This document shows, piece after piece, positions 1 to 37,559 of a DNA stretch of 37,559 nt. Within the stretch, counting starts at the first letter, position 1. Each line of letters begins with the position of its first letter. The DNA lies in the IMG/VR virus record IMGVR_UViG_3300027983_000042, positions 1 through 37,559 of that record. One strand, 5' to 3'. This stretch comes from a virus. Both the position numbers and the translations under genes were made by a program. Under the pieces are notes generated by a model that had not been told where the DNA came from, did no database searches, and saw only the letters and a program-made list of their open reading frames with translations.

Positions 1-242
1 TGCAAAAATTTGACGAAAAAAACTCTTATGAGCACACGCTTACATCAAGCCGTATAGACAACACCACTGCGAGTCTTCACGAAAAAATAGACAGCACCTC
101 ATCAAACCTCGGGCGTTCAATTGACAGAGTTGAAGAGGCACTTACCGTCAACAGAGAGCATCTCATCCGCACCGAGGGGAAGTTAGACGAGCATCTAAAC
201 GACCATATTGTTTCTTTGGCGCCATCGCGTCGCAAGGAGTAG
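1..242 (+). CDS. C-terminal end of a coiled-coil phage protein (partial)
   Basis: The frame is open from the window edge to a TAG at 240-242, so the N-terminus lies outside. The visible 79 residues are hydrophilic and rich in Ser, Asp, Glu, His and Lys. They show heptad-like spacing typical of a coiled coil, with repeated SSRID, KIDSTSSNL and RSIDRVEEAL-type segments. A holin-like gene follows, so a virion fibre or tail-tip protein or a lysis-associated protein is possible, but no enzymatic motif is visible. The next gene begins 2 bases after the stop, and its ribosome site overlaps this gene's end. Confidence 0.6.
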   Translation, partial: QKFDEKNSYEHTLTSSRIDNTTASLHEKIDSTSSNLGRSIDRVEEALTVNREHLIRTEGKLDEHLNDHIVSLAPSRRKE

Positions 243-244
243 AA

Positions 245-469
245 ATGCCCAACAAGCCATCAAAACGCAATATTTCAAATACCAGCAAGGTTGTTGTTGT
301 AGACAACGGCAAATGCGTGATGTACATAAATCTCGGTGATACATCTGGATTCATGTGTCCTGTATGTAAATCTACGCCTAAGCGCGGGATTATCAGAGAC
401 TACAAAAACGAACTCTACTGTTCAGTGGGGTGCGTGGGTGCAATTAAAAGACAGGAAGTATTGATATGA
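245..469 (+). CDS. Small zinc-binding hypothetical protein
   Basis: A 74-residue protein whose ATG follows an AAGGAG site by 5 bases. A CPVC pair at about residue 38 and a CSVGC pair near residue 58 give a four-cysteine arrangement expected to bind one zinc ion. The N-terminal 30 residues are polar. The stop codon overlaps the ATG of the holin-like gene (ATGA), so the two are probably translationally coupled. The function is not recognised; position suggests the late or lysis region. Confidence 0.7.
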   Translation: MPNKPSKRNISNTSKVVVVDNGKCVMYINLGDTSGFMCPVCKSTPKRGIIRDYKNELYCSVGCVGAIKRQEVLI

Positions 470-732
470 GCGAAAGAAAAGACCTAACTATAAATGTTTT
501 AGCACGAATTGGCGCGACGTTTGCTGCATCTGGACTAGGGGTAATCGGCGCTGGCGCTATTGCGGGCGTCCCAATTGGGAGCGCGGTTTTCATGGCGGGG
601 ATAGCAGGAGTGGCAACTGTTGTCGAGGGGTTATCGCGGGCGTTTCTGGACGACGGCAAACTAACTGCGGCGGAAATAAATAACGTCTTCAGCAAAGTTG
701 ACCGAAAATCATCTAAAAAAGAGAGTAACTAA
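466..732 (+). CDS. Putative holin / small membrane protein
   Basis: An 88-residue protein with a short charged N-terminus, a long Gly/Ala/Val-rich hydrophobic stretch (about residues 12-52) that could make two membrane segments separated by a short turn, and a polar C-terminus ending in Lys and Ser residues. Size and topology fit phage holins, which form inner-membrane lesions at lysis. The segment LDDGKLTAAEIN after the membrane region resembles small phage membrane proteins of actinophages. The call is inferred from topology and from the preceding fibre-like gene. The only lysozyme-like gene in the window is far away at 29.3 kb. Confidence 0.5.
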   Translation: MSERKDLTINVLARIGATFAASGLGVIGAGAIAGVPIGSAVFMAGIAGVATVVEGLSRAFLDDGKLTAAEINNVFSKVDRKSSKKESN

Positions 733-746
733 AAAGGGTTAGGTAT

Positions 747-938
747 ATGCCCGACGACGAAAACTGGATTCTTGGGTTGATGTCCCAAGACGAAGCATCA
801 TCAATGGATGCCGACGGTCAAATAATAGCGGACGAAATCATACCCGGCATTACCGTGTATCTTTCTATCACCGATGTGATGGCGACCGAAATGTGCATGA
901 CCTACAGAAATGCAATACTGGGCGACACGGGGTCATAG
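747..938 (+). CDS. Small acidic hypothetical protein
   Basis: A 63-residue acidic protein preceded by a GGGTTAGG purine-rich region 4-10 bases before the ATG. It has no recognisable domain. The stop TAG directly abuts the ATG of the next small ORF, which supports a compact operon running from the holin-like gene to the ferredoxin. Confidence 0.5.
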   Translation: MPDDENWILGLMSQDEASSMDADGQIIADEIIPGITVYLSITDVMATEMCMTYRNAILGDTGS

Positions 939-1022
939 ATGCAACTGACAACTTTCCTACAAAAAATTGTAACGACTTTAGAAATACACCTAGCCGAAGA
1001 GGGCATAAATCCATATGAATAG
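939..1022 (+). CDS. 27-residue small ORF between hypothetical and ferredoxin genes
   Basis: ATG immediately follows the stop of the preceding gene and the frame ends with TAG at 1020-1022, nine bases before the ferredoxin start. The predicted peptide is amphipathic (MQLTTFLQKIV, then LEIHLAEEG). Its support is mainly that it fills the gap with no wasted bases. It could be a true micro-gene or only a translated spacer that couples ribosomes into the ferredoxin gene. Confidence 0.35.
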   Translation: MQLTTFLQKIVTTLEIHLAEEGINPYE

Positions 1023-1031
1023 GATGCCACT

Positions 1032-1295
1032 ATGAAAGTTTGGATTGACCAAGATTTATGCACCGGCGACGGAATATGTGCAGAAATTGCGCCAGCCGTT
1101 TTCGGGATGCACAGCGATGGTCTTGCTTATGTTAAGGAAGTTGGGTGGGCGAATCTGTACGGCCCGAGCGGGAAGGGCAATGACCCCGCTTATAAGATGG
1201 CAGAGGGAATGGCGGAAGTTCCGGATGAGTTTTTGGAAGCCACGATTGAGTCCGCCGAAGTCTGCCCCGGGGAGTGTATCTTTATTGAGCCATAG
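1032..1295 (+). CDS. Ferredoxin (single Fe-S cluster type)
   Basis: An 87-residue protein that starts MKVWIDQDLC and carries C10, C16, C78 and C82, the last two in a CPGECI motif. This matches small actinobacterial ferredoxins, in which C-x2-x-x2-C plus a distal CP motif hold a [3Fe-4S] or [4Fe-4S] cluster. Residue 13, the position of the missing second cysteine, is Gly, which favours a [3Fe-4S] cluster. The protein would carry single electrons to a host or phage oxidoreductase; no partner is encoded nearby. An insertion of about 20 residues (residues 36-60) separates the halves. Likely a host-derived auxiliary metabolic gene. Confidence 0.8.
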   Translation: MKVWIDQDLCTGDGICAEIAPAVFGMHSDGLAYVKEVGWANLYGPSGKGNDPAYKMAEGMAEVPDEFLEATIESAEVCPGECIFIEP

Positions 1296-1371
1296 GCAGG
1301 CTAATATTTGATATGTACGATTATTGCCCCGAAGCGGGCAGTATCCTCTAAATCTATCTAGGAGTACATGC

Positions 1372-1701
1372 ATGGCAATTGAATCAGAAATGCTATGGCA
1401 CAATGACGGACATATCCTCACACTACAAATAGCAAAAGCAGAGTTAAAAATCATAGATGTCTTTTGCCCGTTTGAGAGTCAAGTCTCAGGTGAGTGCCAC
1501 CACCCAGAGCACGGGTGCCTTGTCCAGGAATTCGCATACCGTTATGGGCTTGATTGTAATGTGGGGGCGTGCCCTGCCGTTGAGAAAATGCAAATTTGCT
1601 GGACCCGAACAAGCGCGACTTCCGACATTGATTCAATGCAAATATGGTTCATGCCACTTAATGATGATGTTTTCAGTGCGTGGTTGTCTAGTAAGCAATG
1701 A
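1372..1701 (+). CDS. Cysteine-rich hypothetical protein
   Basis: About 109 residues from an ATG placed 8 bases after TAGGAG; an upstream in-frame ATG at 1324 lacks a ribosome site and was not chosen. Six cysteines, with His residues in an ECHHPEHGC segment and a later CNVGAC pair, suggest a bound metal or Fe-S cluster. The stop overlaps the start of the next Cys-rich gene (ATGA). Its position after the ferredoxin allows a shared redox role, but that is inference only. Confidence 0.65.
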   Translation: MAIESEMLWHNDGHILTLQIAKAELKIIDVFCPFESQVSGECHHPEHGCLVQEFAYRYGLDCNVGACPAVEKMQICWTRTSATSDIDSMQIWFMPLNDDVFSAWLSSKQ

Positions 1702-1904
1702 AATTTGGAGATGAGGTACAGCAGTTTCTTGCGGAACTAGAACCGCACGAGATAGCCGATTCGGATGTGGCTTCCCTGAGGTTCCAAACATGTCTTGGGT
1801 GCCCGGAATTTAACCGGGAAACACGAGAATGCCGTATTTGCTGGTGCTACATGCCGGTCAAAACGCGGCTGGCGGTGGCTGAATGCCCTATCGGGAAGTG
1901 GTGA
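1698..1904 (+). CDS. DUF6171-like Cys-rich small protein
   Basis: A 68-residue protein with CLGCPEF, CRICWCYMP and a terminal AECPIGKW. The C-x2-C, C-x2-C-x-C and CP-GKW pattern matches small phage and bacterial proteins of the DUF6171 type, which probably bind zinc. In those families the gene commonly sits among virion or lysis genes and its role is unknown. It is the last gene of the left-hand operon; a 265-base AT-rich gap follows. Confidence 0.7.
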   Translation: MKFGDEVQQFLAELEPHEIADSDVASLRFQTCLGCPEFNRETRECRICWCYMPVKTRLAVAECPIGKW

Positions 1905-2170
1905 TATCTTTCATTAGTCCGGGTTGACTCCCCTCCATGCTCGCGGGCAGTGCGTACGGGCGTTGTATATCAGGGCGATTTATTAGGTTCTTTCTTTTAA
2001 TAAAATAGGTATTTTGTTGAATCTATTTTGTTTTTGTAATTACCCTTTTGTTTATTAAATCCTTGGGTTCTGGGACATTGTGACGGCGGGGAATGTCCGC
2101 ACACGACAGTACGCGTGTGGTATTGTTGTAACACCACCCAACACGGTTATGACAGTACACGAAAGAGGTT
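1905..2170 (+). other. AT-rich intergenic region with candidate promoter
   Basis: No gene is apparent. The middle is very T-rich (about 1980-2060). An inverted repeat GGACATT/AATGTCC lies at about 2077-2098. Beyond it TATTGT (2121-2126) and TTATGAC sequences could serve as -10 elements for the operon starting near 2174-2213. No copy of the ATCCGGAGAA promoter box occurs here, so this unit is probably expressed under different control from the 12-29 kb genes. Confidence 0.4.
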
Positions 2171-2212
2171 GCCATCAATAAGCCACTCGTTATCTCGTCT
2201 CTCTCTGAGCAG

Positions 2213-2449
2213 TTGAACAGCCTGACAACCCATGCGAAAAAGCACAATTGTCAGTTGGGTAATATTTTGCTTACCCTTGATGCGGAAGCCAAACAAAGTT
2301 TATTCGCGGTAATGGCAAGCAGGGCATCGGCCACGGACATATCAAAAGTATTGCGAGCAGAAGGGTTCATCTTCCCGCGCCGGCTGGTATCCGAAAAACG
2401 ACTGTGCATGGCGGAGAACAATGAGTGCAAATGTAGGGACATCAAGTAA
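2213..2449 (+). CDS. Small HTH-like protein upstream of phosphoesterase
   Basis: 78 residues from TTG at 2213. The frame is open back to 2153 and reads sensibly upstream, but it holds no ATG or GTG. An AAAGAGG site lies 6 bases before an in-frame ATC at 2174, so a non-canonical start there (adding INKPLVISS) is possible. Residues about 20-60 (LDAEAKQSLF, ASATDISKVLRAEGF) resemble a helix-turn-helix, and the end has ECKCRD. Proteins of this kind precede metallophosphoesterases in other actinophages. TAATG overlap couples it to the next gene. Confidence 0.6.
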   Translation: MNSLTTHAKKHNCQLGNILLTLDAEAKQSLFAVMASRASATDISKVLRAEGFIFPRRLVSEKRLCMAENNECKCRDIK

Positions 2450-3660
2450 TGGGTAGGGTCGGCTCAAAAATAACGGCTTTTGCTAAGTCCACGGAAGACT
2501 CCGAAAAACGAAAAGCCATCATTTCGGGCATAGCCAAAATGCTTGACCATAAGAATATTGACCTTAATGACGTGGGCGAAATTACAAAGGTGTCATTTCA
2601 TCAAACGGTCACAACTGATAAGGCCGGCGAGGCATCAACCCGCGACCGTACTGCCATTCAGTTTGCCCCCACGTGGGATACTGGCCCGCAATGGCCAGTT
2701 ATCGAGAGGGCCGCCAGGACAGGGAAAATACAACGACAAAAGTCAAGAGCAAAATCAGACCTTCCCAAGGGGTGGGAAACAGCAGTAATCCTCCCTGATA
2801 TACAGATTGGTTACTTCAACAGCTCCCTTGACCCCCATCAGGTAAAGCTGGAGCCGACCCACGATGAACGGGCGATTGCGGTGGCCTTAGAGGTAATTCG
2901 TGATATCAACCCCGACCAGGTGGTTATGGTTGGGGATAATCTGGACTTTTCTGAGTTCGGGAAGTTCGTAACATCAGCGCCGTTCAAGGCAATGATACAG
3001 GCGGCGATTGACAGGGCATCTGAGTTATGTAGGGAAGTGCGCCAAGCGGCGCCCAAAGCCAAAATTAGCTGGATTGCCGGGAATCATGAGTACCGCATGG
3101 CCAAGTACATTCAACTCAATGCCGAAGCAGCGTTTGGTATTACTCGTGGGAAACTCGACGGGGAACTGCGCGATAACTGGCCAGTCATGTCGGTGCCGTA
3201 TGTTTGCCGAATGGACGATTTTGATATTGAGTACCATCCTGGCTACCCAGAATCATATGTGAGTTTGAATGAAAACCTTATGGTTATTCATGGCCACAAG
3301 GTAACCTCCAACGGAAGCACAACGACCAAGTACTTAAATGATGCTCATCAGTCGGTGATATACGGACACATCCATAGGGTCGAATATGCCTACAGGACCC
3401 GCAAATCCGAAAAAGGTCCACGTGTCGTAATGGCTGCCAGCCCAGGGTGTCTGTGTCGGATTGACGGCGCTGTACCTTCAACAAAGTCGGGGGCCGATGA
3501 GTTTGGGCGTCCCCTTTTGCGGGGGATAGAGAACTGGCAACAGGGCCTGGCGGTGGTCCAATATCAGCCACCAGGCGTCGGCGATGAACATTTCAACTAT
3601 GAGCCAATTTGGCTATTTGATGGCCAGGGCTGGTTTCGCGGCAAACAGTACAAGGCGTAG
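2449..3660 (+). CDS. Calcineurin-like metallophosphoesterase
   Basis: 403 residues. After a polar N-terminal extension of about 110 residues, the metallophosphoesterase motifs appear in order: DIQ (117-119), GDNLD (162-166), GNHE (211-214), HGH (281-283) and GHIH (306-309). These ligate two metal ions, and all key Asp, Asn and His residues are present. The variant DxQ in place of DxH is common in phage members. The enzyme should hydrolyse phosphodiesters or phosphomonoesters; the substrate cannot be told. It overlaps the preceding gene by TAATG and abuts the Ntn-hydrolase gene, forming a three-gene unit. Confidence 0.88.
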   Translation: MGRVGSKITAFAKSTEDSEKRKAIISGIAKMLDHKNIDLNDVGEITKVSFHQTVTTDKAGEASTRDRTAIQFAPTWDTGPQWPVIERAARTGKIQRQKSRAKSDLPKGWETAVILPDIQIGYFNSSLDPHQVKLEPTHDERAIAVALEVIRDINPDQVVMVGDNLDFSEFGKFVTSAPFKAMIQAAIDRASELCREVRQAAPKAKISWIAGNHEYRMAKYIQLNAEAAFGITRGKLDGELRDNWPVMSVPYVCRMDDFDIEYHPGYPESYVSLNENLMVIHGHKVTSNGSTTTKYLNDAHQSVIYGHIHRVEYAYRTRKSEKGPRVVMAASPGCLCRIDGAVPSTKSGADEFGRPLLRGIENWQQGLAVVQYQPPGVGDEHFNYEPIWLFDGQGWFRGKQYKA

Positions 3661-4281
3661 ATGACAACGATAATTGCTATACAGGGTGAAGGCTTCGCGG
3701 TTGCTGTTTGCGACTCGCGGGTCTCGGATGTTGACCAGCAAGGCTATGCGACTCAGATTGCTACGGTCAGGGAGTCATCCGGCAAACTCGCCTACAACGG
3801 GAAGTACATACTCGGTGCCGCCGGCGACTTAAGAGCAATTAACTTACTACATCATGCTTTCGTGCCCCCAACGCCGGCGCCGAATCTAAGAGGGAAGAAA
3901 CTTGACCACTTTATTACGGCTAGATTCATCCCAAGTTTACGAGAACTATTTGAGACCAATGGGTATGCAAACCCTCAGAAAGAAAGTTCCGACCATATAG
4001 CGCAACACGGTTCGGTTATTCTCGTAGTAATCAACGCGACCATTTATGTAATCGACGGCTCGTATTCGTGGGCCAGTGACACCAATGGACTGTTCGCCAT
4101 TGGGACTGGGGCGCAGTATGCACTTGGGTCCCTGCGGACACAGGAAACGAAGAACAAACTAACCGTCAACGCATCTAAAAAAATGGCCCTAAAAGCAATA
4201 GCCATCGCTTCAAGGTACGACCCTTACACGGGCAGCCCTTACCACACGTTCGTCCTGGGGGATGAGAAAACTAAAACTTAG
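3661..4281 (+). CDS. Proteasome/HslV-like Ntn hydrolase
   Basis: 206 residues starting MTTIIAIQ. After Met removal Thr would be residue 1, and Asp of CDSR falls at mature position 17, the same T1/D17 spacing as proteasome beta subunits and HslV. A Lys after a short insertion (SGKLAYNG), the GAAGD turn and the AIGTGAQYALG segment also fit the Ntn-hydrolase fold. The length matches a beta subunit without propeptide. Actinobacterial hosts often carry 20S proteasomes, so this could be an independent peptidase, a modulator or a decoy. It directly follows the phosphoesterase. Catalytic competence is inferred. Confidence 0.72.
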   Translation: MTTIIAIQGEGFAVAVCDSRVSDVDQQGYATQIATVRESSGKLAYNGKYILGAAGDLRAINLLHHAFVPPTPAPNLRGKKLDHFITARFIPSLRELFETNGYANPQKESSDHIAQHGSVILVVINATIYVIDGSYSWASDTNGLFAIGTGAQYALGSLRTQETKNKLTVNASKKMALKAIAIASRYDPYTGSPYHTFVLGDEKTKT

Positions 4282-4338
4282 ATAAACCGAGTTTATTAAA
4301 CATGTTATGGTATGGTCTCTTTTAAGGAGATTTCATAC

Positions 4339-4686
4339 ATGGCGACGAATTTAAATGTACCCAAGAAAAAGGGCATTTCTAGAAATCCACTAGCGATACA
4401 ATCTAAACCAGGTAGTAAAGAGTGGATGAATCGTGCCGCTTGTAAGGGTTTGACCAAATTGATGTTCCCAAAGGAACACAAGGACATCACATACATCACT
4501 GGCGCGCGGGCAATTTGCAAAACATGTCCGGTGAAAACTCCGTGTCTGAACTACGCACTTGGGTTCCCGCCAGCGGACATGCATGGGGTGTGGGCAGGAC
4601 TAACAAGTAGGCAGTTAGCAGCAGAGCAACGGCGGCGCAAAATTAAACCAACTAGACCCACATTGGCACAGATGTGGGGTGATTAA
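4339..4686 (+). CDS. WhiB-like Fe-S transcription regulator (copy 1)
   Basis: 115 residues from ATG at 4339, which has AAGGAG 9 bases upstream; an earlier in-frame start at 4312 lacks one. Cys35, Cys60, Cys63 and Cys69 give the WhiB pattern C...C-x2-C-x5-C for a [4Fe-4S] cluster. GVWAG (83-87) is the family's G[VI]WGG turn with one substitution, followed by a basic tail (RRRKIK) typical for DNA contact. WhiB proteins bind the host primary sigma factor and redirect or repress transcription. A TATGGT element at 4309-4314 may be its -10. Confidence 0.9.
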   Translation: MATNLNVPKKKGISRNPLAIQSKPGSKEWMNRAACKGLTKLMFPKEHKDITYITGARAICKTCPVKTPCLNYALGFPPADMHGVWAGLTSRQLAAEQRRRKIKPTRPTLAQMWGD

Positions 4687-4690
4687 CACA

Positions 4691-4759
4691 ATGGATGCAT
4701 ATTTTACCGTGGCACTAATAGTGTCGATACTGGTAGTAATACTGATGTACAACGCTTAA
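4691..4759 (+). CDS. 22-residue hydrophobic peptide ORF
   Basis: ATG lies 4 bases after the WhiB stop. The peptide MDAYFTVALIVSILVVILMY is a single potential membrane helix. Its stop overlaps, in convergent orientation, the stop of the minus-strand gene ending at 4756. No strong ribosome site is seen, so expression would rely on read-through from the WhiB gene. Tentative. Confidence 0.35.
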   Translation: MDAYFTVALIVSILVVILMYNA

Positions 4760-4890
4760 TCGGAATACCAGCCAGTGCCCGCATATCCACAGCATCCCTT
4801 GCGCGGGAGTATGGCGACTTTAGCGGGAAAACCAATCACCGGCTGGTACTCCTGGTCAATGTGACGCGCATGCCACACCGATGCATTCAC
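4756..4890 (-). CDS. Small hypothetical protein downstream of tRNA genes
   Basis: 44 residues from GTG at 4890, ending with a natural-looking Gly/Cys-rich C-terminus (KGCCGYAGTGWYSD). It sits directly after the tRNA cluster on the same strand, with its start about 16 bases beyond the 3' end of the last tRNA. No ribosome site is obvious; a transcript processed after the tRNA would leave an almost leaderless GTG. Function unknown. Confidence 0.4.
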   Translation of the reverse strand: MNASVWHARHIDQEYQPVIGFPAKVAILPRKGCCGYAGTGWYSD

Positions 4891-4906
4891 TATATCAGCA
4901 ATTTGG

Positions 4907-4989
4907 AAGAACGAGCGGGATTTGAACCCGCGGCACTTTCGTGCGTCTGTTTTCAAGACAGGTGCCTTAAGCCACTCGGCCACCGTTCC
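4907..4989 (-). tRNA. tRNA-Ser (anticodon TGA)
   Basis: A cloverleaf can be drawn. The 7-bp acceptor stem (GGAACGG with TCGTTCT) includes a terminal G-U pair. The anticodon loop CTTGAAA gives anticodon TGA for UCA codons. A long variable arm (GCACGAAAGTGC) marks serine, and the T loop is TTCAAAT. CCA is not encoded. The sequence closely resembles the neighbouring tRNA-Ser, suggesting duplication followed by an anticodon change. Confidence 0.9.
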
Positions 4990-5006
4990 GTCTTTAACTA
5001 TATCAG

Positions 5007-5089
5007 AGGAACGAGTGGGATTTGAACCCACGGGGCGCTAGCCCGTTGCCTTAGCAAGGCAGTACCTTAAACCACTCGGTCACCGTTCC
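5007..5089 (-). tRNA. tRNA-Ser (anticodon GCT)
   Basis: Acceptor stem GGAACGG/TCGTTCC, D arm GACCGAGTGGTTTAAGG, anticodon loop TTGCTAA with anticodon GCT (AGC/AGU codons), a long GC-rich variable arm and T arm GTGGGTTCAAATCCCAC. The class II variable arm confirms serine. The 17-base spacer to the next tRNA and the shared acceptor stem point to a tandem duplication. CCA is not encoded. Confidence 0.92.
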
Positions 5090-5103
5090 GTTATCTATTG
5101 TAG

Positions 5104-5176
5104 TGCGCCCGGAGGGAGTCGAACCCCCGACACTTGGGGTAGAAACCCAATGCTCTGTCCGCTGAGCTACGAACGC
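5104..5176 (-). tRNA. tRNA-Arg (anticodon TCT)
   Basis: Acceptor stem GCGTTCG pairs with CGGGCGC and discriminator A follows. The anticodon stem TTGGG/CCCAA encloses loop TTTCTAC, giving anticodon TCT for AGA codons. The T arm is CGGGGGTTCGACTCCC. AGA is rare in high-GC actinobacteria, so a phage-supplied tRNA is understandable. It is first in the minus-strand tRNA order and lies 8 bases after the stop of the gene ending at 5185. Confidence 0.93.
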
Positions 5177-5184
5177 TCTATTTA

Positions 5185-5469
5185 TTAAAGGTCTCGTGGC
5201 GGGATTGGTAATCCCCCGCCGGCAATTTTGTAAAACAACTTATCGTCAATTGTTTCAAAAGTCCATGCATCTTGCGTTAGGCCATTGTTTACTTCGTGGG
5301 GGCGGCGGTCAATTAATGAAATCAACCTACACCTGATGAGTTTCCCTTCCATGTGGGTGTTCACATACCATGTTTTTACTGGGTCTTTTGTTTGCCAGAT
5401 TACATATATACACTCGCTAGTTTCCCCGGATTTGGTGATTTTACCTACAGTCCCTCTTTGTGCTGACAT
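5185..5469 (-). CDS. Hypothetical protein upstream of tRNA cluster
   Basis: 94 residues from ATG at 5469 (MSAQRGTVGKI); a GAGGG site lies 11 bases upstream. An upstream in-frame alternative at 5484 lacks one. The protein looks globular, with many beta-prone segments (ECIYVIWQT, TWYVNTHMEG), and ends in IPPRDL. No family is recognised. The tRNA-Arg begins 8 bases downstream, so the tRNAs may be co-transcribed with this gene. Confidence 0.6.
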   Translation of the reverse strand: MSAQRGTVGKITKSGETSECIYVIWQTKDPVKTWYVNTHMEGKLIRCRLISLIDRRPHEVNNGLTQDAWTFETIDDKLFYKIAGGGLPIPPRDL

Positions 5470-5516
5470 AGCAATTGCCCTCAATTCAATGAATTATTAG
5501 AGTAGATACACTTTAT

Positions 5517-5861
5517 CTATAAGACTCTTATGTTACAGGTAATACAGAAGTCCATGCCGGAGATGTTCTCTAAGACCATATTGCAGGATGTCTTCCCACA
5601 AGGGGTCAAAGACGCCTGACCATTAAAAAGAGATTGAATTTTGTCTTGTTCATCTACCAATCTGAATTGTGACGAACCAGGCGCTGGGACTCCAGACTGT
5701 TCATCTATGAACCTCAGAACGGAGTACAGGACTAACTGGTTGAGACTCAGCCCGTGGGCGCGCGCGTAATCAAGAATCTTTTGCTTCTGACTCCCCTTTA
5801 AGCGTAGTAGGAGAGAGTAGTACCTATCCGGGTAAGAGGGGGAAGTAGGACTACGCCCCAT
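5517..5861 (-). CDS. Putative RHH-type DNA-binding protein with C-terminal Cys cluster
   Basis: 114 residues from ATG at 5861 (TTG at 5870 is also possible). Residues about 18-55 (LLLRLKGSQKQKILDYAR, then LSLNQLVLYSVLRFID) have the strand-helix-helix shape of Arc/CopG ribbon-helix-helix proteins. The C-terminus holds CGKTSC and CITC, a likely zinc site. The start overlaps the end of another small, RHH-like gene, so two DNA-binding proteins lie in tandem. Probably a phage transcription regulator. Confidence 0.6.
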   Translation of the reverse strand: MGRSPTSPSYPDRYYSLLLRLKGSQKQKILDYARAHGLSLNQLVLYSVLRFIDEQSGVPAPGSSQFRLVDEQDKIQSLFNGQASLTPCGKTSCNMVLENISGMDFCITCNIRVL

Positions 5862-6018
5862 CTCTAGCAACCAACATCATCAAGTATTCGGTCAATGACA
5901 TATCGTAGGTATTTGACTTATCAATGAGGGAGATTTTCTCAGAACGGGTGATACGGAGAGTGAGGGTAGTTATGGGGGTAGTGGGAATTACTGCTTTACG
6001 TCCTACTCGCTGTTTCAT
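5851..6018 (-). CDS. Short RHH-like basic protein
   Basis: 55 residues from ATG at 6018, which has TAAGGAG 6 bases upstream, inside the end of the preceding gene. A basic N-terminus (KQRVGRKAV) is followed by a strand TTLTLRIT and helices ending LTEYLMMLVARDG, the architecture of a minimal ribbon-helix-helix repressor. It overlaps both neighbours, which implies tightly coupled translation. Confidence 0.6.
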   Translation of the reverse strand: MKQRVGRKAVIPTTPITTLTLRITRSEKISLIDKSNTYDMSLTEYLMMLVARDGA

Positions 6019-6247
6019 AATGCTCCTTAGACCAATACTCTCCACAGTAGTCGTAAGAAAGGGTGATTGGTTGCATGGCTTCAGACTCACCAGGAACATA
6101 GACAGGAGGATACCTACGACAGATACCTTTCTCGTCAAGAGGGTTAGGGACAATAGAATCCCAATACTTACAAGTGCTACATTCCTCGGTGTTATTTAAA
6201 AGGGGGTGAAGGGGGGAGATAGGGGAACCCATAGGATAAGTGGACAT
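5996..6247 (-). CDS. Cys-rich phage protein (CKYW...CRRYPP type)
   Basis: 83 residues from ATG at 6247, with AAAGGG 8 bases upstream. CSTCKYWDS, GICRRYPP and DYCGEYW form the four-cysteine signature seen in a widespread family of small phage proteins whose W/CGE(Y/W) ending is invariant; its function is unknown, and zinc or Fe-S binding is likely. A GACGGTGGTGGAAAG repeat copy sits immediately before the ribosome site. Confidence 0.75.
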   Translation of the reverse strand: MSTYPMGSPISPLHPLLNNTEECSTCKYWDSIVPNPLDEKGICRRYPPVYVPGESEAMQPITLSYDYCGEYWSKEHYETASRT

Positions 6248-6249
6248 AG

Positions 6250-6495
6250 TTACCCTTTCCACCACCGTCGTAGAGAAAGGGATAAAAGGGACAGACGGTT
6301 CATGAGGTAGCACACCCGGAAGAACGAGCAGATAGGGAACACGATGACACGGGAGAAGAGGGAAAGGAAGGAGAACCTATTAAAACAGTTAAAAAAGGAG
6401 AACCTATTAAAAAAGGAGAAAAAGGAGAAAAAGGAGAAAAAGGAGAAAAAGCCCCTCCACGTGTCGGTTTTTTTGTTTTCTTCAACTTTTGTCAT
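6250..6495 (-). CDS. Doubtful Phe-rich ORF across the repeat tract
   Basis: An 81-codon frame whose ATG overlaps the stop of the preceding gene (ATGA) and whose stop lies 2 bases before the next ATG, an arrangement typical of real genes here. However, the product is about one third Phe/Ser because the frame runs through the TTTTTCTCC repeats (FSFFSFFSFF), and the rest is Leu/Ser/Arg-rich. It may be a membrane peptide, or an untranslated region that is open by chance. Confidence 0.25.
   Translation of the reverse strand: MTKVEENKKTDTWRGFFSFFSFFSFFSFFNRFSFFNCFNRFSFLSLFSRVIVFPICSFFRVCYLMNRLSLLSLSLRRWWKG
6255..6269 (-). repeat. GACGGTGGTGGAAAG repeat, copy 1
   Basis: Exact 15-base copy 8 bases upstream of the ATG at 6247; its AAAGGG end overlaps the ribosome site. 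Confidence 0.8.
6365..6450 (+). repeat. Polypurine tandem repeat (AAAAAGGAG units)
   Basis: On the plus strand there are four consecutive AAAAAGGAG-type 9-base units (about 6412-6450), preceded by two longer units that share GGAGAACCTATTAAAA. One strand is nearly pure purine over 85 bases. The plus strand therefore contains about seven close copies of a Shine-Dalgarno-like GGAG, and the minus strand reads TTTTTCTCC repeats. Length variation by slippage is expected. Confidence 0.85.
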
Positions 6496-6779
6496 TGTGG
6501 CGTCTCTTCTTCTGGTCGTTCTCGTAGTAGTGGGTTTTTACCCTCGCGCATCAATGCACCAACAACCCGTTCTGCCACATCAAAGTCGCCACCATAGCTC
6601 CGCGCAACTTCGTAGTGCCAGGGACTTGGATATATGTAACCCGTACCATCCCTTGTTGGGTATCCAGTTTTGTCAAACCCCAACGGGAACATGGTTGCAG
6701 TTATCACTACCGCTCCGTGCTTGCCAGCTTCCTTATATATCACCGCAGTAGCATCAGAGTCTAACCATAGGTCATGCAT
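6492..6779 (-). CDS. Hypothetical protein, replication region
   Basis: 95 residues. The ATG overlaps the stop of the preceding gene within ATGCATGA, and the stop overlaps a following ATG. The protein appears globular, with aromatic and Gly residues (FDKTGYPTRDGTGYIYP, WHYEVARSYGG) and a charged C-terminus. No family is recognised. It belongs to the minus-strand block that also holds the two replication-like genes. Confidence 0.65.
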   Translation of the reverse strand: MHDLWLDSDATAVIYKEAGKHGAVVITATMFPLGFDKTGYPTRDGTGYIYPSPWHYEVARSYGGDFDVAERVVGALMREGKNPLLRERPEEETPQ

Positions 6780-7245
6780 GGGATGTTGGGTTCATGTCAT
6801 GCATCCTCTCCCTTTCGTATTGGGCGACAGTCTTCTCGTACTCCGTAACGAAGTGGGTCCGGTCAAAGTTTGTGCTGAGTCCGTAGGCTTGGTTGCCTAG
6901 CTTCATCATCACTCTCCCCAGGCAGGCATGGATTGGTTTGGTCAACGGTACTCCTGTATTGGCCATCTGAGTGATTGTCTGTAGGGTTGCCCAGGCTTCC
7001 AGGCTAGAGGGGATGGTGTCCTTGCTTAACTTCTCAATAACTAGCTTTCTTATCTGCCCAGGGGTAGGGAGGTAGATACTCTGAGTGGTCAGGTCTAGGA
7101 AGGACTCATACACCACCGTCATGTCATAACTGCCTAGTAAGTCCTCCCATACTGTGAAGACGTCCTCTTGGCTTGTCTTATACAGTGTTTGGTTATGGGC
7201 GGCATAGGCTTTCTTTACTAAAGCTCTTACTTCTTCTTTAGTCAT
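6772..7245 (-). CDS. Putative helicase-loader or loader-inhibitor-like protein
   Basis: 157 residues. The N-terminal half (WEDLLGSYDMTVVYESFLD, then LPTPGQIRKLV) resembles the small all-helical phage proteins related to SPP1 G39P, which bind the host or phage helicase loader. The signature is a Trp-containing helix followed by a P-x-P-x-(D/Q)-I segment. The C-terminal half (GRVMMKLGNQAYGL) is consistent with an extended member. The neighbour at 7325-7717 resembles a replisome-organiser fragment, which supports a replication role. Sequence similarity is weak by eye. Confidence 0.5.
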   Translation of the reverse strand: MTKEEVRALVKKAYAAHNQTLYKTSQEDVFTVWEDLLGSYDMTVVYESFLDLTTQSIYLPTPGQIRKLVIEKLSKDTIPSSLEAWATLQTITQMANTGVPLTKPIHACLGRVMMKLGNQAYGLSTNFDRTHFVTEYEKTVAQYERERMHDMNPTSHA

Positions 7246-7328
7246 AGCTTCCCTGCTCTTGGAACATTGTACTTTTTAATTAGCGCCGCCGTCGCCGACT
7301 CAACTTTCTTACGTGGCTTGGTCATCAT
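7242..7328 (-). CDS. 28-residue basic micro-gene
   Basis: Starts at the ATGATG that overlaps the previous stop and ends in TGA overlapping the next gene's ATG. The peptide MMTKPRKKVESATAALIKKY is basic and helical. Its coupling at both ends suggests a genuine translated link in the operon, either a small DNA-interacting peptide or only a ribosome bridge. Confidence 0.45.
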   Translation of the reverse strand: MMTKPRKKVESATAALIKKYNVPRAGKL

Positions 7329-7717
7329 CCACCACCGTCAATGTCTATGAACCGTTCGGTGTGTTCTGCATCCCTGAAGATGAGCTCAATCGAGTTATAC
7401 ATTTTGCTTCCCGGGTTATGTCCCATGTGCCAGTCGGATAAAGAACATCCTTTGATGGCTTCCATGCAGGCCGCGACCCCGTACTGGTTGATGCCCCTTG
7501 CTAAGTAAGCGCGCCGGTTATCGTCCAATTTGGCCCGTGCCCTCCCGTGCATCTCTATCCAGTAGCTAAAGAGGAATTCTACATCTTCAGCGGGGACTTT
7601 GTCAATGAAAGAAAGTGGCGCTCTTTTGCCTTTAGATTTTCCTTTTTGAGCCGGCACAGTCTTCACCCGTCTACTAATAACCATTGAACTAGAAACATCT
7701 CTTTCCACCACCGTCAT
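7325..7717 (-). CDS. Putative replisome-organiser-type / DNA-binding protein
   Basis: 130 residues from ATG at 7717; an internal ATG at 7684 is an alternative. A Lys/Arg-rich segment (KGKSKGKRAP) precedes a helical domain (FLFSYWIEMHGRARAKL). The C-terminal motif CSLSDWHMGHNPGSKMYNSI followed by ELIFRDAEHTERF closely resembles a motif at the C-terminus of phage replication or HTH proteins (GC-L-x-x-H-MG-NP-G-K-Y, IELI-RD). It lies next to the 22-bp tandem repeats at 7941-8006, which it might bind. The C-terminal IDGGG is encoded by a copy of the dispersed GACGGTGGTGG repeat. Confidence 0.6.
   Translation of the reverse strand: MTVVERDVSSSMVISRRVKTVPAQKGKSKGKRAPLSFIDKVPAEDVEFLFSYWIEMHGRARAKLDDNRRAYLARGINQYGVAACMEAIKGCSLSDWHMGHNPGSKMYNSIELIFRDAEHTERFIDIDGGG
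7328..7340 (-). repeat. GACGGTGGTGGA repeat, copy 2
   Basis: Encodes the IDGGG end of the gene stopping at 7325 and lies next to the start of the micro-gene at 7328. The AAG end is replaced by TGATG. Confidence 0.75.
7701..7715 (-). repeat. GACGGTGGTGGAAAG repeat, copy 3
   Basis: Exact copy beginning inside the ATG at 7717, so it forms codons 2-6 of that reading frame. Confidence 0.8.
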
Positions 7718-7940
7718 AGTAGTACCATCCTTTTGTAGTTGTCAATGTTAAATCCACAACGATTGGGACTATAAAAAACACTTTGAAGGGAGTTCGAGGG
7801 AAACTTTACCCGGAATCTGCCTTCGGATGGGCAACTTGAAGCAGACCCCCTGATGTGGAGGTTAATGCGAACCCATGGGGTTTGGCGCGCCATTAAGTTG
7901 TGTGCGTCACTGTAGCGTGGCGGCAGATGAAAGCCCGTAC

Positions 7941-8006
7941 GTTCGCGCTGCATTCGTGTAACTTTTGTGCGCGATTTGTGTGACGGTTGTGCGCGATTTG
8001 TGTAAC
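7941..8006 (-). repeat. Three tandem 22-bp iteron-like repeats
   Basis: Contiguous units lie at 7941-7962, 7963-7984 and 7985-8006. Units 2 and 3 share TGTGCGCGATTTGTGT read on the plus strand. Unit 1 is degenerate (GCGCTGCATTCGTGTAAC). Each ends in GT(G/A)AC. The 22-bp period is close to two helical turns, as in iterons bound by replication initiators. They sit about 220 bases upstream of the putative replisome-organiser gene. Confidence 0.7.
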
Positions 8007-8035
8007 AGTGTTTTAACAGTTGCAACTTGTGAAAC

Positions 8036-8050
8036 CTTTCCGCCACCGTC
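8036..8050 (-). repeat. GACGGTGGCGGAAAG repeat, copy 4
   Basis: One-base variant, 30 bases from the 22-bp tandem repeats in the candidate origin. Confidence 0.78.
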
Positions 8051-8433
8051 AATAAAATAGGGACCCGTGCATACCCCCGGGGGGTTACCCATCCCGTGCA
8101 TCCCACGGGGCCCCGGAGAAGCCGCGGGATGCTCAAAAAGTTGTCTTTTTTGCGATTTTTGCTGGGGGCCCCCCTCCTGAGCGCCGTCCCCTTAAAAAAA
8201 GTCGGAATAGTTGCGTATTCTGAAGACGTATTTGTGCCATGATTTCTAATGCCGGCGGGATTGGGGGTTTTCATCCCTTTCTCCCCAGTCCCAAAGGCAC
8301 CGGTTATCAAGGTTGTTGGTACTTCACCTACCGCTAAACGACCGAGGTAGCCCAGCGTTCCTCTCTGGGGTAAGATGCACCGTCGTAGGTGGTTTTGGTG
8401 GCACCATGGCAACAGCACCCCCAGAGGGGCTCG

Positions 8434-8448
8434 CTTTACACCACCGTC
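8434..8448 (-). repeat. GACGGTGGTGTAAAG repeat, copy 5
   Basis: One-base variant located 8 bases after the stop of the gene ending at 8456. Confidence 0.75.
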
Positions 8449-8455
8449 AATATTA

Positions 8456-8812
8456 TTAGAAGACCCAAGCGCCTGGCGGGTCGTTCTCAATCTTTTCAGC
8501 AATTTCGGCAACCATGTCGACCATAATTCCTTGCCAGGCATTTTGTTGCTGTGAATCATCATTTAGTTGCTCCGTTTGTCTAATAATTTCATGGAGGGTT
8601 TTATCTGAGTAGACTGCTATATACGAGTTGTCGTCCGCTCCCTTGAACAGAACCGGTTCTTTTTCGCCGGCCAGCGCATCGGGGTGAACATGTAATGCTT
8701 TAAAGATGTTAACGCCGTCTGATGCGATAAACAACATGTTGTGTACAAATTCTGTATTAATATCATTAATTTCATTCATCAGCTGTTTACGTACCCCGGG
8801 GTTGAAGGTCAT
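8456..8812 (-). CDS. Hypothetical protein, replication region
   Basis: 118 residues from ATG at 8812 with AAAGGGG 7 bases upstream; upstream in-frame ATGs (8845, 8953) have no ribosome site. The sequence is mostly helical and acidic (VRKQLMNEINDINTEFVHNM), with a central segment DNSYIAVYSDKTLHEIIRQT. No family is recognised. GACGGTGGTGG repeat copies lie just before its start (8822-8836) and just after its stop (8434-8448), bracketing the gene. Confidence 0.6.
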   Translation of the reverse strand: MTFNPGVRKQLMNEINDINTEFVHNMLFIASDGVNIFKALHVHPDALAGEKEPVLFKGADDNSYIAVYSDKTLHEIIRQTEQLNDDSQQQNAWQGIMVDMVAEIAEKIENDPPGAWVF

Positions 8813-8821
8813 ATCAAACCC

Positions 8822-8836
8822 CTTTCCACCATCGTC
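8822..8836 (-). repeat. GACGATGGTGGAAAG repeat, copy 6
   Basis: One-base variant ahead of the gene starting at 8812; a partial TACGGTGGTG copy follows at about 8851-8860. Confidence 0.75.
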
Positions 8837-8895
8837 ATTAAACATAGGCACCACCGTAGTAGGCTGAGGTCGTACCCACAACCAGGAGGGACCAA

Positions 8896-9180
8896 ATGAC
8901 AGCGAAGAAATTCCGCAACGGAGACTGGATGCCAATGCCCGGGGATAAGTCATTCCGCCGGCAGACCAGGACCAGGAGGCTATACCGAGTGGGGGTATTG
9001 GGATTACTCTTGACCATATTGGCCCATGCCGGGTTGTACTGGCTCGCCCTATGGGCTCTACGTGATGCTGGAGCTATCACATGGGACATCGCCTGGTGGA
9101 GGCTGAACATCATCGCTGCTACTAGCGTCATCATCAAGTTGTGGATGAACGTCATTCTAGTTCGGAAGAATCCAGAATAA
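8896..9180 (+). CDS. Two-helix membrane protein on the opposite strand
   Basis: 94 residues; AGGAGGG lies 5 bases before the ATG, one of the best ribosome sites in the window. A basic N-terminus (KKF, then RRQTRTRRLYR) is followed by two hydrophobic segments (about residues 34-56 and 65-87), so an N-in, C-in topology is likely. It is a lone plus-strand gene inside a minus-strand block and overlaps the neighbour ending at 9152 by 29 bases. Possibly a superinfection-exclusion or lysis accessory protein; this is inferred only from its topology and isolation. Confidence 0.7.
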   Translation: MTAKKFRNGDWMPMPGDKSFRRQTRTRRLYRVGVLGLLLTILAHAGLYWLALWALRDAGAITWDIAWWRLNIIAATSVIIKLWMNVILVRKNPE

Positions 9181-9370
9181 TCGCCTCTTCGGCGAAGACG
9201 TCGAGTACTCGGCACTTGTTCAGCTTTGACAGTGTGTCGGCATAAGATTTACCAATTACCATCGCGGCATCAAGGTCGCCGGCTTTACAGATGACCTTGT
9301 CTATCCATACTGAGCCAACCTCGGCGCCGTGGCCCTTAGCGAGAGTCACCGATATCTCATAGTGGCTCAT
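9152..9370 (-). CDS. Small hypothetical protein
   Basis: 72 residues with alternating strands and helices (YEISVTLAKG, VWIDKVIC, AAMVIGKSYADTLSKL) and an acidic tail. The ATG overlaps the stop of the previous gene (ATGA). Its 3' end overlaps the convergent membrane-protein gene. No family is recognised. Confidence 0.6.
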   Translation of the reverse strand: MSHYEISVTLAKGHGAEVGSVWIDKVICKAGDLDAAMVIGKSYADTLSKLNKCRVLDVFAEEAIILDSSELE

Positions 9371-9573
9371 ATTGTCTCAATGGTAATCAACCGGATGTCG
9401 AGCAGGACATCTGTCATCTCGCGTGACGTGACTAATTCACACTTTGAGATAAGTGACAGTGTTTTATCAACTACATCGGCTATGCGCTTGAGCTGGCCGG
9501 CCGGTATCGCCGGCGGCAGTGGTAGTTCCTCAAGTAGTTCTTCAAGTAAATCTTTTGTATTCATCGTATTCAT
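9367..9573 (-). CDS. Small helical hypothetical protein
   Basis: 68 residues, Leu/Glu-rich N-terminus (DLLEELLEELPLPPAIPAG) and helical remainder. The leader CCTAATAGAAAAGGGAT resembles the CTACTAgAAAnGGAG leader of the 12-29 kb genes, and TAAGAT at about 9614-9619 fits its -10, but no ATCCGGAGAA box is present. It is coupled by ATGA to the next gene. Confidence 0.6.
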   Translation of the reverse strand: MNTMNTKDLLEELLEELPLPPAIPAGQLKRIADVVDKTLSLISKCELVTSREMTDVLLDIRLITIETI

Positions 9574-9619
9574 TATATCCCTTTTCTATTAGGTATTCAT
9601 ATTGTCTATCTTATCGCCC

Positions 9620-9732
9620 TATAATGAATGTCCACCAGTGGGCGCGAGGATGGCTTATCCTGCAAGCGCCCACCGGACGGACCTGGTCCTGGGAGAGACC
9701 AGTGCCGAAGGTCAGGGGGGACCTCCAACATT
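9620..9732 (-). other. Intergenic hairpins downstream of the VWA gene
   Basis: No gene is visible. Two short inverted repeats (CTGGTC/GACCAG at about 9683-9704 and AGGTC/GACCT at about 9709-9725) lie just after the VWA gene's stop on its strand. They could fold into terminator-like or transcript-stabilising stems, although neither is followed by a clear T-run. A TAAGAT near 9614-9619 probably serves the gene starting at 9573. Confidence 0.4.
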
Positions 9733-11217
9733 TTATTGTGGCAATCGTACTCCGTTCTGTCGTTGCCACACATTTGCAAACATCGGTGGCCATACTCGCT
9801 TTGCCTTGACACCGCGTTGCATACCTTTGAGAAGTGCCACTGCCTCATCAACGTGTGGCACAACGACTACATTGTTCTTGAGGCAGGTCTTGACACACTG
9901 TATTACCAGTTGTTCAAAGTTGCCACCAGTCATTCCCTGCACCCCACCGTCTGTCACCCATACTACTGGCGCCGATGAACGTTGCCTCTGCTTTATTGCC
10001 CACTCCAATGCTGGATGGTCGACGCCGTTGTTTTGATTCGCTTTTGGCAACACGGCACACATCTTGCCTTTTTCTGCGAGTATCCAAAGATTCGGATGTT
10101 CTTTGCCACACTCCGAATACATTGCAACGGTCGCGCCCGGTGCCGCTTCTACAATCTGGCGGATTTGAGCGTGAGAGAATGACATTGACCCACTCGCGTC
10201 AATCAGCACGACACCGCCCTTACCTCTGACGATTCGGTCAAAGATTTTTTTATCGGGGTCAGTGTAGATACGAGTGAGGCGACGGGGATTTTTTCCGATA
10301 TCGGTAGCGATTCGCTTTTTGCCAAGATTACCTTTTGTGATTTTTGGCATTGGCTCGCGCTGGATTCGTAATTCGCCCCAAGACGGAATATGACCAGTCG
10401 GTTTTGTTGGCTTGATTTTTTCAAGGTCTTTTTTTATTCCGTCACCCTCGTCTGGTTCACCGCCCTCGCCGTGGCCAGGCTCTGTCTCATCGGATTCATC
10501 CGTTTTTTCCTCGCCGGTTTTGCCCTCACCCTTTTTTTCATCGTCATCTTTTTTGTCAGGGTTGAAGTCCATAAGTCTGTCTACCCATTCTGCAATCCGT
10601 TCGGTGTGAGCGAAACCTCGTGGGAATAGACCGGTTCCGTGGTCAATTACAGTAGACGTGAGAGTACCTGTTTGTTCGGCAGTTTTCATTTCTTTAAGTG
10701 CTTGCTTGCCGATACCCAATAGCAATTTGCCCCACTGTCGGTCGCCTCTACGGATACCAGTGAGGAATGATTTATGCGCGGCAGTGCCGACAGTAGCAAT
10801 GCACATCTGAATTGCACTACTCCAATCGCGAAGTGCCACACACTTTTCGCCGTCGGCCTGCTCGCTACCGTCTGTGAGATACTTGCTCATGTCAAAGCCC
10901 GCTTTCGTGCAAAGGTAATTGACGCGCAATTCCTCTGTAACCATTAAAGCCTTGTGAGTAGCGACCTTACGATTTATCCACTGCAACATATCATTTGCAG
11001 GTGACACTTTTGCGTGCATCATCTCATGCGCCCTAATCGCGCGTGAGAATTCAGTGTCCTCGCCCGGTGCCAACATTTCTCGTGTGACAACATTCGTCTG
11101 TGGCACTCCACGACGTGGCGCACAATCCCCAACACGCCATTTGCCGTGTTGCACATCGTCACGCGATAGCAATTCCGGATACGGAGTGTGAGTGATTTTT
11201 TTAGTTAAGGTAGCCAT
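9733..11217 (-). CDS. VWA-domain protein with HExxH metallopeptidase-like motif
   Basis: 494 residues from ATG at 11217, with GAGG 9 bases upstream (GTG 11223 is an alternative). HEMMH at 64-68, followed by TEELRVNYL near 94, resembles the zinc site of VWA-like M78-type peptidases. A charged Asp/Glu/Lys-rich linker spans about 220-270. The VWA domain starts with the MIDAS motif DASGS (340-344), with a later DGG that may complete the metal site. The layout recalls CobT-like partners of MoxR/CobS AAA+ ATPases, and such an ATPase is encoded just upstream. Probably an ATP-driven remodelling or protease complex in the cytoplasm. Confidence 0.8.
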   Translation of the reverse strand: MATLTKKITHTPYPELLSRDDVQHGKWRVGDCAPRRGVPQTNVVTREMLAPGEDTEFSRAIRAHEMMHAKVSPANDMLQWINRKVATHKALMVTEELRVNYLCTKAGFDMSKYLTDGSEQADGEKCVALRDWSSAIQMCIATVGTAAHKSFLTGIRRGDRQWGKLLLGIGKQALKEMKTAEQTGTLTSTVIDHGTGLFPRGFAHTERIAEWVDRLMDFNPDKKDDDEKKGEGKTGEEKTDESDETEPGHGEGGEPDEGDGIKKDLEKIKPTKPTGHIPSWGELRIQREPMPKITKGNLGKKRIATDIGKNPRRLTRIYTDPDKKIFDRIVRGKGGVVLIDASGSMSFSHAQIRQIVEAAPGATVAMYSECGKEHPNLWILAEKGKMCAVLPKANQNNGVDHPALEWAIKQRQRSSAPVVWVTDGGVQGMTGGNFEQLVIQCVKTCLKNNVVVVPHVDEAVALLKGMQRGVKAKRVWPPMFANVWQRQNGVRLPQ

Positions 11218-11219
11218 TA

Positions 11220-11942
11220 TCACACCGCCTCAATCTTTATCGCGTCAAGGATACTTGAGGCCCTGTCACCGAATGTTAATTCGGCGGCACGCTCCAAGCC
11301 GAGCACTGTTCGCAACTTGTCAAAGTCGTAGAATGCTCGCAATGAGATTCTGCGCTCGCCTGCGTCTGCCGAACGAATTGCCATTGGGCGAAGGTCCGGC
11401 GAGAGACGCTTGAGTGCGTTTGGATGAGGCTCGTTGATACGGATACGAATTGGGAACCTGTCCGCGAGTGACGTCGGCAGTTCATTCATATCCTCTACGT
11501 TGGTCGTCATAATGCACGAGAATCCGTCAAGCGGTTTAAGTATCTCGTTGGTAGTCGGATGATTCCACGAGGCTGATTCTGGAGAGTCAAGCATTGAGAG
11601 AAGTGTGGCGGCAACATCGCCACCAGCCTTGTCAATTTCATCTGCAATTAAACGACCGCCGTTTATTCCGTTGCCTTTCCAGGCGAGAAGTGCGGCGCCG
11701 TAATTCCATTTCAATTGACCAGTGTCGGTCTGCATGAAGTGACCCTCAACATTTGCACTTGTCATGTCCTCTGCGCAGACAAGACGGTGTGCCCCTGCCT
11801 CTACGTTGCCCATTGTGAGACCAGCGAATGTCTTGCCGATTCCCGATGGTCCGTAAAGGATGATTCTGTCAATGCCCGAATTGAGGCAGTCGTCCAGTGC
11901 CTGCCAGCAGGCTGGAAGTGCGGATGTGTCTTTTGTAGCCAT
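11220..11942 (-). CDS. MoxR/CobS-like AAA+ ATPase
   Basis: 240 residues. Walker A GPSGIGKT (31-38), Walker B LIADEID (98-104), a sensor-1 TTN near 146 and SLADRFPIRIR with an Arg-finger-like Arg are all present. Length and order match the compact MoxR/CobS group, which works with VWA proteins to remodel or insert metal into targets. The stop is 2-3 bases from the VWA gene start. Transcription should begin at the promoter at 11986-12014, with an unusually long leader of about 40 bases containing CTACTAAACAAGGGG. Confidence 0.88.
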   Translation of the reverse strand: MATKDTSALPACWQALDDCLNSGIDRIILYGPSGIGKTFAGLTMGNVEAGAHRLVCAEDMTSANVEGHFMQTDTGQLKWNYGAALLAWKGNGINGGRLIADEIDKAGGDVAATLLSMLDSPESASWNHPTTNEILKPLDGFSCIMTTNVEDMNELPTSLADRFPIRIRINEPHPNALKRLSPDLRPMAIRSADAGERRISLRAFYDFDKLRTVLGLERAAELTFGDRASSILDAIKIEAV

Positions 11943-11985
11943 TTTGTTTACCCCTTGTTTAGTAGTTGTTTTTGCTTACTTACCC

Positions 11986-12014
11986 AATCTAGTCCACTGC
12001 GTGTTTCTCCGGAT
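11986..12014 (-). promoter_or_regulatory. Shared-box promoter of the MoxR-VWA operon
   Basis: Box ATCCGGAGAAACACGCA, 6-base gap, -10 TAGATT. The CTACTA leader element lies further downstream than usual, adding about 14 bases of leader. Confidence 0.8.
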
Positions 12015-12058
12015 TCCTATATTCCCTAGCATTCACCGCTGTTTGCTATCATTTGATT

Positions 12059-12304
12059 ATGCAAAAACCTTCCTTTAGCTATGTCACAACCAAAGATTTG
12101 GCCGTAACATCCGAGACGAAAGAAACATCTAAAAGTGTTTCATCCGCAATCGGCGTCATAGCACAAAAAATTGTTGTACCGGTTGAGAGTGTTCGGCCGG
12201 CCGCTGACGCAGAAGATGAACCAAAACGCAAACGTAATCCTTTCACTGTCAAAGAAGACGTCATTGAATCAGGCGATGACGTAGTGATATTGAAAACGCT
12301 TTAG
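12059..12304 (+). CDS. Small hypothetical protein, possibly leaderless
   Basis: 81 residues from ATG at 12059 (TTG 12053 is in frame). Ser/Thr-rich N-terminus, Ala/Val-rich middle, and a basic patch KRKRNPF near residue 60. TATCAT lies exactly 6 bases before the ATG, so a leaderless mRNA is likely, though without the shared upstream box. It ends 4 bases into the convergent gene ending at 12301. No family is recognised. Confidence 0.55.
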   Translation: MQKPSFSYVTTKDLAVTSETKETSKSVSSAIGVIAQKIVVPVESVRPAADAEDEPKRKRNPFTVKEDVIESGDDVVILKTL

Positions 12305-12777
12305 GCGTAAACAACCCTTCCCTTTTTCGTCGTCATCACTCCGCCGGCAAATACATTTTTCCAGCGGTCGCCTTCGTTGTCTCGCCAGATTATGTATGAG
12401 CCGACCTCGACGAACGGCGCAAGGGCGGCAAGAAACAAGTCTTGCTGTCCAGACTTTTCATTTGTGTAAACAATGTCTATGAGGTCACCCGTAGCCTCAT
12501 CGTATGTCGTCTCAAACCCAAGTTCTTTCATAAGGCTATCAAAGTTCAGGCAGGTCTCTGGATAGTTTGCATCCATCCATGAGAACCATTTGGCAGGATG
12601 GTGGTTCATCCCCTCTGGGCGTGGGTCACCGGGTGACACTTTATCCGCTCCGTAATGACCACCACCGCGCTTGACCGCATCGTTGTCGTTGAGACGACAC
12701 ATGACTTTATATGCCACATCAAGGTTTGCCGCCTTGATATGGAATATGGATTCCTCTGATTCAACGTAATATCCCAT
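12301..12777 (-). CDS. Hypothetical actinophage protein
   Basis: 158 residues from ATG at 12777 with TGGAGA 5 bases upstream; ATG 12789 overlaps that site and was rejected. An N-terminal beta-alpha segment (YYVESEESIFHIKAANLDV) and a conserved-looking HPAKWFSWMDANYPE followed by the C-terminal segment VEVGSYIIWRDNEGDRWKNVF suggest a globular domain seen in other actinophages, but its role is unknown. Transcribed from the shared-box promoter at 12807-12835. Confidence 0.7.
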   Translation of the reverse strand: MGYYVESEESIFHIKAANLDVAYKVMCRLNDNDAVKRGGGHYGADKVSPGDPRPEGMNHHPAKWFSWMDANYPETCLNFDSLMKELGFETTYDEATGDLIDIVYTNEKSGQQDLFLAALAPFVEVGSYIIWRDNEGDRWKNVFAGGVMTTKKGRVVYA

Positions 12778-12806
12778 TTCGTTCTCCATTTCTAGTAGTT
12801 GCCAAG

Positions 12807-12835
12807 AGTGTATAGGGGTGCGCTGTTCTCCGGAT
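12807..12835 (-). promoter_or_regulatory. Shared-box promoter
   Basis: Box ATCCGGAGAACAGCGCA, 6 bases, -10 TACACT; CTACTA follows 8 bases after the -10, then TGGAGA and the ATG at 12777. Confidence 0.85.
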
Positions 12836-13719
12836 TACCCCTTACTAGGTGTGCAAAGAGCCGGCATTGAGACAGTGCCATCGTATCCGCGATGGATGCG
12901 AATGCGATTTCCTTTGACGAAGTGGTTGAATGCGTTTATATAGTTGCCCAGGTGCACGGCTGCCTTCTGGCCGGCCACGCTGGGCGTGCGGCGAATCAAG
13001 AAATTGCGAAGTGCAAGAATTGGCGAGTCGGCATTCATTCCCTCACCCGTAGCCATTTTCGTAACAAAGTTTTCAATTAGCTCTTTGTTATGACCAGCAC
13101 CTAGTGCCATTAGTACCAATGCTGTCCACGCGGTGCGATTACCAAGCTTCTGCCCATCATAAATAGGTCGGATGATACGAACTGCCCAATCGAGTTCTTC
13201 TGCATGCTTCTTCGCATAGTTCACGATGTCTTGCTTTGTCACAAGTTCTGTCATCTCTGCGGAGTTGAATGGATTTAATCCAGCCTCAAGAACTTGAACC
13301 AAACGTGCTACTGGTGCAATATGACCTGAACTTGCATAGCCGATTTTATTCAGTGCATCTCCGATGTTGCGCTTTAGTCCACTGTCAAGAACCGTGAATG
13401 CTTCTTTCGGTAGACCGGTAACGACGAGCTGTTGTTTCATCGTTTTTCCGGATTCAACACAACCGGTCAAACGATGCTGACCATCAAGAAGTGAACCATC
13501 AACGGCGAACTTAATTGCTTCACCAGTGACCTGCCACTGCTTGCGGTTGAGTTGCTCTGCGATACCAAGCACACGAGTCTTGCGGATGTTGCGGTTGTCG
13601 TTGTTGAACTTAAGTATTTCTACGGCCATAGCCGGCGTGATGTCAATGAAGAATGCTTCGGGGTGTTTGCTGATTCGCTCAAACCCCAACGATGCAGTGG
13701 TGGGTGTGGTGGTACTCAT
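12835..13719 (-). CDS. ParB/Srx-like nuclease-fold protein
   Basis: 294 residues. The segment IRKTRVLGIAEQLNRKQWQV, then IKFAVDGSLLDGQHRLTGC and VVTGLPKEAFTVLDSG, is the hallmark of phage proteins related to the ParB/sulfiredoxin fold; the DGQHR motif sits at about residues 77-81. The remainder is helical and ends with a basic KGNRIRIHRGYDG. In phages such proteins are thought to bind nucleotide or DNA; no biochemical role can be assigned. The leader has CTATTAGAAAGCAGGA before the ATG. Its promoter region carries a GACGGTGGTGGAAAG copy where others have ATCCGGAGAA. Confidence 0.75.
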   Translation of the reverse strand: MSTTTPTTASLGFERISKHPEAFFIDITPAMAVEILKFNNDNRNIRKTRVLGIAEQLNRKQWQVTGEAIKFAVDGSLLDGQHRLTGCVESGKTMKQQLVVTGLPKEAFTVLDSGLKRNIGDALNKIGYASSGHIAPVARLVQVLEAGLNPFNSAEMTELVTKQDIVNYAKKHAEELDWAVRIIRPIYDGQKLGNRTAWTALVLMALGAGHNKELIENFVTKMATGEGMNADSPILALRNFLIRRTPSVAGQKAAVHLGNYINAFNHFVKGNRIRIHRGYDGTVSMPALCTPSKG

Positions 13720-13760
13720 AATGAGTCCTGCTTTCTAATAGTGATTAGTAATGAGTTCAA

Positions 13761-13794
13761 TGTATAGGGGTGGGTGATGCTTTCCACCACCGTC
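13761..13794 (-). promoter_or_regulatory. Atypical promoter of the ParB-like gene
   Basis: TACATT or TATACA at about 13759-13766 is preceded by CACCCACCCC, which matches the sequence before the -10 of the 12777 gene. In place of the usual box lies GACGGTGGTGGAAAG (13780-13794). It is either a diverged box or a differently regulated promoter. Confidence 0.5.
13780..13794 (-). repeat. GACGGTGGTGGAAAG repeat, copy 7
   Basis: Exact copy in the promoter of the ParB-like gene, just after the stop of the upstream gene (13809). Confidence 0.8.
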
Positions 13795-13808
13795 AAATAA
13801 AAAATGTC

Positions 13809-14021
13809 TTATTCTGAATCGACCTCCAAGTCGTACCCGGCATCTTGACCGAACACACGTTCGCCGAACACACGTTCGCCAAACACATGTTCGCCGGTGG
13901 CGTTAGGCGTACCTAACACATCGTCCCAACCCTCCGGCCGGCCGAAGACGGGGTGGTCAAGGATGTCTGCCCCTAAACGCTCTACCAGGATGTCTCGGAT
14001 GTGTCGCTGTCGCGGCCTCAC
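13809..14021 (-). CDS. Hypothetical protein with 5-residue tandem repeats
   Basis: 70 residues from GTG at 14021, overlapping the previous stop (GTGA). The basic N-terminus (RPRQRHIRDILVERL) is followed by three in-frame 15-bp repeats (13851-13895) encoding GEHVF, GERVF and GERVF. The two GERVF-coding units are identical at the DNA level, so the duplication is recent. Acidic C-terminus. Function unknown. Confidence 0.6.
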   Translation of the reverse strand: MRPRQRHIRDILVERLGADILDHPVFGRPEGWDDVLGTPNATGEHVFGERVFGERVFGQDAGYDLEVDSE

Positions 14022-14188
14022 GGTAGGTACCGTCCTTTCAGCTCGGCTATGTTGATTATCTCTGAATCGCTCGCGCCTTCATCAAGCGTGCGAGATTCCT
14101 TTTTGCTTAGCGATGATTCATCGACTACCCTGCAAGAGTCGTAATCCAGGATGGTGCCGGTGACAATGTCAATGATTAGTTTGCCCAT
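14018..14188 (-). CDS. Short hypothetical protein
   Basis: 56 residues (MGKLIIDIVTGTILDYDSCR...). The ATG overlaps the upstream stop as TAATG and the TGA overlaps the next GTG start, so it is embedded in a coupled four-gene unit. The sequence starts with a beta hairpin-like segment and ends in a charged helix. No family is recognised. Confidence 0.6.
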   Translation of the reverse strand: MGKLIIDIVTGTILDYDSCRVVDESSLSKKESRTLDEGASDSEIINIAELKGRYLP

Positions 14189-14394
14189 TAGTCTTTAGCT
14201 CCAGTAATCAGTGCGACAGAGTACTTGACTTCTGCCTCGCGATGAGCGGTCTTTGCTTCGCTGCGTGCAAACCGCGCATCTTCAAAAGCAGTCTCCGCCT
14301 CAATGAATGCGAGTTTTGCCAGGACGTAGGCAATCCCTGTTTTGGTGACGTAGGCAATCCCTGTTTTGGTGTATGTGTCTTGTGCTTCGCTCAT
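14188..14394 (-). CDS. Coiled-coil protein with a recent 24-bp duplication
   Basis: 68 residues from ATG at 14394 with AAGGAG 7 bases upstream. Residues 9-24 are a perfect tandem repeat TKTGIAYV-TKTGIAYV encoded by an exact 24-bp duplication (14324-14371). The rest is an Ala/Glu/Arg helix (LAFIEAETAFEDARFARSEA), a likely coiled coil. The identical DNA copies imply a recent slippage event. Confidence 0.65.
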   Translation of the reverse strand: MSEAQDTYTKTGIAYVTKTGIAYVLAKLAFIEAETAFEDARFARSEAKTAHREAEVKYSVALITGAKD

Positions 14395-14418
14395 TTCCAT
14401 TCTCCTTTTGTTATTAGT

Positions 14419-14592
14419 TTAATAAATCTTTATTTCTTGGACCCAGCGCATTTTATATGAGCGCCTTCGGGCATTCGCTTCAAGCCGGCGAGTTCTTTCA
14501 GGCTCTGGTAAAAGCATATAGGCGGCTACTCGCTTTCCGTTTTTGCGTTCGCGCTCGTATGCTTTTCTTTTGGCCCTGTCTAGGGTTGTCAT
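14419..14592 (-). CDS. Basic 57-residue protein
   Basis: MTTLDRAKRKAYERERK followed by an Arg/Lys-rich helical body and a short hydrophobic segment (VAAYMLLPEPE). It follows its promoter so closely (ATG 13 bases after the -10) that the leader is at most about 7 bases and holds no ribosome site. It begins with the MTT sequence common to the leaderless genes of this genome. Possibly DNA- or RNA-binding by charge alone. Confidence 0.6.
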   Translation of the reverse strand: MTTLDRAKRKAYERERKNGKRVAAYMLLPEPERTRRLEANARRRSYKMRWVQEIKIY

Positions 14593-14605
14593 TATAGGTA
14601 TGTTT

Positions 14606-14634
14606 AGTCTAACGACGTGCGTAGTTCTTCGGAT
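14606..14634 (-). promoter_or_regulatory. Shared-box promoter, variant
   Basis: Variant box ATCCGAAGAACTACGCA, 6 bases, -10 TAGACT; drives the gene starting at 14592. The upstream TAA stop of the preceding gene overlaps the box. Confidence 0.75.
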
Positions 14635-15105
14635 TTAGTCGGCACTCATTGGATTGGTTGCTGGTTCGTTAAATACCATTTGGTATAGGTCGCGCCCGGT
14701 CTGCCAGTCGGACCAGTTTCCGTCGCTACTGATGTCTACCTCGTCGCCGTAGTAGTGCTTGGCTCGTATTAGCGAAGCGGTGACTACTGCGTCGTAGGGC
14801 TTGTGCGCCGTTTTACAAAAGGTGAAAACACTTGGCTCGTCTTTGCGATAATTAACCTGCTCTTCTTTGGCCGGCCAGACAAATGACTCGTGCGACTCAT
14901 CGCCGATGCCGTTGAGTGATGTGATGCTCTCCGTGAACTTAGGCTTACTGCCTATCTCCCCGTGAGCATTGCCCAGCTTTATGCCCATCGTCGCCGCCGT
15001 TTCGCAAATGCGCTTTATATCTAACGACAATGCGCCGTATGATGCTTTGATGTGGGGCTGGTCCTGTGACCCTAACCCCCTGTACCAATAATGCGTGTAT
15101 CCCAT
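14635..15105 (-). CDS. MGYTHYW-type conserved phage protein
   Basis: 156 residues starting MGYTHYWYRGLG, a start shared by many phage hypothetical proteins. The central region has NAHGEIGSKPKF and a HESFVWPAK segment, and a later KPYDAVVTASLIRAKHYYGD. The family occurs widely in phages of Gram-positive and other bacteria, with no known activity. It is second in a two-gene unit with the acidic protein at 15107-15325. Its TAA is part of the next promoter's box. Confidence 0.75.
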   Translation of the reverse strand: MGYTHYWYRGLGSQDQPHIKASYGALSLDIKRICETAATMGIKLGNAHGEIGSKPKFTESITSLNGIGDESHESFVWPAKEEQVNYRKDEPSVFTFCKTAHKPYDAVVTASLIRAKHYYGDEVDISSDGNWSDWQTGRDLYQMVFNEPATNPMSAD

Positions 15106-15106
15106 A

Positions 15107-15325
15107 TTAAATCTCCTCGCCGTTTTCGTCTGTGAGTGTCATTAGGTCGTCGCCCATTTCTGTTAGGTCACTTGGACCATTGAGAAGAATGTACTCAATG
15201 ATTGCCGAGTCCGGAATATCATCTTCGGACTCGTAGGTGTCGTCAATGGTCCAGAGCACATCTTTGATGTGCGCGACCTCGTAAAGGACCGATTTTGTGG
15301 CTGTGATGTGCTTGGTTTTCATCAT
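15107..15325 (-). CDS. Small acidic hypothetical protein
   Basis: 72 residues, strongly acidic after a basic N-terminus (MMKTKHITATK). Asp/Glu-rich C-terminal half (TYESEDDIPDS, DLTEMGDD). It may mimic nucleic acid by charge, but no specific evidence exists. The ATGATG start follows the leader CTACTAGAAATGAGGA. Confidence 0.6.
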   Translation of the reverse strand: MMKTKHITATKSVLYEVAHIKDVLWTIDDTYESEDDIPDSAIIEYILLNGPSDLTEMGDDLMTLTDENGEEI

Positions 15326-15349
15326 TCCTCATTTCTAGTAGGTGACTAA

Positions 15350-15378
15350 ATCTTACTTGCCTGCGTTATTCTCCGGAT
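15350..15378 (-). promoter_or_regulatory. Shared-box promoter
   Basis: Box ATCCGGAGAATAACGCA, 6 bases, -10 TAAGAT, CTACTA 8 bases later. The box lies inside the last codons of the gene ending at 15366, whose TAA is within it. Confidence 0.88.
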
Positions 15379-15548
15379 TCGTACTGACATTCCATTCCGT
15401 CGCAACTGCCGAAGTTCAGGCAAAACGATTGGTAGTTAGTGCATTCCGTATCGCGTTCATCAGCTCCGCTGTCGTGCCGGTGCCGTTCCTGCCTACGGCC
15501 TCGGCGCTTACCGAGACCATAGGCAATCGACGTGGTAAAAATCCCCAC
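15366..15548 (-). CDS. Small Cys-rich protein with hydrophobic start
   Basis: 60 residues from GTG at 15548, which overlaps the previous stop (TAGTG). MGIFTTSIAYGLGKRRGRR is followed by ECTNYQSFCLNFGSCDGMEC, a four-cysteine motif seen in other small phage proteins that begin with a Gly-rich hydrophobic stretch and a basic patch. Probably a metal-binding, membrane-associated peptide. Its last codons overlap the next promoter box. Confidence 0.65.
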   Translation of the reverse strand: MGIFTTSIAYGLGKRRGRRQERHRHDSGADERDTECTNYQSFCLNFGSCDGMECQYESGE

Positions 15549-16000
15549 TAGCTATTGGCGCTCGCCATTAGTTCTAGAACGGCGTCATTCAGCGAACCGC
15601 GTGCCTTGCCATCATCCGTAATGACATTCTCAACGTCGTCGCCAAAACGCATTGCCGAGCAAACGTTGTTACGGCTGGCACAAACGACTAAGCGCACTCT
15701 GCGCTTTTCTGGATGTTCTGACGGTGGACCATCAAAGTCAATGGCGTCGGGCCCGCACGGTGCTGCCCAACCACCTGTAACCAGGGCAATGTCGCCTTGC
15801 TGTGCGACTTCGCGCGCTTCGTCGCTGTCAAGCAAGTTATAGACATCACTCCACGCTTGCTCTAGGGCAACTACCACGTCGCCCTGTTCGTTGGTTTTTA
15901 CGGAGTAAAGTTCCGCGCGCTCTGGCACGAACTCTTTCCGATTAACGAACCCGTCGTTAAGCACTGTCTCAATCTTTGTGGCTATCTCAATGTTCATCAT
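15548..16000 (-). CDS. Hypothetical actinophage protein
   Basis: 150 residues. An N-terminal helical segment (IEIATKIETVLNDGFV) is followed by a beta-rich region (AELYSVKTNEQGDVVVALE), a Gly/Pro segment GGWAAPCGPDAIDFDGPPSE, and RRVRLVVCASRNNV. It seems globular and cytoplasmic. No family is recognised with confidence. Leader CTACTAGAGAAAAGGA. Confidence 0.65.
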   Translation of the reverse strand: MMNIEIATKIETVLNDGFVNRKEFVPERAELYSVKTNEQGDVVVALEQAWSDVYNLLDSDEAREVAQQGDIALVTGGWAAPCGPDAIDFDGPPSEHPEKRRVRLVVCASRNNVCSAMRFGDDVENVITDDGKARGSLNDAVLELMASANS

Positions 16001-16030
16001 TGTCCTTTTCTCTAGTAGTGGTTTATCTGT

Positions 16031-16059
16031 ACTTTACATCACTGCGCCGTTCTCCGGAT
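16031..16059 (-). promoter_or_regulatory. Shared-box promoter
   Basis: Box ATCCGGAGAACGGCGCA, 6 bases, -10 TAAAGT; serves the gene starting at 16000. CTACTA is 12 rather than 8 bases after the -10. Confidence 0.82.
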
Positions 16060-16062
16060 TAT

Positions 16063-16077
16063 CTATCCGCCACCGTC
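16063..16077 (-). repeat. GACGGTGGCGGATAG repeat, copy 8
   Basis: Two-base variant that supplies the last codons and TAG stop of the gene ending at 16063. Confidence 0.75.
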
Positions 16078-16491
16078 AATAATAAAAGAGTCGGCCCCGA
16101 TGGTGGTCTCGCCATCGACCCATTGTCCGGATTCGCCGTATTGGACGTGGACGCCAGCAACGGGATGACGATTCTCATACTTGCCGAATAATTCAGTACC
16201 GCGCCAAGCAAGGTCGCAACACGGCGTCTCGGATTCGCAAAGATGTTGGCCCTTGTCAAAGCTCGCCCGGAGTAATGGGAATGTGTCAAGAAATTTCACA
16301 ATGCAATCGTGGCAGAATATCCATTGTTGGCTATCTTGATTCCCTAGTAGTACGCCGACATCATCGGAGAACCCGTCACAATATCCGAATAGCTGATAGG
16401 GCAGAGTCCATCCGTTCGCCGGCAATGTCTCATTGTACGGGATGTACGACTCGGCACATGCCGAACATATAGTGGCCGGCCCGTCGCTCAT
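16063..16491 (-). CDS. Cys/His-rich probable zinc-binding protein
   Basis: 142 residues. CSACAESYIPYNET near the start, then CHDC and a later CCDL give several metal-ligand pairs. A segment resembling CxxC...YIPxNE also occurs in the protein at 23311-23544, so the two may share an N-terminal zinc-finger design. The ATG overlaps the previous stop. The C-terminal IIDGGG is encoded by a copy of the dispersed GACGGTGG repeat, so the repeat may have replaced the original end. Confidence 0.65.
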   Translation of the reverse strand: MSDGPATICSACAESYIPYNETLPANGWTLPYQLFGYCDGFSDDVGVLLGNQDSQQWIFCHDCIVKFLDTFPLLRASFDKGQHLCESETPCCDLAWRGTELFGKYENRHPVAGVHVQYGESGQWVDGETTIGADSFIIDGGG

Positions 16492-16919
16492 CCAGAGAGC
16501 CTAGCAAATAATTCATCATCGGTGAGTGAGCGAACTATCGGCGGTGTGTTGCGAGCAACATCGGCGGTGTGTTCTAGCAGGGCAATCATTCCAGTATTTG
16601 CCAGGAGAGAGTCGCACCACTCAACGAAATCATCACACATTAATTTTTCGTGAACGTCGGTGTCGTAACCTTCATCATCGGTTTCTCCACACACTAGAAC
16701 ATCTCCAGCGATGGGGCGCTGAGTGAGCGCACTTGCGATGAGATTCATTTCTGAACCGTTGAGTAATCCCATATCATCAACGTAAATTGTGCCGAGCGAA
16801 AATCCAACGGCGTCAAACGCACCGCCACCGGCGACAAGCGTAGAAATAGAATGATGGTCATCGCGCTCGCGCACGATGTCAACGCACTCGCCGCTGGTTT
16901 TGATAAGTAGTGATTTCAT
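16488..16919 (-). CDS. DUF3846-like protein
   Basis: 143 residues. The middle has LGTIYVDDMGLLNGSEMNL then ASALTQRPIAGDVLVCGETD, which fits the DUF3846 pattern (a V-DDEGLLNG-x-N strand-turn followed by a PI-G-VLV segment). This domain is common in phages, and its function is unknown. The C-terminal helix-rich tail is variable. Transcribed from the promoter at 16947-16975, with the next gene coupled by ATGA. Confidence 0.78.
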   Translation of the reverse strand: MKSLLIKTSGECVDIVRERDDHHSISTLVAGGGAFDAVGFSLGTIYVDDMGLLNGSEMNLIASALTQRPIAGDVLVCGETDDEGYDTDVHEKLMCDDFVEWCDSLLANTGMIALLEHTADVARNTPPIVRSLTDDELFARLSG

Positions 16920-16946
16920 TTTGTCTCCCGTGTAGTAGGTGTTTTT

Positions 16947-16975
16947 ATCTTAGGTCAATGCGTGTTTCTCCGGAT
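16947..16975 (-). promoter_or_regulatory. Shared-box promoter
   Basis: Box ATCCGGAGAAACACGCA, 6 bases, -10 TAAGAT, CTACTA after 8 bases, then GGGAGA and the ATG at 16919. A GGCCGGCC palindrome abuts the box. Confidence 0.88.
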
Positions 16976-17012
16976 GTCGGCCGGCCATGACACCAGCCGA
17001 CATCCGAAATGA

Positions 17013-17234
17013 TTAGGAACGAGCGTACTTGTACGACTCGTCTTCAGCATTTTCGGTGATGCCGACGTGCCACTCAAATGTTGGGCGTGTCTCGGCGTAC
17101 TCTTGCTCAAACTTTAATTTGCATGAGAGAGCTAGGCCCTTGTCCGAAAATGAATTGATGAGCGCGGGGACCCAGCCGATGTGTGTGAAATCTTCGTATC
17201 CCCGGAATTCCCACTTGATTACCTGATAGTGCAT
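17013..17234 (-). CDS. Small hypothetical protein
   Basis: 73 residues with aromatic-rich strands (YQVIKWEFRGYEDF, PTFEWHVGITE), probably a small beta-alpha fold. No family is recognised. Its leader, of about 40 bases, ends AAAGGGGC before the ATG. It shares a divergent promoter region with the plus-strand gene at 17382. Confidence 0.6.
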   Translation of the reverse strand: MHYQVIKWEFRGYEDFTHIGWVPALINSFSDKGLALSCKLKFEQEYAETRPTFEWHVGITENAEDESYKYARS

Positions 17235-17282
17235 TTATGCCCCTTTGGTCTAATGCCCCCCTAGTTCGGTAGGGCAACACTC

Positions 17283-17311
17283 AACCTACTACCCTGCGTT
17301 GTTCTCCGGAT
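17283..17311 (-). promoter_or_regulatory. Shared-box promoter (divergent, minus side)
   Basis: Box ATCCGGAGAACAACGCA, 6 bases, -10 TAGGTT. It faces the plus-strand box 10 bases away. Confidence 0.85.
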
Positions 17312-17321
17312 TAGCTCGGCA

Positions 17322-17350
17322 ATCCGGAGAATGACGCACTCCACTAAGGT
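17322..17350 (+). promoter_or_regulatory. Shared-box promoter (divergent, plus side)
   Basis: Box ATCCGGAGAATGACGCA, 6 bases, -10 TAAGGT, CTACTA after 8 bases, then CGGAGA and ATG at 17382. With its partner it forms the inverted repeat TTCTCCGGATT...AATCCGGAGAA. Confidence 0.88.
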
Positions 17351-17381
17351 GGGGATACCTACTAGAAACGGAGACTGAAAA

Positions 17382-17660
17382 ATGTTCTCATACCAAACGG
17401 AAATGCGAAAGACATCAGACGGTCAGCGTGGTCGCGACGGTGGCGAGAAAAAATACATCGTTCGCGTACAGCAAAATGCGCGCGGCACTTACACTCTGAT
17501 TGTGTTTTACGGCAAAGCTAGTTACGGTTGCTCGCTCGTGAACAAAGAGATTGGGGATTACTCCAATAAGTATCTGGCCCTTTACGCGGCACGCGACATT
17601 GAGGACAAAAAGTTCGCTAAGGGCTACTACGTCAAATCAACAACACGAGAGGGAGACTAA
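17382..17660 (+). CDS. Small hypothetical protein
   Basis: 92 residues, basic (KKYIVRVQQNARGTYTLIVF suggests a beta hairpin). The tail has Tyr/Lys-rich repeats (NKYLALYAARDIEDKKFAKG). It might bind nucleic acid, judging from charge only. The next gene starts 2 bases after the stop, with its ribosome site (GGGAG) inside this gene's end. Confidence 0.6.
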   Translation: MFSYQTEMRKTSDGQRGRDGGEKKYIVRVQQNARGTYTLIVFYGKASYGCSLVNKEIGDYSNKYLALYAARDIEDKKFAKGYYVKSTTREGD

Positions 17661-17661
17661 A

Positions 17662-17832
17662 ATGACACGCTGGAATGTCACGTTCGCCGGCAATATCTTT
17701 TCGCTTGTCACGTCGGCAGAGGCGAACAATGAAGAAGAAGCCATTAAGTTTGCGTCGACCGCGCTGATGGATTACTACGGTTGGGATGTTGCGGAAGTGT
17801 CACACGACATTGACGCCGAGGAACAAGAGTAA
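17662..17832 (+). CDS. Small hypothetical protein
   Basis: 56 residues from ATG at 17662 with GGGAGA 6 bases upstream; a longer in-frame reading from 17551 lies inside the previous gene and has no ribosome site. MTRWNVTFAGNIFSLVTSAE followed by an acidic helix suggests a beta-alpha fold. Its TAA is the first part of the next promoter box. Confidence 0.6.
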   Translation: MTRWNVTFAGNIFSLVTSAEANNEEEAIKFASTALMDYYGWDVAEVSHDIDAEEQE

Positions 17833-17860
17833 TCCGGAGAACAACGCAGGCCCGTAAGAT
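17832..17860 (+). promoter_or_regulatory. Shared-box promoter
   Basis: Box ATCCGGAGAACAACGCA, 6 bases, -10 TAAGAT, CTACTA after 8 bases; a near-consensus copy. Confidence 0.9.
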
Positions 17861-17888
17861 AAAAGTATCTACTAAAAGGAGAATGCAA

Positions 17889-18173
17889 ATGACCAACCAG
17901 CCGCACGAAGTTACATTCCAACTACAAGGAGTCGTAGGAATGTCCAGCTCGCAACTTGACCGAGCCGTTTTTGTTTCCGGGCATACCGATAAATATGGGA
18001 AGTGGAACGAAGCCCGTTTTATTCTCTCGCTCGCCGGTAACGGGGAATACGTTATGACGGGCGATGTCGCCGAAGAATCTTTTGCGGAATTGGCACTCAC
18101 CATCTCGCGACGTGACAGTATCAGCAAGTGGTTTGATGCCACTCGTGATTTGGTCGGAGTGGTGGGAATCTAA
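17889..18173 (+). CDS. Hypothetical protein
   Basis: 94 residues from ATG at 17889 (AAGGAG 8 bases upstream); the earlier ATG at 17883 is too close to that site. The N-terminal half reads as beta strands (HEVTFQLQGVV, RAVFVSGHTDKYGKW, ARFILSLAG). No family is recognised. Sole gene on its transcript before another promoter. Confidence 0.62.
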   Translation: MTNQPHEVTFQLQGVVGMSSSQLDRAVFVSGHTDKYGKWNEARFILSLAGNGEYVMTGDVAEESFAELALTISRRDSISKWFDATRDLVGVVGI

Positions 18174-18201
18174 TCCGGAGAACAGCGCAGGCAAGTAGGG
18201 T
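18173..18201 (+). promoter_or_regulatory. Shared-box promoter
   Basis: Box ATCCGGAGAACAGCGCA, 6 bases, -10 TAGGGT, CTACTA after 8 bases. The upstream gene's TAA overlaps the box start. Confidence 0.87.
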
Positions 18202-18230
18202 AAAGATACCTACTAGAAAAGGAGACCGAG

Positions 18231-18380
18231 ATGGACAGAGAGACTCTAACCAAAATGAGGGATGCGGCGTGGGAACGCTATGAGGCCGAGCAGGCCGAGC
18301 AGAGGCGCAACGACTCGCAGACAATGCGCGATTCTGATGCGCTCATTCTTGCCGAGTGGGGAACGGCTGGCCACCCGTGA
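18231..18380 (+). CDS. Short charged helical protein
   Basis: 49 residues (MDRETLTKMRDAAWERYEAE...), strongly helical with an AEQAEQRR segment. AAAGGAG lies 7 bases before the ATG. Its TGA overlaps the GTG start of the next gene (GTGA). Function unknown. Confidence 0.6.
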   Translation: MDRETLTKMRDAAWERYEAEQAEQRRNDSQTMRDSDALILAEWGTAGHP

Positions 18381-18769
18381 CCCCAAATGACGTCAAAGAA
18401 ATGCGCCGACTCAGTATCGCGTCGCTGGAGATTCACGACGTAGATGATGTTTACGCGATGGAGACAGATGCGCTGCTTGACGCGCACTTTTATCTTAACA
18501 CTCGCATTGATGAGATGGACGAAACGTCAGAGGCGTGCGATATTGGTCCGATATTTGCGGAGATGGGTCTTAATCCGGAGGAGACGATAGAGATAAGTGT
18601 CGGTGAACTAATCACGCTCATTGGCTCAAAGATTGCTCAGGCGAAGTGGCTTGACTCGCTCGACGACGATGAAAGGGAGAGGCTCGCGCAATTTACGGCG
18701 ATGCTCAAAGATACAATCGGTGAAATATCCGAGGCAATTAAAAAGGATAAAAGGCGGCGCAATAACTAG
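18377..18769 (+). CDS. Acidic helical hypothetical protein
   Basis: 130 residues from GTG at 18377, chosen because of the GTGA overlap with the preceding stop; GTG 18356 is an unlikely alternative. Long acidic helices (NDVKEMRRLSIASLEIHDVD) and a Lys/Arg tail (KKDKRRRNN). No domain is recognised. Confidence 0.62.
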   Translation: MTPNDVKEMRRLSIASLEIHDVDDVYAMETDALLDAHFYLNTRIDEMDETSEACDIGPIFAEMGLNPEETIEISVGELITLIGSKIAQAKWLDSLDDDERERLAQFTAMLKDTIGEISEAIKKDKRRRNN

Positions 18770-18780
18770 GGGCCGGCCGC

Positions 18781-18809
18781 GTCCGGAGAGTCACGCAAGC
18801 CGATAAACT
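18781..18809 (+). promoter_or_regulatory. Shared-box promoter
   Basis: Box GTCCGGAGAGTCACGCA, 6 bases, -10 TAAACT; leader CTGCTAAAAGGAG. A GGCCGGCC palindrome lies 2 bases upstream of the box. Confidence 0.83.
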
Positions 18810-18836
18810 AAAAACATCTGCTAAAAGGAGACACGA

Positions 18837-19124
18837 ATGACCAAACAATCGCACGATGAATTACTGGAAGCCCTAGAGGCGAGTCTTACCAGTAGTATCC
18901 ATTACTACAACGCAGTACTTGAGGAAGTTCAGGCAAAAAAATACACGATAAAAGAAGCCCGCGCCGATTTACAGAGCCTGCTATTTAATGAGGGAACGGA
19001 TATCATCGCTATTCTCCAAGAGATGAGCGATGGAGATGGACAATTCAGCGCGAACCTGTTAAAGATGGACCTGCTAGATGTAGACCTGCTAGATGTAGAC
19101 CTACCCGTTGAGGAGACTAAATGA
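18837..19124 (+). CDS. Helical acidic protein with duplicated end
   Basis: 95 residues; helical (HDELLEALEASLTSSIHYYN). Near the C-terminus an exact 15-bp duplication (19068-19097) gives LLDVD-LLDVD, followed by a third diverged unit. Its stop overlaps the next ATG. Function unknown. Confidence 0.6.
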   Translation: MTKQSHDELLEALEASLTSSIHYYNAVLEEVQAKKYTIKEARADLQSLLFNEGTDIIAILQEMSDGDGQFSANLLKMDLLDVDLLDVDLPVEETK

Positions 19125-19621
19125 CATTACTAGCACCAATCACCGGCACAATGGTGGATGAAGTTCATTCCAAATTGTGGGCCGAGGCGATAGATACTCA
19201 CGGCGACAGATACAAAGTTCCAGGCGACATCGCGCAGAACATCTCGGACATCACTCGTGGGATGTACGTCCTACAAAGTTGGGATGGCCGAGGCTCAGCT
19301 ATCACCCGGCTCAATGGTTATTCCGTAGATGAGGCAGTAATGATTCATCTCGTGAACACTTATTGCGATGATGACATTGACGAGGATGAGCCGTTAGTAG
19401 TTACATACGAGAGTCGCGAAAAGAAGTACGAAAAAATGGCGACGTATGCTCACGCCAATGTCTTTGAGCAATTCACCACAGAGCATCTCGTTGAGGTCGG
19501 TGGGTTCTCATATCAAACGACACTCAAGTACCTACAAGAATCGCTTGACTATCGCAAGGTCAAGAAAGGTTTATGGGAGTGCCGTGATAACAAGGCCGAG
19601 CGAGATGCCGCCAAGAACTAA
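19121..19621 (+). CDS. Hypothetical protein with winged-helix-like C-terminus
   Basis: 166 residues. Residues about 110-155 (FEQFTTEHLVEVGGFSYQTT, LKYLQESLDYRKVKKGLWEC) fit a helix-turn-helix and wing, as in DNA-binding regulators. The N-terminal part (GDRYKVPGDIAQNISDITRG) is unassigned. It is co-translated with the upstream gene (ATGA overlap). A sequence-specific DNA-binding role is plausible but unproven. Confidence 0.6.
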   Translation: MTLLAPITGTMVDEVHSKLWAEAIDTHGDRYKVPGDIAQNISDITRGMYVLQSWDGRGSAITRLNGYSVDEAVMIHLVNTYCDDDIDEDEPLVVTYESREKKYEKMATYAHANVFEQFTTEHLVEVGGFSYQTTLKYLQESLDYRKVKKGLWECRDNKAERDAAKN

Positions 19622-19677
19622 CCAGGCAGGTTGATTTATGGGCCGGCCGATAGTATCGTGACGGTATAACTTACACA

Positions 19678-19899
19678 ATGGCCCCGCTTGAGAAGTACTT
19701 ACTTGCTAATGTCGAGACTCAGATACCGGTCACCATCACCCTGGACGGCGGCACGTGGTCAATGATATTAGAAACGATTGAGGTGTCTGTCGCCCGGCTT
19801 ATTGCCGACAGCTTGCCGGGGATGGCCGAGGAACTAGGAGATGTGAGGGACATCATAATGATGAGTATCCCGATTCCGGAGAATAACGCGCCCGTCTAA
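19678..19899 (+). CDS. Small hypothetical protein, possibly leaderless
   Basis: 73 residues. TATAAC lies 7 bases before the ATG with no ribosome site, suggesting a leaderless transcript independent of the shared box. Central segment is helical (ILETIEVSVARLIADSLPGM). The last codons carry the next promoter's box, and the stop TAA is part of that promoter's -10 (TAAGAT). Confidence 0.55.
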   Translation: MAPLEKYLLANVETQIPVTITLDGGTWSMILETIEVSVARLIADSLPGMAEELGDVRDIIMMSIPIPENNAPV

Positions 19900-19902
19900 G
19901 AT
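19874..19902 (+). promoter_or_regulatory. Shared-box promoter inside a gene end
   Basis: Box TTCCGGAGAATAACGCG, 6 bases, -10 TAAGAT, CTACTA after 8 bases. It is almost entirely within the coding end of the gene stopping at 19899. Confidence 0.85.
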
Positions 19903-19929
19903 AGAAGTACCTACTAAAAGGAGATGAAA

Positions 19930-20331
19930 ATGACCATTAAGCCACAGCAGATAAAAGATATGCGAATAGATATGCTTGAGGCACTCAAGCCTGTTGCCGA
20001 AAAGTACGGGCTTGCCCTTGACAAGACAAATGCCAAGTACTCAGAAACAACCGTAACATTTTCTCTCGGATTTACTGAAGTGGAATTAGATGCCAACGGA
20101 GTAAATCTCTTGAGCGAGTGGGCAATTGCTTACAATTCATTTCACAAAAGTTATGACCTACCCGCAGGCATTTTGAGCAAGACATTTACCAACGGTGGGA
20201 AAACATTTGTGTTCGCAGGGGTCGCCATAAGCCGTAGCAAATACCCATTTGTTGGTTTAAACAAAAAGACCAAAGAAGTGATTTTCTTTACAGACGGACC
20301 GACCATTAGGAAGCAATTAGTGGGCATCTGA
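19930..20331 (+). CDS. Conserved-type phage hypothetical protein
   Basis: 133 residues from ATG at 19930 (AAGGAG 8 bases upstream; ATG 19924 overlaps that site). The C-terminal region (LSKTFTNGGKTFVFAGVAIS followed by KYPFVGLNKKT) is the G-KTF-x-IVGL-x-KYPV-like module seen in small phage proteins of unknown role. The stop overlaps the next ATG (TGATG). Confidence 0.65.
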   Translation: MTIKPQQIKDMRIDMLEALKPVAEKYGLALDKTNAKYSETTVTFSLGFTEVELDANGVNLLSEWAIAYNSFHKSYDLPAGILSKTFTNGGKTFVFAGVAISRSKYPFVGLNKKTKEVIFFTDGPTIRKQLVGI

Positions 20332-20666
20332 TGCCATTAAATCACAACCCAATATTTCGTAGACGACAATGTGCGGCGCTCGCCATAGTGGTCGCCGTAG
20401 TAATATCATTTTTTGCGTGGGCGATAAACGACCTGGATAACCGGCAGACGGCGTTTAAGTGTTATGCCAATGTCGTCACGGTTGAGCATTACGACACGCT
20501 CTGGTCAATTGTCCGGGGAAATTGTAGTGGCAACCATATTGCCGCAATTGATTATCACGTCAAAGTTTACGGTACGGATATTTTTCCGGGTCAGCAGATA
20601 TTTCTGGCCGACAATAATGATTGTGAACTAACTAATCTGTTAGGCGAGATTTACGAGACCTGTTAA
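20331..20666 (+). CDS. Membrane-anchored LysM-domain protein
   Basis: 111 residues. The basic N-terminus (FRRRQ) and hydrophobic helix (about residues 13-31) form a signal anchor, so the rest should face the cell wall. Residues about 46-100 read VTVEHYDTLWSIVRGNCSGN, later YGTDIFPGQQIFLAD, the LysM layout (D-T-L-W-x-I, I-x-PGQ-I). LysM binds N-acetylglucosamine of peptidoglycan. It may position a host-wall-acting factor or block superinfection. Two cysteines (CSG, CEL) may form a disulfide. Confidence 0.72.
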   Translation: MPLNHNPIFRRRQCAALAIVVAVVISFFAWAINDLDNRQTAFKCYANVVTVEHYDTLWSIVRGNCSGNHIAAIDYHVKVYGTDIFPGQQIFLADNNDCELTNLLGEIYETC

Positions 20667-20884
20667 TGCAGCGTCTGAGGTATGCCAAAATAAATAAGCC
20701 GATTGACGGGAGCACTGGGAGCGACGCCCGCGAAAGAATGAAAAAGCCGGCAAGGATATGCGTTGATTGCCCTACCCGTTTAAATGTTTATAACACCGAC
20801 ATTCGTTGTCACCGATGCGATACACTGGCGACCAGGAAAAAGATGGGATTTAAAGATAGTCCGGTGAATGACGCAACTCGCTAA
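20666..20884 (+). CDS. Small zinc-finger-like basic protein
   Basis: 72 residues with CVDC and CHRC, spaced as a zinc ribbon within a Lys/Arg-rich context. The ATG overlaps the LysM gene's stop (TAATG). Its final codons include the next promoter's box. Function unknown. Confidence 0.62.
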   Translation: MQRLRYAKINKPIDGSTGSDARERMKKPARICVDCPTRLNVYNTDIRCHRCDTLATRKKMGFKDSPVNDATR

Positions 20885-20887
20885 GAT
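20859..20887 (+). promoter_or_regulatory. Shared-box promoter, weak variant
   Basis: Box GTCCGGTGAATGACGCA, 6 bases, -10 TAAGAT; leader CCACCAAAGGAG instead of CTACTA. Confidence 0.78.
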
Positions 20888-20914
20888 AAATACAACCACC
20901 AAAGGAGACAGCAA

Positions 20915-21205
20915 ATGGCGCTAGTAGAACTATCGTACGACGAGCTAGAGGTGATTCTAATCGCGCTTGTGTTGAGGCAAGAGGAGATTTACACTATTCC
21001 CAGGTCCGAACGCACCGACGCGACGCGATACGAGATTCACAATTCCGGAGAACTATCGGACAAGCTGAACAACGCTCAGCACGCCATTGAGCAAGAGGGG
21101 ATTGACCAGATTGAGCGCGATTTAGGCAAGCGAGCGTCGATTCAGAAAGGTAAGCCACGAGCCAATTGGCTTGTCCGGCATCTCGTAAAAAAGACGCCAC
21201 GTTAA
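20915..21205 (+). CDS. Helical hypothetical protein
   Basis: 96 residues. Acidic-helical N-terminus (VELSYDELEVILIALVLRQE) and basic C-terminus (RASIQKGKPRANWLVRHLVK). AAAGGAG lies 8 bases before the ATG. Its stop overlaps the next start (TAATG). No family is recognised. Confidence 0.6.
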   Translation: MALVELSYDELEVILIALVLRQEEIYTIPRSERTDATRYEIHNSGELSDKLNNAQHAIEQEGIDQIERDLGKRASIQKGKPRANWLVRHLVKKTPR

Positions 21206-21399
21206 TGCCGTTTAAGGATTACGAGGACCGACTTGCGTATGAACGAAAGCGCAATGCCCGCCGACGAGTAAAGAACACGCTACTAAGAGATAAGGCCCTC
21301 TCGTGCGGTACGCCAGGATGCGGAACAATTCTTAGTAGATATAACCCAACGGATTATTGCGCCCTTCACGAACGGACTCATCCTGTCTCCGTCTTTTAA
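21205..21399 (+). CDS. Basic zinc-binding protein
   Basis: 64 residues. A basic helix (YEDRLAYERKRNARRRVKNT) is followed by CGTPGCGTILSRYNPTDYC and ALHE, a C-x4-C...C-x2-H zinc site. The frame ends GTC TTT TAA; slipping one base forward on TTTT would continue into the next ORF at codon AAG, fusing a second zinc motif. The main product is otherwise a small nucleic-acid-binding-type protein. Confidence 0.65.
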   Translation: MPFKDYEDRLAYERKRNARRRVKNTLLRDKALSCGTPGCGTILSRYNPTDYCALHERTHPVSVF

Positions 21400-21574
21400 G
21401 TGCCGCATATGCGGCCTGGCGATTGACCCGGCGTCAAGTAGCTCTGTCCGGAAAGTTACCGGTTGGGTACGGGGGGCATCAAAGAATATCTACAAAATCA
21501 CCGATGAGTACTACGAGTACATCCACGATTTCTGCGTGGAACACAACCCGGCGGCGCAAGAGAGTATGTTTTAG
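21383..21574 (+). CDS. Cys-containing ORF with no ATG/GTG/TTG start
   Basis: The frame reads CTG TCT CCG TCT TTT AAG TGC CGC ATA TGC, giving [M]SPSFKCRICGLAIDP and ending KITDEYYEYIHDFC then VEHNPAAQESMF. The protein at 28720 begins TTG TCG CCT GCA TTT AAG TGC, that is MSPAFKCVDC, so CTG as initiator is plausible. A +1 slip at TTT TAA in the preceding gene would give the same downstream frame. The sequence is clearly protein-like and ends at the convergent gene with a 4-base overlap. Confidence 0.6.
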   Translation: MSPSFKCRICGLAIDPASSSSVRKVTGWVRGASKNIYKITDEYYEYIHDFCVEHNPAAQESMF

Positions 21575-21945
21575 TCGTCGTCTCTCGGCACGCTAACAAC
21601 CGTGAAGCCTCTGCCCGTCGGCACGTCGTGGTGCGAGAGAATACAGTCAAGCCCGTTTTTTGTGACATTGTAGCGAAGTATCCACTCGCCATTAACAGTA
21701 ATCGCCGCCAAGAGTTTAGACGGGAATTGTGCATCAATGAAGCCATCGACGTTGCCATTCCACAATGGGAAGCCCTCAATTCTCCACGTCCCGGAAAACT
21801 CGGCATTGTCAAAGAGTGGCGCTACATCTTCGGCAAACAAGTTGAGAGTGTCCTCCCAGCAATCGCCGTAACAGTCGGTAGCCTCGCCGGTTTCGTCTTC
21901 GCACCCGCACGAGTTGGTAATCGTTTGGTAATTTAGTGTTTTCAT
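21571..21945 (-). CDS. Hypothetical protein with N-terminal Cys cluster
   Basis: 124 residues. SCGCEDETGEATDCYGDCWE gives five cysteines in 20 residues, a probable metal site. A beta-rich body follows (FSGTWRIEGFPLWNGNVDGF, AITVNGEWILRYNVTKNG). No family is recognised. Leader CTACTAAAACGGGGGA. Confidence 0.65.
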   Translation of the reverse strand: MKTLNYQTITNSCGCEDETGEATDCYGDCWEDTLNLFAEDVAPLFDNAEFSGTWRIEGFPLWNGNVDGFIDAQFPSKLLAAITVNGEWILRYNVTKNGLDCILSHHDVPTGRGFTVVSVPRDDD

Positions 21946-21972
21946 TATTCCCCCGTTTTAGTAGTTGAGATT

Positions 21973-22001
21973 AGTTTATCGCTCTGCGTCATTCTCCGGA
22001 T
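21973..22001 (-). promoter_or_regulatory. Shared-box promoter
   Basis: Box ATCCGGAGAATGACGCA, 6 bases, -10 TAAACT, CTACTA after 8 bases. A strong hairpin (22006-22053) lies directly upstream. Confidence 0.88.
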
Positions 22002-22005
22002 TAAC

Positions 22006-22053
22006 GAGAAATCTCGCCGCCAAGCTCTACTGGGCTTAGTCGGCGAGATTCTC
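22006..22053 (-). terminator. Strong hairpin between two minus-strand units
   Basis: GAGAAATCTCGCCG pairs with CGGCGAGATTCTC across a 21-base loop, with one bulged base. It lies between the stop of the gene at 22130 and the promoter at 21973-22001, where a terminator is expected. No T-run follows, so Rho-dependent stopping or a role as insulator is equally possible. Confidence 0.5.
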
Positions 22054-22090
22054 TAATGGCGAGCGCACGCTTACTACCTGCGCTATTTGA

Positions 22091-22114
22091 GTCCGCACTC
22101 TTAGCGTTGCGGAC
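22091..22114 (-). other. Second inverted repeat after the gene ending at 22130
   Basis: GTCCGCA and TGCGGAC flank a 10-base loop, 16 bases after the stop. On the plus strand it is followed by a T-rich run (CTTTTATTT), so it could stop plus-strand read-through; on the minus strand it may protect the 3' end. Confidence 0.45.
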
Positions 22115-22129
22115 ACCACTTTTATTTAC

Positions 22130-22387
22130 TTATTCGTACAGCCCGTCGCTGTAATCGTAATCGTCATCGCCAAAGCTGAACATTTCATCCCAGCAAGCAC
22201 CGTGTGTGCCCGTCATTATTTGCTCGCGCTCAGCTTTGGGCAAAGTTGGGTAGCACTCTTGGATTAAGCCACCTTGCGCGCGAAGTGTTGCGCCAAACTC
22301 GGCCTCTTGTGCGCCAAGCACCAGTTCGCCGGTTTCGCCACAATGAAAGCACCGCTTCGTGGTGATGATTACTTGGGTATCGCTCAT
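22130..22387 (-). CDS. Zinc-knuckle-like phage protein
   Basis: 85 residues. CFHCGETGEL near the N-terminus is a zinc-knuckle-like motif. LIQECYPTLPKAEREQIMTG and THGACWDEMF resemble a small family common in actinophages, where the C/H residues probably complete the metal site. Acidic tail. Function unknown. Confidence 0.72.
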   Translation of the reverse strand: MSDTQVIITTKRCFHCGETGELVLGAQEAEFGATLRAQGGLIQECYPTLPKAEREQIMTGTHGACWDEMFSFGDDDYDYSDGLYE

Positions 22388-22416
22388 TTCAGTCTCCGTT
22401 TCTAGTAGGTACTCTC

Positions 22417-22445
22417 AGTTTACAACGGTGCGTTATTCTCCGGAT
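22417..22445 (-). promoter_or_regulatory. Shared-box promoter
   Basis: Box ATCCGGAGAATAACGCA, 6 bases, -10 TAAACT, CTACTAGAAACGGAGA leader. The box overlaps the 3' end of the gene stopping at 22433. Confidence 0.88.
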
Positions 22446-22843
22446 TCCGTCCGTGATACCCGTGTGCGATTATCGCAATACCCCGATTTTCGCCCTGCAA
22501 AGATTAGTCTCGGTATTGCATAAGAAATTCCAAAAACAATAATAAGCCGCAACCAAGGGTTGATAATGTGTTGATATATATATTCCCCGTTTGCGTCCCA
22601 CTCATCGCATGTCAGAGGAATTTCGCGGGTTTCATAACACTCTTCAACCATCACTACACCCCGGCTAGGGTCGTAATCGGGATTATTAACCAAACGACCA
22701 GGTATAAAAATCATTGGAAATAGGGATATCCAAGTGGTTATAAGCGCCATATAAAAACAACGGAGTTCGCTATTACAACTCTCAACATATGAAGACAACC
22801 ACTTTTTGATTTTTGTGGTGATTTCTTTATAATATTCGCTCAT
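22433..22843 (-). CDS. Two-helix membrane protein
   Basis: 136 residues. Hydrophobic segments at about 30-50 (FYMALITTWISLFPMIFIPG) and 97-116 (LRLIIVFGISYAIPRLIFAG) flank a roughly 50-residue loop with two cysteines. Charge distribution (Lys-rich N-terminus, Arg-rich C-terminus) predicts both ends inside and the loop outside. It may act at the envelope in superinfection immunity, but no family is recognised. Confidence 0.65.
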   Translation of the reverse strand: MSEYYKEITTKIKKWLSSYVESCNSELRCFYMALITTWISLFPMIFIPGRLVNNPDYDPSRGVVMVEECYETREIPLTCDEWDANGEYIYQHIINPWLRLIIVFGISYAIPRLIFAGRKSGYCDNRTRVSRTESGE

Positions 22844-22870
22844 TGTTCCCCATTTCTAGTAGATGATTTC

Positions 22871-22899
22871 AGTTTAGTTGAGTGCGTGTTTCTCCGGAA
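22871..22899 (-). promoter_or_regulatory. Shared-box promoter
   Basis: Box TTCCGGAGAAACACGCA, 6 bases, -10 TAAACT, CTACTAGAAATGGGG leader to ATG 22843. Confidence 0.87.
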
Positions 22900-22903
22900 T
22901 CGC

Positions 22904-23053
22904 CTAGTCGGTACATTGCGCCGTGTGTACTAAGCGACCTTCATCAAAACACAATCGACAGATTCGCTCATCTGTAACCGCATCTGGATAATAACCCTCT
23001 CCATTAGGAACGTCGGCGCCGCACTGGTCACAACTATCTTCTTTGGAATTCAT
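22904..23053 (-). CDS. 49-residue zinc-ribbon protein
   Basis: MNSKEDSCDQCGADVPNGEG, later RICRLCFDEG: two CxxC pairs spaced as a zinc ribbon, plus a nearby His. The ATG overlaps the preceding stop and follows TAGGAGA by 5 bases. Last gene of a coupled minus-strand series starting at 23959. Confidence 0.65.
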   Translation of the reverse strand: MNSKEDSCDQCGADVPNGEGYYPDAVTDERICRLCFDEGRLVHTAQCTD

Positions 23054-23214
23054 TTTGTTTCTCCTAGTGAATCTTTTTCCGCTTCGGCTCGCGTGAGCGG
23101 TTTGTCGTAAGCAAGAACGCCCACTCGGATGTATTCGTACAATTCGCCGCTCCTGGACCAGGGTAGCCCGCGTCTGTAATACTTAACGCCATTGATGTAA
23201 ACATCTTCGCTCAT
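23050..23214 (-). CDS. Small hypothetical protein
   Basis: 54 residues from ATG at 23214 (MSEDVYINGVKYYRRGLPWS), overlapping the stop of the upstream micro-gene. Tyr/Arg-rich N-terminal hairpin followed by an acidic helix. A longer reading from 23244 would overlap the micro-gene without a ribosome site. Confidence 0.55.
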   Translation of the reverse strand: MSEDVYINGVKYYRRGLPWSRSGELYEYIRVGVLAYDKPLTRAEAEKDSLGETK

Positions 23215-23285
23215 CGCCCCAACCCCCAAATAAGCGTGACCCAAATAGCCACTATTGCCAAAGAACCGAACATTGCGTCACTCAT
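23211..23285 (-). CDS. 24-residue membrane micro-protein
   Basis: MSDAMFGSLAIVAIWVTLIW is one membrane helix. Strong support: CTTACTAAAAGGAGACAGCA leader with AAGGAG 7 bases upstream of the ATG, and a coupled ATGA overlap with the next gene. A TAAACT at about 23314-23319 could be a -10, but no shared box precedes it. Confidence 0.55.
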   Translation of the reverse strand: MSDAMFGSLAIVAIWVTLIWGLGR

Positions 23286-23310
23286 TGCTGTCTCCTTTTA
23301 GTAAGTGATG

Positions 23311-23544
23311 TCAGTTTATCGGAATATCGGCTGCCCGCAACGGCGTTGAGTACAAGGTTACTGGCCATTGGTCGACGCCGGCAATATCTTTTCGGTTAAG
23401 AGAGCATACGGCTTCGTCAAGTCCACACTCTGAGCAAACTTCAGTAAGGTTGTCAGCTCGTGAGAGTGCGCCACCGTATTGTCCGGCATATTCGTTACAC
23501 GGGATATATTGCGAATCGCAACGGGGACACCACGTTGGAGTCAC
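23311..23544 (-). CDS. Zinc-finger-like small protein
   Basis: 77 residues from GTG at 23544, which has AGAGGAG 9 bases upstream and overlaps the previous stop (GTGA); ATG 23598 would overlap the neighbour heavily. CPRCDSQYIPCNEYAGQYGG, then CSECGLDEAVC give at least five cysteines. The N-terminal motif resembles that of the protein at 16063-16491. Confidence 0.65.
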   Translation of the reverse strand: MTPTWCPRCDSQYIPCNEYAGQYGGALSRADNLTEVCSECGLDEAVCSLNRKDIAGVDQWPVTLYSTPLRAADIPIN

Positions 23545-23723
23545 GACCAAATCTCCTCTTTGATAGTCCAACCTTTTTTGGCGATAACTTTTCGCCAATA
23601 ATCAAATCCCTCATCTTCATCGCCGTCCCAATACATTCTGCCCGATGACTCGCCCGTCGGAACGGTCACGAGCTCAAACTCCGTGCCGCAAGTTGTGTGT
23701 TGGATTAAATTTACGACTCTCAT
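23541..23723 (-). CDS. Small hypothetical protein
   Basis: 60 residues (MRVVNLIQHTTCGTEFELVT...), with an acidic central turn GDEDEGFDYW and a basic-acidic helix at the end. The CTACTAAAAGGAG leader element lies inside the end of the upstream gene, without a promoter box, showing that the element also acts as a ribosome site within operons. Confidence 0.6.
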   Translation of the reverse strand: MRVVNLIQHTTCGTEFELVTVPTGESSGRMYWDGDEDEGFDYWRKVIAKKGWTIKEEIWS

Positions 23724-23959
23724 AGGTCTCCTTTTAGTAGGTGTACCGCCTTGCGTGCTATCCGTCTATCAACACGCTTTCCAATAAGCAAACCAATTCC
23801 AGCGTAAATACCGCCCATTAGAAACGAACCCAAAAAATCGGGAGTGTTATTTGCGATGCTCGCGGCGTAGGTTAAACCGCCGAGAAGAAATCCAAACAAT
23901 GAGAATTTTTCCTCGTAATCAAATTTGTCGCCTGTCTCATAAATGAAAGGTATTCTCAT
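23720..23959 (-). CDS. Two-helix membrane protein
   Basis: 79 residues. Hydrophobic segments at about 22-38 (FGFLLGGLTYAASIAN) and 45-62 (FLGSFLMGGIYAGIGLLIG) are followed by a basic tail (KRVDRRIARKAV), so the C-terminus is cytoplasmic. It heads a run of four or five coupled small genes driven from 23988-24016. Holin-like size, but far from the lysis-type genes. Confidence 0.62.
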   Translation of the reverse strand: MRIPFIYETGDKFDYEEKFSLFGFLLGGLTYAASIANNTPDFLGSFLMGGIYAGIGLLIGKRVDRRIARKAVHLLKGDL

Positions 23960-23987
23960 CTTGTGTCTCCTTTTAGTAGGTAACCAA

Positions 23988-24016
23988 ATCTTAGACGAGT
24001 GCGTGGTTCTCCGGAT
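23988..24016 (-). promoter_or_regulatory. Shared-box promoter
   Basis: Box ATCCGGAGAACCACGCA, 6 bases, -10 TAAGAT, CTACTA after 8 bases, AAGGAG, ATG 23959. The stop of the gene ending at 24016 overlaps the box. Confidence 0.88.
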
Positions 24017-24411
24017 TATGCGACTTCATCATCGTCATCGTCGTCATCGGCGTAATCATCGTTATCGCTCTCGCGCATAAAGATGATTTCCAGGCTTGCG
24101 ACGCGACCGCTCTCAATGTCAATGTTTTGATAAACATCATAGACACCATCGCCCCAACCCGTTGATGAAACGACACCTTGACAACGGCCAAGTTGTCCAC
24201 CTTTTGCTTCGCTTATTGTCGCACCGCACGAGCCGACATATGAATATGGGTAGTTGTCATCATCATCGGGTTTCGCAAAATCGTAATCCATGCCGTCTGG
24301 TTGTGGTGCGAAATCAGAAACGTAACACGGGTCACTAATCATTATTTGCCCCGAATCAACTCCGCATCTGCCGATAAACACTCGCCTGGTTGAGATAGTT
24401 GTAGTAGTCAT
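24016..24411 (-). CDS. DUF4241-like protein (leaderless)
   Basis: 131 residues. CGVDSGQIMISDPCYVSDF near the start and a later STGWGDGVYDVYQN followed by GRVASLEIIF match the DUF4241 pattern (GVDSGQ-x-x-x-DP, then GDG-Y-V and a G-R-V strand). The C-terminus is a long Asp run. It begins MTTTT, and its ATG is exactly 6 bases from the -10, so it should be translated from a leaderless mRNA. Confidence 0.72.
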   Translation of the reverse strand: MTTTTISTRRVFIGRCGVDSGQIMISDPCYVSDFAPQPDGMDYDFAKPDDDDNYPYSYVGSCGATISEAKGGQLGRCQGVVSSTGWGDGVYDVYQNIDIESGRVASLEIIFMRESDNDDYADDDDDDDEVA

Positions 24412-24417
24412 ATTCGT

Positions 24418-24446
24418 ATCCTATCGGGGTGCGTGGTTCTCCGGAA
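24418..24446 (-). promoter_or_regulatory. Shared-box promoter, leaderless output (divergent)
   Basis: Box TTCCGGAGAACCACGCA, 6 bases, -10 TAGGAT, then 6 bases to ATG 24411. Faces the plus-strand box across 18 bases. Confidence 0.88.
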
Positions 24447-24464
24447 TCGCAGAAAGCTGAGCGA

Positions 24465-24493
24465 ATCCGGAGAAAGACGCAGGCGACTAAGGT
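24465..24493 (+). promoter_or_regulatory. Shared-box promoter, leaderless GTG output (divergent)
   Basis: Box ATCCGGAGAAAGACGCA, 6 bases, -10 TAAGGT, 6 bases, GTG 24500. Confidence 0.88.
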
Positions 24494-24499
24494 GAGTTT

Positions 24500-24763
24500 G
24501 TGGCAACAACTACTACACAGAAAGCAGGACCAATGACCACACCAACACTCACCGTCTCACTCGCAGGAGAATCAACTTCTGTCAATGAGATTTCGTTCCG
24601 CAATAACTTGCTGTTCGTGACATTCTCGTCAAATGTTACTTACTGCTACGAAGGCGTCACGTTTGACACCGTTCGCAACATTGTCGGTAGCGAGTCAGTC
24701 GGCTCGGCACTTCACAAGCAAATAATCAGCCAGCCGTATCCATTTACGAGGTTGTCAAAGTAA
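24500..24763 (+). CDS. KTSC-domain protein
   Basis: 87 residues from GTG at 24500, exactly 6 bases after the -10, so probably leaderless (MATTTTQKAG start). An internal ATG at 24533 has weak AGCAGGA upstream. Residues about 28-85 (SVNEISFRNNLLFVTFSSNV, YCYEGVTFDTVRNIV, SALHKQIISQPYPF) fit the KTSC domain: S-x-I-x-x-I-x-Y, strand, Y-x-GV, then a hydrophobic helix and YP-x-x-R. KTSC is a small domain sometimes fused to lysyl-tRNA-synthetase-like or RNA-binding proteins; alone its role is unknown. Confidence 0.72.
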   Translation: MATTTTQKAGPMTTPTLTVSLAGESTSVNEISFRNNLLFVTFSSNVTYCYEGVTFDTVRNIVGSESVGSALHKQIISQPYPFTRLSK

Positions 24764-24789
24764 CAACTTCCCGTTGCGCCACTTTCCAA

Positions 24790-24818
24790 ATCCGGAGAGT
24801 GGCGCAGACCACTAAAAT
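24790..24818 (+). promoter_or_regulatory. Shared-box promoter feeding a hairpin leader
   Basis: Box ATCCGGAGAGTGGCGCA, 6 bases, -10 TAAAAT. Transcription should start near 24825, the first base-paired positions of the hairpin. Confidence 0.85.
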
Positions 24819-24823
24819 GATTT

Positions 24824-24872
24824 CATCGGGAGAGTGAAGGGCTTGGTCTCCCTCTGGTTCACTCTCCCGATG
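24824..24872 (+). promoter_or_regulatory. Perfect 15-bp hairpin at the mRNA 5' end
   Basis: CATCGGGAGAGTGAA pairs perfectly with TTCACTCTCCCGATG across a 19-base loop. It lies between the -10 at 24813-24818 and the gene at 24899, so the transcript would begin on the stem. It may stabilise the mRNA, gate translation or bind a protein. Confidence 0.8.
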
Positions 24873-24898
24873 TCCAACTATTAGAAACGAGATACGCG

Positions 24899-25351
24899 AT
24901 GGGCCTGGATAACTATCCACTTAAATACCCGTGTAAAACAAATAAGACCGCCGTCTTAGTTGATGGCAAAATCGATTGCGTCGCCACCATTGACCAAAAT
25001 GGATGTCCGTACACAACGGCACTTGACGAAAGCAATCCAGAATGGGATGATGATGATATTATTCCGGGTTCTACAGGTATCCCGTGTTGGTATCGCGGCA
25101 AGGTCGGCAACTACTTGCTAGAAACATTGGGCGCAAAAACTAACGACCTTAACTTCTATGGTGATAATCGTGATGGCTCACGCAAGAGTGCTAGTAGTTG
25201 TCACAATGTAGCCGACGTGATGGAAAAACGTTTATCAGATTTGGGCGGCACTTTACTTGACGGCGATGGCGACGCGACGGGCGCGGTAAAATACGCAATA
25301 TGGTGGTTGCGTTGGGTTGCCGGTAATGGTGGCTCGGCAACTTGGCACTAA
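24899..25351 (+). CDS. Hypothetical protein with hairpin leader
   Basis: 150 residues starting MGLDNYPLKYPC. Several cysteines (C12, about C27, C36, C63, C101) and an Asp-rich PEWDDDDIIPG segment. Ends GDATGAVKYAIWWLRWVAGN. The family resembles other phage proteins beginning MGLD, without a known role. The ATG is preceded by CTATTAGAAACGAGA, a degenerate form of the CTACTA leader. Confidence 0.65.
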   Translation: MGLDNYPLKYPCKTNKTAVLVDGKIDCVATIDQNGCPYTTALDESNPEWDDDDIIPGSTGIPCWYRGKVGNYLLETLGAKTNDLNFYGDNRDGSRKSASSCHNVADVMEKRLSDLGGTLLDGDGDATGAVKYAIWWLRWVAGNGGSATWH

Positions 25352-25569
25352 ACAGTTGGCAATTTATTAGCCAACGTGCCGGCAGTACTGCCAAGAGATT
25401 TAGGGTCATCCATCCACGCGGTCGATAATTTTGAGCCCGTTGTCTGTGTGTAGATAATATCTGAAATCTGTTTCTCTAGGCTGGCTACCTTTGCCTGGAG
25501 TGTCTTGACTTGCTGTAAGAGCGCGTCATTGATGCCGGAGCCATAATCGTCGTAGTCATCATTTGTCAT
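25348..25569 (-). CDS. Coiled-coil protein
   Basis: 73 residues from ATG at 25569 (GTG 25575 is also in frame). DALLQQVKTLQAKVASLEKQ is a textbook heptad coiled coil; the N-terminus is Asp/Tyr-rich. TATCAT lies 7 bases before ATG 25569, so a leaderless transcript is likely. Convergent 4-base overlap with the gene ending at 25351. Possibly an oligomeric partner of a larger protein; no evidence which. Confidence 0.62.
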   Translation of the reverse strand: MTNDDYDDYGSGINDALLQQVKTLQAKVASLEKQISDIIYTQTTGSKLSTAWMDDPKSLGSTAGTLANKLPTV

Positions 25570-25592
25570 AGCCACGATGATAGCATTATCGT

Positions 25593-27443
25593 ATGAGCTC
25601 TAACCTTTGGCTCCACGATGACGAGCTAGTAATGATATTCCCGTACAATGGTGACCAGGTGACCGAAATAAAGACCATCCCGGGTGCAAGGTGGGATAAG
25701 GTCGCAAAAGCGTGGCGGGCCCCAGTGACATCGCTAGAAAAAGTCCGACTATTTGCTCAAAAGCACGCATTTGACATTGAGGCCGATGTTCTCCGGCTGA
25801 CGTTGCCGCGTCACCGCAACGCTGGCGCGGGACTGTCGCTGGATGATGAGTTTGTGTACATTTCGTTCGCATATGACCCGGTAAAAGTACGCAGCGTAAA
25901 ACAGATTCCCGGCGTTACCTGGGACCCGAAATCAAAGGCCTGGCGCGCGCCGGTGTCGTCGATGGCGCATTCAATGCGTTGGGCCGAAGCATTTGCCGAA
26001 AATGTCCCGGATGACGTTCAGGAAGAAGCAAAAAACGTGGAAAATCGATTGACCCGGTTGCGAGAAGCATCGCACTCGACTGACGAGGCCCTAAATCTGG
26101 ATGGTTTTGCGGGACTGTTCCCGTATCAGCGCGCTGGAGCGGCGTATGCAGCCAAAGCCCGGCGTGTTTTTATAGCTGATGAGATGGGGCTGGGCAAAAC
26201 GCCTGAAGCAATAGCTACGTTGGAGCTCATTTCCCAAGAAAGTAGCTGTTTTCCGGCCGTAATCGTATGTCCCCCCAACCTGGTTCTGAACTGGGAGCGC
26301 GAATACTCGATTTGGGCCCCGGCGCGGCGCATAAAAGTGGTGAAAAACCGAAAAGACTTCCCGGAAGACGGGGATTTTGACGTGGTCATCGTTGGATACT
26401 CAAATATCACGGCCTGGGAGAAGAGATTGACGAAAATGAAGGCATACGTGTTCGACGAGTCGCACTATTTAAAGAACTTTAAGGCGCAGCGCACCAAATC
26501 GGCCCTTAAAATGACCCGGAGTTCGCCTGGAGTCCCGATATTGTGCTTGACCGGGACACCAATCACGTCTCGACCAGAAGAATACGCCGCTCAACTAGAG
26601 CTAATGGGCCAATTAAACAAGTTTGGAGGCCGCTGGGGGTTCTACCGGCGGTATTGCGCTGCGTTCCAAGACAGGTTTGGTCAGTGGCACCTGGAGGGAC
26701 ACGCACATCTTGATGAATTAAACGATTTATTGCGCTCGACGTGTTATATCCGTCGAACAAAGGCCCAGGTTTTAACAGATTTACCGCCGGTACTGCACTC
26801 GGTTATCACATTTGAGGGCTCGGCAGCCGGGTTAAAGGAGTACCGGAAGGCCGAGGGAGACGTTTCGGCCTTCTTGCGTGCTAATAGCGGCCTTGATGTC
26901 CCGTCCCAGCTGGCCCGGATTAGCGTATTGCGACGTTTAGCGGCCCATGCGAAGATGCCGGCGGTCATCGAGTGGGTTGAGGAGCGCATAAATGCCGGGA
27001 AAAAGGTCGTTATAGCCGCGCATCACCGGGACATTGTCGATGAATTGGCAAATAAGTTCGGTGGCCTGAAGATTCAGGGCTCGATGACAGTTGAACAGGT
27101 CGAGGAAAACAAGAAAAAGTTTCAGAATTTACCAATGGAAGAGGCGCCGGTCATTGTTCTGTCGATTCAGGCCGCTAAAACCGGGCATACCTTGACGGCG
27201 GCGCAGGATATTCTGTTTGTAGAGCTTCCCTGGACTCCAGCTGACGTCCAACAGACCTATTCGCGCTTACATCGCATCGGACAAGAGGGTTCTGTTACCG
27301 CAACCTACGCATTATTGGGCAATTCGATAGATGAGGACATCTTTGGACTACTACAACGCAAGTTAGCGGTTGTAACAGAGGCCACGGAGGGTGTTGCCGG
27401 TGGCGCAGTTGTTAAATCGTTCCTAGACCGCTTAAAAATGTAA
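25593..27443 (+). CDS. SNF2-family helicase with two HARP-like repeats
   Basis: 616 residues. Two similar segments (about 9-60 and 84-135), each with an IPG-x-x-WD...AWRAPV core, resemble the HARP domain of SMARCAL1-type annealing helicases. Then come Walker A DEMGLGKT (196-203), motif II DESH (288-291), TGTP (320-323), and motif VI QTYSRLHRIGQ near 553. SNF2 ATPases translocate on double-stranded DNA; the HARP pair suggests binding branched DNA, for example at replication forks or recombination intermediates. Start chosen at ATG 25593; TAGCAT lies 6 bases upstream, so the message may be leaderless. Confidence 0.92.
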   Translation: MSSNLWLHDDELVMIFPYNGDQVTEIKTIPGARWDKVAKAWRAPVTSLEKVRLFAQKHAFDIEADVLRLTLPRHRNAGAGLSLDDEFVYISFAYDPVKVRSVKQIPGVTWDPKSKAWRAPVSSMAHSMRWAEAFAENVPDDVQEEAKNVENRLTRLREASHSTDEALNLDGFAGLFPYQRAGAAYAAKARRVFIADEMGLGKTPEAIATLELISQESSCFPAVIVCPPNLVLNWEREYSIWAPARRIKVVKNRKDFPEDGDFDVVIVGYSNITAWEKRLTKMKAYVFDESHYLKNFKAQRTKSALKMTRSSPGVPILCLTGTPITSRPEEYAAQLELMGQLNKFGGRWGFYRRYCAAFQDRFGQWHLEGHAHLDELNDLLRSTCYIRRTKAQVLTDLPPVLHSVITFEGSAAGLKEYRKAEGDVSAFLRANSGLDVPSQLARISVLRRLAAHAKMPAVIEWVEERINAGKKVVIAAHHRDIVDELANKFGGLKIQGSMTVEQVEENKKKFQNLPMEEAPVIVLSIQAAKTGHTLTAAQDILFVELPWTPADVQQTYSRLHRIGQEGSVTATYALLGNSIDEDIFGLLQRKLAVVTEATEGVAGGAVVKSFLDRLKM

Positions 27444-27587
27444 GTGGAAGGTGCAATGGGCGATGGACACATCATCGTAACCCTTGTCTCTCCACTCTTG
27501 GGCTAGTTCTTCCGCTTTCTCTTGAGTGAGCATGACATCATTGACTTCGCCACCGCCCACGAATACGGAATACGATTCGTCACTCAT
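27432..27587 (-). CDS. 51-residue hypothetical protein
   Basis: MSDESYSVFVGGGEVNDVML, then an acidic helix ending in HCTFHLHF, a His/Cys-rich end that may bind metal. The start overlaps the previous stop (TAATG). Its 3' end overlaps the SNF2 gene's end by 12 bases in convergent orientation. Confidence 0.6.
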   Translation of the reverse strand: MSDESYSVFVGGGEVNDVMLTQEKAEELAQEWRDKGYDDVSIAHCTFHLHF

Positions 27588-27742
27588 TATGCTTCACAGT
27601 CGTGACCGTAGAAATAGTCATCAGGATTTGTGAACACTTGCTCGCACTCTGGGCAGGTGAACGATATGGTTCTCGCCAACATTTTGGCCTCAGTAGGGAA
27701 TATCTTGGCTAGTTGGGCGATGTAGTTTTTAGTAGTGGTCAT
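27587..27742 (-). CDS. 51-residue zinc-finger protein (leaderless)
   Basis: MTTTKNYIAQLAKIFP, then SFTCPECEQVFTNPDDYFYG followed by HDC: a C-x2-C ... H-x-C zinc finger similar to C2H2/C2HC modules. The ATG lies exactly 6 bases from the -10 TAAGAT. Probably nucleic-acid-binding. Confidence 0.68.
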   Translation of the reverse strand: MTTTKNYIAQLAKIFPTEAKMLARTISFTCPECEQVFTNPDDYFYGHDCEA

Positions 27743-27748
27743 GTCATC

Positions 27749-27777
27749 ATCTTAGTTGGGTGCGTGATTCTCCGGAT
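27749..27777 (-). promoter_or_regulatory. Shared-box promoter, leaderless output
   Basis: Box ATCCGGAGAATCACGCA, 6 bases, -10 TAAGAT, 6 bases, ATG 27742. The previous gene's TAA overlaps the box. Confidence 0.9.
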
Positions 27778-28187
27778 TAAAGAATACTGACAAGACCTTC
27801 TTGTGAGTAGTACGTCGCATCGGCTAAGAGAACTTCCGCTTGCCCAACGGCATCATTGACGGAGAAATGTACACAGTCAAGATGTTCGTTGCTTTCAGCA
27901 TCGTACAAATCAAACCAAGCATTGTTTACCCACTCAAAAGCACCGCTTTCGTTTAGAGCGAACACTTGCTTGTCGGTAGTGATGTCATGGCGAAACAAAT
28001 CGCCGGAAGTTCGCAAACGGTTGTCGTTGTATAGAACCTTCATTATGCCATCAGCGTAAATATGGATAGCATTTGTGCCGTTGTAAACAGTTGCTACCCA
28101 AGTATGACTATCGCCGTCTACATACCAACACGGGTCTTGTCTGTCCGGGTCGGGCAGGTTCTCTGTGTTGCCGTAATCAACCTTCAT
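27777..28187 (-). CDS. Hypothetical protein
   Basis: 136 residues, acidic, beta-rich and with many aromatics (PCWYVDGDSHTWVATVYNGT, KQVFALNESGAFEWVNNAWF). Likely a single globular domain. The ATG overlaps the stop of the preceding gene (TGATG). No family is recognised. Confidence 0.62.
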   Translation of the reverse strand: MKVDYGNTENLPDPDRQDPCWYVDGDSHTWVATVYNGTNAIHIYADGIMKVLYNDNRLRTSGDLFRHDITTDKQVFALNESGAFEWVNNAWFDLYDAESNEHLDCVHFSVNDAVGQAEVLLADATYYSQEGLVSIL

Positions 28188-28414
28188 CAGAGTGCGAAAC
28201 TTTCGCCCTTGTGTAACCCGAACATCACTCCGCCCCCGTTGCCTTCGTAGTCGGCAGAAGGGTAAAGAATAATACCGTTCTCCAACACAATGGCGAGGAC
28301 ATTTTCGTTGCCGTAATCGTTCCAGCCTTCTGCTTCTTTTTCGGCATGGGTAAGATTACGAATCGCTTTGATTCTCTGGCCTTCTATTGCGACTTGCTTA
28401 GTAGTTGTGGTCAT
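28187..28414 (-). CDS. Conserved phage hypothetical protein (leaderless)
   Basis: 75 residues. MTTTTKQVAIEGQRIKAIRN, then VLAIVLENGIILYPSADYEG and NGGGVMFG follow the pattern of a widespread small phage family: VL-x-L-ENG-x-x-LY-S-D-EGNG-G-x-x-FG. Its function is unknown. The ATG is exactly 6 bases from the -10 TAGGAT. Confidence 0.72.
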   Translation of the reverse strand: MTTTTKQVAIEGQRIKAIRNLTHAEKEAEGWNDYGNENVLAIVLENGIILYPSADYEGNGGGVMFGLHKGESFAL

Positions 28415-28420
28415 ATCCCT

Positions 28421-28449
28421 ATCCTAGTGGGGTGCGTGTTTCTCCGGAT
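28421..28449 (-). promoter_or_regulatory. Shared-box promoter, leaderless output (divergent)
   Basis: Box ATCCGGAGAAACACGCA, 6 bases, -10 TAGGAT, 6 bases, ATG 28414. Faces the plus-strand box across 12 bases. Confidence 0.9.
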
Positions 28450-28461
28450 TCGTGAAAGCTA

Positions 28462-28490
28462 ATCCGGAGAGTAACGCAGACTAGTAGGAT
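28462..28490 (+). promoter_or_regulatory. Shared-box promoter, leaderless output (divergent)
   Basis: Box ATCCGGAGAGTAACGCA, 6 bases, -10 TAGGAT, 6 bases, ATG 28497. Confidence 0.9.
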
Positions 28491-28496
28491 GAGAGC

Positions 28497-28718
28497 ATGA
28501 CAACTACCGAAACACCAGAGCAAACAGCACACCTGGATAGCATCATTTATTCAGGGACCGACGCCTTTATCTTGGGCTGCATTGATTACGTTGAGCGCAT
28601 CACGTACCGAACAGCATTAAAGGCGAACGAAATAATGGAATCAAATAGCGACGACCCGAATTACGATTTCGCATCGGCGCTCGCAGCCATTGACTCAATG
28701 AAATTGGAATCCATTTAA
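28497..28718 (+). CDS. Small hypothetical protein (leaderless)
   Basis: 73 residues beginning MTTTETPEQT. Mainly helical with an acidic C-terminal half. Start codon 6 bases from the -10 and no ribosome site, so leaderless initiation is expected. The downstream gene begins with TTG one base after the stop. Confidence 0.6.
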   Translation: MTTTETPEQTAHLDSIIYSGTDAFILGCIDYVERITYRTALKANEIMESNSDDPNYDFASALAAIDSMKLESI

Positions 28719-28719
28719 C

Positions 28720-28995
28720 TTGTCGCCTGCATTTAAGTGCGTTGACTGTCGCGTTGATACAAACAAGATACGCGAGTACTACATGGTTCATGACCATCTT
28801 TGGGCAGAAGCCGGTATGAAACCGCGCCGTATCTCAGGGATGCTATGTGTCGGTTGCCTAGAAATCCGCTTAGGGAGAGAGCTTAATTCCAACGACTTTA
28901 TAGATGCCCCCATTAATAGGGGGGCAGTGGGTCAGTCGGAACGAATGCTTTCTCGCATCCGGAGAACAGCGCATCCCGATAAGATGGGAACATGA
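28720..28995 (+). CDS. Zinc-binding phage protein with TTG start
   Basis: 91 residues from TTG. FKCVDCRVDTNKIREYYMVH followed by MLCVGCLEIRLGRELN and DFIDAPIN resemble a small actinophage family with two CxxC pairs (ML-C-x-x-C-LE-RLGR-L). Its N-terminus (MSPAFKC) parallels the ORF at 21383. The promoter box for the next gene lies within its 3' end. Confidence 0.7.
   Translation: MSPAFKCVDCRVDTNKIREYYMVHDHLWAEAGMKPRRISGMLCVGCLEIRLGRELNSNDFIDAPINRGAVGQSERMLSRIRRTAHPDKMGT
28957..28985 (+). promoter_or_regulatory. Shared-box promoter, leaderless output
   Basis: Box ATCCGGAGAACAGCGCA, 6 bases, -10 TAAGAT, 6 bases, ATG 28992; lies entirely inside the coding end of the upstream gene. Confidence 0.9.
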
Positions 28996-29258
28996 TAACA
29001 ACTCCCGAAACCCCAGATGTAATTACTATTGAGCGCACAACGTGGGCCAAGCACATTGCCCGTCGCGCGGCACAAGAGGGCGACACAGCGGAATACGGCG
29101 ACGGCTATGCTCTCGAACTAATTATGAGTGCCACAGCCATTGCGGGCGAGGAAGCAACCGATGGCGAATGCATTGAGGAAATTGAGGACATTATCCGCGT
29201 CTGGAGAATTAGAGAGAAAGCCCTGATGGACGGGTATGAGCGCGATGAGACTTTTTAG
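28992..29258 (+). CDS. Small acidic hypothetical protein (leaderless)
   Basis: 88 residues beginning MITTPETPDV, then a helical, acidic body with a WAKHIARRAAQEG segment. The ATG overlaps the previous stop (ATGA) and is also 6 bases from a -10, so it can be reached both by coupled and by leaderless translation. Confidence 0.62.
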   Translation: MITTPETPDVITIERTTWAKHIARRAAQEGDTAEYGDGYALELIMSATAIAGEEATDGECIEEIEDIIRVWRIREKALMDGYERDETF

Positions 29259-29320
29259 TTAGTCCGTAGTGCCAACAATGTAAATGCATGGATGGCTATT
29301 GCGAGCAAGAGCCGAATCAT
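29255..29320 (-). CDS. 21-residue hydrophobic micro-ORF
   Basis: MIRLLLAIAIHAFTLLALRT starts in an ATGA overlap with the lysozyme-like gene's stop, and reads as one short membrane helix. Its end overlaps the convergent gene. A lysis-assisting peptide is conceivable from position only. Confidence 0.3.
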   Translation of the reverse strand: MIRLLLAIAIHAFTLLALRTN

Positions 29321-29901
29321 GATTCCCATTTCTGCCGTTTGCATTGCTTTGCGAACTTGGGTCCGAAAGTACAGAAATCCCACGGGTCCCAGCCAGCGGC
29401 ATCGTAAAGAACTTTCGCAGCCACCAGGTTAATGAACGGGTCAAACAGCGGTTTCTGTGTGCAAATCCGCAATTCGGTGCATAACAGCGCCCATTTGTTG
29501 CGTGACATATCGTAGTTGAGTCCGTTGATTTGAGTTAACCCAGTATCGGAACGATTACCCCATGAGAATACTCCGGTTACCACGCAATTTTTGTCCACGC
29601 TGTCCCCGCCTTGTCTGTATGGACACCCGCCCGATTCGCGGAGAATGATATGCCCAAGTCTGGCGTGAGTCTCAAGTGGCCATCCGGCTTCCAGTGCCAG
29701 GGCGGGGAGCCAAGAGATGTCCCCGTGTCTGAATACAATGGGCTCGGATACCAACGTGGGGGGCGGTTTAACGGGGGTTATTGGGATAAGTGCTATCTCG
29801 ACGCTGGGTGGGGTTTTGGGGGCCTCTAGGGCCCGCACAGGGAGTGCTAACCCCAAGAGAGTTAAAGGTAAAGCAATGGCTACGCGAGTGAATGTTCTCA
29901 A
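29317..29901 (-). CDS. Secreted lysozyme/transglycosylase-like enzyme
   Basis: 194 residues from TTG at 29901 with CAGGAG 8 bases upstream. Residues 1-24 form a signal peptide (MRTFTRVAIALPLTLLG, cleavage likely after VRA). A Pro-rich linker follows, then a lysozyme-like domain with LRESGG (catalytic E89) and GLTQIN (121-126), the SLT-type motifs, and a C-terminal AAKVLYDAAGWDPWDFC. Five or six cysteines fit an exported, disulfide-bonded protein. It would cleave peptidoglycan glycan strands from outside the membrane. It could be an endolysin exported without a holin, or a resuscitation-factor-like wall enzyme. Confidence 0.8.
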   Translation of the reverse strand: MRTFTRVAIALPLTLLGLALPVRALEAPKTPPSVEIALIPITPVKPPPTLVSEPIVFRHGDISWLPALALEAGWPLETHARLGHIILRESGGCPYRQGGDSVDKNCVVTGVFSWGNRSDTGLTQINGLNYDMSRNKWALLCTELRICTQKPLFDPFINLVAAKVLYDAAGWDPWDFCTFGPKFAKQCKRQKWES

Positions 29902-30032
29902 TTGATGACTCCTGAAGTGGGTGGATAGGACAACAGGTTGTTAGTAGAGCCTGCCTATGACTTCGTTGTATCTATCTTATCAGAAGGTGGGCGCCGGATG
30001 CTACTTTTGGTTACCCGTGAGTAACTTGTGCG
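29902..30032 (-). promoter_or_regulatory. Leader and probable promoter of the lysozyme-like gene
   Basis: On the minus strand TAAGAT lies at about 29977-29982, with ATCCGG about 14 bases upstream rather than 17, so only a degenerate form of the shared promoter. The following leader of about 75 bases includes CTACTAACAACC and ends CAGGAG. No gene is seen here. Confidence 0.45.
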
Positions 30033-30311
30033 CTACTCAACAATCGGCGTGTTGCCCAAATCATCAATAAACGTATGGATGTCCACGAGCTTGATATTGA
30101 CGTTGTAGATGCCCTTGACTTCTGAAACAATCTCAAAAGATAATGAGTTAAGAACCATTGTCGCAAGAGCTTGCATCACTCCAAGATAATCACTTAATTC
30201 TTTATCGCTTTGTTTTGATGCGCTCTCGTCGTCCATCGTGCAGTCAGCGAGGACTTCTTCTAAATGCTCAAGAATGATGTGTCTGGCTTCGGCTTTCTCA
30301 ATGGGTGTCAT
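30033..30311 (-). CDS. Helical hypothetical protein
   Basis: 92 residues, acidic, helical (EKAEARHIILEHLEEVLADC), with a strand-rich C-terminus (NVNIKLVDIHTFIDDLGN). No family is recognised. It diverges from the ssb gene across 73 bases. Confidence 0.58.
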   Translation of the reverse strand: MTPIEKAEARHIILEHLEEVLADCTMDDESASKQSDKELSDYLGVMQALATMVLNSLSFEIVSEVKGIYNVNIKLVDIHTFIDDLGNTPIVE

Positions 30312-30384
30312 TAGTTGCTTTCTTCCGGCGTGGGTGTTACTCTTACCTTAGCAAGAAACCCACGAGATAAGAAGGAGAGCAATT

Positions 30385-30837
30385 ATGAATTTGTCACCCG
30401 TGACAATTATAGGCAACATCACCGCTGACCCCGAAATGGTATTTCTACCAAGCGGGACTGCAAAGCTATCGTTTTCGGTAGCTGTGAATTACGTCTGGTA
30501 CGACGATAAGAATGAGAAGCAAGAAAAAGTTTCATTCATTAATGTCATCGCTTGGCGCTGGGTGGCGGAGAACTTCGCCCGCGTGGGAGAAAAAGGCATT
30601 GGCGTGATAGTCAGCGGCCGGTTAGAGCAACGCTCATACGAGGACAAAGAGGGCAACAAAAAAAGCGTGACAGAAGTTGTCGCCGAGGATATTGGCATCT
30701 TGAGTCGTTCAATTGAGTCACTAGAGCGTAAGAAGGCGAACCCAGATGGGGCGGCGCGTTCGGCAGCCAAAACGCCCAATCATCCGCAACGCCAACAGCA
30801 AGGTGCAAACATCCCAGAGGATGCAGAAGCGTTCTAA
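30385..30837 (+). CDS. ssb: Single-stranded DNA-binding protein
   Basis: 150 residues with AAGGAG 8 bases before the ATG. The OB-fold starts VTIIGNITADPEMVFLPSGT and includes FINVIAWRWVAENFARVGEK and VIVSGRLEQRSYEDKEGNKK, the standard bacterial SSB blocks. The C-terminal linker is Ala/Gln/Pro-rich, and the protein ends EDAEAF, a form of the acidic SSB tip that binds partner proteins. It protects single-stranded DNA in phage replication and recombination and lies upstream of the primase-helicase. Confidence 0.93.
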   Translation: MNLSPVTIIGNITADPEMVFLPSGTAKLSFSVAVNYVWYDDKNEKQEKVSFINVIAWRWVAENFARVGEKGIGVIVSGRLEQRSYEDKEGNKKSVTEVVAEDIGILSRSIESLERKKANPDGAARSAAKTPNHPQRQQQGANIPEDAEAF

Positions 30838-30922
30838 GTAGTTAATTGAGTCCTGAGAGGCTCAAACGAGGTTGTTGTCTCAGTCGTCGTGACGCTACGC
30901 CGGCTGGGACTACAATCATTAA

Positions 30923-31324
30923 ATGACAACAGAGCATCGGCAAGCACCGCGCCGCCGAATTGAGTCTATTGAGCGCGCAGGTTCCTGGGGGAACGTAAAA
31001 TATCGCCACTTATTAGAATGTGGCCATACCGAGTCACGACCCCGTGCTGCGACTGTACCGAAACTTGCGTGTGCGTGGTGTTTGCGCGTTGAGAAACAGC
31101 AAACTCAACTTTTGGCACTTGGTACCGGCGGGCGCGTGTCTGAAAATATCGATGAAGAAGTTGTCGAGCAACTTGAAACTCAGGCGAAAATAAAAGCTGA
31201 GATTTCTAAGCGTTTAGGGTTGACATCCGAGGCCGTTGATGTAACAATGAGTGAACTCTTAGGCCTGCGTGTCGCGACGGTGTTTCTGTCTCGCGATGAT
31301 GTAGATAGGATGACGGGACAGTAG
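30923..31324 (+). CDS. Zinc-ribbon-like protein, probably leaderless
   Basis: 133 residues. LLECGHTESRPR and ACAWC form a C-x-H...C-x2-C site, with an Arg-rich surrounding; the C-terminal half is helical (EEVVEQLETQAKIKAEISKR). TACAAT is exactly 6 bases before the ATG with no ribosome site, so a leaderless mRNA is likely. It lies between SSB and WhiB in the replication operon. Confidence 0.65.
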   Translation: MTTEHRQAPRRRIESIERAGSWGNVKYRHLLECGHTESRPRAATVPKLACAWCLRVEKQQTQLLALGTGGRVSENIDEEVVEQLETQAKIKAEISKRLGLTSEAVDVTMSELLGLRVATVFLSRDDVDRMTGQ

Positions 31325-31340
31325 CGACGAGAGGACGAAC

Positions 31341-31706
31341 GTGGGCGAATTGCACGAGTTTAACGCCAGGCCGGTATTCGATGTTGATACAAAATTTATG
31401 GATAAGGGGGCCTGTCGCGGAGAACCAATTGAGATGTTTTATCCGGGGAGTCATCGCACATCAATTGCGCACCGCACGGCAATACGCACGGCTAAGGGAA
31501 TATGCAGCGTCTGTACTGTCGCCAAGGAGTGTTTAGATTATTCGGCCGAGTACGAACCATACGGAGTGTGGGGCGGGATGACCGATGATGAACGTAATGC
31601 GTACCGAATAAATAACAACATATTGCTTAAGAATCAAACTCGCGGGCTTATGCCAGATGCACGCGCCCGTTGGCGCAGGGCCGCTAAGGCGCGTAAAGAA
31701 CTCTAG
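31341..31706 (+). CDS. WhiB-like Fe-S transcription regulator (copy 2)
   Basis: 121 residues from GTG at 31341 (AGAGGAC upstream). Cys25, Cys55, Cys58 and Cys64 give C...C-x2-C-x5-C; GVWGG (75-79) is the exact family motif, followed by MTDDER. The basic tail (RARWRRAAKARKEL) should contact DNA. It is distinct from the copy at 4339, with little similarity outside the motifs. It probably modulates host RNA polymerase during early or replication stages. Confidence 0.92.
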   Translation: MGELHEFNARPVFDVDTKFMDKGACRGEPIEMFYPGSHRTSIAHRTAIRTAKGICSVCTVAKECLDYSAEYEPYGVWGGMTDDERNAYRINNNILLKNQTRGLMPDARARWRRAAKARKEL

Positions 31707-31708
31707 GG

Positions 31709-33499
31709 ATGATACATATTGATGATGTTTTAGCCCGGCTAGATGGTGTTCGGGGGGGCGGCAACCAGTGGAGCGCACGTTGCCCGTGTCGAGCGGACGA
31801 TAACAGCCCGTCGTTAGCGGTGGGGATACGGGACGACAAGATTGTTTTCCATTGTTTTCGGGGCGGTGGGGCCTGCACGGCAGAACAAATATGCGAAGTG
31901 ATTAAGGTTGAGATGAAAGACTTGTTCCCGGATGAGGGCCAGACCCCGCCACCATCAATGAGGAAGTATGCAGCGATTGCACAGAACGAGGGAAGCAAAC
32001 ACCCCAATTTAACTGAGTCACGACTGACAGAAGTGGCTACATATGATTACGAGGACGCAGCCGGGAGATTGTTGTTCCAAAAGATTCGATACGTTGATGA
32101 AGACGGCCGAAAGACATTTCGTCAGCGCCGGCCCGATGGAAGCGGTGGCTGGGTGTATTCGCTCGGTGATACGCCTAAAGTTTTGTACAATTTACCGGCC
32201 GTAGCTGCGGCGGTGACGGCTGGAAAGTCAATATATGTTGTTGAGGGAGAAAAGGACGCTGATGAGCTGATTTCGCGTGGATTTGTAGCTACAACAATGT
32301 CTGGGGGAGCTGGTCAATGGCTTGATATTCACACAGAAACATTAGCCGGGGCCATTGTTGACGTAATAGTTGATAATGATGACGCAGGGAAGACGCACTC
32401 AATTAATGTATTCCACGCGCTCCAGGCCGCTGGGTGCGACGTAGCTGTCTGGATAAGCCCGGAAAAAAAGGACATTTCTGACCATTTAGCGGCCGGCCTG
32501 ACGATGGAAGCGTTGATTCCCTTCCCGGTTGACGTTTCTGAACCGGCGCTGGTTACGCCGATTGCCCCGGTTGCCATAGTCCCGTTGGAGACTGATTTCT
32601 TCACCCGTGCGCTGGGCAAAATAACAGACGTGATGTCGAGAGAGGACCTGACCGAGCAGCAGAAGCTCGTGAAAATGCAGATTATTTCAAGTGCGACGGC
32701 GATGAGCGAACCGCTTGACGCTGGCCGTCTTGTTTCGTGGTGGGATTTTGTCCACGAATCAGAGAGAGACGAATACGACTGGATTATCCCTGGCCTATTA
32801 GAGCGCGGCGAGCGAGTTATTATTGTGGCGGCCGAGGGCGTAGGTAAGACGATGCTTATGCGCCAGATAGCTATTTGTGCTGGTGCTGGAGTTCACCCGT
32901 TCACATTTCAGCCCATTCGTCCCGTGCGCACGCTCACAGTAGACCTGGAGAACCCGGAGATGATTATCCGGCGTATGTCCAAGTCGATAGTCAAAGACGC
33001 GGCGAAAATGAAATACTCTGGCGAAAATCTAGCTAAGTTGTGGACAAAACCAGCTGGGCTTGACTTGCTGAAGGCCGCTGACCGGCTGCTGCTTGAGGAA
33101 CAGATAGAAAAGACACAACCGGAGTTGATTTGTCTGGGACCACTTTATAAGGCGTACGTTGACCCCGGTGGCCGTACATCTGATGCCGTAGCTATAGAAA
33201 TAGTCCGTTATCTTGATTACCTACGCGTTGTGTATAAGACGGCAATGTGGTTCGAGCATCACGCCCCGCTTGGTACAAGTAGTTCCACGCGTGAAATGAG
33301 GCCATTTGGTAGTTCTATTTGGTCCCGTTGGCCCGAGTTCGGCATTTCTCTCACCCCGGCAGCGGTGGGGGCCCCATTTACGTACGAAGTTAAACATTTT
33401 AGAGGCGCCCGCGACATCCGTAAGTGGCCAACGCTCATACGCCGAGCCGCGAACGGGGAACGCTTCGTCTTTACAGTGTTAGAATATTTAGAGACATGA
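31709..33499 (+). CDS. DNA primase-helicase (zinc finger, TOPRIM, RepA-like ATPase)
   Basis: 596 residues. N-terminal zinc-binding region (CPCRADDNSPSL, later HCFRGGGAC; residues 25-56) of CHC2 type, with one ligand position altered. TOPRIM: VVEGEKDADE (E180) and DVIVDNDDAG (D223-D226). RecA/RepA-like ATPase: AAEGVGKT (375-382), a Walker-B-like LTVDLENPE and ELICLGPLYK. The combination matches phage primase-helicases that synthesise primers and unwind DNA. Stop overlaps the next ATG (ATGA). Confidence 0.9.
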   Translation: MIHIDDVLARLDGVRGGGNQWSARCPCRADDNSPSLAVGIRDDKIVFHCFRGGGACTAEQICEVIKVEMKDLFPDEGQTPPPSMRKYAAIAQNEGSKHPNLTESRLTEVATYDYEDAAGRLLFQKIRYVDEDGRKTFRQRRPDGSGGWVYSLGDTPKVLYNLPAVAAAVTAGKSIYVVEGEKDADELISRGFVATTMSGGAGQWLDIHTETLAGAIVDVIVDNDDAGKTHSINVFHALQAAGCDVAVWISPEKKDISDHLAAGLTMEALIPFPVDVSEPALVTPIAPVAIVPLETDFFTRALGKITDVMSREDLTEQQKLVKMQIISSATAMSEPLDAGRLVSWWDFVHESERDEYDWIIPGLLERGERVIIVAAEGVGKTMLMRQIAICAGAGVHPFTFQPIRPVRTLTVDLENPEMIIRRMSKSIVKDAAKMKYSGENLAKLWTKPAGLDLLKAADRLLLEEQIEKTQPELICLGPLYKAYVDPGGRTSDAVAIEIVRYLDYLRVVYKTAMWFEHHAPLGTSSSTREMRPFGSSIWSRWPEFGISLTPAAVGAPFTYEVKHFRGARDIRKWPTLIRRAANGERFVFTVLEYLET

Positions 33500-34134
33500 G
33501 TAATAAGCCAATTAACAGAGAGTTCTTATCGGAACGGGACTATCGCATCTTCGCTATGAAAAAAGCCGGTGTCAGCGTCCGAGAGATAGCCCGCCGGTTT
33601 GAGATGACAACAATTGCTGTTAATAAAGCGGTGCAGCGACAGCTGTCAAAGATGAACCAGGAAATGGTACTCGACTACTCAAGTGTCCTCCGATTAGAGC
33701 TTGAGCGGCTTGATGGCCTACAGTCGGCAATATGGCCAATGACGCAGAACCGGAAGCAAACAAAAGACGACGGCACGGAAATGGCCGTTGAACCAGACCT
33801 AAAGGCTATTCAGCAGGTATTGGCCATTATGGACAGGCGCACGAAGTTACTTGGTATGGACAATGTGAATGTCAATGTCCAAATGGAAGTGACAGAGCGT
33901 AAGGGGAACGTAATCAAGGCCACATTAGCCGGTCAAGAAGGCGTGGCGAAACCATCTGACTCGTTTAGTCCAGAAGCTGATGCTAGGCGCTTGATAGAGC
34001 TGATGACCGCATCGGGAGTGCTGCCACCGGGCATGTTCCGGGAACTATTATCTGATTCAGATGACGTAATAGTTGACGCGGAGGTAGTAAGTGAAACCAC
34101 TATGGGAGAAATCAATACCGGAAGCGATGGATGA
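33496..34134 (+). CDS. Putative terminase small subunit / HTH protein
   Basis: 212 residues from ATG at 33496, overlapping the primase-helicase stop; the open frame extends upstream inside that gene but lacks a ribosome site. Residues about 22-45 (KKAGVSVREIARRFEMTTIA) form an HTH. A central helical region contains IMDRRTKLLGMD, typical of small terminases (RRAKLLGLD). An alternative is a general HTH regulator. The large terminase is not in this window. Acidic C-terminus. Confidence 0.6.
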   Translation: MSNKPINREFLSERDYRIFAMKKAGVSVREIARRFEMTTIAVNKAVQRQLSKMNQEMVLDYSSVLRLELERLDGLQSAIWPMTQNRKQTKDDGTEMAVEPDLKAIQQVLAIMDRRTKLLGMDNVNVNVQMEVTERKGNVIKATLAGQEGVAKPSDSFSPEADARRLIELMTASGVLPPGMFRELLSDSDDVIVDAEVVSETTMGEINTGSDG

Positions 34135-34423
34135 AATGGCTAGTAGCATGGAGGCCAAGGATATGAATATCAAACCAGTTGCGCCGACGGAAGAGGGCGA
34201 TAGTCCCGCTGATGTTCAGGTTTTGGTACGCGTGACAGCTGAGGAAAAAGAAATGTGGAAGAAGGCAGCGGCGTTACTTAATCTGACGATGTCGGCGTAC
34301 ATCCGAGAGCTGTGTTCCGCCCGCGCGCAAGAGTTACTTGTGTGTGGCCACCCGATAAATCAACGCAGATGGTACCCGTGGGCCGAGTTTTGCTTGAAGT
34401 GTAGTAAGCGACTAAGGGGTTAG
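34091..34423 (+). CDS. RHH-type protein with zinc-binding tail
   Basis: 110 residues from GTG at 34091 with GGAGG 6 bases upstream. LVRVTAEEKEMWKKAAALLN, then LTMSAYIRELCSARAQELL is a ribbon-helix-helix, as in CopG-like or mobilisation-type proteins. A C-terminal CGHP...CLKC pair likely binds zinc. It overlaps the putative small terminase by 44 bases. Possibly a DNA-binding regulator of packaging or late genes. Confidence 0.68.
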   Translation: MKPLWEKSIPEAMDEMASSMEAKDMNIKPVAPTEEGDSPADVQVLVRVTAEEKEMWKKAAALLNLTMSAYIRELCSARAQELLVCGHPINQRRWYPWAEFCLKCSKRLRG

Positions 34424-35067
34424 TAGGGGCGCTTTTTGCCGTTACCCATGCCTGGCTTTGGTCGGGCTACGTCTGAACTCGCGCCGGGCATTGGTCGTCT
34501 GACACTACCTTTTTTCTTATCGCCACCGGTCTGACCGCCAAATAACTTCGCCATTAACTCATCGCGTGTCATTGCTTCACTTGGCTTCTTCCCGCCGCTC
34601 ATGTCTCCGCTACGGCCACCGCGAAGTGCGTTGCGGCCGTTTCGCCCGTAGTTACTTTGGTCCTTCTTGCGAATGTCGCGTTGGCTGTCGCTCTTTTGCT
34701 TAGTCCCGCGTTGCTTGCCCGATTTGCGCTGCTTGTTACGTGTTGATGCTTCAAGTTCTTCTTCTGTTGGCTCGATGGCATCTTCGTCCTCTTCAATTTC
34801 ATCGTCATCGACAACCTTGACTTTAACGCCAGTGCCCTCTTCCTCCTCTTCCTCTTCTTCCTCTTCTTCTGCGACTTCTGCACCCTCTTCTGCGGCTACT
34901 GGCAGCTCTTCCTCTTCGTCTTCTTCGTCACCCATGACGTCGCCTTTCAGCGCCTTGCCCATCAGCGCCTGAATCTGCTCAAGGGCCTTGAGTTCTTTTG
35001 CTGATTCGTCTTCGTACCATCCGGCTGCTGCATCCTGGATGTTAGGGTCGTTGCTGTTTACCATCAT
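34420..35067 (-). CDS. Acidic-basic low-complexity protein, possibly scaffold-like
   Basis: 215 residues. A helical N-terminus (KELKALEQIQALMGKAL) leads to a 60-residue Glu/Asp run, then a basic Lys/Arg/Gly-rich half (NKQRKSGKQRGTKQK) and a KKRPY end. No domain is visible. Its place between the MuF-like gene and the end of this unit suggests a capsid assembly or scaffolding role, but low complexity prevents assignment. Confidence 0.55.
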   Translation of the reverse strand: MMVNSNDPNIQDAAAGWYEDESAKELKALEQIQALMGKALKGDVMGDEEDEEEELPVAAEEGAEVAEEEEEEEEEEEGTGVKVKVVDDDEIEEDEDAIEPTEEELEASTRNKQRKSGKQRGTKQKSDSQRDIRKKDQSNYGRNGRNALRGGRSGDMSGGKKPSEAMTRDELMAKLFGGQTGGDKKKGSVRRPMPGASSDVARPKPGMGNGKKRPY

Positions 35068-35207
35068 TTTGGTTTGTCCTTATCTTCGTCTACGGGACTT
35101 CCCGTAGTTTGGGTTTTCGCACCAGCAACGCTGGCCGCAAATTGTTTGGCGTACGCCTGGGCCATGCGGAACACTTGGGCCGGGTCTTTAAAATTCTTGG
35201 GAGTCAT
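35064..35207 (-). CDS. 47-residue small protein
   Basis: MTPKNFKDPAQVFRMAQAY followed by AKQFAASVAGAKT and an acidic-basic end. Starts inside the previous ORF and its TGA overlaps the ATGATG of the next gene, so it is coupled on both sides. Helical; function unknown. Confidence 0.5.
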   Translation of the reverse strand: MTPKNFKDPAQVFRMAQAYAKQFAASVAGAKTQTTGSPVDEDKDKPK

Positions 35208-35364
35208 AGTTGTTATTTCTTTTCCGTGGCTGAGAACGCTTTTCTAGATGGTTATCTGTTATCCAATCATCATACTCGCTGGGAACCCCCAGATGGGTAC
35301 GACAATACACTTCATACTCTCTCCACAATATTAGACCATCAACATCGTCTTTTCCAGCAGACAT
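35188..35364 (-). CDS. 58-residue small protein
   Basis: MSAGKDDVDGLILWREYEVY, then CRTHLGVPSEYDDWITDNH. The WREYE...Y...GVP segment resembles short helical assembly proteins that follow portal-type genes in actinophages. Starts 3 bases after the MuF-like stop and overlaps the next gene by 20 bases. Confidence 0.5.
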   Translation of the reverse strand: MSAGKDDVDGLILWREYEVYCRTHLGVPSEYDDWITDNHLEKRSQPRKRNNNYDSQEF

Positions 35365-35367
35365 TGT

Positions 35368-37559
35368 TTATAGTGCCCCGGAAGAGTAAACGCGCTCTAC
35401 GGTGTGTGTAATACCCCTAGATTTGCGTGATTCACGCTTGTACCCAGTCCCCGTGCTGACCATATTTTTAGTGTGCTGCGTGGGGGCTGTGGCGTAGAAG
35501 TTGCGTACTTTGTTTTCGGCCCATATTGGGGATGAACCACCCGTAGGGCCACAACAGCCGCGCTCTTCTAGCGACTTTGTACCCTTTTTGCTATCCGTGT
35601 CTGGTAGACGGCCCGTTGGAGACAATGTAATCTGGGTAACAGTCTGGTCATACCGACCAATTGGTGCTTGTTCCACGTTGGTTATGGTGTATCTTCCACC
35701 CACCAGATACTCATCTTCGTCTACTGGGGAGAATAGGTGCATTGGGAATGCGCGCCCAGATTCCAGAACGAAGATAACCCCGTTGGCCCCGCCATCAAGA
35801 TTTAACCCGGTGTATTCTGATGCGGTGCTACGCCTACCACTAAAGGCCCCAATTGGGAAATTAATTGTGCCTTCGCTAAGTATTGCGGCTAGCTCTTCTT
35901 TGCTTAGCATCATCCCCCGGTAAAGTGGCTTCTCTGCATCGGGACTGACGGCAATAAGGTTTACGAGGGCATCAACTTCCCTTGATGATTTGCCGGCTGT
36001 TACGTCATCACGCATTGATTCTGTGCGCCCGTCATTTGCGAAACCGCCTTTTCCGTACCACATCTCCACTCCGGCCCTGGCATCTGGCCCAAATCTTTTT
36101 TCTAGTTCATCAAGCCGAGCATCAAAAGCGGCGCCAAAACCACTCTCGGAGTTCTCATCCTCATTTTCGTAGTCAATGATATGCGCGGCCGAACCCTTTC
36201 TGCGAAGTCGCCTCACGAAGTTGCGCATTGTGGTTGCTTCCTCTTGTTGTGCCAGCAGGGTAACTTCATCTTCCGCGCTGAGGGTTTCTCCTATCCCAAA
36301 CATTACGTTTAAGTGACGCATCATTTCCGGGCTCACTGTATTTCGCATGTCCGCATCACTAGATGTGGCGGCCGCAAATGCTTCGGCGAGCATCTCAAGC
36401 GGCGTGGAGAAAGCATAAAGGCTATCAACGTACGGGTAGTCACTGGGGAATCCTTCGGTTTCGCGGGAATCGTAGGCGGCTTCCCAATCAGGGCGGTCCA
36501 GTTTTCCAAAGTATTTGTACCAATCGTGCCCCAGATACGCCCGAAGCAGCAAATCGCGTTCTTCTTCTAGTGGGGTCAGTATTTCTCCGTTGTTTTTTTT
36601 GTGTTTTAGGTCGTCAAGCAATTTATGATGGAGAAAGTGGCCAGACTCGTGGGCGTAAACAATGCCGAAATCTACACTGGTCTGCCATTTCGTTAATCCC
36701 AATGGAGAATGTGCTGATTCGGGGGGGTCATAGGGCCCGTGTTGCCTATTCGTCCCATCAACGATTTCTCCCGATATTACAATTACATTCATTCTTGTGT
36801 CGGGATAATACCACCCCCCTGTCGTGCCCCATCTGCGTTCTCCAGAATCTATGTGAGGTCCACCTTTCGTCATCATTACGACAATGGGCGCTCCGTGTTG
36901 TTTGTAGAGTTCCAATAATTGTGGGTTGGCAACGAGTGAATCCCGCAGTGTTTTGCGTAACCGTTCGTTGTCCTGTTCATTAACATTTATGTATGTGCTT
37001 AGGTCGTCAAGGTCCCCTAAATCAAATACTGTCTTTAAATAAATTTCAACTTCTTTGCGGCCCCAGGCCTCTCTGTCAGCATCAAGGTCGGATTGAGTCT
37101 TACGATGGTCTCCTTCTAGCTGTTTTATGCGGGCCTTGACTCTGGGGTCATTGACATTTTTACCGAGAAGCCAGTCGTCTAGTATTTCCTTAAATCTGGC
37201 GTCGCTCGTGGCGCGCACCGCGTCATCAACGGCTTTCCGGCTTTGGAGGTAATGCTCTAAAAGCTGTTCTTGAAGTGCCCCGCGCGCCGGCTCCCGTGCG
37301 CCACGACCCTCTGGGACCATGTGTAAGGCCATTTCATCAACAGACATGTTCCCAGTGACCGGGTGACGCGAATCATCCCCGCGTGAAGCGAAGCCATCTG
37401 AATTCTTAGGCCTGACGTACAGATAACCATCATCTCCGTCATCTTGGACAAGCGTGGCCCCGGTGAGGTCCACGCTCTCAATGTCAGATATATCACCCGT
37501 GAACTCGCCGGATTCGTACGCATCCACGTCTTCAGCGGCCACGCCGTATCGTCCCGCCG
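35368..37559 (-). CDS. MuF-like virion protein with zincin and ADP-ribosyltransferase domains (partial)
   Basis: The frame is open to the window edge, so the true N-terminus is outside; coordinates below count from an internal GTG at 37542. HESGH (298-302) with a downstream EMLAEAFA forms a zincin metallopeptidase motif. An ADP-ribosyltransferase fold follows: YRGM (R542), FSGRRS (S569/S572) and EDE (E609-x-E611), the R-S-E triad. Such toxins are attached to phage MuF/portal proteins and injected with DNA, modifying host RNA polymerase or other targets. A GC-rich, Lys-rich tail ends the protein. Peptidase plus transferase in one chain is unusual. Confidence 0.85.
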   Translation of the reverse strand, partial: AGRYGVAAEDVDAYESGEFTGDISDIESVDLTGATLVQDDGDDGYLYVRPKNSDGFASRGDDSRHPVTGNMSVDEMALHMVPEGRGAREPARGALQEQLLEHYLQSRKAVDDAVRATSDARFKEILDDWLLGKNVNDPRVKARIKQLEGDHRKTQSDLDADREAWGRKEVEIYLKTVFDLGDLDDLSTYINVNEQDNERLRKTLRDSLVANPQLLELYKQHGAPIVVMMTKGGPHIDSGERRWGTTGGWYYPDTRMNVIVISGEIVDGTNRQHGPYDPPESAHSPLGLTKWQTSVDFGIVYAHESGHFLHHKLLDDLKHKKNNGEILTPLEEERDLLLRAYLGHDWYKYFGKLDRPDWEAAYDSRETEGFPSDYPYVDSLYAFSTPLEMLAEAFAAATSSDADMRNTVSPEMMRHLNVMFGIGETLSAEDEVTLLAQQEEATTMRNFVRRLRRKGSAAHIIDYENEDENSESGFGAAFDARLDELEKRFGPDARAGVEMWYGKGGFANDGRTESMRDDVTAGKSSREVDALVNLIAVSPDAEKPLYRGMMLSKEELAAILSEGTINFPIGAFSGRRSTASEYTGLNLDGGANGVIFVLESGRAFPMHLFSPVDEDEYLVGGRYTITNVEQAPIGRYDQTVTQITLSPTGRLPDTDSKKGTKSLEERGCCGPTGGSSPIWAENKVRNFYATAPTQHTKNMVSTGTGYKRESRKSRGITHTVERVYSSGAL

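Follow-up and report, generated by a model that had tools for sequence, protein, structure and literature searches.

Twenty-four copies of one promoter-like element lie on both strands between positions 11986 and 28985 of a freshwater phage fragment (IMG/VR record IMGVR_UViG_3300027983_000042, positions 1 to 37,559; these 37,559 nt, an incomplete genome, are the window referred to below). They are best explained, with a probability of about 0.6, as activator-dependent promoters at which a phage-encoded factor would read a box that replaces the -35, as in sigma adaptation or sigma appropriation. The 24 sites would then form a regulon of sigma-A-type promoters with a phage-specific 17-bp box in place of the -35; a phage-encoded DNA-binding factor would read this box and recruit the host RNA polymerase, via region 4 of sigma-A, to an ordinary -10 (TAnnnT), thereby switching on the small-gene region together. 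Factor and box would change together between phages.

The box, defined as a match at 12 or more of the 14 fixed bases, occurs exactly 24 times, each time with TAnnnT exactly 6 bp downstream (29 bp per site); all 24 sites of the original prediction, which had described a 17-bp box, 6 bases and TAnnnT, were recovered. Sixteen sites match ATCCGGAGAAnnnCGCA exactly and five more with one mismatch; the reversed pattern has no matches. Equal density in shuffled sequence had been named beforehand as an outcome that would speak against the array: 60 dinucleotide shuffles gave a mean of 0.5 boxes (maximum 2), and TAnnnT never followed at 6 bp. The same motif emerged from an independent search that was anchored on TAnnnT, with a log-likelihood of 117 (shuffle maximum 13). 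Counted from a start site set ~7 nt past the -10, the box spans about -35 to -19 and is centred at about -27; it lies upstream of the -10 as a single, asymmetric element.

By its -10, the element resembles a sigma-A-type promoter, with TAnnnT correctly spaced from a leader or start codon in 24 of 24 cases. No TTGACA-like -35 is found at 16-18 bp, the mean best match in the window being 2.0 of 6, which bears out the earlier remark that the box is unlike TTGACA in this position. At most sites the -10 is followed after ~6 nt by a leader resembling A(C/T)CTACTA, and then by a ribosome site and an ATG; at six, the start codon comes directly 6 nt past the -10, so the mRNA there would be leaderless. 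These arrangements suggest that the sites are active promoters.

Beginning at the left, minus-strand sites are found at 11986..12014 (-10 TAGATT), heading a MoxR-AAA/VWA pair (11942 down to 9733); 12807..12835 (TACACT; gene 12301-12789); 14606..14634 (TAGACT; a gene group from 14592 down to 12835); 15350..15378 (TAAGAT; genes 15325 down to 14635); 16031..16059 (TAAAGT; gene 15548-16000); 16947..16975 (TAAGAT; genes 16919 down to 16063); and 17283..17311 (TAGGTT; gene 17013-17234). Divergent from the last is the plus-strand site 17322..17350 (TAAGGT; gene 17382-17660), followed on the same strand by 17832..17860 (TAAGAT; gene 17883-18173), 18173..18201 (TAGGGT; genes from about 18232), 18781..18809 (TAAACT; genes 18837-19899), 19874..19902 (TAAGAT; genes 19924-20884), and 20859..20887 (TAAGAT; gene 20915-21205). 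The minus strand then carries 21973..22001 (gene 21571-21945), 22417..22445 (gene 22130-22387) and 22871..22899 (gene 22433-22843), all with TAAACT, as well as 23988..24016 (TAAGAT; genes 23959 down to 22904) and 24418..24446 (TAGGAT; putative leaderless gene 24016-24411). Divergent from 24418, the plus-strand site 24465..24493 (TAAGGT) precedes gene 24500-24763, with a predicted leaderless GTG start, and 24790..24818 (TAAAAT, plus) precedes gene 24899-25351, where the predicted RNA 5′ end is a stem-loop. The remaining sites all head putative leaderless genes: 27749..27777 (minus, TAAGAT; 27587-27742), 28421..28449 (minus, TAGGAT; 28187-28414), its divergent partner 28462..28490 (plus, TAGGAT; 28497-28718), and 28957..28985 (plus, TAAGAT; 28992-29258).

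Essentially all small-gene transcription units from 11.2 to 29.3 kb are thus headed by a site, and none outside; the SNF2 helicase gene (25593-27443) and a small gene (25348-25575) are without one of their own. The original prediction, that almost all small genes in the region and none beyond it are covered, holds, with the amendment that the controlled region extends further left than first stated, since the leftmost site heads the MoxR-AAA/VWA pair. A scan of the window gave no boxes beyond 11.9-29.0 kb, and an overlapping contig (L100) with ~7 kb of the same phage past the window end has none in that stretch. Elsewhere in the IMG/VR collection, the full box pattern recurs only on a contig that overlaps the window and belongs to the same phage. 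A looser pattern gave nearly only single scattered matches elsewhere in viral contigs, which were taken as chance and not as further arrays.

A promoter array with a private box is a trait of the whole phage lineage. Among related contigs, of up to 172 kb, about 12 groups have arrays of roughly 4-35 such promoters each, in the syntenic small-gene region and at a constant distance from a sigma-A-like -10, with a box sequence that varies from group to group. These arrays are far above shuffles, except for the weaker L139 and L164. Two groups of relatives have canonical TTGACA in place of a private box, an observation that counts against an activator. Among cultured phages, megablast gave no matches, and the only one examined for the array, Arthrobacter phage Tank, lacks it in the stretch tested; a helicase search of genome contigs yielded no usable relative for host assignment.

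A closer comparison is between two related phages, G006 and G003, which share 90% identity downstream of the promoters and a median protein identity of 92%. Their 25 orthologous promoter pairs show changes at the same three positions of the box, the remaining positions being kept. Since 25 promoters switched together, the reader is presumably trans-acting and probably phage-encoded. This concerted change, together with the ~12 different boxes that related contigs have at this position, supports the earlier suggestion that a single dedicated factor serves the region, and suggests that each phage may have its own factor retargeting the host RNA polymerase.

How such a reader would act is less certain. 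The original prediction had left a choice between an activator site, a phage- or WhiB-modified polymerase, and a repressor operator that overlaps the -35. The first two are favored because the window and several other lineages have essentially no -35 (best matches of 2.6 of 6 in both G013 and L139, 2.8 in G016, and 3.0 in L138), and the reader probably activates. The repressor operator is the main rival, unlikely on balance but to be taken seriously: the box would overlap the -35 and spacer, and a phage repressor would silence the small-gene region, for a delayed phase or in an immunity-like way, with repressor/operator pairs diversifying between phages as the stoperators of Cluster A mycobacteriophages do. 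An asymmetric, multi-copy box that diversifies between relatives fits this, as does the TTGnnA kept inside the box in G006 and G003 (about 4 of 6). The L174/L180 lineage, with near-consensus TTGACA (5.2 of 6) plus a conserved spacer motif, is equally explained by a repressor, and counts against an activator. One argument against a repressor is that with no -35-like hexamer under the box, in the window and several lineages, the promoter would be weak unaided; another is that all sites are promoter-bound at one spacing. An integrase, moreover, was not noticed in the window, although no dedicated search was made.

Reading of the box by a host-encoded regulator or an alternative host sigma, with phages differing as their hosts differ, appears improbable. 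The -10 is of the host sigma-A type, and hosts may indeed differ between these contigs; however, the joint switch of 25 promoters at three positions, between phages as similar as G006 and G003, better fits a fast-evolving phage factor, and the ~12 unrelated boxes of this single phage lineage would call for equally many host regulators.

That a complete sigma factor or an RNA polymerase of the phage serves the array is very improbable. There is a precedent in T7-like phages, whose phage-specific promoter sequences diverge together with their polymerase, but the -10 in the present array belongs to the sigma-A type. Neither the (incomplete) window genome nor seven relatives gave a match to sigma region 2, so the factor probably uses the host sigma; a search for a single-subunit polymerase gave no match, a weak result, as the control search was blind. 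Least probable of all is some other intergenic repeat that falls near starts by chance: actinophage intergenic repeats of unknown function do exist (Cluster O, Cluster EG; PMC4351075, PMC7302621), but the present sites are strictly coupled, in the same orientation, to TAnnnT and to a leader or leaderless start codon.

If a phage-encoded activator is the reader, WhiB-like proteins are suggested as candidates. Such proteins bind sigma-A region 4 and aid it at promoters with a weak -35 (PMC10245118). The window encodes two with WhiB Pfam matches, both on the plus strand, and most relatives encode 1-3. The first (4312..4686, 124 aa) was rejected as specificity reader, because phages whose boxes differ have it in conserved form (84% identity to G022), and is a possible co-factor. 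The second, WhiB2 (31341..31706, 121 aa), lies outside the array and adjoins the primase gene. Of 21 universally shared proteins, it has diverged most when the window is compared with its nearest relative, at 35% identity against 62-73% for its neighbors; this is suggestive only, because WhiB2 identity drops to ~23-43% in all unrelated pairs among the related phages. Judged by this divergence, WhiB2 is the lead candidate for the reader, or for part of it as a co-reader. The WhiB-modified polymerase that had been proposed thereby becomes a more specific candidate, one of the two proteins diverging in step with the box.

Other candidate readers were rejected where phages that differ in their boxes have an identical or almost identical DNA-reading part. 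This removed a protein with an HA domain and a sigma-r4-like HTH, a MerR-like 210-aa protein (reading part identical in G006 and G003), an XRE 72-aa protein, a 236-aa HTH protein adjoining the primase, and a winged-helix protein (19121-19621; structure prediction poor, pLDDT 53). A 129-aa winged-helix protein of relatives, with a MarR-like fold match, is missing from the window and its nearest relative.

A more far-reaching proposal, and a doubtful one, is that a WhiB-like protein together with host sigma-A region 4 forms a rapidly diversifying specificity factor that reads the private box instead of a -35. Protein and dozens of boxes would have co-diversified, giving ~12 mutually distinct promoter codes in one lineage and keeping accessory regulons separate.

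If an activator reading is right, this lineage of large freshwater actinophages offers a natural series of ~12 matched boxes and, presumably, readers, all acting on the same -10 and a host-type polymerase, in which one could ask how promoter specificity shifts at dozens of sites at once. It would also provide a route to the role of WhiB-like proteins in phages, which is largely enigmatic (PMC8612146). It could further be asked whether the promoter code separates co-infecting phages. The boxes themselves are a computational handle on accessory regulons in uncultured phages.

Several known systems share some of these properties. Cluster A stoperators are scattered sites, mostly not at promoters and without a fixed link to them, whereas every copy here (24 of 24) lies at one distance from a -10. 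The two are alike in being asymmetric and multi-copy, and stoperators have a role in transcription regulation (PMC4351075, PMC3203893). Cluster K mycobacteriophages have multi-copy start-associated elements at non-structural genes only: the SAS, at the ribosome site, and the ESAS, a pair of 17-bp inverted repeats with a consensus that varies by subcluster (PMC3203893). No strict -10 link is described for these, whereas the present box, a single asymmetric element, is fixed to a -10; it is neither a 13-bp ribosome-site motif nor a 17-bp inverted repeat pair. Microbacterium phages of Cluster EC have an asymmetric 18-bp motif that occurs 12 times, at 22-30 bp before starts (PMC7302621), but its sequence is unrelated, the cluster encodes a sigma factor, and neither the box/-10 geometry nor diversification is described there.

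WhiB7-dependent promoters are brought to mind by the WhiB-like genes in the window. WhiB7, however, contacts AT-rich DNA that precedes the -35 (PMC10245118), while the present box lies on and downstream of it, which counts against a WhiB reader. In T4 middle promoters (MotA box/AsiA), a phage-specific box replaces the -35 and the -10 is kept (PMC6755090). The likeness to an activator box near -30 is one of position only: the MotA box is centred at -30 rather than about -27, bases -32 to -37 are not conserved in T4 but are here, and the present box diversifies between relatives.

Similar in architecture are promoters of the SARP (AfsR) activators, with an afs box at -40 to -19, and of PafBC, with a -26 element; like the sites in the window, these combine a box over the -35 and spacer with an ordinary -10 and a poor -35, and both use an actinobacterial RNA polymerase (PMC10936776). 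The window's box lacks an 11-bp direct repeat, and no SARP/OmpR-type or PafBC-like WYL activator was found: Trans_reg_C is absent from the window and seven relatives, and WYL is absent from the window and occurs in four relatives only within a giant multidomain ORF. The present case differs from SARP and PafBC promoters, too, in that one box type is present 24 times in a phage and diversifies between its relatives.

All 24 claimed copies of the 29-bp predicted promoter, a 17-bp box (ATCCGGAGAAnnnCGCA) followed by 6 bp and a TAnnnT -10, were recovered in the window, a virus record of 37,559 bases. With boxes counted at 12 or more matches among the 14 fixed bases, TAnnnT lies 6 bp away in 24 of 24 window boxes; 60 dinucleotide shuffles gave a mean of 0.5 boxes, none with TAnnnT at this distance. 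The sites span 11,986-28,985, each aimed at the next same-strand gene. Comparison of their positions with ORF lists also bore out the original observation that they cover the small genes: a site heads essentially every small-gene unit between 11.2 and 29.3 kb, and genes lacking one are close behind another gene, except for the SNF2 helicase gene and a small gene at 25348-25575.

At six sites a start codon (ATG or GTG) falls 6 nt past the -10, so that leaderless messages are predicted; at most of the rest, an A(C/T)CTACTA-like start and a ribosome site come first, and the ATG falls a few tens of nt past the -10. Many array messages in the window and its relatives are predicted to begin with a CTACTA-like element, which, being common to phages with different boxes, is independent of the box. 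The predicted RNA of the site at 24790 opens with a strong stem-loop (24825-24871; -27.1 kcal/mol, z -2.98).

Relatives were gathered through the helicase and a MoxR-like AAA protein (contigs up to 172 kb). The WhiB-like genes suggest a lineage of actinophages, as do the cultured phages closest in helicase and primase, most of which infect Arthrobacter or Gordonia; the contig sources are perhaps freshwater. Each contig was searched, independently of the box of the window, for words at a constant distance from TAnnnT; many of the contigs (G and L numbers) carry arrays. The box consensus is TGTCTCAnnnGCGTCCCA in G022, the nearest relative (140.6 kb); TTTGTAAATCTGATATC in G006; TTTGGAAATTTGGTATC in G003 and G007; TTgGTATCTGtCCTGtG in G001/G002; TTgGTTTCTGAtATtGC in G009/G008; CTaGACATcTGTTGTAtaGG in G010; GCTAACAcCGtncCtAAggTG in G016; AACCnTGTnACACCCC in G013/G018/G019/G011, with the L171 box (AACCtTGACACACCC) close to it; GGAAGTcTGnCC in L145/L155; GTTGnnnTAAnncATTATTGCCTG in L168; TTGACAnTGTCACACC in L174; CGCGCCaAnaGATt in L139; and ACTTGACA, a canonical -35, in L164 and L178. 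Most score far above shuffles, those of L139 and L164 being based on few seed sites. Site counts in relatives may be slightly low, since the PWM threshold used recovers 22 of the 24 window sites. In G006 and G003, whose large contigs were covered wholly or for the most part, every site lies inside one 27-28 kb stretch syntenic with window 11-29 kb.

Between G006 and G003, 25 promoter pairs could be matched on DNA downstream of the -10 (mean identity 90%). Essentially all pairs differ at the same three positions of the box, and the remaining ones are about 90-100% identical. Chance would not alter sites scattered across 28 kb in parallel; the change is most simply explained by a trans-acting reader of the box whose specificity shifted between the two phages. 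That this reader is phage-encoded is suggested by how many boxes there are and how close the phages are to one another.

Candidates were judged by whether they differ between phages with different boxes, as such a reader must. Six conserved DNA-binding proteins do not, and were rejected: the first WhiB-like protein (4312-4686, +), an HA-domain protein with a sigma-r4-like HTH, a MerR-like 210-aa protein, a 72-aa XRE protein, a 236-aa HTH protein, and a winged-helix protein (19121-19621). A further comparison took in 21 window proteins that have relatives in G022, G006, G003, G001, G011, and G019. Of these, the second WhiB-like protein (31341-31706, +) shows the greatest divergence between the window and G022, at 35% identity versus 62 and 69% for the adjoining genes and 84% for the first WhiB-like protein. 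Between G006 and G003 it has a handful of residue differences, one of them C-terminal and several located between clustered cysteines. It is a candidate reader, as a lead rather than a finding. Counting against it are its 23-43% identity in all unrelated pairs, the roughly equal divergence of other accessory proteins, and the DNA contact of WhiB7 upstream of the -35 (PMC10245118). A second, weaker lead is a giant multidomain protein (C-terminal part at 35368-37542, -; 3122 aa in L100:209-9577, +, a contig that overlaps the window and belongs to the same phage), which has HTH and WYL parts in relatives and differs strongly between G006 and G003 (63%). Domains seen in this protein among relatives include ArdC-N, polyvalent-type metallopeptidase, sigma-r4-like HTH, WYL, exonuclease, and acetyltransferase. 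The reader may also be encoded in the phage genome beyond the window and L100.

Other repeats occur in the window and its relatives. GGCCGGCC occurs 10 times in the window (9495, 12195, 12969, 13936, 14869, 16474, 16979, 18771, 19641, 32491), far above expectation, whereas the relatives checked have almost none. Two of these copies are immediately upstream of boxes. GACGGTGGTGG (6262, 7332, 7708, 8043, 13787, 16070, all -) recurs near gene ends and starts, in relatives too, with several copies 41-45 bp upstream of the -10 in G006, G003, and G001. In these three, AGCCCCG / CGGGGCT inverted repeats, of which the window has none, lie 5′ of many array promoters and are probably terminators of the preceding gene. 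Yet another multi-copy element, AGTTATCTACTCT, is found in the MoxR-related phages L149-L158; most of these loci have 35-38 copies, and the reverse complement lies close by. Few genes are convincing in window 5.8-9.7 kb, which separates the VWA gene from the tRNAs; apart from those with relatives, most of its ORFs look spurious.

The -10 of the array sites is of sigma-A type. As originally described, the window sites are unlike TTGACA, the best match at 16-18 bp averaging 2.0 of 6; in other lineages the best match ranges from 2.4 to 6 of 6. Because the window sites lack a -35, activator-dependent promoters are favored, in which an activator would stand in for that element. Repression at the box is kept alive as an alternative by L174, which has TTGACA and a conserved spacer motif. 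Domain searches found no sigma region 2 in the window or seven relatives, and a weak search, blind to its controls, gave no match to a single-subunit RNA polymerase.

Boxes replacing the -35 are already known, as are repeated intergenic motifs in actinophages, including the SAS/ESAS of Cluster K (PMC3203893) and those of Clusters EC (PMC7302621) and O (PMC4351075). In the open-licence literature, with one cultured phage examined, we saw no account of a phage lineage that keeps the frame fixed and changes the -35 box between phages. In position, the phage box matches the SARP afs box, reported at -40 to -19, and the PafBC -26 element (PMC10936776), and is near the MotA box of T4, centered at -30 (PMC6755090).
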